Virus record (IMG/VR): IMGVR_UViG_3300029955_000075
Span: 1-37,916 of that record
Source: a virus
DNA length: 37,916 nucleotides
Reading direction: 5' to 3' (one strand)
The translations under genes were made by a program, and so were the position numbers. Below the pieces are notes generated by a model, which saw only the letters and a list, made by a program, of their open reading frames with translations, was not told the origin of the DNA and did not search any database. Within the stretch, counting starts at the first letter, position 1, and the number at the start of each line of letters is the position of its first letter. Positions 1-37,916 of this stretch are shown here, piece after piece.

Positions 1-68
1 AAGCCGTTTAACATTCGGGCCAGAGTGGGGTGACTGAGCTGGCCCATATCCAGAAAGGGGAATATCAA

Positions 69-647
69 ATGATCGATCTTCAGAAATACTGTGATCCGTC
101 GCGGGAAAGAATAGCAATTCCATTCTCTGCCGGAGAGTTCACATACGCCACCAATGGGCATATTTTAATTCGCGTTCCCAGGCGAGATGATATTGCCGAA
201 AGCAGCGACGCTCCTACTCCTAATGTGGAAGAACTATTCTCCGCCAACCCCATGCCTCCCGATGCTGTGCCAATCTCTGATCACAAAATTCCCTATCTTA
301 CCTTGCCAAAGGGATATACAGAGACTTGCGATCATTGCGGTGGGAGTGGGTGTGAACACGATTGCCCTAGCTGCGAATGTGATTGCGAGACGTGCAATGG
401 TGTCGGTGAAATTACGGTCACTGCTGATGAAGTGATGCAGTCCGTTTGCATCGGAACTGCAATTTTTAATGCGAGATATGTTCGGTGGATTTTGGAACTT
501 CCCGGATTGATTGTTCCAAAAGATGTTGCGGGAATGAGACAATTCGAGCCGCCTGCACAGCCCATGCCGTTCAAGTTTGATGGAGGTGAAGGCCTCCTGA
601 TGATGTGCCGATCAACATATGAAGATCACATCGGACGACTGCCATGA
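69..647 (+). CDS. Hypothetical early phage protein with DnaJ-like cysteine cluster
   Basis: The 192-residue protein has no assigned function. Its middle holds a cysteine cluster beginning CDHCGGSGC and ending CETCNGVG, which resembles the CxxCxGxG zinc repeats of DnaJ-type zinc fingers, so it probably binds zinc. The N-terminal part (YATNGHILIRVPR) faintly recalls phage proteins with sliding-clamp-like segments, but this is only an impression. I start at the ATG at 69 because AAAGGGG lies 9-15 bases upstream; an in-frame GTG at 30 would add 13 residues without a good ribosome site. It heads the visible early operon and its stop overlaps the next ATG (ATGA). Confidence 0.7.
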   Translation: MIDLQKYCDPSRERIAIPFSAGEFTYATNGHILIRVPRRDDIAESSDAPTPNVEELFSANPMPPDAVPISDHKIPYLTLPKGYTETCDHCGGSGCEHDCPSCECDCETCNGVGEITVTADEVMQSVCIGTAIFNARYVRWILELPGLIVPKDVAGMRQFEPPAQPMPFKFDGGEGLLMMCRSTYEDHIGRLP

Positions 648-811
648 TCGTCTACCTTAAATTCATCAACGGCGCATGGGAGATTCACGCGATCTACACT
701 TGGCCGGATGACGACGACAATCTGAGAAGCCTTCTTATCAGATATGACGAGGAAAAAAGCGCCAGGGACTACGCGGAAAAGATGGGATGGAAGGTTGTTA
801 TCGCGCCATGA
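644..811 (+). CDS. Small hypothetical protein
   Basis: A 55-residue reading frame (MIVYLKFINGAWEIHA...) is coupled by ATGA overlaps to the gene before it and to the methyltransferase after it. Such tight coupling on both sides is the main evidence that it is translated. It has acidic DDDDN and EEK stretches and ends in VVIAP; no family is recognised. Confidence 0.6.
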   Translation: MIVYLKFINGAWEIHAIYTWPDDDDNLRSLLIRYDEEKSARDYAEKMGWKVVIAP

Positions 812-1677
812 AACAATTCAACGTCCTAGACCTATTTTCCGGCATTGGCGGATTTTCGCTGGGGCTTGAACGAACAGGCGGATTTAATACATCCGCCTTT
901 TGCGAAATCGAAGACTATCCGCGCCGCGTGCTGCGGAAACATTGGCCCGAGGTGCCCTGCTATGAAGATGTCCGCACCCTCACCTCAGATAAGCTTGCTG
1001 CCGATGGAATTGCCGTTAATGTCATCTGCGGGGGCTTCCCATGTCAAGACCTTAGCATCGCCGGAAACTGCGCCGGAATCGATGCTGAACGATCTGGCCT
1101 GTGGTCCGAGTTTTCCCGTCTTATTGGCGAACTTCGACCGCGGTATGTCATTGTGGAAAACGTCGCAAACTTGCTTGCTGGCCCTAGCGAAAGGCCAGGT
1201 TGGTGGTTTGGCCGAGTTCTCGGAGACTTGGCCGCGCTCGGGTATAATGCAGAATGGCACTGCATTCCGGCTTCCGCCATTGGCGCGGAGCATGACCGGG
1301 ACCGCGTATGGATTATTGCCTACCCTGACGAAGTGCGGGAACTACAACCGCAAGGGGACCAGCAAGACAAGCGGGGACGGTCTGGCGACAGTTCTGAAGC
1401 GCCTTCTCCCAACTCTGACCAAACACGACGTTCGCGGGGGATGCAAGCCAGAGCGGACGGAACGCATGTGGCGAGATTCGAGCCGTGGCTGCGATCTGCC
1501 ATCAACAATGCGACTACTCTATCCAGAGAGCACTGGAATCATCAACCCGTCTTGGGCCGAGGGGTTCATGGGGTTTCCCATAGGTTGGACCTAATTGGAT
1601 GCCTAGGGAATGCGGTTTTTCCATACATTCCAGAACTGATCGGTCGTGCTATTCTGTTTTATGAGGCTAACCCATAA
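808..1677 (+). CDS. DNA cytosine-5 methyltransferase
   Basis: The protein (289 residues) transfers a methyl group from S-adenosylmethionine to cytosine C5. Motif I is DLFSGIGGFSLGLE at residues 8-21, motif IV GGFPCQ carries the catalytic Cys79, motif VI is VENV, motif VIII is the HDRDRVWI segment, and motif X is LGNAVFP near the C terminus, so the catalytic set is complete. The part between motifs VIII and X is short and polar, which suggests a reduced target-recognition region. The ATG at 808 is used rather than one at 787 because it overlaps the previous stop (ATGA) and starts right at the conserved N terminus. Phage solitary methyltransferases usually protect phage DNA from host restriction; no cognate endonuclease is evident, although a VRR-NUC gene follows at once. 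The +1 frame is also open across most of this gene (see separate entry). Confidence 0.93.
   Translation: MKQFNVLDLFSGIGGFSLGLERTGGFNTSAFCEIEDYPRRVLRKHWPEVPCYEDVRTLTSDKLAADGIAVNVICGGFPCQDLSIAGNCAGIDAERSGLWSEFSRLIGELRPRYVIVENVANLLAGPSERPGWWFGRVLGDLAALGYNAEWHCIPASAIGAEHDRDRVWIIAYPDEVRELQPQGDQQDKRGRSGDSSEAPSPNSDQTRRSRGMQARADGTHVARFEPWLRSAINNATTLSREHWNHQPVLGRGVHGVSHRLDLIGCLGNAVFPYIPELIGRAILFYEANP
962..1594 (+). CDS. Possible overprinted ORF inside the methyltransferase gene (+1 frame)
   Basis: The +1 frame is open from about 845 to 1594. Its translation reads like a recurrent phage protein style: MSLWKTSQTC, then FSETWPRSGIMQNGTAFRL, then GLLPTLTKCGNYNRKG and SGDGLAT, ending INPSWAEGFMGFPIGWT. 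I recall very similar wording in proteins encoded beside or fused to phage C5 methyltransferases. No convincing ribosome site precedes the internal ATGs (962, 1004, 1145), so the start is arbitrary. It could be a true overlapping gene, a C-terminal part reached by frameshifting, or a by-product of conserved methyltransferase codons. What is seen is the open frame and its wording; expression is inference. Confidence 0.3.
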   Translation: MKMSAPSPQISLLPMELPLMSSAGASHVKTLASPETAPESMLNDLACGPSFPVLLANFDRGMSLWKTSQTCLLALAKGQVGGLAEFSETWPRSGIMQNGTAFRLPPLARSMTGTAYGLLPTLTKCGNYNRKGTSKTSGDGLATVLKRLLPTLTKHDVRGGCKPERTERMWRDSSRGCDLPSTMRLLYPESTGIINPSWAEGFMGFPIGWT

Positions 1678-2057
1678 TGCAACATCCTGAAGACGCCCTG
1701 CAAATCGCCACGGCGCAATATGTGCAGATGGCATTGCACCCATCGGTTATCGCGCACCATTCTGAAAACGAACGCCAGGGCGCTAGGGCCGGAGCAAAGG
1801 CCAAGGCGAAGGGGCAGCTTGCGGGGTTTCCAGATTGGGTGTTTATGTGGCATGAAGGAAGACGCTTTGGATGGGCAGAGGGCCATACAATCGTCGCGTT
1901 TATAGAACTCAAATCCGCAAAGGGCGTGCTGTCCACCAGCCAAAAGAAGTTCAAGGCTTTGGCAGATGCTATGGACGCCGAATATGCGATCTGCCGTGAC
2001 CTAACCGAATTCGTCGCCACGATCAAAGCGTGGGGCGTGCCGCACAGGGGAGAGTGA
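1677..2057 (+). CDS. VRR-NUC domain nuclease
   Basis: This 126-residue protein matches the virus-type replication-repair nuclease fold (PD-(D/E)XK superfamily). The active-site pattern is visible as GFPDW (Asp), followed about 20 residues later by FIELKSAKG (Glu-x-Lys), and a Q residue lies in the helix after it (TSQKKFKALADAM). The N-terminal helix carries the usual conserved Glu and Gln. Such phage proteins act on branched or damaged DNA during replication and recombination. The ATG overlaps the methyltransferase stop (TAATG), so the two are translationally coupled. Confidence 0.85.
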   Translation: MQHPEDALQIATAQYVQMALHPSVIAHHSENERQGARAGAKAKAKGQLAGFPDWVFMWHEGRRFGWAEGHTIVAFIELKSAKGVLSTSQKKFKALADAMDAEYAICRDLTEFVATIKAWGVPHRGE

Positions 2058-2059
2058 AT

Positions 2060-2323
2060 ATGATCTTATTCCATGCCGCCAGTCAAAAGGGCGCTCGAAA
2101 GTATCGGGAAAGCGGCGCAATTCACGCTCCGGTTCGCGGGTTCACAACCGATAAAGCTGCGATGGCGTGGGCCATGAAGGTGGGGAGAACTGTAATTATC
2201 CAATTTGAGGCTTATAACCCGCACAAGCTTCCAGACCATCACAATCCATTCGGCGAGGCTTGGTGGAACGATGGAAATATCACCGAATGGAAATGCGTTT
2301 TTAGCGCACATGGGGATGCATGA
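2060..2323 (+). CDS. Conserved small hypothetical protein
   Basis: The 87-residue protein begins MILFHAASQKGARKYRESG and continues APVRGFTT, a wording I recall from small proteins of proteobacterial phages and chromosomes without known function. The opening, a Phe-His pair before a helix and a Gly-rich turn, loosely resembles small ADP-ribosyl-transferase-like folds, but no catalytic set is clear, so no activity is claimed. The start at 2060 has GGGGAGAG just upstream and follows the previous stop by two bases. Confidence 0.65.
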   Translation: MILFHAASQKGARKYRESGAIHAPVRGFTTDKAAMAWAMKVGRTVIIQFEAYNPHKLPDHHNPFGEAWWNDGNITEWKCVFSAHGDA

Positions 2324-2793
2324 TGTCGCTATCTGACCGCCGCCGCGTCGAGCTTGCCATGCCAGCCCGTATCGCATACCGCATTGTGTCCGTGCTGATC
2401 CCGGTAGACGGCGCGGACGTTGAGTTTCTGCGCTCTGCCGGGATTGTGTTCAATGCCGTGTTATTAGAGCCCCTAGCCGATTTAAGCGATGCCCAGCGCC
2501 GGAAGATGATCCGCCGCTTGGATCGTACTCAGCGCGAGCTACTGGCCCCATACGAGGGCCGGGGAGCCGTTACGGCGGTCCGAGCATTTGTCGAGTGGCT
2601 CGAAGACCTGACGCAACGGGGCATCCTCAATATGGACCCCGAAGGCGCGTTCTACAAAGCCTGGGATAGCCTAGCTACGGCGATTGTTTCCCAAGATGAA
2701 AACCTTGCAGGCCTTGAAGCTTGTGCCAGATCGGCCCGGAAGATGGCGGCTGAGTGGAGGAAATGGTTTGAGGAACGCAATCTTTATGTCTGA
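2320..2793 (+). CDS. Hypothetical helical protein
   Basis: A 157-residue, mostly helical, charged protein with no recognised domain. It starts at tandem ATG codons (2320/2323), overlapping the upstream stop. Segments such as LSDAQRRKMIRRLDRTQREL and a C-terminal AEWRKWFEERNLYV are amphipathic. Its place just before the helicase suggests a role in early replication, but this is only positional inference. Confidence 0.6.
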   Translation: MMSLSDRRRVELAMPARIAYRIVSVLIPVDGADVEFLRSAGIVFNAVLLEPLADLSDAQRRKMIRRLDRTQRELLAPYEGRGAVTAVRAFVEWLEDLTQRGILNMDPEGAFYKAWDSLATAIVSQDENLAGLEACARSARKMAAEWRKWFEERNLYV

Positions 2794-2917
2794 TGATGAA
2801 CGCGACTTCGAGCCTGTGGGGGATGTTTTCGACAGACTGATTAAAGACCTTCGCAAGAGACAAGATCAAGCCGGGGAAAATACCGATGAACGATCAACCG
2901 AAATTCCCGCCCCATAA
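2786..2917 (+). CDS. Small acidic hypothetical protein upstream of dnaB
   Basis: This 43-residue frame (MSDDERDFEPVGDVFDRLIK...) overlaps the end of the previous gene and the first 32 bases of dnaB. A GAGG lies about 10 bases before the ATG. It is rich in Asp/Glu and Arg/Lys. The overlaps and ribosome site favour translation; no function is known. Confidence 0.45.
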   Translation: MSDDERDFEPVGDVFDRLIKDLRKRQDQAGENTDERSTEIPAP

Positions 2918-4280
2918 TTTTGAGGCGGAACAGGCATTGCTTGGGGCTGTGATGTTCCGAAGCTCGGCGCTAGAAGCCGTAGTCGAATTCCTCCATCCCC
3001 ACCATTTTGCAGACCCTACGCATGGCAGAATTTATGAGACAATCAACCGCCTTGCTGACCGTGGCGGCAGGGCCGATGTTCTGACCGTCAAGACGGCAAT
3101 GGACGGCGACGCGGGGCTATCCGATCTTGGCGGAAATGCCTATCTAGCACGGCTCGCGGCGTCAGCTGTTACTGTGTCAAACGTGGCTGAGTATGGCCGC
3201 TTGATCCAAGACCTTGCCAAGCGTCGTGAACTGATCGTCATTGCCGAGGATTTGGTTAACGCAGCATTCGACACAACGACGGAAACCACTGCGACATCCA
3301 TTCAAGAGGAAATTGAAAGCCGCCTATTTAACCTAGGAGCTGAAGCCACCTCGGAAAGCGGGCCGGTTGCGTTTGCAGTACCGCTTGCGGAGGTTCTAGA
3401 GACGGCGGAGGCTATCTATAAATCAGATGGGAAACTGCGCGGGATTTCGACGGGGCTCTATGCCCTGGACAAGGAAACAGGCGGCTTGCACCCCACTGAT
3501 CTGGGTATTCTGGCGGGTAGGCCATCTATGGGAAAGACGGCCATAGCGACGAACATTGCATTCAACGTCGCCAGCCAGGGCCATCCCGTCGCGTTCTTCT
3601 CCCTCGAAATGTCCCGCGCACAGCTTGCCCAGCGCATCGTCTGTTCAGAGAGCGGGGTCTTCGGAAATAAATTTCTGGGCGAGGCCATGTCTCGATATGA
3701 CATTGAGGCCATTCAAGAGACGACTAAGCGCCTTGCCGAAATTCCACTTAGGATCGATGACCAGCCAGCTTTGTCAGTCCAGGCTATCCGCACCAGGGCG
3801 CGGAGGATGAAGCGTAAGGGAGGGCTCGCCCTGATCGTGATCGATTACCTCCAGCTTATCGGGCAGCCGGTGAAATCGACTGGTAAGCGTGGGGCAGAAA
3901 ACCGGACGCAAGAGGTCTCGGAAATCACCCGAAATCTTAAGGCCTTGGCGAAAGAGCTTAATGTGCCGATTTTGGCACTATCCCAGCTTTCCAGGCAGGT
4001 TGAACAACGCGAAGACAAAAGGCCACTGCTATCAGACTTGCGAGAATCTGGAAGCATTGAACAGGATGCCGATATCGTAATGTTTGTGTATAGAGAGGAA
4101 TACTACCTAGAACGGTCAAAGAAGAACGCTGGTGAAAAGGGTTATGAGGATTGGATTGTTAACTTAACGGCTTGCCAAGGAACTGGAGACGTTATCATTG
4201 CCAAGCAAAGGCGCGGCCCTGTCAATACTGTTAGACTTTCGTTTGATGGGGCATTGACAAAGTTTGGCAATATCGGTTAA
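2886..4280 (+). CDS. dnaB: Replicative DNA helicase, DnaB family
   Basis: The 464-residue protein is a full-length hexameric replicative helicase. The N-terminal domain opens with the DnaB-typical HNFEAEQALLGAVM. The RecA-type C-terminal domain has Walker A GRPSMGKT, Walker B LIVIDYLQLI, motif H3 (LSQLSRQVEQRED then SGSIEQDAD) and H4 (IIAKQRRGPV) with the arginine-rich end. It unwinds DNA at the phage replication fork. The ATG at 2886 is preceded by GGGGAA. The next gene encodes a replication initiator or loader-like protein. Confidence 0.96.
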   Translation: MNDQPKFPPHNFEAEQALLGAVMFRSSALEAVVEFLHPHHFADPTHGRIYETINRLADRGGRADVLTVKTAMDGDAGLSDLGGNAYLARLAASAVTVSNVAEYGRLIQDLAKRRELIVIAEDLVNAAFDTTTETTATSIQEEIESRLFNLGAEATSESGPVAFAVPLAEVLETAEAIYKSDGKLRGISTGLYALDKETGGLHPTDLGILAGRPSMGKTAIATNIAFNVASQGHPVAFFSLEMSRAQLAQRIVCSESGVFGNKFLGEAMSRYDIEAIQETTKRLAEIPLRIDDQPALSVQAIRTRARRMKRKGGLALIVIDYLQLIGQPVKSTGKRGAENRTQEVSEITRNLKALAKELNVPILALSQLSRQVEQREDKRPLLSDLRESGSIEQDADIVMFVYREEYYLERSKKNAGEKGYEDWIVNLTACQGTGDVIIAKQRRGPVNTVRLSFDGALTKFGNIG

Positions 4281-4287
4281 TACTGAG

Positions 4288-4386
4288 ATTAGGCGTGGCT
4301 AAACCGGGATAAGACCTCGACGGAGGTTCCGGGACAGCCCACCGTTGCGCACCCGCAGCCCCGCACTGTTGGTTGCCACGTCTAAT
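4288..4386 (+). promoter_or_regulatory. Structured leader RNA before the replication gene (12-bp closing helix)
   Basis: Between dnaB and the next ATG (4409) the bases 4288-4299 pair with 4375-4386 in a continuous 12-bp helix with a single G-U pair. The enclosed 75 bases include the hairpin 4314-4327 (ACCTC, loop, GAGGT) and a GGG-ACAG-CCC mini hairpin. A long closing helix around several hairpins, ending about 22 bases before a start codon, is how cis-acting leader RNAs usually look. No known riboswitch class is recognised and there is no T-run, so control at translation would be more likely than termination. Confidence 0.45.
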
Positions 4387-4408
4387 TTGCGGGCTGCGAG
4401 GTTTCCAT

Positions 4409-5683
4409 ATGGCGCGTATTCGTACTGTTAAGCCGGAATTTTTTACATCAGAAGATACGTGCTCTCTTTCTCCTTTGGCGCGTCTTCTTTTTATAGGGAT
4501 ATGGTGCGAATCCGATAAGGAGGGTAGGCTTCCCTGGAAGCCAAAAACCTTGAAGATTCGGTATCTTCCTTCTGATGACTGCGATATTGAAGCTTTATGC
4601 GATGAGCTTGTATCAGTTGGAGTGGTAAAGCTTTATGGGGATGGATTGGCATTTGTCCCAGGCTTTATCAAACACCAGCACGTAAATCCCAGGGAATCGA
4701 AAAGTATTCTACCTGCCCCAGATGGGTGGGAGAAAGCTCCATATAAAAATCCAACTAAAGACCTGAAGGATCAAATCCTTAACAGGGACAATCATGCATG
4801 CGTTAGGTGCGGATCAACCGAAAACCTTCAAATTGACCACATCCTTCCTAGGTCGTGTGGAGGTCCGCATGTTGAGGAAAATCTTCGAGTTCTTTGCCGG
4901 CATTGCAATGCCGGAAGACCCGTATCTGGATTAGCTCTGCAAAAAGACCTTGAAGCTGACGGGTATTCCCTAGCAAATTTGCGCGTAAAATTTGGAATTG
5001 ACGCGTCAATTTCTGAATTGACCGACAGGGAGGAAGGGAAGGGAAGGGAAAGGAAAGGAAAGGATAATCCCCCTACCCCCTTAAACTCGAATTCACGCGT
5101 CAACTCGTCGTTTCCGAGCTTGGATGATGATGGATTGAAAACCAATAATATCGATGAAATCCGCAAAGCCGTTTGGAGGCAGCACGGATTGACGGAAGAC
5201 AAAATCCAGACCAAGCTGGTGTCGGCTTCATCCGAAGGCTTGCGACAGGTCCGAGGCTGGCTTGACCGGAAACTGACCGCCCAAGAAATCCTAGACGCCA
5301 TTGCCGACACATATACCGCCGCTGAGAGCAAGGGCGCTACTATCGGAAATCCCTGGTCATACCTAGATCGGGTGATGGAAACAATCGGGGACCGCAAGGA
5401 AAACCCAGAGCCCGAAAAGCCCAAGAAGCTTTCCCAAGATGAGATTTGGCGGGTTCACATGGTCGAATTTACGACTAGGACCATGAGGGACGGAAAACCA
5501 TTGTGGTTTGAAAACATTGACGGACCCAAGCCGGGAAGCAAGGGATGCAAGGTTCCGCTGTCAATCATGGCGGAGTTTGGGATTAAGCCATACGAGGAAC
5601 CGGAAGATGCGCAAACCGTGTCTAAAACCCCGCCAAACGCACCCAGGGCGGCAGAAGGCACATCATCCGCTATGCCTGTATAG
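4409..5683 (+). CDS. Phage replication protein (O/replisome-organiser-like) fused to an HNH domain
   Basis: The 424-residue protein opens with MARIRTVKPEFF and SLSPLARLLFIGIWCESDKEG, the common N terminus of phage replisome-organiser or DnaT-like winged-helix proteins. Residues about 115-172 form an HNH nuclease module: a CVRC zinc pair, IDHILPRSCGG with the catalytic His, and CRHCN as the second zinc pair. A Lys/Glu/Arg-rich linker encoded by a pure purine run follows, then a helical C-terminal part with NPWSYL, typical of phage replication proteins. I use the ATG at 4409, where the conserved sequence begins, rather than one at 4373. It probably loads DnaB at the phage origin; the nuclease might nick DNA or might be a passenger domain. 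Confidence 0.8.
   Translation: MARIRTVKPEFFTSEDTCSLSPLARLLFIGIWCESDKEGRLPWKPKTLKIRYLPSDDCDIEALCDELVSVGVVKLYGDGLAFVPGFIKHQHVNPRESKSILPAPDGWEKAPYKNPTKDLKDQILNRDNHACVRCGSTENLQIDHILPRSCGGPHVEENLRVLCRHCNAGRPVSGLALQKDLEADGYSLANLRVKFGIDASISELTDREEGKGRERKGKDNPPTPLNSNSRVNSSFPSLDDDGLKTNNIDEIRKAVWRQHGLTEDKIQTKLVSASSEGLRQVRGWLDRKLTAQEILDAIADTYTAAESKGATIGNPWSYLDRVMETIGDRKENPEPEKPKKLSQDEIWRVHMVEFTTRTMRDGKPLWFENIDGPKPGSKGCKVPLSIMAEFGIKPYEEPEDAQTVSKTPPNAPRAAEGTSSAMPV
5027..5064 (+). repeat. Homopurine GGGAA/GGAAA tract inside the replication gene
   Basis: All 38 bases are purines, made of reiterated GGGAA and GGAAA units. In frame they encode the linker EEGKGRERKGKD between the HNH module and the C-terminal domain. 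Unit number can change by slippage, and because units are 5 bases such changes would shift the frame. Some phage replication genes carry their origin internally, so an origin-linked role is possible but unproven. Confidence 0.6.
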
Positions 5684-5743
5684 GAAAACGCCAGAAACGG
5701 CTTAAAACGGCTTTAATGGCCATATCGAGGAATGGAGAGAAAA

Positions 5744-6703
5744 ATGGTCGAGTTTGTTAAGTGGCCTTCGATTGAGGCGTTCGAGTCAGTAGTTCGCAAC
5801 AGCGCTAGCCGGGGCACGGTCAACTATCGGGGGAAAGTGAAACTGCACGGTACGAACGCCGCGTTCACGTTCACTCCGACCGGCCCCGTGGCGCAGAGCC
5901 GTACCCGGCTGATTACGCCGGAGCAGGACAACGCCGGTTTCGCCGCATGGGTGGCCGGCTCCGGGTTTGCCGGACCCGATGGCGTTACCGTTTTCGGGGA
6001 GTGGTGCGGCCCTGGTGTGCAGCGCGGCGTTGCCGTGTCAAAGCTGGACCGGAAAATCTTCGCGGTCTTCGCCGTGAAAGTGGGCGACAACTTCCTGACG
6101 GACCCAAACGACCTGCGGGTCTACGCCCCCAAGCATCCCGACGTTTTTGTTCTGCCGTGGTACGGGGAGGAGTTCACGGTTAACTTCTCCAGCGTTCCGC
6201 AGAGCATCGTTGCCCACATGAACGAACAGGTAGCGGCGGTGGAATCCTCTGATCCCTGGATCAAGGAAGTCTTCGGCGTGGACGGGACGGGAGAAGGGCT
6301 GGTTTATTACCCTGTGGATAGCATCGGTAGTGGTCGGGCGCTAAGCGTCATGGACGATTCCCCCGATTACCTTGGGCGTCGGGTATTTAAGGCCAAGGGC
6401 GAGGCCCACAGGGTCAACGGTCACAAGGAGGCGGTCGCCATCTCGACGGCTTTGCTGGAGGGAGTTCCCGAGTTCGTGGCATTCGCGGTCACGGAGGCCA
6501 GGCTTCAGCAGGCGTTGTCCGAAGTGTGCCCAGAGGGAGCATTCATCCAGAAGACGGGAGAGTTTCTGAAGTGGGTGCAGGGAGATATCAAGAAGGAATG
6601 CGCCGAGGAGATGTCCGCTTTGGAAACCGAGGATGGCAAAATCCTCGGACCTTGCGGAGCGCGGGCCGTCCAGTGGTTTAAAATGAAATGCCAGGAGGTC
6701 TAA
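5744..6703 (+). CDS. RNA ligase, Rnl2/DRB0094-like nucleotidyltransferase
   Basis: The 319-residue protein has the ligase nucleotidyltransferase motifs: motif I KLHGTN with nucleotidyl Lys33, motif III VFGEWCG, motif IV EGLVYY, and motif V FKAKG. These fit ATP-dependent RNA ligases of the T4 Rnl2 group, which seal nicked RNA through an adenylate intermediate. The C-terminal ~100 residues are helical. The start at 5744 has GGAGAG nearby upstream; an in-frame ATG at 5732 contains that site. In phages such enzymes often repair tRNAs cut by host defence nucleases, which fits the tRNA and tRNA-like elements downstream, though no polynucleotide kinase is seen. Confidence 0.88.
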   Translation: MVEFVKWPSIEAFESVVRNSASRGTVNYRGKVKLHGTNAAFTFTPTGPVAQSRTRLITPEQDNAGFAAWVAGSGFAGPDGVTVFGEWCGPGVQRGVAVSKLDRKIFAVFAVKVGDNFLTDPNDLRVYAPKHPDVFVLPWYGEEFTVNFSSVPQSIVAHMNEQVAAVESSDPWIKEVFGVDGTGEGLVYYPVDSIGSGRALSVMDDSPDYLGRRVFKAKGEAHRVNGHKEAVAISTALLEGVPEFVAFAVTEARLQQALSEVCPEGAFIQKTGEFLKWVQGDIKKECAEEMSALETEDGKILGPCGARAVQWFKMKCQEV

Positions 6704-6961
6704 ATGCACAAAATTACCGTAACGATTAAGCGAGATGTCCCCGTCAAGTATCTTCGCGCCGTTTGTGGCGTTCGGTATTGGGAAGACGCTTCGGTGAATG
6801 GCAGTGATGGCGATCAAGGATCTATCCCCATGCGCAGTGGCGATGAGTGGTGCCCGGTGATCGATCTTGATGACGGAACCATTCTCGACTGGCCCGAAGG
6901 CATAACTGCCGATATCGATTACAAGGTTTCCGATATGGACGATAACGAGGTGCCGAAATGA
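6704..6961 (+). CDS. Conserved small phage protein, unknown function
   Basis: The 85-residue acidic protein contains VRYWEDASVNG and then PVIDLDDGTILDWPEGITADIDYKV (given here only as a region), a wording common to many prophages without function. AGGAGG lies directly before the ATG and the start follows the RNA ligase stop without a gap. The aromatic and Asp-rich pattern suggests a small beta-fold. Confidence 0.7.
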   Translation: MHKITVTIKRDVPVKYLRAVCGVRYWEDASVNGSDGDQGSIPMRSGDEWCPVIDLDDGTILDWPEGITADIDYKVSDMDDNEVPK

Positions 6962-7269
6962 CCGGAATGGGCGAAGATGTTTGGGGCGGGGAATTTACGC
7001 CGTCAGAGGTTGACGAGGCAGTGGCGTCCGTCAGCGATGAGGTTTTGGCACTTCGGAAGGAAAACGAGATTTTGAACGGGTGTCTAATTGCGGAACAGCG
7101 TGAAACGGATATCCTCCGAGCCAAAGTGGCAGAACAGGCCGGGGTCATCGAGACGTTGAAAGACGCGGTTCATGGCGGGAATGTGCGGATTAAGGAACTT
7201 GAATGTGACTTTGGAAGTGTACAATTTCCAGGACCGATACGTATCAATTTAGGGGGGACGTCCACATGA
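6958..7269 (+). CDS. Hypothetical coiled-coil protein
   Basis: A 103-residue protein that starts in an ATGA overlap. Residues about 25-75 (VLALRKENEILNG, ILRAKVAEQAGVIETLKDAV) form a heptad-like helix, probably a coiled coil. No family is recognised. Confidence 0.6.
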   Translation: MTGMGEDVWGGEFTPSEVDEAVASVSDEVLALRKENEILNGCLIAEQRETDILRAKVAEQAGVIETLKDAVHGGNVRIKELECDFGSVQFPGPIRINLGGTST

Positions 7270-7577
7270 TCGGCTACCTGGGGGAATTTCCGATTGAGAT
7301 TTCCAATATGACGCCCGCTGATTGGGCAATCTATTTCATTGGGTCATATGGACAAATCGAAGGAGAACATCACAAAGTATGGGTTTTAGATCAGGTGGCC
7401 CGTATCCTGCATGGAACTCCTGTTAAATCGACAGAGGCCAAATGGGATAACGGTACGGTTGAACTCCGATGCATGACAGGAGAACCGACGCCAGAGTATC
7501 ATCAATGGGTCGCGGAAGGCCGTGACGGAGAGGACGGGCCAAACACTTATGATTATGACGAGGGGACTGCACCATGA
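7266..7577 (+). CDS. Hypothetical acidic protein
   Basis: A 103-residue acidic protein coupled to its neighbours by ATGA overlaps at both ends. It is rich in Trp, Tyr and Asp (for example DWAIYFIGSYG and NTYDYDEGTAP). No known domain. Confidence 0.6.
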   Translation: MIGYLGEFPIEISNMTPADWAIYFIGSYGQIEGEHHKVWVLDQVARILHGTPVKSTEAKWDNGTVELRCMTGEPTPEYHQWVAEGRDGEDGPNTYDYDEGTAP

Positions 7578-7759
7578 GAGACGACAGGATCAGGCTTTAC
7601 ATCCCGGCTGACAGGCTGGCCGGAAAGAGCGAGTACGAGATAAGCTTGATCTTGGTCGAGCTTGGCCTAGACGTTTCGCAGCCGTTCGACGTTGTGCGAG
7701 ACCCGAGGACTGGAGCTTCTGTTTTCAAAGGGATAAGGGTTAATGGGGACGCATCCTAA
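7574..7759 (+). CDS. Small hypothetical protein
   Basis: A 61-residue protein (MRDDRIRLYIPADRLAGKSE...) overlapping the upstream stop by ATGA and the downstream gene by 17 bases. The predicted pattern is strand-helix-strand. Function unknown. Confidence 0.55.
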   Translation: MRDDRIRLYIPADRLAGKSEYEISLILVELGLDVSQPFDVVRDPRTGASVFKGIRVNGDAS

Positions 7760-8087
7760 AAACAGGCGTCTATGCGTCACCGCCGATGTTGGGCCGTTCT
7801 CGGTCAGCGTAGGATTTGACGATGATGGACGGGCGATAGAGGTTTTTATGACGGGGAGGGGAAAGACGGGTACTGCCCTCAATGATCACCTCTATGACTT
7901 GGGCGTGACCGTTTCCAAAATTATTCAAGGGGATGAAGATGTAACATGCCATATAGACCCCTCCTTACAGCGCAGTCAGTGCTTCGCGCCCGGCTTCGGT
8001 GAAAACAGCCCATGCGCGGCCCATCGTCATATTGGACAGGATCGGGAAAGAGCTTTCGTCGATAGTGATCAAGCCCCCCTCGACTAG
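7743..8087 (+). CDS. TSCPD-like protein with a read-through C terminus
   Basis: The first ~60 residues (VSVGFDDDGRAIEVFMTGRG, then TALNDHLYDLGVTVSKIIQG) resemble the small TSCPD-type domain found alone in phages and at the end of some ribonucleotide reductases. After about residue 67 the chain stops resembling the family and runs antisense to a convergent gene (7965-8198). The last ~45 residues therefore look like accidental read-through at a module junction. AAGGG precedes the ATG. Function unknown. Confidence 0.55.
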   Translation: MGTHPKNRRLCVTADVGPFSVSVGFDDDGRAIEVFMTGRGKTGTALNDHLYDLGVTVSKIIQGDEDVTCHIDPSLQRSQCFAPGFGENSPCAAHRHIGQDRERAFVDSDQAPLD

Positions 8088-8198
8088 GGGCGCAACCAGG
8101 GTCAGCTCCCCCGCCGTCATGAGCGGGCATTTCCCGACTGTCTTGTAGGCGTCTTTTCCCTCGCGGCCTGCGAGACGATTCAGTAATTCAACACTCAT
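7965..8198 (-). CDS. Small hypothetical protein of the leftward cluster
   Basis: A 77-residue protein (MSVELLNRLAGREGKDAYKT...). The ATG at 8198 has AAGGAGG 9 bases upstream, a near-ideal ribosome site, which decides this start against longer in-frame options. The sequence MTAGELTLVAPLVEGGLI and FTEAGREAL suggests a small helix-turn-helix-like or helical fold, with no firm family. Last of three tandem leftward genes. Confidence 0.65.
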   Translation of the reverse strand: MSVELLNRLAGREGKDAYKTVGKCPLMTAGELTLVAPLVEGGLITIDESSFPILSNMTMGRAWAVFTEAGREALTAL

Positions 8199-8212
8199 GG
8201 CCAAGGGCCTCC

Positions 8213-8407
8213 TTACAGACTGTGTTCGCTTGCCGCTTCCGCGACGATCTCGGCGGCGGCTTGCTCGGGGGTGAACGAGCCATCCTCGAAAAAGTCGGAT
8301 GGGCAGCCCACCAAATTGATTGCCTTGTCCGTCGAACAACCGAGCACCCGGCGCACGGCCAAACGAGTGGCGAAGGTGAAATCCTGAAGCGGGGTCATCG
8401 GCTGCAT
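8213..8407 (-). CDS. Small hypothetical protein of the leftward cluster
   Basis: A 64-residue protein (MQPMTPLQDFTFATRLAV...) with GAGGAG about 9 bases before the ATG. The C-terminal half is acidic and Ala-rich (SFTPEQAAAEIVAEAASEHSL). It lies 14 bases upstream of the next leftward gene. Function unknown. Confidence 0.6.
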   Translation of the reverse strand: MQPMTPLQDFTFATRLAVRRVLGCSTDKAINLVGCPSDFFEDGSFTPEQAAAEIVAEAASEHSL

Positions 8408-8426
8408 CGGATAGGCTCCTCGTGGA

Positions 8427-8612
8427 TCAATCTTGCAAAACGTCAGGCAGGCCCTTAGCGGGGAGGGTGGCGGCAATCTCTTTCTTGATGGCCGCTTCAG
8501 CGTCTTTCAGCGCCGCCCGATAGCCCTTGGCGTAGGGATCTGCCTGGCCCTTCACGTTGACACTTAGGGCTTTGACGATTCCCTTGGCTTGGCGCAGTCC
8601 GTAGAAGTTCAT
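8427..8612 (-). CDS. Small hypothetical protein of the leftward cluster
   Basis: A 61-residue, Lys/Ala-rich protein (MNFYGLRQAKGIVKALS...YRAALKDAEAAIKKEIA). The start at 8612 is preceded by AAGGAG. It is the first of three short leftward genes with strong ribosome sites. Function unknown. Confidence 0.6.
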   Translation of the reverse strand: MNFYGLRQAKGIVKALSVNVKGQADPYAKGYRAALKDAEAAIKKEIAATLPAKGLPDVLQD

Positions 8613-8664
8613 CTTCAGGGCTCCTTTTCTAAATTTACCGCAAGTCATATGGCTCAGTGGTAAC

Positions 8665-8701
8665 GTGTTCTGATTTAAGGATTTAACCCATGTCAGAACA
8701 C
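8665..8701. repeat. Perfect 9-bp inverted repeat at the recombinase 3' end
   Basis: GTGTTCTGA (8665-8673) and TCAGAACAC (8693-8701) are perfect complements separated by 19 AT-rich bases. The right arm lies in the last codons of the serine recombinase and the left arm in the gap before the small leftward genes. There is no T-run on either strand. It could be a weak terminator hairpin or a recombinase or att-type site, since such sites often sit beside their recombinase gene. Confidence 0.5.
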
Positions 8702-9447
8702 TGGTCTACTGTCAATTCCGCCGTGTTTTGAACGGGTGAAACATGACGAGGAGAGTGTTGCACGCGTTTTATAATTCGCGCAACTTGAACGTTAGTCCAA
8801 GGCTTTCCGCTGCGTGTTCTCAACCCCATATGGTCCAGACGCTTGGCGATGGCGCGTTGAGATACGCCTGTTTCAGATAGACGCTTTGCAATTGAAATTA
8901 TGTTTAGCTCATATCGGTTGTTCACCAGCATGGCACGTTTCCCGATGCCCACTTTTTCGTAACCGTATGGAGCATCCCCGCCGACGTGACCCCCAATCTT
9001 CTTTTTTCCGGCCCTTCCCGCCGCCATCCGGTCCAAAATGCGGTTTTTTTCAAATTCTGCCACGCTGGCAAGGATGCCAAGAAACATTTTTGCAACTGCC
9101 GACTCGGTTACTGGCCCTATGCCAATATCTACGAGGATTAGTTTTATCCCGTCTTCCTTCATCTTTTCGACATTGTTTAATGCGTCTGCTGCTGATCGGA
9201 AAAGCCTATCAAGCTTCGCGGCAATGACAACATCGCCAGCTTTAAGATTGGCAACCATTTTTCCGCCCTCTGGACGATCTGCCAATCTGGTTGATCCAGA
9301 CACGCCAGGGTCAATAAATGGAATTGGCTTTGCCAACTTAGCGATGATTGCGGCTGCGGCGCATATTTCTGTTTGCGTAGAGAGTGAGCTTCTGTCTTCA
9401 GACGCTTGTTCAACTGTCGAAACGCGAGCATATGAATATACGGTCAC
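8683..9447 (-). CDS. Serine recombinase/resolvase
   Basis: The 254-residue enzyme has a resolvase catalytic domain: YARVST with catalytic Ser10 and Arg8, a long-helix segment AAKLDRLFRSAADAL, and VAEFEKNRILDRMAAGRA at the domain end. A short C-terminal DNA-binding part follows, with a helix-turn-helix (GVSQRAIAKRLDHMG then RSGKPWTNVQVARII). It is much shorter than large serine integrases, so it resembles resolvases or invertases and recombinases of small prophages. The GTG start overlaps the upstream stop (GTGA) and has GAGGAG ahead. It may integrate the phage, resolve multimers or invert a segment; no invertible segment is evident. Confidence 0.88.
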   Translation of the reverse strand: MTVYSYARVSTVEQASEDRSSLSTQTEICAAAAIIAKLAKPIPFIDPGVSGSTRLADRPEGGKMVANLKAGDVVIAAKLDRLFRSAADALNNVEKMKEDGIKLILVDIGIGPVTESAVAKMFLGILASVAEFEKNRILDRMAAGRAGKKKIGGHVGGDAPYGYEKVGIGKRAMLVNNRYELNIISIAKRLSETGVSQRAIAKRLDHMGLRTRSGKPWTNVQVARIIKRVQHSPRHVSPVQNTAELTVDQCSDMG

Positions 9448-9692
9448 TTGCCAAACTCCTCGGATAATTTCCGAAGATATCCAACCGTTGTTGAAAAGGC
9501 GTCCGTTCGGCGCTCTCCGTGCCAATTTGCGATGACGGGGCAATCTTCAGGAAGTTCGAGGATTTCAGACAACCTTCGAGTTACAATAACATAATCTCGG
9601 TTGATTGCGATGAACGCCGCTTGCTGCATATTTTGCGGCGGCGCGGTGAGCTTAAACTCGGTTTCTGGCCGGAAATCACCAGTGATCAGCAT
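9444..9692 (-). CDS. Hypothetical protein upstream of the recombinase
   Basis: An 82-residue protein (MLITGDFRPETEFKLTAPPQ...) that ends in YLRKLSEEFGK and is translationally coupled to the recombinase by a GTGA overlap. GGAAAG precedes the ATG. Coupling suggests an accessory role for the recombinase, but no family is recognised. Confidence 0.6.
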   Translation of the reverse strand: MLITGDFRPETEFKLTAPPQNMQQAAFIAINRDYVIVTRRLSEILELPEDCPVIANWHGERRTDAFSTTVGYLRKLSEEFGK

Positions 9693-9734
9693 TTGGCTTT
9701 CCCTTTATATGAAACGGCATAATTTACAAAAGGC

Positions 9735-9760
9735 AGTGTCTCACATTTCTGGCGTCTTCT
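9735..9760. repeat. Near-copy of the 3' part of the ribbon-helix-helix gene
   Basis: Bases 9735-9760 (starting AGTGTCTCAC and ending GGCGTCTTCT) closely match 10058-10081 inside the gene at 9918-10115, with a 2-base gap and few changes. In one frame it reads KAVSHISGVF against GAVSHSRRLL. It looks like a decayed duplicate of that gene's end, left upstream of the intact copy. Confidence 0.5.
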
Positions 9761-9764
9761 ACAA

Positions 9765-9782
9765 GGGTGTTTATGGGTGTTT
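9765..9782. promoter_or_regulatory. Direct repeats GGGTGTTT one helical turn apart
   Basis: Two copies of GGGTGTTT (9765-9772 and 9775-9782) lie 10 bases apart in the gap between the leftward recombinase operon and the rightward ribbon-helix-helix gene. Helical-turn spacing is typical of operators bound by small repressors of that fold, so this is a candidate operator. Confidence 0.35.
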
Positions 9783-9802
9783 TGGAATTTTCCCCCAAAA
9801 TC

Positions 9803-9830
9803 GGAATATATTTCTCTATAGAAATATTCC
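9803..9830. promoter_or_regulatory. AT-rich inverted repeat in the divergent gap
   Basis: GGAATATATTTCT and AGAAATATTCC form an interrupted palindrome (7 bp, 2-nt bulge, 4 bp, loop CTAT). The gap is much more AT-rich than the surroundings, as expected for divergent promoters. It may be an operator or a small hairpin. Confidence 0.4.
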
Positions 9831-9917
9831 CATACCATAAGGATGATTTTCCTGTTGATTGTATCTAAGAAATATGAGAATGTTTCTTTGTGAAATATAA
9901 ATTAAAGGCGATAAGAC

Positions 9918-10115
9918 ATGGACGATGAAGAAAGCGAAAAGCCTAAAGCGTTCCCAATTCCCAGGACGATATGGTTCCGCGATGATCAGAACGAGTTGTT
10001 TTTGAAGGCAAAACGCGAAACTGGACGGTCTATATCGGATATCATTCGAGAAGGCGCGGTGTCTCATTCTCGGCGTCTTCTGGCTGATACAAAGCGGGCG
10101 AAGAAAGACAAGTAA
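9918..10115 (+). CDS. Ribbon-helix-helix-like protein
   Basis: The 65-residue protein has the Arc/CopG pattern: a strand (RTIWFRDDQ), helix A (NELFLKAKRETGR), then SISDIIREGAVSH as helix B, and a basic tail (RAKKDK). Such dimers bind DNA through the paired strands and repress transcription. The ATG has AAAGG upstream. It sits next to a divergent gap with direct and inverted repeats, which fits an autoregulated repressor. Confidence 0.65.
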   Translation: MDDEESEKPKAFPIPRTIWFRDDQNELFLKAKRETGRSISDIIREGAVSHSRRLLADTKRAKKDK

Positions 10116-10130
10116 ATCTCTCGCGGGGGT

Positions 10131-10150
10131 GCGCGTGCGTGCGCACGCGC
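10131..10150. repeat. GC-rich 20-bp palindrome
   Basis: GCGCGTGCGTGCGCACGCGC is a nearly perfect palindrome: two 9-base arms around two bases. It lies 16 bases after the ribbon-helix-helix gene and just before the next ribosome site. Without a T-run it is not a standard terminator. Confidence 0.55.
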
Positions 10151-10174
10151 CCGGCTGCCGATTTTGGAGGTGTC

Positions 10175-10339
10175 ATGAGCACGATTGACGATGCAAAATG
10201 CGTGTATGTGATGACTTCAGATGGAGTTGATGCCGTAAAAATTGGAATGTCTAATGACCCGCAAAAGCGCCTAACTCAGATTAATCACGCATCGGGACAA
10301 CGAAGAATAAGGCCGATATCGCCCTCGTCGGCGCGCTAG
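10175..10339 (+). pseudogene. Truncated GIY-YIG (T5orf172-like) fragment
   Basis: Translation of 10175-10339 gives CVYVMTSDGVDAVKIGMSNDPQKRLTQIN-like sequence (shown here only as a region), the first two strands and helix of a T5orf172/GIY-YIG domain. It includes the Tyr-Val and Lys-Ile-Gly elements and the following Arg. The domain normally runs on for another 40-60 residues, but here the chain changes to an Arg/Ser-rich tail and stops at 54 residues. GGAGG precedes the ATG, so it is probably still translated. It looks like the remnant of a nuclease gene broken near codon 38. Confidence 0.5.
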
Positions 10340-10389
10340 GCGCGATGGCAAATTAACGGAATAATGTCAAGCTAAAAGGATCACAAACC

Positions 10390-10989
10390 ATGTTTTTCGA
10401 CATCAAAAACAGATGGTCAGGTCAAGTTCAGTTCTCGGCTGAAATCGACTGCGACATTAACGCCGAGACTGGAATTAAGGTTGGGCTAGCGGTTAAGTTG
10501 GCTGTCAAGACAGGTGCCAGCCTCGTCGGTGCCAACCTCGTCGGTGCCAATCTCGCCCGTGCCAGCCTCGCCCGTGCCAACCTCGACGGTGCCAACCTCG
10601 TCGGTGCCAACCTCGACGGTGCCAACCTCGTCGGTGCCAACCTCGTCGGGGCCAACCTCGTCGGTGCCAACCTCGCCCGTGCCAGCCTCGACGGTGCCAA
10701 CCTCGCCCGTGCCAGCCTCGACGGTGCCAACCTCGACAACGACGAAAAGCTGATTGGGGAAAACCCCATTTGGATGGCAGGGCCAATGGGTTCGAGAAAC
10801 GCATATCTGGCGGTACATCGGACAGACCAGGGATTGCGAGTTCGGGCCGGTTGCTTCTTTGGGGCTGCCGGTGGGTTTTTAGAGGCCGTTGCGCGAACCC
10901 ACGAGGACAATCGACATGCGGTCAATTACCGTGCTGCGATTGATGCCGCTCGGGTTATTTTGGGAAGCGCCGAGGCTGGCGCAGACTGA
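10390..10989 (+). CDS. Pentapeptide-repeat protein
   Basis: The 199-residue protein has 15 consecutive pentapeptides of the A(N/S)LxG type at residues 42-116, which should form a right-handed quadrilateral beta-helix. A leader of ~40 residues ([20 protein letters not shown]...) and a C-terminal ~80-residue domain ([17 protein letters not shown]...) flank it. I recall the same leader-repeat-tail arrangement in other prophages. Known pentapeptide proteins can mimic DNA and inhibit gyrase, but function here is not known. AAAAGGA lies before the ATG. Confidence 0.85.
10513..10737 (+). repeat. Tandem 15-bp repeats coding the pentapeptides
   Basis: Fifteen 15-base units are almost identical. They vary mainly between GTCGGTGCCAACCTC, GACGGTGCCAACCTC and GCCCGTGCCAGCCTC. 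The small set of variants points to recent expansion by slippage or unequal exchange, so copy number should vary between relatives. Confidence 0.85.
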
Positions 10990-11000
10990 GGAGATGAGGA

Positions 11001-11210
11001 ATGAGTGAGCCCACAAAGCGCGAGACGTGCCGACACCTATACACGGTTGCTCAAAGCTGGAGGCAGCCAGCCTTGACGGGTGAAGACCCTCGCTATCAGC
11101 TTGCAATCTCCATGATTGCCGACATTGCGAATTGGGCGCTCCATCCCAATTGGGGGACGGCACCTCCATATGTTGAGCGAGCCGTCATATCATCGAAATC
11201 CCCCAAATGA
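11001..11210 (+). CDS. Small hypothetical protein
   Basis: A 69-residue protein (MSEPTKRETCRHLYTVAQSW...) with Trp-rich C-terminal part (ANWALHPNWGTAPPYVER). GAGGAGATGAGGA precedes the ATG. Function unknown. Confidence 0.55.
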   Translation: MSEPTKRETCRHLYTVAQSWRQPALTGEDPRYQLAISMIADIANWALHPNWGTAPPYVERAVISSKSPK

Positions 11211-11322
11211 GCGGGCCGGAGCTTGAGCCGTGCGCTATTGGGATAAGGCTGGATGGGTGAATGAGCAATCTATCGGGTGAAAAACCCCGGCTTTCCTAAA
11301 CTGTTAACCGGAGGCAAAAATC

Positions 11323-11532
11323 ATGCCAGATGAATTTCCTATCGGCACGGAATACATTACGCGCGGAAAACACCCGCGAAAATGCCGCGTTATCGACATT
11401 TGGAAAACCTACAATTCCTCCGGCGAGATTGTCCATACGCGGTATGTCTCGGAGCATGAGTTCTGCGGCCAAATGGTGCAGGAACGCGACGTCGTGCGGA
11501 CCACGATCGAGATAGGACTGGTGACGCCATGA
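11323..11532 (+). CDS. Small hypothetical protein
   Basis: A 69-residue protein (MPDEFPIGTEYITRGKHPRK...) with the alternating pattern of a small beta-barrel (CRVIDIWKTYNSSGEIVHTRYV as a region). CCGGAGG lies before the ATG. It resembles short phage proteins of unknown role. Confidence 0.6.
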   Translation: MPDEFPIGTEYITRGKHPRKCRVIDIWKTYNSSGEIVHTRYVSEHEFCGQMVQERDVVRTTIEIGLVTP

Positions 11533-12051
11533 CTCAGCAACTCCCTTATCCGCGCCATCAGAGATGGTAAATAACGTATTGACTACATGACGCGAGCTTT
11601 GTAGATTGTTGGTGACCGATGGAAGCTCGGGACGAGCGCCAGAATGATAATCTGGAGGATGGCAGATATGCCGAGGTTAAACTCCTCCCATCGGTAGCAA
11701 ATTCCCCGAAAGGGGTTAGGATTCGGTGTGCAACATTGCGCGAATGGTAATCAGGTTGTGGAGAATCGGGCTGGGTTGAGGTTGGTGGTTCAAATCCATC
11801 CGCCCCCACCATTTCCGAGTGTCGAAAGGCATGAAGTAAAACGAGGCGTCGAGACCACGCCTATCCACAACACGGCGGGACAATCCCGCCACACCGAGAC
11901 AGTTAGGCGGCGGCACGGAAGGACGTGCGAGGCACTAGGATGACGTCAGTGGAGAAGCTTGAAGTATCCATGGGATCATCCAGCTTGTGCCAAGCCATGC
12001 CCGCCTAATTTCTCCCAAGCGTTACTAGCCATAGCGCGGGAGATGATGGTA
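11533..12051 (+). other. Hairpin-rich non-coding stretch with a tRNA 3' half
   Basis: No convincing protein gene is seen in about 520 bases. The stretch holds many short perfect hairpins: CCAGA-TCTGG near 11641, CCCC-GAAA-GGGG (GNRA tetraloop) near 11705, AGGCGT-ACGCCT at 11844-11862, GGCGGGA-CAA-TCCCGCC at 11874-11890, and GCACG-CGTGC near 11915. A tRNA-like T-arm with acceptor strand lies in the middle. Antisense frames here give the familiar tRNA artefact peptides (GFEPPTS, MDLNHQP), so they are not genes. Confidence 0.5.
11784..11811 (+). tRNA. tRNA 3' half (T-arm, acceptor strand, encoded CCA)
   Basis: GGTGG-TTCAAAT-CCATC forms a T-arm, followed by CGCCCCC, a discriminator A and CCA. 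A matching 5' acceptor strand (GGGGGCG or a wobble variant) is not found within the ~200 bases upstream or ~250 downstream, and no convincing D-arm or anticodon arm is seen. It is therefore a partial tRNA. A tRNA 3' end carried by a phage is also what an attP core looks like. Confidence 0.45.
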
Positions 12052-12351
12052 ATGGCTAGTGCTGCTGCGTTGCTCCGGGCGCAGATTAAGATAGCATTTG
12101 CTGAGTATCGGCGGATGTACCGGAGCGATTTTAGGATGAAGACTGAAGTGACTATGCCGCGTTTTTCAGATGTTAGGCCGGGTTCCGCCGAATGCCGAGC
12201 GCAACGAAACCCCGCCGATGAAGACCAAATACGCCTAATGGCAAAGGCCATCCATCGTGACCGTGGCCTAGTCCTTCTCGATCTTGCCAAAATCCCCAAC
12301 GACATTGACCGCGCATTTGTCGAACGCATTGCAATCGAACAAGGCGTTTAG
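12052..12351 (+). CDS. Hypothetical basic protein
   Basis: A 99-residue protein starting MASAAALLRAQIKIAFAEYR. I use the ATG at 12052, which has GGGAG 9 bases upstream, rather than upstream in-frame options at 11959, 12043 or 12046. A helical C-terminal part (IRLMAKAIHRDRGLVLLDL) resembles small phage proteins located before late regulators. Function unknown. Confidence 0.5.
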   Translation: MASAAALLRAQIKIAFAEYRRMYRSDFRMKTEVTMPRFSDVRPGSAECRAQRNPADEDQIRLMAKAIHRDRGLVLLDLAKIPNDIDRAFVERIAIEQGV

Positions 12352-12428
12352 AATAGTCGTCATTGCGACAATCCAAAAATAAGTTTAAAGTCCCCATTGC
12401 CGTGTCTGGCAAATCTGGTGGGGGTTCT

Positions 12429-12905
12429 ATGCTGGCGCTACAACAGAAGGTGGTTTCCGCACGTCGGGCCAGGGAAATCTATTTCACCGAGAGAATGGAG
12501 CCAGCCGATTGGCAGGCCCGCAACTATCCAGAAATTGGCCGCGTTCGCAAGGTTAACTCACGGCTATTGGAATCACTTTCCCCTGATCAGCTAACGGCCT
12601 GGGACCAGATCGCAGAAGCTTGGATGCATATCCACATTGGTCGGTCAGTCGGGATTGCGCAGTATGAGGATTACGTCCCGAGCGGCCAGGGCGGCGAGGG
12701 CATTACCGACCGCGTGATCCGGCTTTACCGAAACTATGAAGCATGGCGCAATATGTGCGAGGCCATGGACTTCGACGCGGCGGCGGCTATCGACATCCTT
12801 TGCAGAGGCTATAGCCTGCGCTCTGTCGCCAAACAGAGAATGCGGGACACTCACTGGCCGATGGAAAATCTCAAGAATTGCTTAGACCTGTATTTTTGTC
12901 GTTGA
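12429..12905 (+). CDS. Hypothetical protein before the packaging block; possible late regulator
   Basis: A 158-residue protein. I choose the ATG at 12429, preceded by GGTGGGGG; an in-frame TTG at 12363 would add 22 poorly structured residues. The C-terminal ~60 residues (AAIDILCRGYSLRSVAKQRM) have helix-turn-helix-like spacing, as in phage proteins that sit between the early genes and the terminase and often control late transcription. The regulator role is inferred from position. Confidence 0.55.
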   Translation: MLALQQKVVSARRAREIYFTERMEPADWQARNYPEIGRVRKVNSRLLESLSPDQLTAWDQIAEAWMHIHIGRSVGIAQYEDYVPSGQGGEGITDRVIRLYRNYEAWRNMCEAMDFDAAAAIDILCRGYSLRSVAKQRMRDTHWPMENLKNCLDLYFCR

Positions 12906-12930
12906 CAGCCAACCGCATTTATGGTTTAAA
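12902..12930 (+). promoter_or_regulatory. Consensus-like sigma70 promoter TTGACA-N17-TTTAAA
   Basis: TTGACA at 12902-12907 is a perfect -35 and TTTAAA at 12925-12930 is a 4/6 -10, with exactly 17 bases between. It overlaps the stop codon of the preceding gene. Predicted transcription would start near 12937, in front of a hairpin region ending in a terminator. Confidence 0.6.
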
Positions 12931-12936
12931 TTAACT

Positions 12937-13073
12937 AGGATGTGAGGTTTATGACTGCGCCGGGAGATTCCCCCTTCCAGGCGCTCGGGGCGCAGAGGTT
13001 TCATCCCTCCGCTTAATCGGCTAACGAGGCCAGCCCTGACACATTCCCAGAATAGCCAGAATGTGGGTTTTTC
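12937..13073 (+). ncRNA. Candidate small RNA of about 135 nt
   Basis: The segment is bounded by the promoter at 12902-12930 and the intrinsic terminator at 13040-13072. Between them are a hairpin closed by GCGCC/GGCGC (12957-12984) and a second hairpin with a seven-base loop TTTCATC (12992-13012). A 21-codon frame at 12951-13016 with GTGAGG upstream is also possible, so it could be a leader or tiny mRNA. No known RNA family is recognised. Confidence 0.4.
13040..13072 (+). terminator. Rho-independent terminator
   Basis: CACATTC (13040-13046) pairs with GAATGTG (13059-13065), followed by GG and TTTTT (13068-13072). It would end transcripts from the upstream promoter before the tRNA-like cluster. 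Confidence 0.65.
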
Positions 13074-13086
13074 TCTCGCTGGCAGA

Positions 13087-13120
13087 GCCCGCGCCTTTCT
13101 CAGAAGTGAGAAGCGCGGGC
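13087..13120. other. Strong GC hairpin in the non-coding region
   Basis: GCCCGCGC (13087-13094) pairs with GCGCGGGC (13113-13120), and the inner CTTTCTC/GAGAAG arms extend the stem. It lies in the 12906-13658 stretch, which has no supported protein gene. Two further GCAA-tetraloop hairpins follow: GCCG-GCAA-CGGC near 13240 and GAGCC-GCAA-GGCTC near 13260. Confidence 0.5.
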
Positions 13121-13307
13121 CAACGATACCTAACCCGTCTGTGGCAAATGACCATGGGCGATAGCTCGGCAGCCCGAGGGATGTTGAGCGACTAATTAGA
13201 TGCCCTTACAGGTGGGAACAGCTGCCCCACGCACCAGCCGGCAACGGCGGGTAATTAAGAGCCGCAAGGCTCCCAAGAGATCGCGCTTTGCAACGCGGTA
13301 AGCTTCG

Positions 13308-13407
13308 AACAATGTAGTTCAGTTGGTAGAACTGCGCTCCCTCATGGCTAAGGGCCAAAACGCCGGGAACAAAGCGTAAGCCGATGGTTCGAGTCCATCC
13401 GTTGTTC
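13308..13407 (+). tRNA. tRNA-like gene with a 34-nt anticodon loop
   Basis: A clean cloverleaf can be drawn: acceptor AACAATG/CGTTGTT (7 bp, one G-U), TA, D-stem GTTC/GAAC, anticodon stem GCGCT/AGCGT (5 bp), variable loop AAGCC, and T-arm GATGG-TTCGAGT-CCATC. The anticodon loop (13339-13372) is 34 bases instead of 7. No CCA is encoded and no placement of a simple insertion restores U33 in an obvious way, so the anticodon cannot be assigned. It may be an intron-bearing tRNA, a decayed tRNA or a tRNA mimic. Confidence 0.5.
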
Positions 13408-13562
13408 GTTTAGGGTGCTCCGCCTATCGCCCGGTAGGACTTGCAAGGAAACGCCGGGATGAAGCGGTTAGACACGTCACCCAAGGTGCCGTAGTCGTCG
13501 GGTGTCAGCCTAACAAGCGGCCTTTCAAATTCAGACAACCCATGGGCACGACCCATCGGGTA

Positions 13563-13642
13563 AGGGGCGGCACCCGGAAGGGACCGTAAGCGGAATTTAA
13601 GCCGCCCCTCCAAATTCGCCGCCCTAGCTCAACGGCAGAGCA
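13563..13642 (+). other. Hairpin leader plus tRNA 5' half
   Basis: AGGGGCGGC (13563-13571) pairs with GCCGCCCCT (13601-13609). Then comes CCTCCAAATTC (13607-13617), and then a tRNA-like 5' half: GCCGCCC, TA, GCTC-AACGGCA-GAGC. No matching 3' half is found downstream before the next gene. The same order, hairpin then CCTCCAAATTC then tRNA, occurs at 14055-14086 ahead of the intact tRNA-Thr. Confidence 0.45.
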
Positions 13643-13658
13643 ATAGTGGCAATCTGGC

Positions 13659-13913
13659 TCATGATGCGGATTGGTTCAGGGTGAAGGCCAACTCATGAGC
13701 TTCGGCCAAAGCCAGATGGCTGGCTGACTTCGCCGTTTTTCCGTCGTGGCATCCTTCCCATGTCCTAACTACGCGCTTCACCCCCTTGGCCCTATCGGAA
13801 ATCATGGATACATGAGTAACTCCGTCGGCTACCTCAAGTACCGCGATCCGAACATATTTTCCTTTGCACGACGATGGCATTTTGGCGGCGGATTTCTGTA
13901 CGATGTAGGCCAT
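13659..13913 (-). CDS. Small basic protein with its own strong promoter
   Basis: The 84-residue protein (MAYIVQKSAAKMPSSCKGKY...) is positively charged with an alternating beta-like start (VRIAVLEVADGVTHVSMI) and a helical end (SHLALAEAHELAFTL). GGAG lies 9 bases before the ATG, and a near-consensus promoter lies upstream (13959-13986). It is isolated and antisense to the late genes; that position and the palindromic promoter suggest a regulator, but no DNA-binding motif is obvious. Confidence 0.65.
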   Translation of the reverse strand: MAYIVQKSAAKMPSSCKGKYVRIAVLEVADGVTHVSMISDRAKGVKRVVRTWEGCHDGKTAKSASHLALAEAHELAFTLNQSAS

Positions 13914-13958
13914 AATCTTTACTCCGGTTTGTGAGGGCTATTCCCTCTTGATGTACCC

Positions 13959-13986
13959 ATTATAGGCGTTTTTCCGATGGCGTCAA
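13959..13986 (-). promoter_or_regulatory. Near-consensus promoter TTGACG-N16-TATAAT (leftward)
   Basis: Read on the minus strand, TTGACG (13986-13981) and a perfect TATAAT (13964-13959) are 16 bases apart. Transcription would begin near 13952, 39 bases before the ATG at 13913. The -10 element is part of a long inverted repeat. Confidence 0.65.
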
Positions 13987-14011
13987 CGGAAAATTAGCGT
14001 AACGCCTATAA
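13960..14011. promoter_or_regulatory. Nested inverted repeats over the divergent promoter region
   Basis: TTATAGGCGTT (13960-13970) and AACGCCTATAA (14001-14011) are perfect 11-bp complements. Inside them TTTCCG (13971-13976) pairs with CGGAAA (13987-13992). One outer arm covers the leftward -10; the other holds TATAAAAT (14006-14013), a possible -10 for rightward transcription into tRNA-Thr and the terminase genes. It looks like an operator pair for a dimeric regulator. Confidence 0.5.
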
Positions 14012-14085
14012 AATAATTTAGCCCATGGCCTCCGCGATGCGCGCCATCGGGCAATGCGGCCTAAATGGCCGCACCTCCAAATTCA

Positions 14086-14163
14086 GCCGGGTTAGCTCAG
14101 TCGGCTTAGAGCGCCGGTTTTGTAAACCGGATGTCGCGGGTTCAATCCCTGCACCCGGCACCA
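14086..14163 (+). tRNA. tRNA-Thr(TGT)
   Basis: A complete cloverleaf: acceptor GCCGGGT/ACCCGGC, D-arm GCTC-AGTCGGCTTA-GAGC, anticodon arm CCGGT-TTTGTAA-ACCGG with anticodon TGT, T-arm GCGGG-TTCAATC-CCTGC, discriminator A and encoded CCA. It would read ACA and related Thr codons, which are rare in GC-rich hosts. It lies directly before the packaging genes, preceded by a hairpin (14055-14073) and CCTCCAAATTC (14074-14084). Confidence 0.93.
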
Positions 14164-14351
14164 AGTCGCCGAAGGGAATTTCTCGGCTGGCCTCTGTGAA
14201 GGGCCGGAGCACACCAAGCGGCCATGCGCGCCGGTCCCTTTCGGCAAGCTCATAACCCGGTAATGGCCGCGACTTCGCCGGATCATCGCTGCCGAACTGG
14301 AATGAGCCAGGGACGCGGCGACCGGCGATATGGGGCAGAGGATTTCGGGAA

Positions 14352-14813
14352 ATGGCGAAGTCAAAGGATATTGATCCTAAACCGCGAGGTCGGCCAAGCA
14401 CATATAATCATGATATTGCCATTGAAATTCTCGGTCTCATTGAGAGCGGAGACGGCCTTAACAAAATTTGCAAAGATGAGCGGTTCCCCCCGGAAAGTAC
14501 TGTACGCCGTTGGGTGACGGATGACGTGAATGGATTTGCTGCGAAATATGCGCGTGCGCGAGACATTCGTGCAGATGTATTAGCAGAGCAAGTGATTGAT
14601 ATTGCCGATACCGAGCTTGATCCTGCCATTGCTAAAGTCCGCATTGACGCCCGCAAATGGTATGCAGGGAAGGTGGCCGCTAGATATAGCGACAAGCTCA
14701 CAACCGTAGTGACTGGCCCGAATGGTGGCCCCGTCCAGCATCTTGATGTGAGCACGATGAGCGATGACGACTTGCGAAAACTCGCCGCCCTCGACGGGTC
14801 CGAGCCTCTCTGA
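14352..14813 (+). CDS. terS: Terminase small subunit
   Basis: The 153-residue protein has the N-terminal GRPSTYNHDIAIEILGLIESGDGL (region) and STVRRWV helix-turn-helix typical of phage small terminases, followed by the helical FAAKYARARDIRAD segment and RIDARKWYAGKVAARYSDK. It recognises phage DNA and hands it to TerL. It precedes and overlaps terL by 50 bases. About 190 bases between tRNA-Thr and this gene hold no other supported feature. Confidence 0.88.
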   Translation: MAKSKDIDPKPRGRPSTYNHDIAIEILGLIESGDGLNKICKDERFPPESTVRRWVTDDVNGFAAKYARARDIRADVLAEQVIDIADTELDPAIAKVRIDARKWYAGKVAARYSDKLTTVVTGPNGGPVQHLDVSTMSDDDLRKLAALDGSEPL

Positions 14814-16266
14814 CCTTGCCAAGGCGGAGCATGCGAAAAGAGAGCAGGCGCGTAGATCGTTCTGGTCTTTCCGCCGCTATTTGCATCGCAATAGAAAGAC
14901 CAAGTGGGGATGGTGGCAGCGAGAAGTCGCTGGCATTCTTCAGTCATTCTGGGAGGAGTTGCAGTCTGGGTCTCGTCCAAAGTGCGTGATCCAAGCTCCT
15001 CCGCAACATGGCAAGAGCGTTCAAGTCGTTGAGTTCTTGGCCTGGATTGCCGGTAAAGACCCTGATAAGCGCGTAATTTACGCCAGCTTTTCGGAGCGAC
15101 TAGGCGTCCGTGCAAATCTTATGCTTCAGCGCATCTATGATAGCGTTGAGTACAAGAATATATTTCCTGAAACGTCCATCAACACGTCCAACACAGTCAC
15201 CATCTCCAGCCAGTATCTGCGCAACCGCGAGATTTTGGAGTATGTCGGCCATGTGGGATACTTTCGTAACACCACCGTTCGAGGGTCCGTCACTGGCGAA
15301 AGCCTGGACATCGGCATCATTGATGACCCTATCAAGGGGCGCGAGGCTGCCGGTAGCCTGACGATCAGGGACGGTACATGGGAATGGCTAACTGACGACT
15401 TCTTCACCCGATTTTCGGAAGAAGCTGGGCTGCTATGCATCCTCACGCGGTGGCATGTGGATGACCCAATCGGGAGACTGATTGCCAATGTCCCCGGCGT
15501 TAAGGTGCATTCTTACCCAGCCATCGCTGTGCAAGATGATGGAAATCGCAAGTCTGGTGACGCCCTTTTCCCAGAGCACAAGAGCGTTGATTTCCTGAAC
15601 GAGCGTAAGTCCGCTATGGCGTCTCATTCTTGGGAGGCTCTGTATCAACAGAACCCCACAGTAATCGGCGGCGAAATCATCAAGGGCGCAAACTTCGGAC
15701 GGTATTCAATTCTTCCCCCCATCAAGTTTAGGAAGATTTTCGCTGATACTGCCCAGAAGACCAAAGAGCGCAACGATTACAGCGTTTTTGAGTGCTGGGG
15801 AATGGGCCTTGATGGGCGCATTTATCTGATAGATATGATCCGGGGGAAATGGGAAGCCCCAGAGCTAAAACGCCGCGCTGTCGATTTCTGGCAAAAGCAC
15901 ATTGCAGATAAGTCAAGTCCGTTGCGCCAAATGGCTGTTGAAGACAAGGCCAGCGGAACAGGCTTGATCCAGGAGATCAAGCGAGACGGCAAAATCCCCA
16001 TTCGCGCCATCCAGCGAGCAGTTGATAAGCTAACCCGCGTGATGGACATCGTCGGATACATTGAGAGCGGATATGTCTTCCTTCCCGAGCAATCTCCGTG
16101 GGTGTCTGACTTCATCGCAGAATGCGAAGGCTTCACCGCCGATGGAACGCACGCTCACGACGATCAGATTGACCCCCTCTGCGATGCAATCGACGACATG
16201 ATCGGCACTAGCCGCTCTGGAATGACCATCTCCCCCGAAGCCCTGAAAGCCATTACCCGCCAATGA
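14764..16266 (+). CDS. terL: Terminase large subunit
   Basis: The 500-residue packaging motor has an ATPase domain with Walker A APPQHGKS (78-85), Walker B DIGIIDDP (Asp187/188), and coupling motif ILTRWH. The C-terminal RNase H-like nuclease has FADTAQKTKERNDYS, VEDKASGTGLIQ and HDDQIDPLCDA acidic elements. It cuts concatemers and pumps DNA through the portal. The start in the terS frame overlap lacks a strong ribosome site, suggesting translational coupling. Confidence 0.96.
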   Translation: MTTCENSPPSTGPSLSDLAKAEHAKREQARRSFWSFRRYLHRNRKTKWGWWQREVAGILQSFWEELQSGSRPKCVIQAPPQHGKSVQVVEFLAWIAGKDPDKRVIYASFSERLGVRANLMLQRIYDSVEYKNIFPETSINTSNTVTISSQYLRNREILEYVGHVGYFRNTTVRGSVTGESLDIGIIDDPIKGREAAGSLTIRDGTWEWLTDDFFTRFSEEAGLLCILTRWHVDDPIGRLIANVPGVKVHSYPAIAVQDDGNRKSGDALFPEHKSVDFLNERKSAMASHSWEALYQQNPTVIGGEIIKGANFGRYSILPPIKFRKIFADTAQKTKERNDYSVFECWGMGLDGRIYLIDMIRGKWEAPELKRRAVDFWQKHIADKSSPLRQMAVEDKASGTGLIQEIKRDGKIPIRAIQRAVDKLTRVMDIVGYIESGYVFLPEQSPWVSDFIAECEGFTADGTHAHDDQIDPLCDAIDDMIGTSRSGMTISPEALKAITRQ

Positions 16267-17732
16267 CCCGCCGCGCCGCCTCACGTCCTGCCGTGTCCGC
16301 TCCGGTGCGAACATCCATGCGCATTCGGCAGACGGCGGTTGATGACTGCAAGAGCGGCGCGGCGATGGGCGTGGACGCCTGGAAAGTGGCGCGGCCTATG
16401 CCCGGCGTCGTTCCTGACGGCAAGGGTATGGCGATGGATGTCGCCATTGAGGAAAGCTATAGCTGGGCACAATCAAGCGCCCTGTTTAGCGAGGGCTTGG
16501 GCTTCCTAGGCTATCCCTATCTGGCCGAACTGACCCAGCGTTCCGAATATCGCCGCCCGTCTGAAATCCTGGCCCGCGAAATGACCCGCAAGTGGGTCAA
16601 GCTCAAGGCTACAGGCGACGAAGACAAGACTGACAGAATTCTTGAACTCGACGCCGAAATGAAGCGCCTTGACGTTCAGGGCGTCTTCCGTCGCGCATTG
16701 GAGCTTGACGGCTTTTTTGGTCGCGCTCACATGTTTCTGGACATGGGCAGCGCAGAGCCTGAAGAGGTCAAGACGCCGCTAGTACTCAGCCCAGCCAAGA
16801 TCGGCGTCGGCGCTTTGAAGGGCATCCGCGTTATTGAGCCGATGTGGACCTATCCCAACGCCTATAATTCGACCGATCCTCTCGTTCCCGACTTCTACAA
16901 GCCCCAAGACTGGTTTGTCATGGGTAAGATTGTCCACAAGTCGCGCATCCTGACCATCGTAGGTCGTGAAGTCCCCGACCTTCTGAAGCCCGCTTATAGC
17001 TTCGGTGGGCTGTCGCTGTCGCAGATGATCAAGCCATACGTCGATAACTGGCTTCGCACCCGCCAGAGCGTCTCAGACGGTATCAGCAATTTCAGCATTA
17101 TGATGTTGCTGACTGACCTTTCCGGCCTGCTAAACGGCGGAGGGTCGAACGAAATCCTAAGCCGTGCCGCCATTTTCAACTCCATCCGCGATAACAACGG
17201 CGTGATGATCGGCGACAAGGAGAAGGAAGACCTGAAGAATGTGTCTATGCCGTTGAGCGGCCTGGACCATCTCCAGGCGCAGAGCCAGGAACATATGGCC
17301 GCGCCCGCTGGTATCCCCCTGGTCAAGATGTTTGGCATTACCCCAAGCGGCTTGAATGCGACCTCGGAAGGTGAGCTTGAGTGCTTCAACACCGAAGTCG
17401 AAGCCGCACAGGAAGCCATCTGTACCAAGCCTCTGGACTACATTCTCAAGGTCATCCAGCTTTCCCTGTGGGGCGAGATTGACGACAGCATAGGCTTTGC
17501 TTGGGAGCCTCTCGGCAATCTCGACGCCGCCCAACTGGCGACGGCCCGCAAGACTGATGTGGACGCCGATTGCGTCCTGATCGATCACGGCGTCCTCACT
17601 CCCGAGGAAGTCCGCAAGCGTCTGGCCGGTGAAGAGGACAGCCCTTATTCTGGGCTGGACCTGAGTGCTGAGTTGCCGGACATGACCGAACATGACGACG
17701 ACGCCGATGCGCACGAAGGACTTAACGAATGA
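16263..17732 (+). CDS. Phage portal protein, DUF1073 family
   Basis: The 489-residue protein matches the DUF1073 portal group. The N-terminal half includes EILAREMTRKWVKL, and the signature part is GIPLVKMFGITPSGLNATSE followed by the helical region near AQEAICTKPLDYILKVIQL. Twelve copies form the DNA gate at one capsid vertex. It overlaps terL by ATGA. Some databases label related proteins as anti-CBASS Acb1 family because of fusions, but the full-length portal body and the place right after terL make portal the right call here. Confidence 0.88.
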   Translation: MTRRAASRPAVSAPVRTSMRIRQTAVDDCKSGAAMGVDAWKVARPMPGVVPDGKGMAMDVAIEESYSWAQSSALFSEGLGFLGYPYLAELTQRSEYRRPSEILAREMTRKWVKLKATGDEDKTDRILELDAEMKRLDVQGVFRRALELDGFFGRAHMFLDMGSAEPEEVKTPLVLSPAKIGVGALKGIRVIEPMWTYPNAYNSTDPLVPDFYKPQDWFVMGKIVHKSRILTIVGREVPDLLKPAYSFGGLSLSQMIKPYVDNWLRTRQSVSDGISNFSIMMLLTDLSGLLNGGGSNEILSRAAIFNSIRDNNGVMIGDKEKEDLKNVSMPLSGLDHLQAQSQEHMAAPAGIPLVKMFGITPSGLNATSEGELECFNTEVEAAQEAICTKPLDYILKVIQLSLWGEIDDSIGFAWEPLGNLDAAQLATARKTDVDADCVLIDHGVLTPEEVRKRLAGEEDSPYSGLDLSAELPDMTEHDDDADAHEGLNE

Positions 17733-18568
17733 CAGCTCTACCGCAGTACCCTACGGCCTCCATTGGTCAGGAAGCGGCTTCTGTCGCCATTACCACTCTT
17801 GACGCCAGCGGCAATATCGAGATTGTCAGCCAGATAAATCCCATGCCAATGATCGACGCCTATTCGGCCCCGGTCACTACGAACTGGACATCTGGGACGG
17901 CTCTGAATACCGCCATCACGCTTAACACAGCCGGAATGGACACGGTAGCCCTGACGATCATTCCAGCGGCTGGCATCACTGGCGGCGTCATCACATTCAA
18001 CGTGTATGACGGAGCTAACTGGTTCCCGATCAAGTGCGCCCGGCAATCCAGCTATGCGACCGATAGCGCATTTAGCCTGGCCGGAAGTCCGGGGCAGCAG
18101 TCTTGGACCATCCCCGCTGCTGGCTTTCCCGAGGTCCAGGTTATCCTGACCTCGGCCATCACTGGCACGGGCAATGTCACCATTGCGGCCATCACGTCAT
18201 CGGCTCCTGACACTTCGGTTGTGACCTGTGGCCTTGATCCGTATCAGGGCACGTCCTATTATTTCAACGGTGCCCAGCTTGCCGCCGCTTCGACTGTCAA
18301 GGCGTCTTCGGGCACGTTGTTCGGCCTAAGTGTCTACAATCCGAATGCCTCGGTGGAATATCTCCAGGTATTCGACGCCGCCAGCGTGACGGTTGGTACA
18401 ACTGCGCCGGTTCAGTCCTTCGCCATTTTGGCCTCTGGACAGTTGAACATGTCGTTCAATTCGACGGGGATTGCCTTTACCAATTCCATCAAAATTGCCG
18501 CGACCACTACGGCGACAGGCTCAACGGCTCCGGGCACTGGTCTAGTCGTCAACGCGCAATACAAATAA
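17729..18568 (+). CDS. Beta-rich virion protein of unknown function
   Basis: The 279-residue protein is rich in Ala, Thr, Ser and Gly with alternating hydrophobics, as in immunoglobulin-like or jelly-roll decoration proteins. Two similar halves can be felt (AITLNTAGMDTVALTII and NAQLAAASTVK...LFGLSVYNPN). It overlaps the portal stop by ATGA and precedes the gp7-like gene, so it is likely a head-associated or head-fibre protein. Confidence 0.6.
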   Translation: MTALPQYPTASIGQEAASVAITTLDASGNIEIVSQINPMPMIDAYSAPVTTNWTSGTALNTAITLNTAGMDTVALTIIPAAGITGGVITFNVYDGANWFPIKCARQSSYATDSAFSLAGSPGQQSWTIPAAGFPEVQVILTSAITGTGNVTIAAITSSAPDTSVVTCGLDPYQGTSYYFNGAQLAAASTVKASSGTLFGLSVYNPNASVEYLQVFDAASVTVGTTAPVQSFAILASGQLNMSFNSTGIAFTNSIKIAATTTATGSTAPGTGLVVNAQYK

Positions 18569-18582
18569 CCGAAAGACCCACC

Positions 18583-19383
18583 ATGGCGAAGACCCGGAAG
18601 GCCAAGACGGAGAAGGTCTTGGCTCCGGTGCGCCCGAATGCGGGCGTTGAGGCGGCATTTCAGGCCAAGCTTGACGCCATGATCGATGAGATGCAGTCCA
18701 GCCTGACGTGGTGGATCACTGCCGGATATCGTGCCAATACGCCAGAAATGGCGCAGGACGCAAGCCCGGCCATGGTGATGCGGATATTGATGAAGCGGCT
18801 TGCGCGTCGGTGGCAGAAACGCTTTGACGATGCAGCCCCCGAACTGGCGAAGTATTACGCCACGAAGATGGCTGACCGGGCAGACGGCGCTTTGATGGCG
18901 ACGTTGAAGAAGGCCGGGTTTGCCATTGAGTTCAAGCTTACGCCCGAAGCTAATGACATTTTGCAGGCCACCATAGGCGAGCAAACTGGACTGATCAGGA
19001 ATATAGCCTCGCACCATCTAGCTGGAATCCAAGGCGCTGTAATGCGCTCTGTGGCAGCCGGTGGCGACCTACACAGCCTGTCCAAGGAACTGCACGGGCG
19101 ATATGACATCACCCGGCGACGGGCTGCCCTTATTGCCCGCGACCAGAACCGAAAGGCGACGGCCAACATTCAACGTGCGCGGTTTCAAGAGCTTGGCGTC
19201 AAAGAGGCAATCTGGATACACAGCCACGGAGGACGCAAGCCGCGCCCTTCGCATCTCGCCAATGATGGTAAGCGGTTTGACGTTGCGAAGGGCTGGTATG
19301 ACCCGGATGCAAAGTGCTATTGCCTCCCTGGATCACTTGTGAACTGCAAGTGCGTCATGAGGCCGGTTATTCCTGGGTTTTAA
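18583..19383 (+). CDS. Minor head protein, SPP1 gp7/Mu gpF-like
   Basis: The 266-residue protein carries the C-terminal phage-Mu-F-like domain: DITRRRAALIARDQNRKATA, then EAIWIHSHGGRKPRPSH, then GKRFDVAKGW and a CYCLPGSLVNCKC pattern with paired cysteines. Such proteins bind the portal inside the procapsid and help capsid assembly and DNA ejection. The N terminus is basic and helical. It lies where this family normally lies, after the portal. Confidence 0.9.
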   Translation: MAKTRKAKTEKVLAPVRPNAGVEAAFQAKLDAMIDEMQSSLTWWITAGYRANTPEMAQDASPAMVMRILMKRLARRWQKRFDDAAPELAKYYATKMADRADGALMATLKKAGFAIEFKLTPEANDILQATIGEQTGLIRNIASHHLAGIQGAVMRSVAAGGDLHSLSKELHGRYDITRRRAALIARDQNRKATANIQRARFQELGVKEAIWIHSHGGRKPRPSHLANDGKRFDVAKGWYDPDAKCYCLPGSLVNCKCVMRPVIPGF

Positions 19384-19571
19384 TCGATCAAGAAATAGAG
19401 CGGGTCGGCCTCTGACGCTTCGTGCTCCCATCCGATTCCGCAAACTGGTTCGCCAAGCTTAATGTGGCGCGGATATGCTTCATCCGGCTCGGTTATGAAC
19501 TCACCCTGAATGGCGACGGGCATATCCCCCGGCACGCCCTCAAGCGCCCTGCGCAGTTCGTCAACGGTCAT
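19380..19571 (-). CDS. Moron operon protein, unknown
   Basis: The 63-residue protein starts MTVDELRRALEGVPGDMPV, a pattern I recall from small phage or plasmid proteins with an Asp-Met-Pro-Val strand (DMPVAIQGE). Its stop overlaps the tail of the gp7-like gene on the other strand. It is the last of four leftward genes set against the late operon. Confidence 0.65.
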   Translation of the reverse strand: MTVDELRRALEGVPGDMPVAIQGEFITEPDEAYPRHIKLGEPVCGIGWEHEASEADPLYFLID

Positions 19572-19574
19572 TTC

Positions 19575-19853
19575 TCAGTCCTCATAGCTAAGCACACTGC
19601 CATCCGTCCCGATTGGAACGCCTTCCCCGCATGGAATTCCTGCGAACGTGAGCGTTGCTGTAATCTTCGGAGGCCGTCGTTCTTCCTGGGCCTGCTTGTA
19701 TCCGGGCGATCCGTAAAATGGTTTCGCGGAATCCCAATAGATTGGCCCTTCGTACCTTAAAAGATCAAGAAGGGCATCTTCCATCTCGTCTTGCAGCCAT
19801 TTGATGTATTCTTCGTCGGTCCCTTGCATTACTACGGCTGGTTTGGGCGTCAT
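19575..19853 (-). CDS. Moron operon protein, unknown
   Basis: A 92-residue acidic protein (MTPKPAVVMQGTDEEYIKWL...) with an ATGA overlap to the upstream leftward gene and three bases to the next. Helical N-terminal half, Pro/Gly-rich C-terminal half. No family recognised. Confidence 0.6.
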   Translation of the reverse strand: MTPKPAVVMQGTDEEYIKWLQDEMEDALLDLLRYEGPIYWDSAKPFYGSPGYKQAQEERRPPKITATLTFAGIPCGEGVPIGTDGSVLSYED

Positions 19854-20482
19854 TTCTTCGCCCCTTCAGTCCCGCGACGAGTAACGCCCAAATCCGCTCC
19901 GTATGCGTCCAAAACTTCGCCGGACGACGTTGACAGTTGCTCCTGATAAGCCCTCAAAAGCAGCTTAAATCCGAGGCTCATATCTTCAAAGACGGCAAGT
20001 AGGCGCTTGCGGTAGTCGTCATCGGATTCAACATCGGATTCGTCATCGACGGCGGTGAGATGGTCCCCGCTAAGCAATTCTGCATCCCCATCGTCAAGTT
20101 TAACAACGAATAGATTGTTATCTCCAATCCGCACGATTGTGCCAACGCCTCTATTGGCAGCCCACCGCGCAGGCATGGCCTTGAACTCAACCCGACTTCC
20201 GATGGGGAACTTGGGCGGCTTTGGGGTGGGTTCGTCATAAGTAAGATTATGCGGATGGGCGAACACTTCAGGCCCCTTCTTGCCGATTTGAATTTTAAAC
20301 AGACCGTTCATATGCTGGCCGGTTACAGTAACTTCGTCCCCATTATTCCCCCACTTTGAGATTGGGTTAACATCGTCAATATTTTGAAGCTTGGCGATGC
20401 TCCCCGTATAAAAGAAACCGGGGATTTTAACCATCGGCTTCCCGTCCACGCGGATAAATAATTCACGTTCGTCGTCATTCAT
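19850..20482 (-). CDS. Moron operon protein with small beta-barrel-like centre
   Basis: The 210-residue protein (MNDDERELFIRVDGKPMVK...) has two segments that look like small SH3/KOW-type barrels: GDEVTVTGQHMNGLFKIQIG and FPIGSRVEFKAMPARW with GVGTIVRIGDNNLFVVKLDDG (each a short region). A helical C-terminal part follows. Such barrels bind nucleic acid or protein, but function is unknown. AGGGG before the ATG at 20482 decides this start. Confidence 0.55.
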   Translation of the reverse strand: MNDDERELFIRVDGKPMVKIPGFFYTGSIAKLQNIDDVNPISKWGNNGDEVTVTGQHMNGLFKIQIGKKGPEVFAHPHNLTYDEPTPKPPKFPIGSRVEFKAMPARWAANRGVGTIVRIGDNNLFVVKLDDGDAELLSGDHLTAVDDESDVESDDDYRKRLLAVFEDMSLGFKLLLRAYQEQLSTSSGEVLDAYGADLGVTRRGTEGAKK

Positions 20483-20723
20483 AGCAATCCCCTGAAGTGG
20501 CCTCAGATGAATGGTCATCGGTTTGACGGTTGTAATGGACTACGATGCATCCAGGCGTTGCTTCCTGAAGCTCTCGCTCGGCCTCGGCCCTGCGCTCGTC
20601 AAAAATGGCGATTAGGTCAAACCCTGTCTTTGCCAGTTCTTCGTCACTGATCTCCCATTCGCATTGATTGATACCGTTTAGCCAGTCCCCATCAACGGTG
20701 CTGATGGACTTAATCCTGATCAT
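20475..20723 (-). CDS. First gene of the moron operon, unknown
   Basis: An 82-residue protein (MIRIKSISTVDGDWLNGINQ...) with acidic helices (FDERRAEAERELQEATPG). Its leader GGGGGATTGCTATGA is nearly identical to that of the next gene (GGGGATTGCTATGA), suggesting a duplicated translation start. A promoter lies just upstream (20752-20779). Function unknown. Confidence 0.6.
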   Translation of the reverse strand: MIRIKSISTVDGDWLNGINQCEWEISDEELAKTGFDLIAIFDERRAEAERELQEATPGCIVVHYNRQTDDHSSEATSGDCYE

Positions 20724-20751
20724 AGCAATCCCCCGAATTTGAAACCCCAGG

Positions 20752-20779
20752 ATCATATCATGCCGCTCGAAAATGGCAA
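20752..20779 (-). promoter_or_regulatory. Promoter of the leftward moron operon
   Basis: On the minus strand TTGCCA (20779-20774) and TATGAT (20757-20752) lie 16 bases apart, a good sigma70-type match. Transcription would begin near 20745, giving a short leader before the ATG at 20723. The site overlaps the start of the rightward gene at 20760. Confidence 0.5.
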
Positions 20780-20969
20780 GTCTCAGGCTGTCGTGTCGCG
20801 GAATATTGCGCGGGAACGCGATGCCGGGAAGCCAGAGAGGCAGGCCATCGCCATCGCTGAAAGCAAGGCGAGGGAAGCCAAGGACTGCGGTGCTATGGAT
20901 GATCGATCCGCCGCGATGTCCGAAGTGTGCCGCTTAATTGCCATCCTTGCAAAGAAGAAGATGCGATGA
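20760..20969 (+). CDS. Small conserved phage protein
   Basis: The 69-residue protein begins MPLENGKSQAVVSRNIARER and KPERQAIAIAESKA, a version of the short MPL-KGKS-type protein often found between head genes of phages with DUF2213 proteases. It is helical with a basic end (ILAKKKMR). Role unknown. Its ATG is coupled to the moron promoter region on the opposite strand. Confidence 0.65.
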   Translation: MPLENGKSQAVVSRNIARERDAGKPERQAIAIAESKAREAKDCGAMDDRSAAMSEVCRLIAILAKKKMR

Positions 20970-21145
20970 CCGATCACATTGACGTTCGATTTGCTCCGAA
21001 GTGGTGGGGCTGGCCCGTCATCCGCGCCGCCATGTTCATTGGCATTCTAACCCGCATTGATACCAAGCCATGGTTCGGTGTCTTCATGGGGTGGCTAGTC
21101 TCCAAGGGCTTTCGATACGAGGTTGCCACCAATGACAAAGCCTGA
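20966..21145 (+). CDS. Small hydrophobic protein
   Basis: A 59-residue protein with an ATGA overlap to the gene before. WWGWPVIRAAMFIGILTRI could be a short membrane-associated helix, and RFAPKWWGW opens it. It overlaps the protease start by 14 bases. Function unknown. Confidence 0.55.
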   Translation: MTDHIDVRFAPKWWGWPVIRAAMFIGILTRIDTKPWFGVFMGWLVSKGFRYEVATNDKA

Positions 21146-22550
21146 CCATCTCGCCCTAGACCGCGCCACCGTCCGCACGAAGGATGAGGATGGCCGTCTG
21201 AAAGTGGCTGTGACGAATATCAGCAAGGCCAATATCTGCCCCTACATGGGCAAGGAAATCCCGGACTATCAAAAGCTCGGGCTTGAGCCGGATAAAATAT
21301 ACCAGCTATTCCGCGACCCGGAAGAACTGAAGAAGGCGGCTCCGTCGTTTAACGGCATACCTCTTTTGAGCGAGCACGTCCCGGTATCTGCCGACGATCA
21401 CAAGCCCGAGCTAGTGGTTGGCGCAACCGGAACTGACGCTGAGTTCAAAGCGCCGTATCTCCGCAACAGCCTAGTCGTATGGGCATCCGATGCAATCGAC
21501 GGCATCGAAAGCGGGGAACAGAAGGAACTGTCATCGGCATATCGGTATGAAGCCGACATGACGCCGGGCACCTATCAAGGTGCCGAGTATGACGGCGTTA
21601 TGCGCAATATTCGCGGCAATCATGTGGCCTTAGTGCCAGTGGGCCGCGCAGGAGCCGACGTTGTTGTCGGAGATTCACAACTGGAGACCATCTACATGCC
21701 CAAGCCTCTTTCCGCAAAGGCTCTACTGGCGAAAGGAGCCTTGCAGGCTGTCATTCGTCCGAAGTTGGCCCAAGACGCCAAGATCGACTTCACCCATCTG
21801 GTGCGCGGGATTACCGCCGCCAATTGGGCTTCCCGCAAGCCTGGTATCTTGAACGCCATCAAGCCGAAGCTGGCTTCTGACGCCAGCCTTGAGGACATCA
21901 CCAAGCTGCTGGACAGCCTGGACGGCGAAAATCCCGAGGAGCCGAAAGCCGGTGCCGAGGATGACGACGACATGAGCGACATCCCCGCCGTCGATGGTGA
22001 CGAGGAAGACGCCGCCAAGCCGATCAAAAAGCCCGAAGCCGAAGACGACGGCGAGCACAGCGAGGCCGACGAAGAGGCCATTTGGCGCAAGCTGCACGAA
22101 ATGATCGGCAAGATGCTGAAGGACGAACCCGCCGCCAAGCCTCCCGCGCAGGACGCCGAGGAAGACGACGAAGACGAAAAGAAGGAGAAGCCCGGCGTGA
22201 CCAAAGCCGCTATGGACGCCGCTCTCGCCAGCGTTGCCCGCAAGACCGCCCGCGACACCGAGGCCAATGTGATGGCCCGGATGCGAGCCATTCACGAAGC
22301 TGAGAAGGCCGTTGCGCCGCATGTCGGTGAGCTGGCCTATGCCATGGACAGCGCCGATGACGTGTACCGCTTCTGCCTCGAAAGCAAGGGCATCGATCTT
22401 GAAGGCGTCCCCCCCGCTGGCTTTAAGGCCATGGTTGGCATGCTGACCACTCAGGCCGCTGCCGCCCCTCGCCAGCTTGCCCAGGACGCTGCCGGGGCCA
22501 CTGGTGCCGCCAAGCGTTTCCCCAACGCCAAGCGCCCCATCGCTCTGTAA
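21132..22550 (+). CDS. DUF2213 prohead protease with scaffold-like tail
   Basis: The 472-residue protein has a DUF2213 N-terminal half (NICPYMGKEIPDY, PLLSEHVPVSADDH, KELSSAYRYEADMTPGTY, NHVALVPVGRAG). The family contains prohead maturation proteases with His and Ser catalytic residues. From about residue 260 it turns strongly acidic (EDDDDMSDIP, DEEDAAKP, EEDDEDEKKEK) and helical, like a scaffolding domain. The C-terminal ARQLAQDAAGATGAAKRFPN part may bind the capsid shell. The start at 21132 has GAGG upstream. Confidence 0.85.
   Translation: MTKPDHLALDRATVRTKDEDGRLKVAVTNISKANICPYMGKEIPDYQKLGLEPDKIYQLFRDPEELKKAAPSFNGIPLLSEHVPVSADDHKPELVVGATGTDAEFKAPYLRNSLVVWASDAIDGIESGEQKELSSAYRYEADMTPGTYQGAEYDGVMRNIRGNHVALVPVGRAGADVVVGDSQLETIYMPKPLSAKALLAKGALQAVIRPKLAQDAKIDFTHLVRGITAANWASRKPGILNAIKPKLASDASLEDITKLLDSLDGENPEEPKAGAEDDDDMSDIPAVDGDEEDAAKPIKKPEAEDDGEHSEADEEAIWRKLHEMIGKMLKDEPAAKPPAQDAEEDDEDEKKEKPGVTKAAMDAALASVARKTARDTEANVMARMRAIHEAEKAVAPHVGELAYAMDSADDVYRFCLESKGIDLEGVPPAGFKAMVGMLTTQAAAAPRQLAQDAAGATGAAKRFPNAKRPIAL
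21696..22550 (+). CDS. Possible internally started scaffold protein
   Basis: An in-frame ATG at 21696 (MPKPLSAKALLAKGALQAVI) is preceded by CTGGAGACC with GGAG 9 bases away, a good ribosome site. It lies exactly where the protease homology ends and would release the acidic helical domain alone (284 residues). Lambda C/Nu3 and similar phages make their scaffold in this way. Unproven. Confidence 0.35.
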   Translation: MPKPLSAKALLAKGALQAVIRPKLAQDAKIDFTHLVRGITAANWASRKPGILNAIKPKLASDASLEDITKLLDSLDGENPEEPKAGAEDDDDMSDIPAVDGDEEDAAKPIKKPEAEDDGEHSEADEEAIWRKLHEMIGKMLKDEPAAKPPAQDAEEDDEDEKKEKPGVTKAAMDAALASVARKTARDTEANVMARMRAIHEAEKAVAPHVGELAYAMDSADDVYRFCLESKGIDLEGVPPAGFKAMVGMLTTQAAAAPRQLAQDAAGATGAAKRFPNAKRPIAL

Positions 22551-22562
22551 GGAAAACTATCC

Positions 22563-23723
22563 ATGTCTCAGTTTCAGACCCAAGTCAACATCAACCCGGC
22601 CCCCGGCGTTGTTGGTGACTTTTGCTCGGCCAATCCCCGAGCCTCCGTCCTGGCCGGTCCTGGCGCTCTCGTCGCTGGTACCGCTGGCGTCTATATTGGC
22701 CGTTTCGCATGGGCTTATTCCAACGCTGGCGTGACCAATCCCCTGACTGGCGAAGTGGACGGATATTCGACTGTCGCCAACTATGGCGCAGGTACTCCCA
22801 CCGGCTTCGTTCACCGCGAACAGCAGGCGCTGATTACCGCCTTCCTGGCTTCCAACTCCTTGTTGGTCCCGACCGGCTATCCGGTTGTGCTGCATCAGGC
22901 TGGTGACTTCTGGGCTGTCAATAGCGGCACCACTTCCGCCTCGGTCAACCAGAAGGTCTATGTGAACAACTCCACTGGCTTGGTTTCGGCGGCTGCCACT
23001 GGTCAGACCATCACTGGCGCTAGTGTTACCGGCTCCATCGCCGTCAATTCCGGCTCTGCCAGCACCATCGCGGTCAACAGCGTTACCGGCTCCATCGCTG
23101 GCACCACTCTGACCGTTTCTGCCGTTGGCACCGGCGCGGTTTTCGTCGGCCAGACTTTGAGCGGCACTGGCGTTGCTACCGGGACCACCGTTACCGGCCT
23201 TCTGACCGGCACTGGCGGCAACGGAACGTATAGCGTGTCGATTTCGCAGACTGTGGTTTCTACCACCATTACCGGCTCCGGCGGCACTCTGACTGTTGGC
23301 GGCACTGTCACGGGCACCTTCGCCGTTGGTCAGACCTTGACCGGCACTGGCGTGACCGCTGGAACTGCCATTCTGAGTGCTATTTCCGGCACTGGTGGCG
23401 CTGGCACTTATGCCGTGTCGATTGCCCAGACCACTACCTCGACCGCTATCACCGCTTCCGGCGGCACTTTGACCGTGACCGTCGTTGCCTCTGGCGTTCT
23501 TGGCATTGATGACGTGATCTCTGGCTCCGGCGTGACCGCTGGCACCTATATCACCGCGTTCCTGACCGGCACTGGCGGCAACGGCACTTATCTGGTGTCT
23601 GCCTCCCAGACTGTTGCTAGCGAGACAATCACCGTCCAGTCCAGCACTGAGACTAAGTGGTATGTCATGAGCACCGCCGCCCCCGGCGAACTGATGAAGA
23701 TCAGTTCGTGGGCGCTGGGCTGA
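22563..23723 (+). CDS. Structural cement (gp24-like) protein with three added repeat modules
   Basis: The first ~150 residues ([47 protein letters not shown]) match the phage structural cement family, which strengthens the capsid shell next to the major capsid protein. From about residue 175 to 360 come three ~60-residue repeats rich in Gly, Thr, Ser and Val (units near 177-238, 240-298, 300-358), each with a GTGGxGTYxVS-SQT core. A short conserved tail ([20 protein letters not shown]) closes the cement domain, so the repeats are inserted. The protein should be displayed on the head surface. Confidence 0.85.
23085..23643 (+). repeat. Three tandem ~180-bp repeat modules in the cement gene
   Basis: Three units of about 180 bases code for the GTGG(N/A)GTY repeats. 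Units 1 and 3 share the exact 20 bases CTGACCGGCACTGGCGGCAA at 23202 and 23563, so copy number could change by recombination. Related modules lie in the sheath gene (28542-28920) and the gpJ gene (36595-36807). Confidence 0.8.
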
Positions 23724-23757
23724 TCCCCACTCTCAACCGGCTGAATAAGCTACGAGC

Positions 23758-23781
23758 AGCCCGCCTTCGTGCGGGCTTTTT
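23758..23781 (+). terminator. Intrinsic terminator between cement and capsid genes
   Basis: AGCCCGC (23758-23764) pairs with GCGGGCT (23771-23777), loop CTTCGT, followed by TTTT. It may lower read-through or mark the 5' end of a processed capsid mRNA. Confidence 0.75.
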
Positions 23782-23807
23782 CTTGACCGCACGAAAGGTC
23801 TAGCCCA

Positions 23808-24869
23808 ATGGCTCCCCGTCGTAATCCTGAATTCAATTATCTCGCGGACAATTTCGGCATCGTTCTGCCGGAAGCCGTCGATTTCTATGACGCCGATCTC
23901 GCTATGGATGCCCAGCCGTCGCTGATCACCACTTCCAACGGCGGCATCCCCTCTTTCCTGGTCAACTATTTCGACCCCAAGATCGTCGAAATTCTGACCG
24001 CCCCCCTGAAGGCTACCGAAATTCTGCCGGAAGCCAAAAAGGGCACCTGGGTTGACGCTACCGCCATGTTCGAGACGGCGGAATATACTGGTGAAGCCAC
24101 CAGCTATGGCGACTATCAGGAAACCGGCTCTGCTGGCCTGAATACCACTTTCCCGCAGCGTCAGAACTATCTGGCCCAGACCATGACCCAGTGGGGCGAG
24201 CTGGAATTGGAACGCGCTGGCCGTGGTCGCATTGACCTCGCCAGCCGCAAGCAGATTGCCAGCGCCAAGATTTTGGAGAAGTTCCTGAACAACTCCTATT
24301 TCTATGGCATCGCCGGTCTCCAGAACTACGGCATCCTGAACGATCCGAGCCTTCCCGCTCCGATCACTCCCGGCCCAAAGGCTTGGAACGGCGGCAATCC
24401 GGGCGGTTGGATCGTCAACAATGCCCAGGTGGCGACCGCCAACGAGGTCTTTGCTGACATTCAGAACCTCGTGACCAGCGTCATCACCCAGAGCGTCGGC
24501 GTCGTCACCGCCGAATCGCCTTTCCGTCTGGTCCTGGCCCCGCAGTCCTCGGGCGCTCTGAACAGCGTCACTCAGTTCAACGTGTCTGTGATGGACATGA
24601 TCAAGAAGAACTATCCGAAGCTGGAAGTCGTTGTGGCTCCCCAGTACGGTAGCGCTTCGAACGGTGGCCTGCTGCCCAGCGGTAACGTCGCCCAGATCAT
24701 TGCCACCGAAGTTGATGGCAACCCGACCGGCGTCTGCGCCTTCTCCGAGAAGCTCCGCGCCCATCGCGTTGTTCCCGGCACGTCGCACTTCAGGCAGAAG
24801 AAGACTTGCGGCACCTTTGGCGCTATTATCTGGTATCCCATCGCCTTCGCGTCGATGGTTGGCGTCTAA
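23808..24869 (+). CDS. Major capsid protein, DUF2184 family
   Basis: The 353-residue protein matches the DUF2184 (HK97-fold) capsid group: LPEAKKGTWVDATAMFETAEYTGE (region), GELELERAGRGRIDLASRKQIA, FLNNSYFYGIAGLQNYGILN and VVPGTSHFRQKKTCGTFGAI. It would build the icosahedral shell. The coding strand is GC-rich with uniform codon choice, as expected for a highly expressed gene. It lies between cement and the head-tail connector genes. Confidence 0.93.
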   Translation: MAPRRNPEFNYLADNFGIVLPEAVDFYDADLAMDAQPSLITTSNGGIPSFLVNYFDPKIVEILTAPLKATEILPEAKKGTWVDATAMFETAEYTGEATSYGDYQETGSAGLNTTFPQRQNYLAQTMTQWGELELERAGRGRIDLASRKQIASAKILEKFLNNSYFYGIAGLQNYGILNDPSLPAPITPGPKAWNGGNPGGWIVNNAQVATANEVFADIQNLVTSVITQSVGVVTAESPFRLVLAPQSSGALNSVTQFNVSVMDMIKKNYPKLEVVVAPQYGSASNGGLLPSGNVAQIIATEVDGNPTGVCAFSEKLRAHRVVPGTSHFRQKKTCGTFGAIIWYPIAFASMVGV

Positions 24870-24925
24870 GCCACAGTCGGGGCCATCTCCTCGGGGGTGG
24901 CCCCACTCTTTCGGAGGATTGCGGA

Positions 24926-25426
24926 ATGACCCGCCCCTATACTCGGAGAAATCAGAACGTGACAACCAACGTCGAAACCGTCGCCCCCGCCACCACTGGC
25001 GAAACCGTGACCATCGGGTGCAAGCTGCCCAACGGCCTGCATTTGGACTTGCACACTCCGACCGGCGCTAAACAGCGAATGGCCGATGGCAGCGAGTTCC
25101 CGATCTATGGCATCGAGCGCGTGACCGTGCGCGGCGGCTACTCAGGCGCTCAGCCGGGCGTCTTTTCCCTTCCCCCCGGCACCGCTGGCCTCACCCCTAA
25201 CGTCCCGAAAGACTTCTGGGAAAAGTGGGTCAAGGCTAATGCCAGCCTGCCCGTGGTCAAGAATGGCCTCGTCTTCGCCGCCAAGGATAATTCCTCGGCT
25301 CGGTCCATCGTCGCCGAGCGTGCGACCGTGCGGACTGGCTTGGAAGGTCTTGACAAAGACACCCCGGCCCCCGGCATGAAGGAAGTGAAACGCGCTGCTT
25401 CGGGTTTCCCTGAAGACGAGGAGTAA
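24926..25426 (+). CDS. Hypothetical head-region protein
   Basis: The 166-residue protein lies between the capsid and DUF4054 genes, a position where this phage group always has a small protein of this kind. The start at 24926 has GGAGG upstream; a longer in-frame start at 24806 would lie inside the capsid gene. GCKLPNGLHLDLHTPTG and FWEKWVKANASLPVVKNGLV are recognisable regions. Role unknown, perhaps head completion. Confidence 0.65.
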   Translation: MTRPYTRRNQNVTTNVETVAPATTGETVTIGCKLPNGLHLDLHTPTGAKQRMADGSEFPIYGIERVTVRGGYSGAQPGVFSLPPGTAGLTPNVPKDFWEKWVKANASLPVVKNGLVFAAKDNSSARSIVAERATVRTGLEGLDKDTPAPGMKEVKRAASGFPEDEE

Positions 25427-25431
25427 AAGTC

Positions 25432-25872
25432 ATGGGTGTCGTCGCATTCGATTATACCGCGTGGTCCGCACGGTATCCCGAGCTTGCCGCGTTTGTAGCG
25501 GAGCCGATGGCCCAAGCCTACTTCAATGAGGCACAGCTTTATTGCGACAACACCCCATGCAGCCCGATCCACGATGACAGTGTTGGGGGTCAGCGTTCGG
25601 TGATCCTCAACATGGCCACGGCTCACATTGCCGCGATCAATGCCCCGCTGAATAATCAGCCATCATCGCCGCTGGTGGGCCGCATTTCGAACGCCACAGA
25701 GGGCAGCGTGAGCGTACAGACGGAAAACCTCTATCCGCCTGGAACGGTTCAATTCTGGCAACAGACCAAGTACGGCGCGGCGTTTTGGGCGGCGACCACG
25801 CAGTTTAGGACGTTCCGATACGTCGCTCCGGTGCGATATCCGGGGCTTGGAAATGGAGTCCACCGATGGTAG
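25432..25872 (+). CDS. Head-tail connector, DUF4054 family
   Basis: The 146-residue protein has the DUF4054 pattern: FRA-like start FDYTAWSARYPELAAF, AQAYFNEAQLYCDNT, a helix with NMATAHIAAINAP, SVSVQTENLYPPGTVQFWQQTKYG. These proteins form a ring below the portal. It overlaps the next gene by 7 bases. Confidence 0.88.
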   Translation: MGVVAFDYTAWSARYPELAAFVAEPMAQAYFNEAQLYCDNTPCSPIHDDSVGGQRSVILNMATAHIAAINAPLNNQPSSPLVGRISNATEGSVSVQTENLYPPGTVQFWQQTKYGAAFWAATTQFRTFRYVAPVRYPGLGNGVHRW

Positions 25873-26423
25873 CCAAGACATTTACCGGCGGCGATAAGCT
25901 CCAAGATCGGCTGAACAAGCTGGCGAAGAAGCTGGGGCAATCGGCTTCGGTTGAGGTCGGATGGGCGGAAGGCGCGACGTATCCGGCGACTGGGGGCGGC
26001 GATCCTGTTTCTGTCGCATCCGTCGCCGACATTCAAGAGTTTGGCGCACCCAGGGCCAGCATCCCGCCGCGTCCGTTCTTCCGGCCTATGATTGCCAAGG
26101 AAAGCTCGACGTGGGGCGCAAAGCTTAATGCCGCGCTTGGATTGAATAACTGCGATGCCCACAAGGCTCTGAAGCTGGTGGGAGATGACATTGCGGGCGC
26201 ATTGGTTCAGTCGATTGCCGATGTGAACAGCCCGGCTTTGTCGCCGGTCACTTTGATGCTGCGAAAGATGCGGCAGCTTGATCCTGATTTGGTCGTGACT
26301 GGGAAAACCGTTGGCGAAGCTGCTGCAAAAGTCGCGGCAGGCCAGAGCACAAGCGGCGTATCCACCAAGCCACTGGTCGATAGCCGGACGATGATGAACA
26401 ACATCTCAGTCATGGTGAAATGA
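25866..26423 (+). CDS. Virion morphogenesis/neck protein (HK97 gp10-like)
   Basis: The 185-residue protein contains VEVGWAEGATYPATGG, VADIQEFGAPRASIPPRPFF and a following helix. The IPPRPFFRP motif is common to tail-completion or neck proteins of the gp10 type, which join head and tail. The C-terminal part ends with a TMMNNISVMVK strand as usual. Confidence 0.8.
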   Translation: MVAKTFTGGDKLQDRLNKLAKKLGQSASVEVGWAEGATYPATGGGDPVSVASVADIQEFGAPRASIPPRPFFRPMIAKESSTWGAKLNAALGLNNCDAHKALKLVGDDIAGALVQSIADVNSPALSPVTLMLRKMRQLDPDLVVTGKTVGEAAAKVAAGQSTSGVSTKPLVDSRTMMNNISVMVK

Positions 26424-26424
26424 A

Positions 26425-26733
26425 ATGTTTGACACGTCCGGCCATGTAGAGCGCAGAGACGCCATCCGCCTTGCCGTCATAACCGGCGACCAATCATGGC
26501 GCGAGACGGTCAATGCCCGCTTTGCTGCCTACATGCTCTTTCGCGCCAAATATGCGAGGGATACGGCGGACTTTCACGAAAGCCATATCGACGACGCGCC
26601 GAATCCAGCCCCTTTGCGCGACTTGATTGCTGCATTGCGGGAACAGGCCAATGCGATGGATGAAGCCGCGATGAGGGAAGCCGTTGCCGATCCTGTCGGC
26701 TCCGAGGTCATGTTGCGCATAGCGGGGTGGTGA
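26425..26733 (+). CDS. Hypothetical neck-region protein
   Basis: A 102-residue, mostly helical protein (MFDTSGHVERRDAIRLAVIT...). It begins one base after the previous stop and ends just before the next gene. Ala-rich helices (LIAALREQANAMDEAAMREA). No family is recognised. Confidence 0.55.
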   Translation: MFDTSGHVERRDAIRLAVITGDQSWRETVNARFAAYMLFRAKYARDTADFHESHIDDAPNPAPLRDLIAALREQANAMDEAAMREAVADPVGSEVMLRIAGW

Positions 26734-26734
26734 A

Positions 26735-27118
26735 ATGAACCTTCACTCGATTGTATCGGGCGCGGTATCGGCGGTTAACCCATTCATCACCGTGACCATT
26801 CAAGCCTCGGCTGGCTATACCACGAATGCAGACGGTTCGCGGTCGCCAGCTTATGCGGCACCGGTCAGCATCCAAGCTCAAATGCAAAGCCTACAATATA
26901 ACGATCTAGTTCAAATCGACGGCCTAAACATCCAGGGCGAGCGCAGGGCGCTTTATCTCAATGGCAATTGGGAGGCGACTTCCCGGCCCGATGGCAAGGG
27001 CGGCGACCTGATCACGTTCCCCGATGGATCCGTTTGGCTGGTGGCGCTTGTGCTCGAAAATTGGGCATTCCAGGATGGCTGGGTCAAAGTGTGCGTAACT
27101 AGGCAGAATGGATCATAG
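26735..27118 (+). CDS. Conserved head-tail region protein
   Basis: The 127-residue beta-rich protein starts MNLHSIVSGAVSAVNPFITV, with NIQGERRALYLNGNW and DLITFPDGSVWLVALVLE. I recall the same protein in many phages with this gene order, before the tail terminator. It probably takes part in the head-tail joint; the exact role is unknown. Confidence 0.7.
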   Translation: MNLHSIVSGAVSAVNPFITVTIQASAGYTTNADGSRSPAYAAPVSIQAQMQSLQYNDLVQIDGLNIQGERRALYLNGNWEATSRPDGKGGDLITFPDGSVWLVALVLENWAFQDGWVKVCVTRQNGS

Positions 27119-27126
27119 GGGAAATT

Positions 27127-27402
27127 ATGAAATTCAGAGACATCACAAATGGCGAAGTAACTCTATCGTCCCCCGATGGCCTTTATCTGTTCGAGAATAA
27201 CCCCATTGAGGGGTTGAACAAGAAGTGCATCATATCCGTGGGGCCAATGGATAAAACGCCCGGTGAAATCGTCGGTGCATTCACTGGATACGAGATTGAA
27301 TCCGTATCGACAATATGTGGCGGGTATCGAGAAACTCAATCTGAACGCAAAATTAGGTTGTCTCGCAATTTTGTGAAGATTGTTATTAAGCTCAAATCAT
27401 GA
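27127..27402 (+). CDS. Small protein inserted before the tail terminator
   Basis: A 91-residue protein (MKFRDITNGEVTLSSPDGLY...) with lower GC and more Lys/Ile/Asn than its neighbours, so it may be a recent arrival. GGGG precedes the ATG and the stop overlaps the next start (ATGA). Function unknown. Confidence 0.55.
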   Translation: MKFRDITNGEVTLSSPDGLYLFENNPIEGLNKKCIISVGPMDKTPGEIVGAFTGYEIESVSTICGGYRETQSERKIRLSRNFVKIVIKLKS

Positions 27403-27956
27403 CCCAACCCGTCCTTAGCCTAACCGAGAAACAGACGTTTACGGCGCTGCGGTCCTTCCTCCTCGCCATTCTGCCCGGCGGCATTGAAGTGGTGCGCGGC
27501 TTGGATAATCGCGTCGCAGAGCCTGAAGGCGTTGACTTTGTCACCATGACACCGATCATGCGCGAGCGGCTTGAGTTGAACGTCACAACCTATATCGATG
27601 GCGCTTTCCTAACGCCTCCGGTCGCTGGCAATCGGATTGATTTGCAGCCGACGAAGGTAACAATCCAGCTTGATGTGCATGGCCCGGCAAGTTCTGACAA
27701 TGTGCAGATTATCTCAACGCTGTTCCGATCTGGCTACGCTTCTGAATACTTCGCTGGGCTGGCGGTTGATGTATGGCCTCTCTATGCCAGTGAGCCGCGC
27801 CAAATGCCGTTCCACAATGGCGAGCAACAGGTGGAGGAACGATGGTCAATCGACGCCGTTCTTCAGGCCAACGCGACCGTGACCACGCCTCAAGACTTTG
27901 CTGATCAGCTTGTCGCTAACATCAAGGAAGTCGGGGCAGAATACCCCATCAATTAG
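27399..27956 (+). CDS. Phage neck terminator, gp12-like
   Basis: The 185-residue protein carries LTEKQTFTALRSFLLAILPG, EVVRGLDNRVAEPEGVDFV and MTPIMRERLELNVTTY, the usual start of gp12-like tail terminators. It caps the tail tube at the neck. The C-terminal half has a mixed strand-helix pattern and ends VANIKEVGAEYPIN. Confidence 0.85.
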   Translation: MTQPVLSLTEKQTFTALRSFLLAILPGGIEVVRGLDNRVAEPEGVDFVTMTPIMRERLELNVTTYIDGAFLTPPVAGNRIDLQPTKVTIQLDVHGPASSDNVQIISTLFRSGYASEYFAGLAVDVWPLYASEPRQMPFHNGEQQVEERWSIDAVLQANATVTTPQDFADQLVANIKEVGAEYPIN

Positions 27957-27989
27957 CCGGGACAATTTCCGGTAAGTTGCCAAACATCC

Positions 27990-28018
27990 GCCGCCCGGCT
28001 CCAGCTCGGCGGCTTTTT
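27990..28018 (+). terminator. Intrinsic terminator before the sheath gene
   Basis: GCCGCC (27990-27995) pairs with GGCGGC (28008-28013), followed by TTTTT. It sits between the terminator-protein and sheath genes and may set relative amounts of head and tail mRNA. Confidence 0.65.
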
Positions 28019-28043
28019 CTTTGCCTAACTGGAGCCTGTCGCA

Positions 28044-29960
28044 ATGACAATCCCCGCGTCAAACCTTGTTAACATCGTCCCGAGCGTCCTGTCTGCTGGC
28101 GGCTCTGGGCTGAATTTGAACGGCGTCTTTCTGACCACGAATACCCGCGTCCCCGTTGGCTCGGTTCTGTCGTTTACTTCTTCCGCCGCCGTCGCCTCCT
28201 ATTTCGGCGCGTCCTCGGTTGAGGCTGCCAACGCCGCTATCTATTTTGCGGGTTTCTCGAACTGCACGACCTACCCCACTGCCATGCTGTTTGCGCAGTA
28301 TGCCACTGTCTCGGTTCCGGCCTATCTGCGCGGTGGGAATGCTTCTGGCCTGACCCTGGCCCAGCTTCAGGCCATTTCTGGCGTCCTGAGTGTCACGGTC
28401 AATGGCGTGACGGCGACGAGCGGCACCATCAACCTGTCGGGGGCTACCAGCTTCAGCAATGCCGCCGCCCTGATCACCTCCGGGTTCGCCTATTTTGACG
28501 GCGTTGTCACTGGCTCGATTGCTCCCGAGACCTTCAGCGTTACCGGATCGATCACCGGCAACGTGCTGACCGTTTCGAATGTGTCCAGCGGCACCATTTA
28601 CGCCGGTTCGACCATTAGCGGTTCGAGCGTTATTGGCGGGACATCCATCATCAATCAGATTACCGGAACGGCTGGTGGCATCGGTACTTATACCGTGTCT
28701 GCCGTTCAGTCGGTGTCTTCGGAAACGATCAGTGGTGCCTATGGCGAGTTGACAGTCACCGCCGTCACATCCGGCGCTTTGGCCGTTGGTCAGGTTATCT
28801 CTGGAACTGGCGTTACCGTTGGCACGACCATTACCGCCGATATCAGCGGGACGGGCGGCGACGGCACCTACGTTGTATCTGTGAGCCAGACGGTTATCTC
28901 TGAGACTATTTCCGGGGGGCCTCTGACTTGCACATTCGATAGCGTGTCGGGCGCGTTCATTCTGACCGGCGGCACTCCCGGAACTGGCACCATCGGATAC
29001 GCCAGCGGCAGCCTATCGGCCTCGCTGTTCCTTACTTCCGTCACTGGTGCCGTGACATCGCAGGCCGCTCCCATTTCGGTCCCCGCCACATTCATGAATG
29101 CCCTGCGCATCGTCACCACTAATTGGGCATCGTTCACCACGATCTTCAATCCAGATGCTTATGGCAATGCGAACAAGCTGGCCTTCTCGGCTTGGACCAA
29201 CTCGACCAACAACGCCGTCGCCTATATCGCCTGGGATACTGATATCACGCCCACGCAAAGCACGGCTGCCACGTCCTCGCTGGGCTATCTGATCGGGCAG
29301 GCTCAATATTCCGGCACCATCTTGGTGTACGATCCCAGCGACAGCTACCTGAACGCCTTCGTTGCCGGGACTATCGCCAGCATCAATTATAATGCCAACA
29401 ATGGCCGCATCACTCTGGCTTACAAGTCGCAGTCTGGGCAGGCGATCACCGTCACCACCGCGACCGTTGCCAGCAACTTGATTGCCAACGGCTACAACTT
29501 CTATGGCGCGTATGCCACCGCTAATCAGCAGTTCAACTTCTTCCAGAACGGCTCGATCAGCGGAAAGTATCTGTGGGCCGATAGCTTCATTAACCAGATT
29601 TGGCTGAACAACGCCCTTCAGTTGGCTTTGCTGAACTTCCTGGCGAACATCAATTCCGTCCCGTACAACGCGGCTGGTGATGCTTCGATCTATGCCGTCT
29701 GCCAGGGCACCATCCAGCAGGCTCTTTCGAATGGCGTGTTCTCGCCCGGCGTCAATCTCTCCGCCGGTCAGATTGTGGAAGTCAACACCGCTGCCGGGGC
29801 CAACATCGCAGGCGTTCTCAGCACTCGCGGCTGGTATCTCCAGGTGCTTCAGGCCACTCCGCAGGTTCGCGCTGCCCGCACGTCTCCGCCGATCAACCTC
29901 TGGTACACCGATGGCGGATCGATCCAGCAAATCACCCTCGCTTCCATTGAGGTGCAGTAA
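28044..29960 (+). CDS. Tail sheath protein, DUF3383 family, with inserted repeats
   Basis: The 638-residue protein begins MTIPASNLVNIVPSVLSAGG and LNLNGVFLTTNTRVPVGSVL, the DUF3383 sheath start, and has RIVTTNWASFTTIFNP, IAYIAW-type strands and a C-terminal WYLQVLQATPQVRAARTSPP. It is much longer than the usual ~450-500 residues because two ~60-residue GTGGxGTYxVS repeats (about residues 167-231 and 234-292) are inserted. The insert lies in an apparently surface-exposed domain. Contraction of this sheath drives the tube into the cell. Confidence 0.88.
   Translation: MTIPASNLVNIVPSVLSAGGSGLNLNGVFLTTNTRVPVGSVLSFTSSAAVASYFGASSVEAANAAIYFAGFSNCTTYPTAMLFAQYATVSVPAYLRGGNASGLTLAQLQAISGVLSVTVNGVTATSGTINLSGATSFSNAAALITSGFAYFDGVVTGSIAPETFSVTGSITGNVLTVSNVSSGTIYAGSTISGSSVIGGTSIINQITGTAGGIGTYTVSAVQSVSSETISGAYGELTVTAVTSGALAVGQVISGTGVTVGTTITADISGTGGDGTYVVSVSQTVISETISGGPLTCTFDSVSGAFILTGGTPGTGTIGYASGSLSASLFLTSVTGAVTSQAAPISVPATFMNALRIVTTNWASFTTIFNPDAYGNANKLAFSAWTNSTNNAVAYIAWDTDITPTQSTAATSSLGYLIGQAQYSGTILVYDPSDSYLNAFVAGTIASINYNANNGRITLAYKSQSGQAITVTTATVASNLIANGYNFYGAYATANQQFNFFQNGSISGKYLWADSFINQIWLNNALQLALLNFLANINSVPYNAAGDASIYAVCQGTIQQALSNGVFSPGVNLSAGQIVEVNTAAGANIAGVLSTRGWYLQVLQATPQVRAARTSPPINLWYTDGGSIQQITLASIEVQ
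28542..28920 (+). repeat. Two repeat modules in the sheath gene
   Basis: Two copies of the Gly/Thr/Ser module shared with the cement and gpJ genes. The second copy (ISGTGGDGTYVVSVSQTVIS) is very close to cement units; the first has drifted (ITGTAGGIGTYTVSAVQSVS). Confidence 0.8.
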
Positions 29961-29962
29961 TC

Positions 29963-30394
29963 ATGTCGTCTATTTCCTCCGCTAACGCCGTATTCATGCT
30001 CGGCGTCACCGGCCTGTTTGCCACGCCTCAGCAACTGCAGGGCTTCGACGTTGACGATGCATTCGACGCCGAAGGTCTTGACGTCGCTGAAACCAAGATC
30101 GGCGTTGATGGCATTCTGTCGGCTGGCTTCGTCTTTACCATCGCCCCCACCACCATCGCTTTGCAGGCCGATAGTCCCTCGGTGTCGCTGTTCGAGGCTT
30201 GGTACACCGCCGAACGCGCCGCCCAGGACAAATACTTTGCCTTTGGGCAAATCCTGCTTCCTAGCATTGGCCGGTCATATACTTTGGTCAACGGCGTCCT
30301 GAAAAAGTATACGCCGTTTTCCTCGGCCAAGAAGATGTTGCAGCCCCGGTCATTCACCATTGACTGGGAAAGCATCATCGGAGCGGCCATCTAA
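29963..30394 (+). CDS. Tail tube protein, DUF3277 family
   Basis: The 143-residue protein has the DUF3277 start (SISSANAVFMLGVTGLFATP, QQLQGFDVDDAFDAE), then ETKIGVDGILSAGFVFTIAP and LQADSPSVSLFEAWY. It polymerises into the tube inside the sheath. It follows the sheath gene directly and its stop overlaps the chaperone start. Confidence 0.92.
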   Translation: MSSISSANAVFMLGVTGLFATPQQLQGFDVDDAFDAEGLDVAETKIGVDGILSAGFVFTIAPTTIALQADSPSVSLFEAWYTAERAAQDKYFAFGQILLPSIGRSYTLVNGVLKKYTPFSSAKKMLQPRSFTIDWESIIGAAI

Positions 30395-30888
30395 TGGCCC
30401 GCAAGGTTCTGACCGTCGTTATTTCGGCTGACGGGCGCGACAAGGGGAAGCACTTCCTCATCCGCGAAATGCCGGTGCGTCAGTCCGAATATTGGGGAAT
30501 GCGCGTTCTGTCTGCCATGGCGTTGTCGGGGGTGGAAGTCCCCGATGACATCGCTACTTCGGGCCTGGCAGGCGTTGCGGCTTTCGGCATTCGGGCCGTC
30601 ATGGGTTCGTTCGGCAAGCCGGAAATGCGGGAATTGCTGGACGAAATGCTGTTCAGTTGCGTATCGGTCATTCCCGATCCTGCAAAGCCCCATATCGTGC
30701 GCGGTGCAGGCGCTCTGCCTGAAATCCGCCCAGTTGGCGCTTTGCAGGAAGATGACATTGAAGAACTGGCGACGATGGCCCAATTGCGCCGCGAGGTGCT
30801 GTTGATGCACCTGGATTTTTTGCCGCCCGCCGTCCGCTCTCCCTTGGAGCACATTCTGGGGGCGTCGGGAAGTTCGCAGAATACGTAA
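30394..30888 (+). CDS. Tail assembly chaperone (short product)
   Basis: The 164-residue protein (MARKVLTVVISADGRDKGKH, REMPVRQSEYWGMRVLSAMA) has the N-terminal strand pair and helices of myophage tail chaperones, and lies between the tube and tape measure as they always do. It coats the tape measure while the tube grows. A GGGGG run near its end allows a longer form (next entry). Confidence 0.82.
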   Translation: MARKVLTVVISADGRDKGKHFLIREMPVRQSEYWGMRVLSAMALSGVEVPDDIATSGLAGVAAFGIRAVMGSFGKPEMRELLDEMLFSCVSVIPDPAKPHIVRGAGALPEIRPVGALQEDDIEELATMAQLRREVLLMHLDFLPPAVRSPLEHILGASGSSQNT

Positions 30889-31040
30889 ACGTTCCTGCCG
30901 CTATCGGGGCCGTGGTGTCAACTCGGATGGCTACGCTGTCCGAGCTTGACACCGTTTACGGCGCTGAAGACCTATATGACATGCTCGAAATAATCAGCGT
31001 TGACGCTCACAACAATCGAGTGGCGAATAAGAGGGATTGA
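30394..31040 (+). CDS. Tail assembly chaperone, predicted -1 frameshift product
   Basis: At 30858-30862 zero frame reads CTG GGG GCG. A -1 slip on GGG continues as GGC GTC GGG AAG and stays open to the TGA at 31038, giving 215 residues in place of 164. The new tail (VVSTRMATLSELDTVYGAED, DMLEIISVDAHNNRV) looks like the second chaperone part in related phages. This is the usual G/GT arrangement. No separate start with a good ribosome site is seen for the downstream part. Frameshifting itself is inferred. Confidence 0.6.
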
Positions 31041-31042
31041 CC

Positions 31043-32932
31043 ATGGCCGGTGATGTGATCGATAGATTGGTCGTTCTTCTGAACCTTGATCCTAAAGGCT
31101 TCACTGACGGTCAAAAAGAGGCTGTGAAGTCTCTGAAAAAGACCGAAGGCGAGGCCACTAAAACCGCCAAGAACATGCAGGCGGAAGGAAAAAAGGCTGG
31201 TGAGTTCTTCTCGGGCATCAAAACCCAAGTCCTGGCCCTCGGTGCCGCCTTCCTCGGCACGGCTGCGATCACGTCCTTTGCCAATCACATCACGGCTTCG
31301 GACGCGGCGCTAGGACGGCTGGCAACCAACGTCGGCATGTCCACCGAAGACCTTTCCGCGTGGGAAGGTGCCGCCGTCCGCGCTGGCGGCTCCGCTGCAG
31401 CCATGGACGCCACGCTCAAGGGCATGACTGCCCAGATGCAAGAGTTCCGATCCAAGGGCACCCTATCGCCCGAAATGCAGTTCAGCCTTGCGCAGTCTGG
31501 CATTGATCCGAACAAGTACCTCGCCGCCACCACAACCAATGTGGAACGGCTGGCGATGGCCGCTAAGGCTTTCAAGGGCATGGATGCGCCTCGTGCGCAG
31601 ATGCTCGGTAAGGGGCTTGGGTTTGACGAAGGAACCATCAACCTGTTGCTCAAGGGCGACGATGCCGTTGCTGCCCTGGTGGCGCGTCAGAAGGAACTGA
31701 ATGCAGTATCCAAGGCCGATACCGACGCTGCGATTGCTCGGGAAAATGCTTATAGCGATCTGACGGACACGTTCCAGGGCTTAGGTCGAACCATCCTCAC
31801 CGATGTTAGCCCGGCCATTGTGTCTCTGTTGGGCGAGTTTCAGAAGTGGGCGCAGGAAAACCGCGCCTGGATTGAGACTGGAATTGTTGACGGTATTAAG
31901 GATTTTGGCACATACATTCGCTCTGTCGATTGGGCGGCGGTAGGACAGGGCATCTCTGACTTTGTGCATGGGGCCAATTCAGCCGCTAAAGCTGTTGGCG
32001 GATGGAAGACGATTGCCGAGGGTCTATTCCTCATTTGGACGGGCGGAAAGCTGGCTGCGATGCTATCGGGCGTGTCTGCCCTGGCATCGGGAATGCTGGT
32101 GGCATTTGGGCCTGTCCAGCTCATGGTGGCTGGTATCGCTGCGTCTATTGCGGCGATCTCTTATGCCCGTGACCATGAGGACGAATGGCGGGCCAAATTC
32201 GACAATAAGGCCATAGGCGCGTTTCAGAAATCGGGACTAATGCCTGCGCCCAAGGGGCTAACGCCAGCCCAACAGGCATACGTTGCGAATGGTGGCGTTG
32301 CTCACTCTGCTGTTGCGGCTCTCATCGCCAGCGGCGAGGGAGATTACAACAGCGTCAATCGGGGCAAGGCTGGAGGATATAAATCCGGCACAGAAGACCT
32401 TGAAAACATGACCCTCGATCAAGTCATGATGGCGCAGAAGGTTGGCAAGTTCAACGCGGCTGGCCGTTATCAGATGATCAAGGGCACTCTTTCCGAGGCC
32501 GTAACCGCTCTTGGACTGAACGGTAAGGACAAGTTCAGCAAGGAAACTCAGGACAAAATCTTTTCTGAATATTTAGTGACGATCAAGCGCAAGGCTCTGG
32601 GGGACTATATCAGCGGCAAAAGCAATGACATAGACGCCGCTGTTAAATCCGCCGCTCAAGAATGGGCAAGCGTTGCTGATCCCGCTACTGGCAAGAGCTA
32701 TTATGCGGGCGTTGGAAACAATAAAGCTTCCATTTCATTGCAGCAGATGACCTCCGCCTTGCAACAGTCTAGAGCACAGAATATGGCTTCAAACACCAAC
32801 TCCAGCGAAGTCAACATCCAAAATCTGCATCTAACTACGACTTCGAATGATCCCTACGATCATGCGGCCAGTGTGATGGATGGCCTTAAACAATACAACA
32901 TGGCATCGCAGGCAAACTATGGGACTAGCTGA
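31043..32932 (+). CDS. Tape measure protein with lysozyme-like domain
   Basis: The 629-residue protein sets tail length and travels into the cell with the DNA. The N terminus (VIDRLVVLLNLDPKGFTDGQ) and following coiled coil are typical, and hydrophobic segments (about 325-380) could cross the inner membrane. Residues about 425-535 resemble a muralytic domain of the lambda endolysin/GH104 type: IASGEGDYNSVNRG with probable catalytic Glu432, and AAGRYQMIKGT. It would open the peptidoglycan during entry. I start at 31043, which has GAGGG upstream, not at the TTG two codons earlier. Confidence 0.88.
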   Translation: MAGDVIDRLVVLLNLDPKGFTDGQKEAVKSLKKTEGEATKTAKNMQAEGKKAGEFFSGIKTQVLALGAAFLGTAAITSFANHITASDAALGRLATNVGMSTEDLSAWEGAAVRAGGSAAAMDATLKGMTAQMQEFRSKGTLSPEMQFSLAQSGIDPNKYLAATTTNVERLAMAAKAFKGMDAPRAQMLGKGLGFDEGTINLLLKGDDAVAALVARQKELNAVSKADTDAAIARENAYSDLTDTFQGLGRTILTDVSPAIVSLLGEFQKWAQENRAWIETGIVDGIKDFGTYIRSVDWAAVGQGISDFVHGANSAAKAVGGWKTIAEGLFLIWTGGKLAAMLSGVSALASGMLVAFGPVQLMVAGIAASIAAISYARDHEDEWRAKFDNKAIGAFQKSGLMPAPKGLTPAQQAYVANGGVAHSAVAALIASGEGDYNSVNRGKAGGYKSGTEDLENMTLDQVMMAQKVGKFNAAGRYQMIKGTLSEAVTALGLNGKDKFSKETQDKIFSEYLVTIKRKALGDYISGKSNDIDAAVKSAAQEWASVADPATGKSYYAGVGNNKASISLQQMTSALQQSRAQNMASNTNSSEVNIQNLHLTTTSNDPYDHAASVMDGLKQYNMASQANYGTS

Positions 32933-33576
32933 TGGCAAACGGTCTTCCTAACCTGCTGAATAACCCGCTGGGAACGGTTAACGCGGTGTCGCTGCTTGTA
33001 GCCGATGCTGCGCTGATCTACAGCCTGTTCAACAAACCGCAATGGGGCGTCTATCTCAACGGCAGCCCCGCCATCATCCCTGATAGCATCGTCGGCGTCG
33101 AGTACAAGCATGATTGGCGGAATGCCACCGCTCCCCAGGGACAGGGGGCTTTTGCCGATTACAACAAGGTTCAGACGCCTTTTGAAGCTCGCGTCACCAT
33201 GACCAAAGGTGGCCCGATTGAAGAACGCCAAGCCTTTCTGACGGCATGTGAGGCGGCGGCAGGCTCGCTCGACCTCTACACCATTGTCACACCCGAAATC
33301 TCGTACCAGAGCGCCAACATCACCCATTACGATTACCGGCGCACTTCGCACAACGGCGTCACGATGCTGACGGTTGATCTCTGGCTTGAGGAAGTCCGCG
33401 TCACCGGCACGGTTGCCTATGCCAACACACAGCAGGCGAGCGGGGCCGGGCAGGTCAGCGACGGCACGGTTCAGCCCCAGACGCCAACGCCAGCCCAGGC
33501 CGCGACAGCCCAGGTAGCGCCATCGCCTCCCGATCTCGCGGGCACGGGCTTTACACTCGGGGGCTTTGTGCAATAA
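32932..33576 (+). CDS. Baseplate protein, Dit-like N-terminal domain
   Basis: The 214-residue protein has KPQWGVYLNGSPAIIPDSIV and GVEYKHDWRNATAPQGQGAF, then YNKVQTPFEARVTMTKGG, characteristic of the Dit-like phage tail protein group. A Pro/Ala/Gln-rich tail (PQTPTPAQAATAQVAPSPP) follows. It begins on the last base of the tape measure stop. Confidence 0.82.
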   Translation: MANGLPNLLNNPLGTVNAVSLLVADAALIYSLFNKPQWGVYLNGSPAIIPDSIVGVEYKHDWRNATAPQGQGAFADYNKVQTPFEARVTMTKGGPIEERQAFLTACEAAAGSLDLYTIVTPEISYQSANITHYDYRRTSHNGVTMLTVDLWLEEVRVTGTVAYANTQQASGAGQVSDGTVQPQTPTPAQAATAQVAPSPPDLAGTGFTLGGFVQ

Positions 33577-33890
33577 TGCAAATCATCCCGATTGCCGATG
33601 TCTATTCGCAGACGCTCAATGTCACCCTAGCGAATCAGTCCTGCACAATAAACCTATACCAGACAACTAATTACGGCCTGTTCTGTGACCTCTACGTTAA
33701 CAACGTCTTGATCATCGGGGGCGTTATTTGTCAGAATCTCAACCGCATCGTGCGAGACACCTACCTTGGATTCGTTGGCGACCTGACCTTTCTGGATAAC
33801 CAAGGCCAGAATGACCCTTCGTCGCCGGGCCTTGGGACGCGATTTTCCCTATGCTATTTGAGCGCGAGTGACCTGAACGGGGCCGGATGA
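33576..33890 (+). CDS. Baseplate plug protein
   Basis: The 104-residue beta-rich protein (MQIIPIADVYSQTLNVTLAN, VNNVLIIGGVICQNLNRIV, DLTFLDNQGQNDPSSPGLG) matches the small phage baseplate plug family. It closes the inner baseplate near the hub. Overlaps neighbours by one and four bases. Confidence 0.85.
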   Translation: MQIIPIADVYSQTLNVTLANQSCTINLYQTTNYGLFCDLYVNNVLIIGGVICQNLNRIVRDTYLGFVGDLTFLDNQGQNDPSSPGLGTRFSLCYLSASDLNGAG

Positions 33891-34771
33891 TGGGATCGTT
33901 TACGCAAAAACTGATCACCCTGACATTCAAGCTCGGAACCGGCACCTTTGGTGAGACTGGCTCGAATATTGTCACTTTTTCCGGCCTGCGCTGTACGGTC
34001 CAGATTGTGGCGGCTGGCGGACCTTCAATGGGTCAAGCCAGCATCCGCATTTTCGGCCTAACCATGTCGCAAATGAACAGCCTATCAAGCGTGGTCCGTC
34101 AAGCCGATGGACAGATTGCGACGCGGCTTAACTCAATCCAGATCACGGCGGGCGATAGTTCATCAATGCCTGTGATTTTCCAGGGTCAAGTGACATCGGC
34201 CATTATCGACATGTCCGGTATGCCAGACACGGCAATGGTCTTTGCGGCTCACGCGGGCGCGTTTGAGGCCATCAAGATTGTTCCGGCCTCCAGCTATCCG
34301 GGTGCCGCTGATGCGGCTGTTATCCTCGCCACCCTGGCCCAGCAGAACGGATACGCATTCGAAAACAATGGCGTTTCCGTCCTGCTATCGACGCCGTACT
34401 TTTCCGGCTCCCCCCGCGATCAGATGCTGGCTTGTGTCCGCGCCGCTGGCATCGAATGGAATGGCCTTGATAATGGCACTCTGGCAATCTGGCCTAGGGG
34501 TGGGTATCGCGGGCAGGCAAACAACGTGCCGCTGATTTCAGCCGCTACCGGGATGATCGGCTATCCGGTCAATCGGGATTACGCCATCACCGTTCGGACC
34601 CTGTTCAACCCGCAGGTTTTGAACGGCCAAGTCTTCGAAATTCAGAGCAGCCTTGCGTATGCGAACGGCAAATTCATCGCCCATGAGATAGCCCACGATA
34701 TTTCTTGCGAAATGCCAGGGGGGCCATGGTTCTCAACCTTCACCGGGACGCCTCTCAATGCCCAATCCTAA
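33887..34771 (+). CDS. Baseplate hub protein
   Basis: The 294-residue protein has the hub-type N-terminal barrel (KLITLTFKLGTGTFGETGSN, TVQIVAAGGPSMGQASIRIF, GLTMSQMN) and a later LFNPQVLNGQVFEIQSSLAY strand region. Related to gp27/gp44-type hubs that join tube and spike. Overlaps the spike gene by 14 bases. Confidence 0.82.
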   Translation: MMGSFTQKLITLTFKLGTGTFGETGSNIVTFSGLRCTVQIVAAGGPSMGQASIRIFGLTMSQMNSLSSVVRQADGQIATRLNSIQITAGDSSSMPVIFQGQVTSAIIDMSGMPDTAMVFAAHAGAFEAIKIVPASSYPGAADAAVILATLAQQNGYAFENNGVSVLLSTPYFSGSPRDQMLACVRAAGIEWNGLDNGTLAIWPRGGYRGQANNVPLISAATGMIGYPVNRDYAITVRTLFNPQVLNGQVFEIQSSLAYANGKFIAHEIAHDISCEMPGGPWFSTFTGTPLNAQS

Positions 34772-35528
34772 CGGCGGCAACAGCTTCACCGGCTTCCAGA
34801 AGGTCAATTCTTCTGGGAATGAGTTCAATACTCAGGACTTCTTTGTCCGGTCGATCCTGGCAAAGGTTCGCACGGCAATTCCGGTCAAAGTCATGGCCGT
34901 CACCAACTCAGGCGCAGACATACCGGCGGGCTATGTGGACATTCTGCCGCTTGTGAACCAAGTGGACGGCCTCGGAAACTCGCAGACCCATGGCACCATT
35001 TATAAATGCCCGTATTTCCGGCTTCAGGGCGGTTCGAATGCCGTCATTCTTGACCCGCAAGTTGGGGACATCGGACTAGCCTGTTTCGCTGATCGGGACA
35101 TATCCAGTGTCCTCGCCACGCAAGGGCAAGCCAATCCCGGCAGCGGGCGCACGTTCGACATGGCAGATGGGGTTTATGTCGCTGGGTTTCTGGGCCAGAC
35201 GCCAACTCAGTTTGTGCAGTTTTCGACAACGGGAATTTCGGTTGTGTCGCCGGTCAAAATCACGCTTACGGCCCCGCTTGTTGAGGTTGATGCTTCTACC
35301 TCATTCACCGTCAACTCGCCGCAATCAACCTTCAGTGGGGCAGTTACGATTGAGGGGCTTTTGACCTTCCTGGCTGGCATCGTTGGATCAACGGCAAGCG
35401 GGGTATCTGCGATGATCACGGGCGCAATTCAGTTCATTGGCACCTTGACCAGCAACGGCAAGGCCATTGACAGCACCCACGTTCACACTTCCGAAACTCC
35501 CGGAACTCCGACGAGCCCGCCGCTATGA
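34758..35528 (+). CDS. Membrane-puncturing spike, Gp138 family
   Basis: The 256-residue protein has an OB-like N-terminal domain (AKVRTAIPVKVMAVTNSGAD, IYKCPYFRLQGG, DIGLACFADRD) and a beta-helical needle (SPVKITLTAPLVEVDASTSF, VTIEGLLTFLAGIV). It ends near HVHTSETPGTPTSPP, the His-x-His site that holds iron in phage spike tips. A trimer pierces the outer membrane. Confidence 0.9.
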   Translation: MPNPNGGNSFTGFQKVNSSGNEFNTQDFFVRSILAKVRTAIPVKVMAVTNSGADIPAGYVDILPLVNQVDGLGNSQTHGTIYKCPYFRLQGGSNAVILDPQVGDIGLACFADRDISSVLATQGQANPGSGRTFDMADGVYVAGFLGQTPTQFVQFSTTGISVVSPVKITLTAPLVEVDASTSFTVNSPQSTFSGAVTIEGLLTFLAGIVGSTASGVSAMITGAIQFIGTLTSNGKAIDSTHVHTSETPGTPTSPPL

Positions 35529-35878
35529 CGACATCTCTATACCTGACCACCGGGCCTTGGGATTTGGTAGCTGACGCTTCCGGCAACATCGCCGTTTGCT
35601 CGGAGCCATACCGCCTCGCTCAGGACGCCGCCACGGCCATTCGAACATGGCTTGGCGAGGTCTTTTATGACACTACCCAGGGCATTACCTATGCCCAATT
35701 TCTCAGCGTGACGAATGCCTCGGCCAATGCCATCCGCGCTCAAATGGTGGCTGCCGCCGAAGCTGTGCCGGGCGTGGTTTCGGCTAAGGTCTTCTTCTCC
35801 AGCGTCTCCGGGCGAGTTCTCACCGGGCAAGTCCAAGTGACTGACGGCTCTGGAGCGGTATCAGTCGCCAGTTTCTAG
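35525..35878 (+). CDS. Baseplate wedge protein, gp25/gpW-like
   Basis: The 117-residue protein (TGPWDLVADASGNIAVCSEP, RLAQDAATAIRTWLGEVFYD, TTQGITYAQFL) belongs to the small baseplate wedge group. It joins the spike complex and sheath to gpJ. Starts in an ATGA overlap. Confidence 0.85.
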   Translation: MTTSLYLTTGPWDLVADASGNIAVCSEPYRLAQDAATAIRTWLGEVFYDTTQGITYAQFLSVTNASANAIRAQMVAAAEAVPGVVSAKVFFSSVSGRVLTGQVQVTDGSGAVSVASF

Positions 35879-35886
35879 GGGCATCT

Positions 35887-37305
35887 ATGACCTACACAAC
35901 GAATGTTCCCGCGCCGGTTTTTGGTGCATCGGGATTTATTGCGCCGACTGAAGCCCAAATCCTGACTGGCGTTTGGGCCGATTCCCAGGCGGCTTTCGGC
36001 GGCACCCTCAATGAAAGCCTGACCACCCCACAGGGACAGCTTGTCACGTCCGAGACGGCCATCATTGGCGATTGCAACGACCAATTCCTAGCCCTGGCGA
36101 ACGGCGTTGATCCCGCCTATGCCGCCGGTCGAATGCAGGATGCTATCGGGAGGATTTATTATCTGACCCGCATTGCCGCATCTTCGACGGTTGTGACTGC
36201 AACATGCTCAGGGTTAATCAATACGCCTATTCCGGTTGGGGCGCAGGCCCAGGACCAGGCGGGCAACCTCTATCTCTGTACCGAGGCCGGGACCATTCCT
36301 GCCGGGGGAAGCATTAATCTAACCTTTGCTTGCGCCACCACCGGCCCGATTGCATGCCCTATCGGCTATCTCAGCGCGATCTATCAGGCAATCCCAGGCT
36401 GGGATAGCATCACGAATGCGGCTGCCGGGGTGCTTGGAAGCAATGTTGAAACCCGCGCTGAATTTGAGTTTCGCCGGTATAATAGCGTTGCGGCCAATGC
36501 CCTCGGCTCGGCTCCGTCGATCCTTGGAGCGGTCCTTAATGTTCCGGGCGTTCTTGACGCCTATGTTCTGGACAATCCCCTTTCGGTCACGTCCGGGGCG
36601 TCGTTTACTGGCTCGATCACTGGCACCACGCTAACTGTATCCGCAGTTGCATCCGGCACTCTGGCAGTCGGTCAAACTGTGGTCGGAACGGGCGTTGCAC
36701 AAAGCACCCTGATCTCTGGTCTTATTTCCGGCACAGGCACGACTGGCACATATCAGGTTAGCGTCTCGCAATCCGTTGGATCAGAGGCCCTTATATCGGC
36801 GGTTGGTGGATTTCAGCTTGTGCCCAACAGTACATATGTCGCCGCCTATGGCGGATTGGCTCAATCGGTAGGGCAAGCTATCTGGTCTAAGAAGTCCCCC
36901 GGAAGCAATTACAACGGCAATACAACTGTGACCGTCACAGACGCCGCCAGCGGGTACAACCCGCCCTATCCGAGCTATTCCGTCACCTTCGAAATTCCAA
37001 CCCCCACGCCGGTCCTATTCGCGGTTTCGCTCCAGAATAATTCGAGCGTCCCATCTAATGCCGTGGCACTTGTGCAAGCGGCGATCATCCAGTCCTTCAC
37101 CGGCGGCGATAATGGCCCCAGAGCTCGCATTGGCAGTTGGATTTTCGCATCGCGCTTCTATGCCAACATTGCCGCGCTTGGCTCCTGGGCCTCGATCTAT
37201 TCGGTATTGCTCGGCGTTGGCGCTGCAAATCAAACGTCTGTCTTGATGCAGATTAATCAGGTGCCGACGATCTCTGCGTCTAATATCAGCGTGGTCTTTT
37301 CGTAA
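35887..37305 (+). CDS. Baseplate J-like wedge protein with one inserted repeat
   Basis: The 472-residue protein matches baseplate J/Mu gp47: an N-terminal domain (AQILTGVWADSQAAFGGTLN, LTTPQGQLVTSETAII), the core with ETRAEFEFRRYNSVAANALG and SAPSILGAVLNVPGVLDAYV, and the C-terminal VTFEIPTPTPVLFAVSLQNN. One ~65-residue Gly/Thr module (about 237-307) is inserted after AYVLDNPLSVTSG. It forms the wedge that triggers contraction. RBS is modest (AGGGGC). Confidence 0.9.
   Translation: MTYTTNVPAPVFGASGFIAPTEAQILTGVWADSQAAFGGTLNESLTTPQGQLVTSETAIIGDCNDQFLALANGVDPAYAAGRMQDAIGRIYYLTRIAASSTVVTATCSGLINTPIPVGAQAQDQAGNLYLCTEAGTIPAGGSINLTFACATTGPIACPIGYLSAIYQAIPGWDSITNAAAGVLGSNVETRAEFEFRRYNSVAANALGSAPSILGAVLNVPGVLDAYVLDNPLSVTSGASFTGSITGTTLTVSAVASGTLAVGQTVVGTGVAQSTLISGLISGTGTTGTYQVSVSQSVGSEALISAVGGFQLVPNSTYVAAYGGLAQSVGQAIWSKKSPGSNYNGNTTVTVTDAASGYNPPYPSYSVTFEIPTPTPVLFAVSLQNNSSVPSNAVALVQAAIIQSFTGGDNGPRARIGSWIFASRFYANIAALGSWASIYSVLLGVGAANQTSVLMQINQVPTISASNISVVFS
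36595..36807 (+). repeat. Single repeat module in the gpJ gene
   Basis: Encodes [20 protein letters not shown] then QTVVGTGV and ISGTGTTGTYQVSVSQS, the same module as in the cement and sheath genes. It interrupts the core of gpJ between recognisable family segments. Confidence 0.8.
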
Positions 37306-37916
37306 TGCAAGACGTTGAAAGCACAGTGCTCAGTCAGTTCGCCAACAGTCCCACGCTGATGGCATTGATTGGAAGCATCAACGCCGCAATTGATCCATCG
37401 GTCAACATCGACGCCTTTTACAATGACATCTGGAACATCGCTACAGCCCAGGGCTATGGCCTCGATTTATGGGGCCGGATTGTTGGCGTCAATCGCGTTC
37501 TGACCGTCGCTGGAGGAAAAACCCTCGGGTTCGAAGAGGCCGGAACTGTCTCAGCCGATCCATTCGGGCAGTCGGCATTTTATGCGGGGCAGCCGGCAAC
37601 GTCAAACTATGCGCTTTCTGACACAGCATTTCGCACGCTGATCATGGCGAAGGCCCTAACTAACATATCGAATTGCACGATCGGCACTTACAATACGCTG
37701 TTGACGCTGCTTTTTTCCGATCAGGGCAACGCCTATGTCACCGATACAGGCGGCATGAATGCGCGGCTGACTTTCGAATTCACGCTTCAAGCTTACCAGA
37801 TTGCCATTCTGAAGCAATCAGGCGCACTCGCCCCGCCGACTGGCGTCCTATTCGAAATCATGGACCTTGATCTTCCCTACAGCTTTGGTTTCGCTGAGGC
37901 TGGCACTTGTTCTGCT
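37305..37916 (+). CDS. Tail protein, DUF2612 family (partial, runs off the window)
   Basis: The frame starts on the last base of the gpJ stop (TAATG) and is open to the window end, 204 codons. It reads IDAFYNDIWNIATAQGYGLD and LWGRIVGVNRVLTVAGGKTL, followed by FEEAGTVSADPFGQSAFYAG, the DUF2612 pattern of baseplate-fibre connector proteins equivalent to gpI. The C terminus and any fibre genes lie beyond the window. Confidence 0.85.
   Translation, partial: MQDVESTVLSQFANSPTLMALIGSINAAIDPSVNIDAFYNDIWNIATAQGYGLDLWGRIVGVNRVLTVAGGKTLGFEEAGTVSADPFGQSAFYAGQPATSNYALSDTAFRTLIMAKALTNISNCTIGTYNTLLTLLFSDQGNAYVTDTGGMNARLTFEFTLQAYQIAILKQSGALAPPTGVLFEIMDLDLPYSFGFAEAGTCSA

Follow-up and report, generated by a model that had tools for sequence, protein, structure and literature searches.

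In the C5-methyltransferase M.EcoHK31I, the gene of the large polypeptide also encodes the small one, in an alternate frame. According to PMC3404938, which describes this two-polypeptide enzyme of E. coli (YGGCCR; Lee, Kam and Shaw 1995), motifs I-VIII and X are assigned to the large and motif IX alone to the small polypeptide, and the predicted target-recognition domain is placed in the large subunit. M.AquI is a two-subunit C5-methyltransferase as well; its small subunit has the distal recognition part together with motifs IX and X (PMC3404938). For multispecific C5-methyltransferases of Bacillus phages, tandem target-recognition domains in a single chain and a single frame were described (PMC8936443). 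Out-of-frame coding is also known from the actinophage ShiLan, with an HNH endonuclease inside the methylase (PMC11855218). For Paenibacillus phage Shelly (NC_041909) the pair gp55/gp56 is annotated with gp56 as 'g55 internal gene'. No report of the overlap as a general feature was found in the open-licence literature.

The window analysed here comprises 37,916 nucleotides of the IMG/VR virus record IMGVR_UViG_3300029955_000075. DnaB helicase, terminase and portal genes are located on the same phage contig. The methyltransferase locus consists of two genes on one strand, alpha and the nested beta. ATG 787 is a possible alternative start of alpha; the methyltransferase frame extends over 787/808-1677. 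The following features are distinguished:

808..1677, + strand: alpha, C5-cytosine DNA methyltransferase large subunit, 289 aa from ATG 808
949..954, + strand: internal Shine-Dalgarno sequence GAGGTG, inside the alpha codons for WPEVP
962..1594, + strand: beta, nested +1-frame gene from ATG 962 to TAA, 210 aa; putative target-recognition part plus motif IX
1030..1050, + strand: alpha motif IV (GGFPCQD, with the catalytic Cys), read directly; GFPCQD invariant in 45 relatives
1112..1594, + strand: dual-coding substitution signature, with change concentrated at alpha position 1, the wobble position of beta
1148..1312, + strand: beta conserved core (SLWKTSQ...FSETWPRSGIMQNGTAFRLPPLA), opposite alpha motifs VI-VIII, from alignments of relatives
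1156..1164, + strand: alpha motif VI (ENV), from direct reading and relatives
1313..1402, + strand: beta PTP unit 1 (LLPTLTKCGNYNRKGTSKTSGDGLATVLKR), putative target-recognition module
1403..1537, + strand: beta PTP unit 2 (LLPTLTKHDVRGG...), putative target-recognition module
1541..1591, + strand: beta motif IX (INPSWAEGFMGFPIGWT), in frame in single-chain relatives and with a weak DNMT3A match
1606..1617, + strand: alpha motif X (GNAV), from direct reading and relatives

Judged by the published motif layout, M.EcoHK31I (X82231) appears to be the closest known kind. Like its large polypeptide, alpha carries motifs I-VIII and X, and motif IX is found only on the small polypeptide; for the window this placement has a weak PDB match and a strong bridge over phrog_1008 and the enzyme of Propionibacterium phage PFR2. 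The location of the small polypeptide in an alternate frame of the large gene is shared, too. In contrast to the assignment for M.EcoHK31I, conservation and homology put the recognition domain of the window in beta. Furthermore, the gene in the window belongs to a phage, and its neighbourhood contained no recognisable restriction gene. When E. coli genomes were searched on the DNA level with the relatives, only prophage copies of the phage type turned up. With M.AquI the locus has in common that the enzyme is split and that the small subunit holds the distal recognition part and motif IX. Unlike in M.AquI, motif X lies in alpha and the genes are nested, hence the locus is not of the M.AquI type. 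Tandem exchangeable modules of ~40 aa in a variable region, two of them in the window, resemble those of the multispecific Bacillus phage enzymes, but here they sit in the +1-frame subunit. Shelly gp55/gp56 are nested in the same +1 frame; however, the annotation gives only 'DNA methyltransferase', and the start chosen there does not rest on a conserved internal Shine-Dalgarno sequence. ShiLan shares the out-of-frame coding within a phage DNA methylase gene, but there a mobile insertion encodes an HNH endonuclease and not a half of the enzyme itself.

A VRR-NUC nuclease gene (1677-2057) overlaps the alpha stop with its ATG, and the gene of an RNA ligase domain protein (5732-6703) adjoins an HNH endonuclease gene (4373-5683).

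The initial annotation had assigned all motifs from I to X to one frame. This holds for motifs I-VIII and X, which are carried by alpha in frame 0, whereas the canonical motif IX is absent from this frame of the window gene and was found in +1. The PF00145 match of alpha (E 1e-39) is confined to motifs I-VIII and covers positions 1-167 of the 324 in the profile; the match to M.HhaI also stops at motif VIII. In a single-chain C5-methyltransferase the recognition domain and motif IX lie in frame between motifs VIII and X; this is not the case in alpha. In the AlphaFold model of alpha, residues 1-180 have pLDDT values of mostly 75-98 and residues 181-269 of mostly 37-59. A large domain similar to that of M.HhaI is predicted, and the small domain is absent from the model. 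The alpha stretch between motifs VIII and X is a poorly conserved and probably disordered linker.

The +1 frame is open from TTG 845 to TAA 1592-1594, which corresponds to 249 codons; the length of about 250 codons reported at the outset was thus correct, and every peptide quoted from this frame is present. Among 73 distinct relatives (alpha 43-66% identical to that of the window, its own copy excepted), 67 had a stop-free +1 frame over ENV..HGVPRR. Only 6.3 were expected when codons were shuffled synonymously within each alpha gene, a procedure which keeps protein and codon usage. In the same set, +1 stops per gene amounted to 0.21 compared to 3.08 expected, while the +2 frame matched expectation (7.1 vs 6.7 stops). 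The conserved +1 text reads SSWRTSQ.C....F.ETWPRSGMMR.G.AY.LPPLA....SGL.PTP...LNP.WVEWLMGFP.GWT.

Substitutions were examined in pairwise codon alignments built on the alpha frame. On either side of the overlap, alpha position 3 took most of the changes. Within it, alpha position 1, which corresponds to the wobble position in +1, changed most. All 26 disjoint pairs show this shift (chi-square p 7e-42). Between the window and its closest relative, L038, the numbers of changes at alpha positions 1/2/3 were 14/9/41 ahead of the overlap, 44/10/24 within it and 2/1/13 behind it. According to sliding windows, the signature begins ~10 codons before ENV and ends within ~5 codons after GWTD. For the reciprocal test, the beta codons from motif VIII to motif IX were subjected to synonymous shuffling. 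An open alpha was then expected in 28 of the 126 recognition stretches but was present in all of them, and the third frame behaved as expected. Substitution pattern and reciprocal test therefore show selection on both frames, and these comparisons lend strong support to overprinting, i.e. to one run of bases that carries two conserved coding frames. Both checks proposed in the initial annotation gave the same picture: the +1 frame is kept open in the relatives (67/73), and synonymous change in the methyltransferase frame is reduced inside the overlap. Overprinting, one of its two suggestions, agrees with the conservation of both frames far beyond chance.

The initial annotation let the second frame begin at 845. 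A start at this TTG is very unlikely, and ATG 962 is the likely start of beta. In the window, GAGGTG is followed by 7 nt and then by ATG 962 in the +1 frame; many relatives have GGAGGTG at the internal Shine-Dalgarno sequence. The E codon of this site was GAG in 72 and GAA in 2 cases, whereas the remaining E codons in these genes gave a ratio of 385:456 (p 8e-21). Likewise, the V codon was GTG in 54 of 74 sequences, compared to 24% elsewhere (p 2.5e-17). For 158 loci, the Shine-Dalgarno energy before the best +1 ATG averaged -6.8 kcal/mol vs -3.5 kcal/mol after shuffling (Wilcoxon p 4e-22). All 80 relatives with internal GAGGT and a +1 ATG were open from this ATG through motif IX, where 3.9 were expected. 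The first ~50 codons of beta (962-1111) show little of the beta-type substitution signature, though they are open in 80/80, hence the exact start of beta could vary. A start at ENV (ATG 1145 or TTG 1124), suggested by the substitution boundary, was considered and dropped because of the conserved Shine-Dalgarno sequence of ATG 962. Other apparent starts were seen 22 codons before ENV (ATG, in Bacillota-like copies) and 9 codons before ENV with a GAGAGG-like signal ahead (in AT-rich copies).

For beta, no family was found in Pfam and NCBIfam. However, phrog_1008 matches beta of the window at E 1e-13, and all 48 members of the beta alignment belong to it (best E 4e-33). In the single-chain PFR2 enzyme, residues 185-342 also match this family (E 8e-43). 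TIGR00675 (NCBIfam dcm) covers residues 6-323 of this enzyme, corresponding to profile positions 23-315 of 329. From the common phrog_1008 match and the dcm span of PFR2 it follows that beta is homologous to the C-terminal half, with recognition domain and motif IX, of a complete single-chain phage C5-methyltransferase. Searching the PDB with the beta profile retrieved only DNMT3A, at motif IX and weakly (E 1.7-2). When beta was modelled alone with AlphaFold, pLDDT was 57.6 and only the motif IX helix came near 80.

Between the core of beta and motif IX, 0-5 PTP units per beta were found, which begin with [L/W/F]PTP and have a median length of 39 aa. Similar units occur at differing ordinal positions and in betas whose cores are just 15-27% identical. 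Over similar units the identity was 0.71 in beta, 0.40 in alpha and 0.40 in the third frame; as the pairs were picked by beta similarity, which inflates the value of beta but leaves alpha vs third frame unaffected, the latter is the fair comparison. Hence, the alpha sequence opposite the PTP units appears to be free except for staying open. Motif IX was located in the alpha frame in 15 distinct loci (13 viral, 2 bacterial), nearly all of which keep a +1 ORF with PTP units ending just before motif IX. These ORFs comprise 118-214 codons vs a null median of about 5-11, in relatives with 39-46% G+C. Since the +1 ORF is kept without motif IX, the essential part of beta would be the recognition region and not motif IX alone. 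The persistence of this ORF and the single-chain enzyme of PFR2 lead us to infer that the PTP units are target-recognition domains. The loci L008-L022, L024, L163 and L167, AT-rich viral and some bacterial ones with motif IX in the alpha frame and a long +1 PTP ORF, can be described as an intermediate architecture.

Very probably, the locus encodes a split C5-cytosine methyltransferase whose two polypeptides are made from one DNA stretch via internal initiation. Alpha, in frame 0, would be the catalytic large domain with the AdoMet-binding motif I, the catalytic Cys of motif IV, ENV, motifs VII-VIII and X. Beta would be translated from ATG 962 in +1 by internal initiation at the Shine-Dalgarno sequence embedded in the alpha codons for WPEVP, and would supply the small domain with the PTP target-recognition modules and motif IX. 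Both subunits are supposed to assemble into one enzyme methylating a specific sequence, and this methylation would most likely protect the phage DNA from host restriction. Translation of beta, its assembly with alpha, target recognition by the PTP units and the anti-restriction role are inferred from the sequences.

A conserved frameshift fusion had been the other suggestion of the initial annotation. A programmed +1 frameshift on alpha would join N-terminal alpha to C-terminal beta. Arrangements compatible with such a product exist: in the phages Eesa and Winget the N-terminal half is in frame 0 and the recognition part, motif IX and motif X are in +1, the PFR2 enzyme is encoded in a single frame, and in L038 a 1-nt deletion joins both frames. 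Nevertheless, we regard frameshifting as improbable. Alpha keeps an open frame throughout and motif X at its end, whereas beta of the window type has no motif X, so that the fusion would lack it. Moreover, beta possesses a conserved Shine-Dalgarno sequence and ATG of its own, while a frameshift product would have no start of its own. AT-rich relatives have +1 stops just before a short ATG-led beta, and by eye a conserved slippery site was not seen.

Given that Pfam contains no match, beta could also be an unrelated overprinted protein, e.g. anti-restriction or regulatory, that is merely housed in the methyltransferase gene. The homology to the C-terminal half of a single-chain methyltransferase and the identity of motif IX make this quite improbable. 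In addition, no clear beta lacking an overlapping alpha was encountered among the fetched loci; where the N-terminus of alpha was not detected, its C-terminal motif still lay over beta. Alternative frames tend to be open in genes with high G+C content, and an open +1 frame might in principle be a by-product of alpha protein sequence and codon bias. The probability of this is negligible, because synonymous shuffles yield 6 open frames where 67 were observed, relatives with only 39-46% G+C still have ORFs of 118-214 codons where the null median is about 5, and the substitution pattern is position-specific.

On balance it appears rather probable that, in a widespread class of C5-methyltransferases, specificity is provided by a subunit that consists of an array of swappable recognition modules and is encoded in the +1 frame of the catalytic subunit, that the only demand on alpha in this stretch is an open frame, and that motif IX can be in either frame (in beta in the window, in alpha in AT-rich relatives). 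In that case one module swap on the DNA level would change the specificity of beta and the linker of alpha together, and for M.EcoHK31I the published assignment of the recognition domain to the large subunit would have to be revised. Long same-strand overlaps conserved across phages and many bacterial phyla are rare; in the present case the two products seem to belong to a single enzyme. When such an enzyme is cloned as alpha alone, a test could wrongly suggest that it is inactive. With the modules in the hidden frame, swaps of modules offer a direct test of their specificity. For finding such nested genes, the embedded Shine-Dalgarno sequence is a clean marker.

Relatives were sought with a consensus peptide. 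Of 85 distinct viral loci, 70 showed nesting with an open alpha, as did 8 of 14 phage records and 64 of 75 distinct bacterial loci. The bacterial loci span Alpha- and Gammaproteobacteria, Bacillota, Actinomycetota, Bacteroidota, Synergistaceae and others. Among 369 genomes drawn from the class of one gammaproteobacterial MAG, 12 contained a beta match.

Several architecture variants were observed. In L038/L002 (IMGVR_UViG_3300046615_000250) the 1-nt deletion is located opposite window position 1430 and connects the N-terminal part of alpha with the second PTP unit and motif IX of beta; motif X is out of frame. It is either a sequencing error or a natural frame switch. The actinophages Winget (gp6/gp5, L126) and Eesa (gp39/gp40, L127) carry the recognition part with motifs IX and X in a second ORF in +1, and in PFR2 (L128) these parts are fused into one frame. 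Mycobacterium phage Llama (gp74/gp75, L119) and Spikelee (gp77, L131) have a nearly identical enzyme; owing to a small indel that follows ENV, however, alpha of Llama and several of its sister phages is split and annotated as two genes. In the prophage of E. coli PCP07014 (L216) a stop interrupts alpha, which is annotated as pseudogene, and the beta frame is also cut short upstream. For Stenotrophomonas phage SOVA965 (L132), the 'DNA-cytosine methyltransferase' annotated at 1360-1860 is the beta frame, and the intact alpha frame is unannotated. Across the records the annotation is inconsistent, with alpha only, beta only as methyltransferase, both, or fragments.

Follow-up and report, generated by a model that had tools for sequence, protein, structure and literature searches.

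A small predicted β-barrel module at recurrent sites in the cement, sheath and baseplate proteins of a contractile-tailed phage and its relatives

How does one domain of about 60 residues come to stand in head, tail and baseplate proteins of a single tailed phage with a contractile tail, and what might it do there? The question is raised by six copies of such a domain in IMG/VR record IMGVR_UViG_3300029955_000075, whose 37,916 nucleotides were analysed as a whole (the window). The host proteins and copies are compiled below; copy coordinates were supplied by profile A1, which was built from the six copies themselves, and the E-values given with the copies come from profiles that left out the protein in question.

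22563..23723, + strand: cement (capsid decoration) protein, three tandem modules (PF23982, PF22758, phrog_2122, AF2 fold)
23079..23273, + strand: module copy cement 1 (profile A1; left-out-protein profile E 4e-21)
23274..23453, + strand: module copy cement 2 (profile A1; left-out-protein profile E 1e-13)
23454..23633, + strand: module copy cement 3 (profile A1; left-out-protein profile E 7e-19)
27399..27956, + strand: neck/tail terminator protein, without module here (PF23961 E 1e-19, phrog_1876)
27594..27638, + strand: terminator, empty insertion site (approximate position) corresponding to the main site of relatives (hand-counted from the alignment)
28044..29960, + strand: tail sheath protein (DUF3383), two tandem modules (PF11863, phrog_205, AF2 fold)
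28536..28733, + strand: module copy sheath 1 (profile A1; left-out-protein profile E 3e-12)
28731..28913, + strand: module copy sheath 2 (profile A1; left-out-protein profile E 7e-22)
35887..37305, + strand: baseplate J-like protein (gpJ), one module, site A (PF04865, phrog_6)
36601..36792, + strand: module copy gpJ site A (profile A1; left-out-protein profile E 2e-17)

The six copies in three proteins, announced in a preliminary description of this DNA, were borne out by an independent check, in which three profiles, each omitting the copies of one protein (cement, sheath or gpJ), were run against the 529 six-frame ORFs of the window: all six left-out copies were recovered at domain E ≤ 3e-12, and no further ORF appeared at domain E < 0.05. 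DNA repeats with a spacing of 180 bases agree with the copies defined by the profile. The same phage is present in three further IMG/VR contigs (L089, L091 and L060) at 99.9-100% identity, so the arrangement is no assembly accident. A fibre-like protein of this phage (1020 residues), encoded outside the window, yielded no module at E 1e-3, a point against the role proposed below.

The three host proteins are members of known virion families. The cement protein matches PF23982 (E 5e-23) and PF22758 (E 3e-15) as well as phrog_2122, with PF22758/PF23982 at 82 and 57 bits against a cut-off of 27, and has the fold of a decoration protein: in the best of five AF2 models (mean pLDDT 86.9 to 70.4; the one at 86.9 was used), the core matches the decoration proteins of E217, Pa193, Pam3 and XM1 (8frs, 9b40, 8hdt, 7kmx) with Z 13.7-14.7. 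In the case of the sheath, PF11863 was found with E 5e-127 (425 bits, cut-off 34.9), and the AF2 model resembles the sheaths of Pa193 (Z 34.8) and E217 (Z 33.8) over 450 residues, which are spread across residues 21-625 of the model. The baseplate protein is a Baseplate J-like protein by PF04865 (E 6e-12, 45.9 bits, cut-off 21.1).

That the module is inserted into these family proteins, as had been proposed, is confirmed by what surrounds it. Family sequence flanks the insert on both sides in the sheath (residues 1-635 covered by phrog_205) and in gpJ (residues 7-470 covered by phrog_6, E 5e-51); in the cement protein all Pfam matches precede the insert, the last 26 residues are conserved in the alignment with relatives, and the fold match extends to residue 383, past the insert. 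Furthermore, alignments revealed empty sites in relatives for cement, sheath and gpJ alike, and the close pair L117/L122 supports both an empty site and the boundaries of the insert. Among the matches listed from isolated phages, the full-length sheaths (60 of 465) and full-length gpJ proteins (first 41 of 551) lack the length to accommodate a module. The solved sheaths of the XM1 and E217 type belong to the same family as the present one, have 495-504 residues, compared with 638 here, and bear an extra domain inserted within the N-terminal domain (PMC10457771, PMC10329688); by our reading, the sheath modules sit within the equivalent of the XM1 insertion domain, or E217 domain A.

A survey of family resources gave the module no name. 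No Pfam or NCBIfam model scored above its cut-off (NCBIfam gave none at E ≤ 1), no PDB entry matched by sequence at E ≤ 10, the best PDB match of profile A1 (E 0.45) is at chance level, and Foldseek with the cement model returned no PDB match at E ≤ 0.001. A small β barrel is predicted for the module in two different proteins, cement and sheath. Among the solved folds aligned, the module appears, tentatively, nearest to domain 2 of EF-Tu: the rows for the module region are mostly barrels of that type, with numerous translation GTPases and a pair of chains from ATP synthase (Z 5.2-7.0, rmsd 2.5-3.3, 63-76 residues), a weak match, since Z values under 8 may mean only a common arrangement according to the tool's own warning, with two longer alignments at rmsd 15 and some rows that span residues 150-361, not one module. 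No EF-Tu sequence model matched the window proteins or an artificial doubled module consensus. This doubled consensus gave FeoA at E 1e-4 (22.6 bits, cut-off 23) and, below cut-off, CopC at E 0.04.

An immunoglobulin-like (Ig-like) fold received separate attention. No Ig-like Pfam model was found at E ≤ 1 among the three module-bearing proteins of the window. Two weak signs point the other way: CATSPERG_Ig-like reached E 0.03, below cut-off and partly overlapping the module, in gpJ of a relative (L109), and a BIG2-named protein was among the BFVD matches (E 1.4e-3). The module-region fold rows contain no Ig fold, and missing rows do not exclude one. In each of the three window proteins, the module is matched by portions of phrog_21413 (unknown function) and phrog_38233 (tail fiber protein); both are clusters of entire proteins, 595 and 896 positions long, and neither is a named domain. 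The capsid chain of Arthrobacter phage Bridgette (8eci_1) aligns with residues 170-340 of the cement model (Z 7.0, rmsd 7.6, 88 residues) at 24-27% identity; homology is unestablished because the PDB gave no match by sequence or profile. In the portions consulted of the open-licence PMC literature on add-on domains of phage virions, the module is not named, nor was it found there by its own letters. The module is apparently an undescribed domain family.

Where the family occurs can be stated more precisely. In a census of 178 loci, which includes repeats of one phage, the module occupies six recurrent sites, one in cement, one in the sheath, two in the terminator and two in gpJ. A single position holds 79 of the 82 sheath entries, and 62 of 63 cement entries lie inside positions 146-159; the terminator entries fall near position 71 (63/74) or at 29 (10/74), those of gpJ at 380 (48/74) or near 234 (23/74). 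The terminator of relatives carries one or two modules, and an alignment with these places none in that of the present phage. Another head protein has it in relatives, and the module also occurs in head closure and in tail fibres, the latter including the fibre of Sinorhizobium phage phiLM21 and proteins with phrog_12796 fibre matches. A prophage of Mesorhizobium (L116) is among the loci with the module, and a prophage-like locus is present in Mesorhizobium sp. WSM3862. With the cement modules as query, tblastn against isolated phages hit a single record out of 50,697 at E 1e-3, and with a relative's module it hit 3 at E 0.1; because BLAST masks low-complexity letters, these counts are no proof that the module is missing from isolated phages.

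Occurrence is patchy, some relatives having the module and others not, and the number of tandem copies in cement and sheath varies from 1 to 3. Both features would suit a tolerated passenger, a repeat that was inserted into loops and persists there without benefiting the phage. The module is, however, under purifying selection: dN/dS lies between 0.05 and 0.54 in 24 finite of 27 comparisons, all 24 under 0.6, with dS saturated in several pairs and branches shared between pairs. Together with the confident predicted folds and one sheath clade in which all 38 members keep at least one module, this makes a mere passenger improbable. Gene pairs at ≥72% identity that differ in module number gave 15 rows, 14 of which were rejected as gain or loss events because they involve a gene truncated at a contig end or the split gpJ of L090; the one real change is between the terminators of L101 (one module) and L204 (two). 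A side observation concerns gpJ of L117/L122, where dS is 0.40 in the module and 0.12 in the flanks, an excess that other pairs do not have as a rule and that offers a lead only towards local replacement.

The preliminary description had further suggested a mobile display domain that spreads among the proteins of this one genome. Three unrelated proteins of one genome do bear the module, and sites have changed within gpJ and the terminator, as such spread would predict. Its copies should then be more alike within a genome than between genomes, which they are not. Among 291 copies from 129 representative relatives (copies covering fewer than 46 of the 63 profile positions dropped), the nearest neighbour was, for 206, a copy in the corresponding slot of that protein in a different phage, and for just one, a copy in a different protein within its own phage; identity across proteins was 0.455 within a phage versus 0.452 between phages (shuffles 0.452, sd 0.004). 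Moreover, relatives with merely 50-57% sheath identity already bear cement and sheath modules at the same sites. Recent spread inside this genome is hence hardly credible. The opposite case, vertical inheritance at fixed positions, which the preliminary description had given as its refutation, is what is seen, though within a clade only. Modules descend together with the genes that carry them, and some were gained, lost or changed site: the trees of the single genes require at least 4 changes for cement, 6 for the sheath, 3 and 6 for the two terminator sites and 4 and 5 for those of gpJ, counts that lump gain with loss and come from quick tree searches after removal of rows with ≥40% gaps (kept of 77: cement 75, sheath 70, terminator 77, gpJ 70).

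On an older timescale the module did move. A cassette of two modules in fixed order is common to cement and sheath (statistic 0.033; 200 swaps: mean 0.000, sd 0.005, maximum 0.012), and modules therefore passed between proteins long ago; the two alternative sites in gpJ and the two in the terminator are further traces of such movement. Co-occurrence in several proteins could reflect shared ancestry alone. Fisher tests of it look strong (all four proteins in 17 and none in 34 of 77, where a zero includes genes cut by the contig end, as gpJ in L198 and L114), but tree-based tests on independent pairs are not significant, with too few pairs to reach significance and two long branches that meet, and co-occurrence was dropped as evidence for a selected whole-particle coat.

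As to function, one comparison is with Ig-like domains, which Fraser et al. (2006, 2007) reportedly described on bacteriophages. Like the module, these are small β domains added to capsid and tail proteins of the virion. They appear to differ in that the nearest solved folds aligned with the module are barrels like EF-Tu domain 2, with no Ig-like Pfam match at E ≤ 1 in the three window proteins, and in that a single family of modules extends here over cement, sheath and baseplate, and in relatives the neck. Weak carbohydrate binding is proposed for phage Ig-like domains, and they are exchanged among phages (PMC9230969, PMC13033339). Mycobacteriophage Douge, a siphophage, has 919 surface Ig-like domains on its major capsid and tail tube proteins, and binding to host glycans was demonstrated experimentally (PMC13033339). 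The likeness to Douge lies in a small repeated domain across the whole particle; the present phage differs by its contractile tail and probably non-Ig fold. That a spread over head, sheath and baseplate is unusual, as previously held, is weakened by this precedent, and also by the 28 of 42 records, chosen for having the module, that bear it in at least two ORFs (two of the 28 being this phage).

We propose, with about an even chance of being right, that the module is an exposed virion add-on. It would be a self-contained small β barrel of about 60 residues, added at the few tolerant sites of virion proteins: capsid cement, sheath and baseplate gpJ, and in relatives also the neck terminator and another head protein. 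Surface display is plausible, and many copies would, to judge from homologues, stand on head and tail. There they may bind host or matrix polysaccharide weakly and multivalently, which could hold the particle near the cell until the fibres engage, as reported for the Ig-like domains of Douge. The fold resemblance to EF-Tu domain 2 itself points to no ligand.

The main rival is that the modules chiefly stabilise the particle, the barrels touching each other or adjacent subunits, or acting as ligand-free spacers. Cement proteins reinforce capsids (PMC10457771) and extra sheath domains have been proposed as tail stabilisers (PMC9230969); tandem copies with long shared strands in the predicted models point the same way, and purifying selection fits equally well. 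Yet the module occurs in proteins with very different neighbours (tail fibres, baseplate, head closure), and relatives differ in whether a given site is filled or empty, which better suits a free-standing domain. Stabilisation is accordingly possible but the less probable account, and weak multivalent attachment to host polysaccharide would be the most likely role. A broader and rather doubtful extension sees a widespread barrel family of environmental phages, in one clade of which, phages of soil and plant-associated Alphaproteobacteria, the module might form an exopolysaccharide-binding coat on head, neck, sheath and baseplate that spread as multi-module cassettes; the assignment to Alphaproteobacteria has its basis in the Hyphomicrobiales loci that have a related sheath (8 of 8).

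For add-on domains on phage virions, the usual reference case is the Ig-like domain. The module adds another family that behaves alike and is apparently unannotated, present in hundreds of viral loci at defined sites in four to five virion proteins, and a name for it would bring annotation to a stretch of phage proteins that at present lacks any. Why phages coat themselves with small domains becomes testable, as the same site is empty or filled across relatives, hosts such as Mesorhizobium and Rhizobium are in culture, and expression of so small a module is feasible. If the broader, doubtful extension is true, the module would give these phages, with a fold other than Ig, a counterpart to the coat by which Douge binds glycans.

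Six copies of one repeat module of about 60 residues are carried by three late proteins of the window, a 37,916-base virus record: the cement protein, the tail sheath and the baseplate J protein (gpJ).

Late genes of the window and their module copies
22563-23723, cement protein (PF23982, PF22758), three modules
27399-27956, neck terminator (PF23961)
28044-29960, DUF3383 tail sheath, two modules
35887-37305, gpJ, one module at site A (near position 234)

Profiles built without one host protein and run against 529 ORFs regained the absent copies with domain E-values of 3e-12 to 7e-22, so the resemblance is not due to chance; the six copies of the preliminary description are confirmed, and the picture is richer than first described. 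Further contigs of this phage, 99.9-100% identical, repeat the layout. In L090, a contig of the phage, gpJ appears as two ORFs (7441-8196 and 8200-8898), split where the module begins by a one-base difference that is either an error or a real variant. Past the window's end the phage encodes a 1020-residue fibre-like protein (L265, 1252-4314), LamG-like in appearance by eye; a search of record L265 for modules returned none besides the six.

In alignments with relatives the module is an insert with clean boundaries, and empty sites are found for sheath, gpJ and cement, which bears out the earlier proposal of insertion into the host proteins. The sheaths of the related loci L107 and L114 stop and restart at the insertion point with zero intervening residues, the window's site is unoccupied in gpJ of L094, L101, L103, L107 and L110, and the cement site is empty in L122, whose near relative L117 holds one module there. 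Among isolated phages, the 60 sheath matches listed of 465 measure 1,449-1,479 bases (1,914 in the window) and the first 41 gpJ matches listed 1,167-1,248 bases (1,416 in the window); the 60 cement matches listed stop at query residue 141-173, that is, before or at the insert.

A survey profile made from 135 module copies was run over 31,877 ORFs of 178 loci with a related sheath (80 from bacterial genome contigs; repeats of one phage were kept), and returned 448 copies in 290 ORFs, with zero copies in the reversed sequences. Phage repeats included, modules occur in 82/178 sheaths, 62/124 cement proteins, 64/173 terminators and 69/133 gpJ proteins, and in 13 further ORFs, among them a head protein (phrog_3645). 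The sites are few: one position takes 79 of the 82 sheath entries, cement positions 146-159, taken as a single site, hold 62 of 63, and the terminator has a main site (63/74) and one other (10/74). In gpJ, site A accounts for 23 and site B (at position 380) for 48 of 74 entries; the window's phage has its module at site A, the representatives from Hyphomicrobiales (L094, L121, L123, L124, L137 and L165) have theirs at site B, and both are filled in L109 and L250.

For inheritance, the loci were reduced at 95% sheath-core identity to 129 representatives, 77 of them with all four genes, whole or cut. Every member of a clade of 38 sheaths (SH-aLRT 99) bears at least one module, as do 5 of the 39 other sheaths, and the minimum number of presence changes on each gene's own tree is 4 for cement, 6 for sheath, 3 and 6 for terminator, and 4 and 5 for gpJ. 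For 206 of 291 copies the nearest relative occupies the matching slot of that protein in a different phage; for 64 it lies in another protein of a different phage, for 19 in another slot of that protein in a different phage, and for 2 inside the same phage, one of them across proteins. Cross-protein identity is 0.455 within a phage (467 pairs) and 0.452 between phages, with a shuffled-phage control of 0.452 (sd 0.004). Because the nearest relatives mostly occupy the same slot elsewhere and identities within and between phages are alike, the copies are old and were passed on with their genes; the suggested spread inside one genome does not hold.

An older movement between proteins can nevertheless be discerned. 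First modules of cement and sheath share 0.50 identity, as do first sheath modules among phages; second modules share 0.49 (own-slot values 0.52 and 0.57), against 0.44-0.46 for crossed pairs. Since same-order modules match better than crossed pairs, and the order statistic is 0.033 versus 0.000 (sd 0.005, 200 swaps), we read the sequences as pointing to a two-module cassette that moved between cement and sheath at least once. By eye, the lead-in residues ahead of the two inserts are similar. In gpJ of L117 and L122 the module is about 75% identical and the flanks about 97% by eye (dS 0.40 versus 0.12), which hints that the module was replaced locally.

Module dN/dS is 0.05-0.54 (median about 0.22; 24 finite of 27 comparisons) and host-part dN/dS 0.07-0.31, the module value being the higher in 16 of 23 comparisons with both finite; modules are constrained, slightly less than their host proteins.

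AlphaFold2 models of cement and sheath, run with alignments of translated loci, reached mean pLDDT values of 86.9 and 86.5, with ten-residue blocks inside the modules averaging 83-97 and 72-96, respectively. The cement core resembles the capsid decoration proteins of E217, Pa193, Pam3 and XM1 (Z 13.7-14.7), and the sheath model matches the Pa193 and E217 sheaths over 450 residues in the range 21-625, so that the family match flanks the insert on both sides. The module part of the cement model resembles EF-Tu domain 2 and relatives (Z 5.2-7.0, mostly residues 166-241), and a phage Bridgette chain matches it at Z 7.0; as Z below 8 may, by the tool's own warning, reflect merely a common arrangement, the fold is only tentatively called EF-Tu domain 2-like. 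Weak signs towards an Ig-type fold are a sub-threshold CATSPERG_Ig-like match in gpJ of L109, a CopC match (E 0.04) with an artificial consensus as query, and a BIG2-named protein among the BFVD matches.

The module is common outside the window's clade, one peptide pattern matching at least 484 IMG/VR loci. The 125 module ORFs from 80 of these form 28 clusters, and profile scans of 27 (all except the window's own gpJ cluster) matched, beyond the module, head closure Hc3, minor head protein, sheath, terminator, baseplate wedge, tail fibres and other virion proteins. For 7 of these clusters the scan gave the module's own PHROGs only, or no match whatever. Fold matches to the cement model in BFVD include a phage HK97 major capsid protein (A0A6J5SIT1, 48% identity over 86 columns) and a collagen-repeat protein of the giant virus Indivirus (A0A1V0SDM6_2). 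Among isolated phages, an annotated tail fibre of Sinorhizobium phage phiLM21 holds the module (73.9 bits). Of the 80 loci from bacteria, all chosen for a related sheath, 18 have modules (Hyphomicrobiales 8/8, Burkholderiales 3/13, Acetobacterales 2/30, order unnamed 5/6, seven other orders 0/23, 11 of these 23 being Enterobacterales), counts that are confounded with phage ancestry, the Hyphomicrobiales loci L116 and L118 being one phage cluster.

Other features of the window
8683-9543, minus strand, ORF resembling a serine recombinase by eye
10390-10989, ORF with repeated ANL-type pentapeptides, presumably a pentapeptide-repeat protein
11616-11695, tRNA match (Rfam alone)
13308-13407, tRNA match (Rfam alone)
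14086-14163, tRNA-Thr (ARAGORN and Rfam)

The putative serine recombinase suggests a temperate phage.

On the particle, E217 gp24 forms trimers with a surface protrusion at the threefold and quasi-threefold axes (PMC10329688), and in XM1 gp53 residues 1-95 bind the shell and 95-160 trimerise (PMC10457771); by sequence order, the cement insert would fall in the part matching this trimerising region. The sheath insert, judged from the alignment and the model, probably lies inside the region corresponding to E217 domain A and the XM1 insertion domain, the latter similar to FliD D3 (PMC10457771). By eye, sheath residues of about 93-150 and 295-345, around the insert, show a flagellin/FliD-type pattern; if such flanks hold, the module would be nested within an inserted domain. 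With copy numbers as in E217 (180 decoration trimers, 204 sheath subunits; PMC10329688), a virion would bear some 2,000 modules.

Most of the extra sheath domains in print are of the Ig-like type, and roles in adhesion or stability have been proposed for them (PMC9230969). The capsid and tail tube of phage Douge display 919 Ig-like domains, which when expressed bound the host surface and its glycans, and adsorption of the phage was slower without a glycan (PMC13033339). By analogy, the modules may give weak multivalent adhesion, in our assessment their likeliest role at about an even chance; stabilisation of the particle would rank next. The module is apparently an unnamed domain, with a way of life that is already known.
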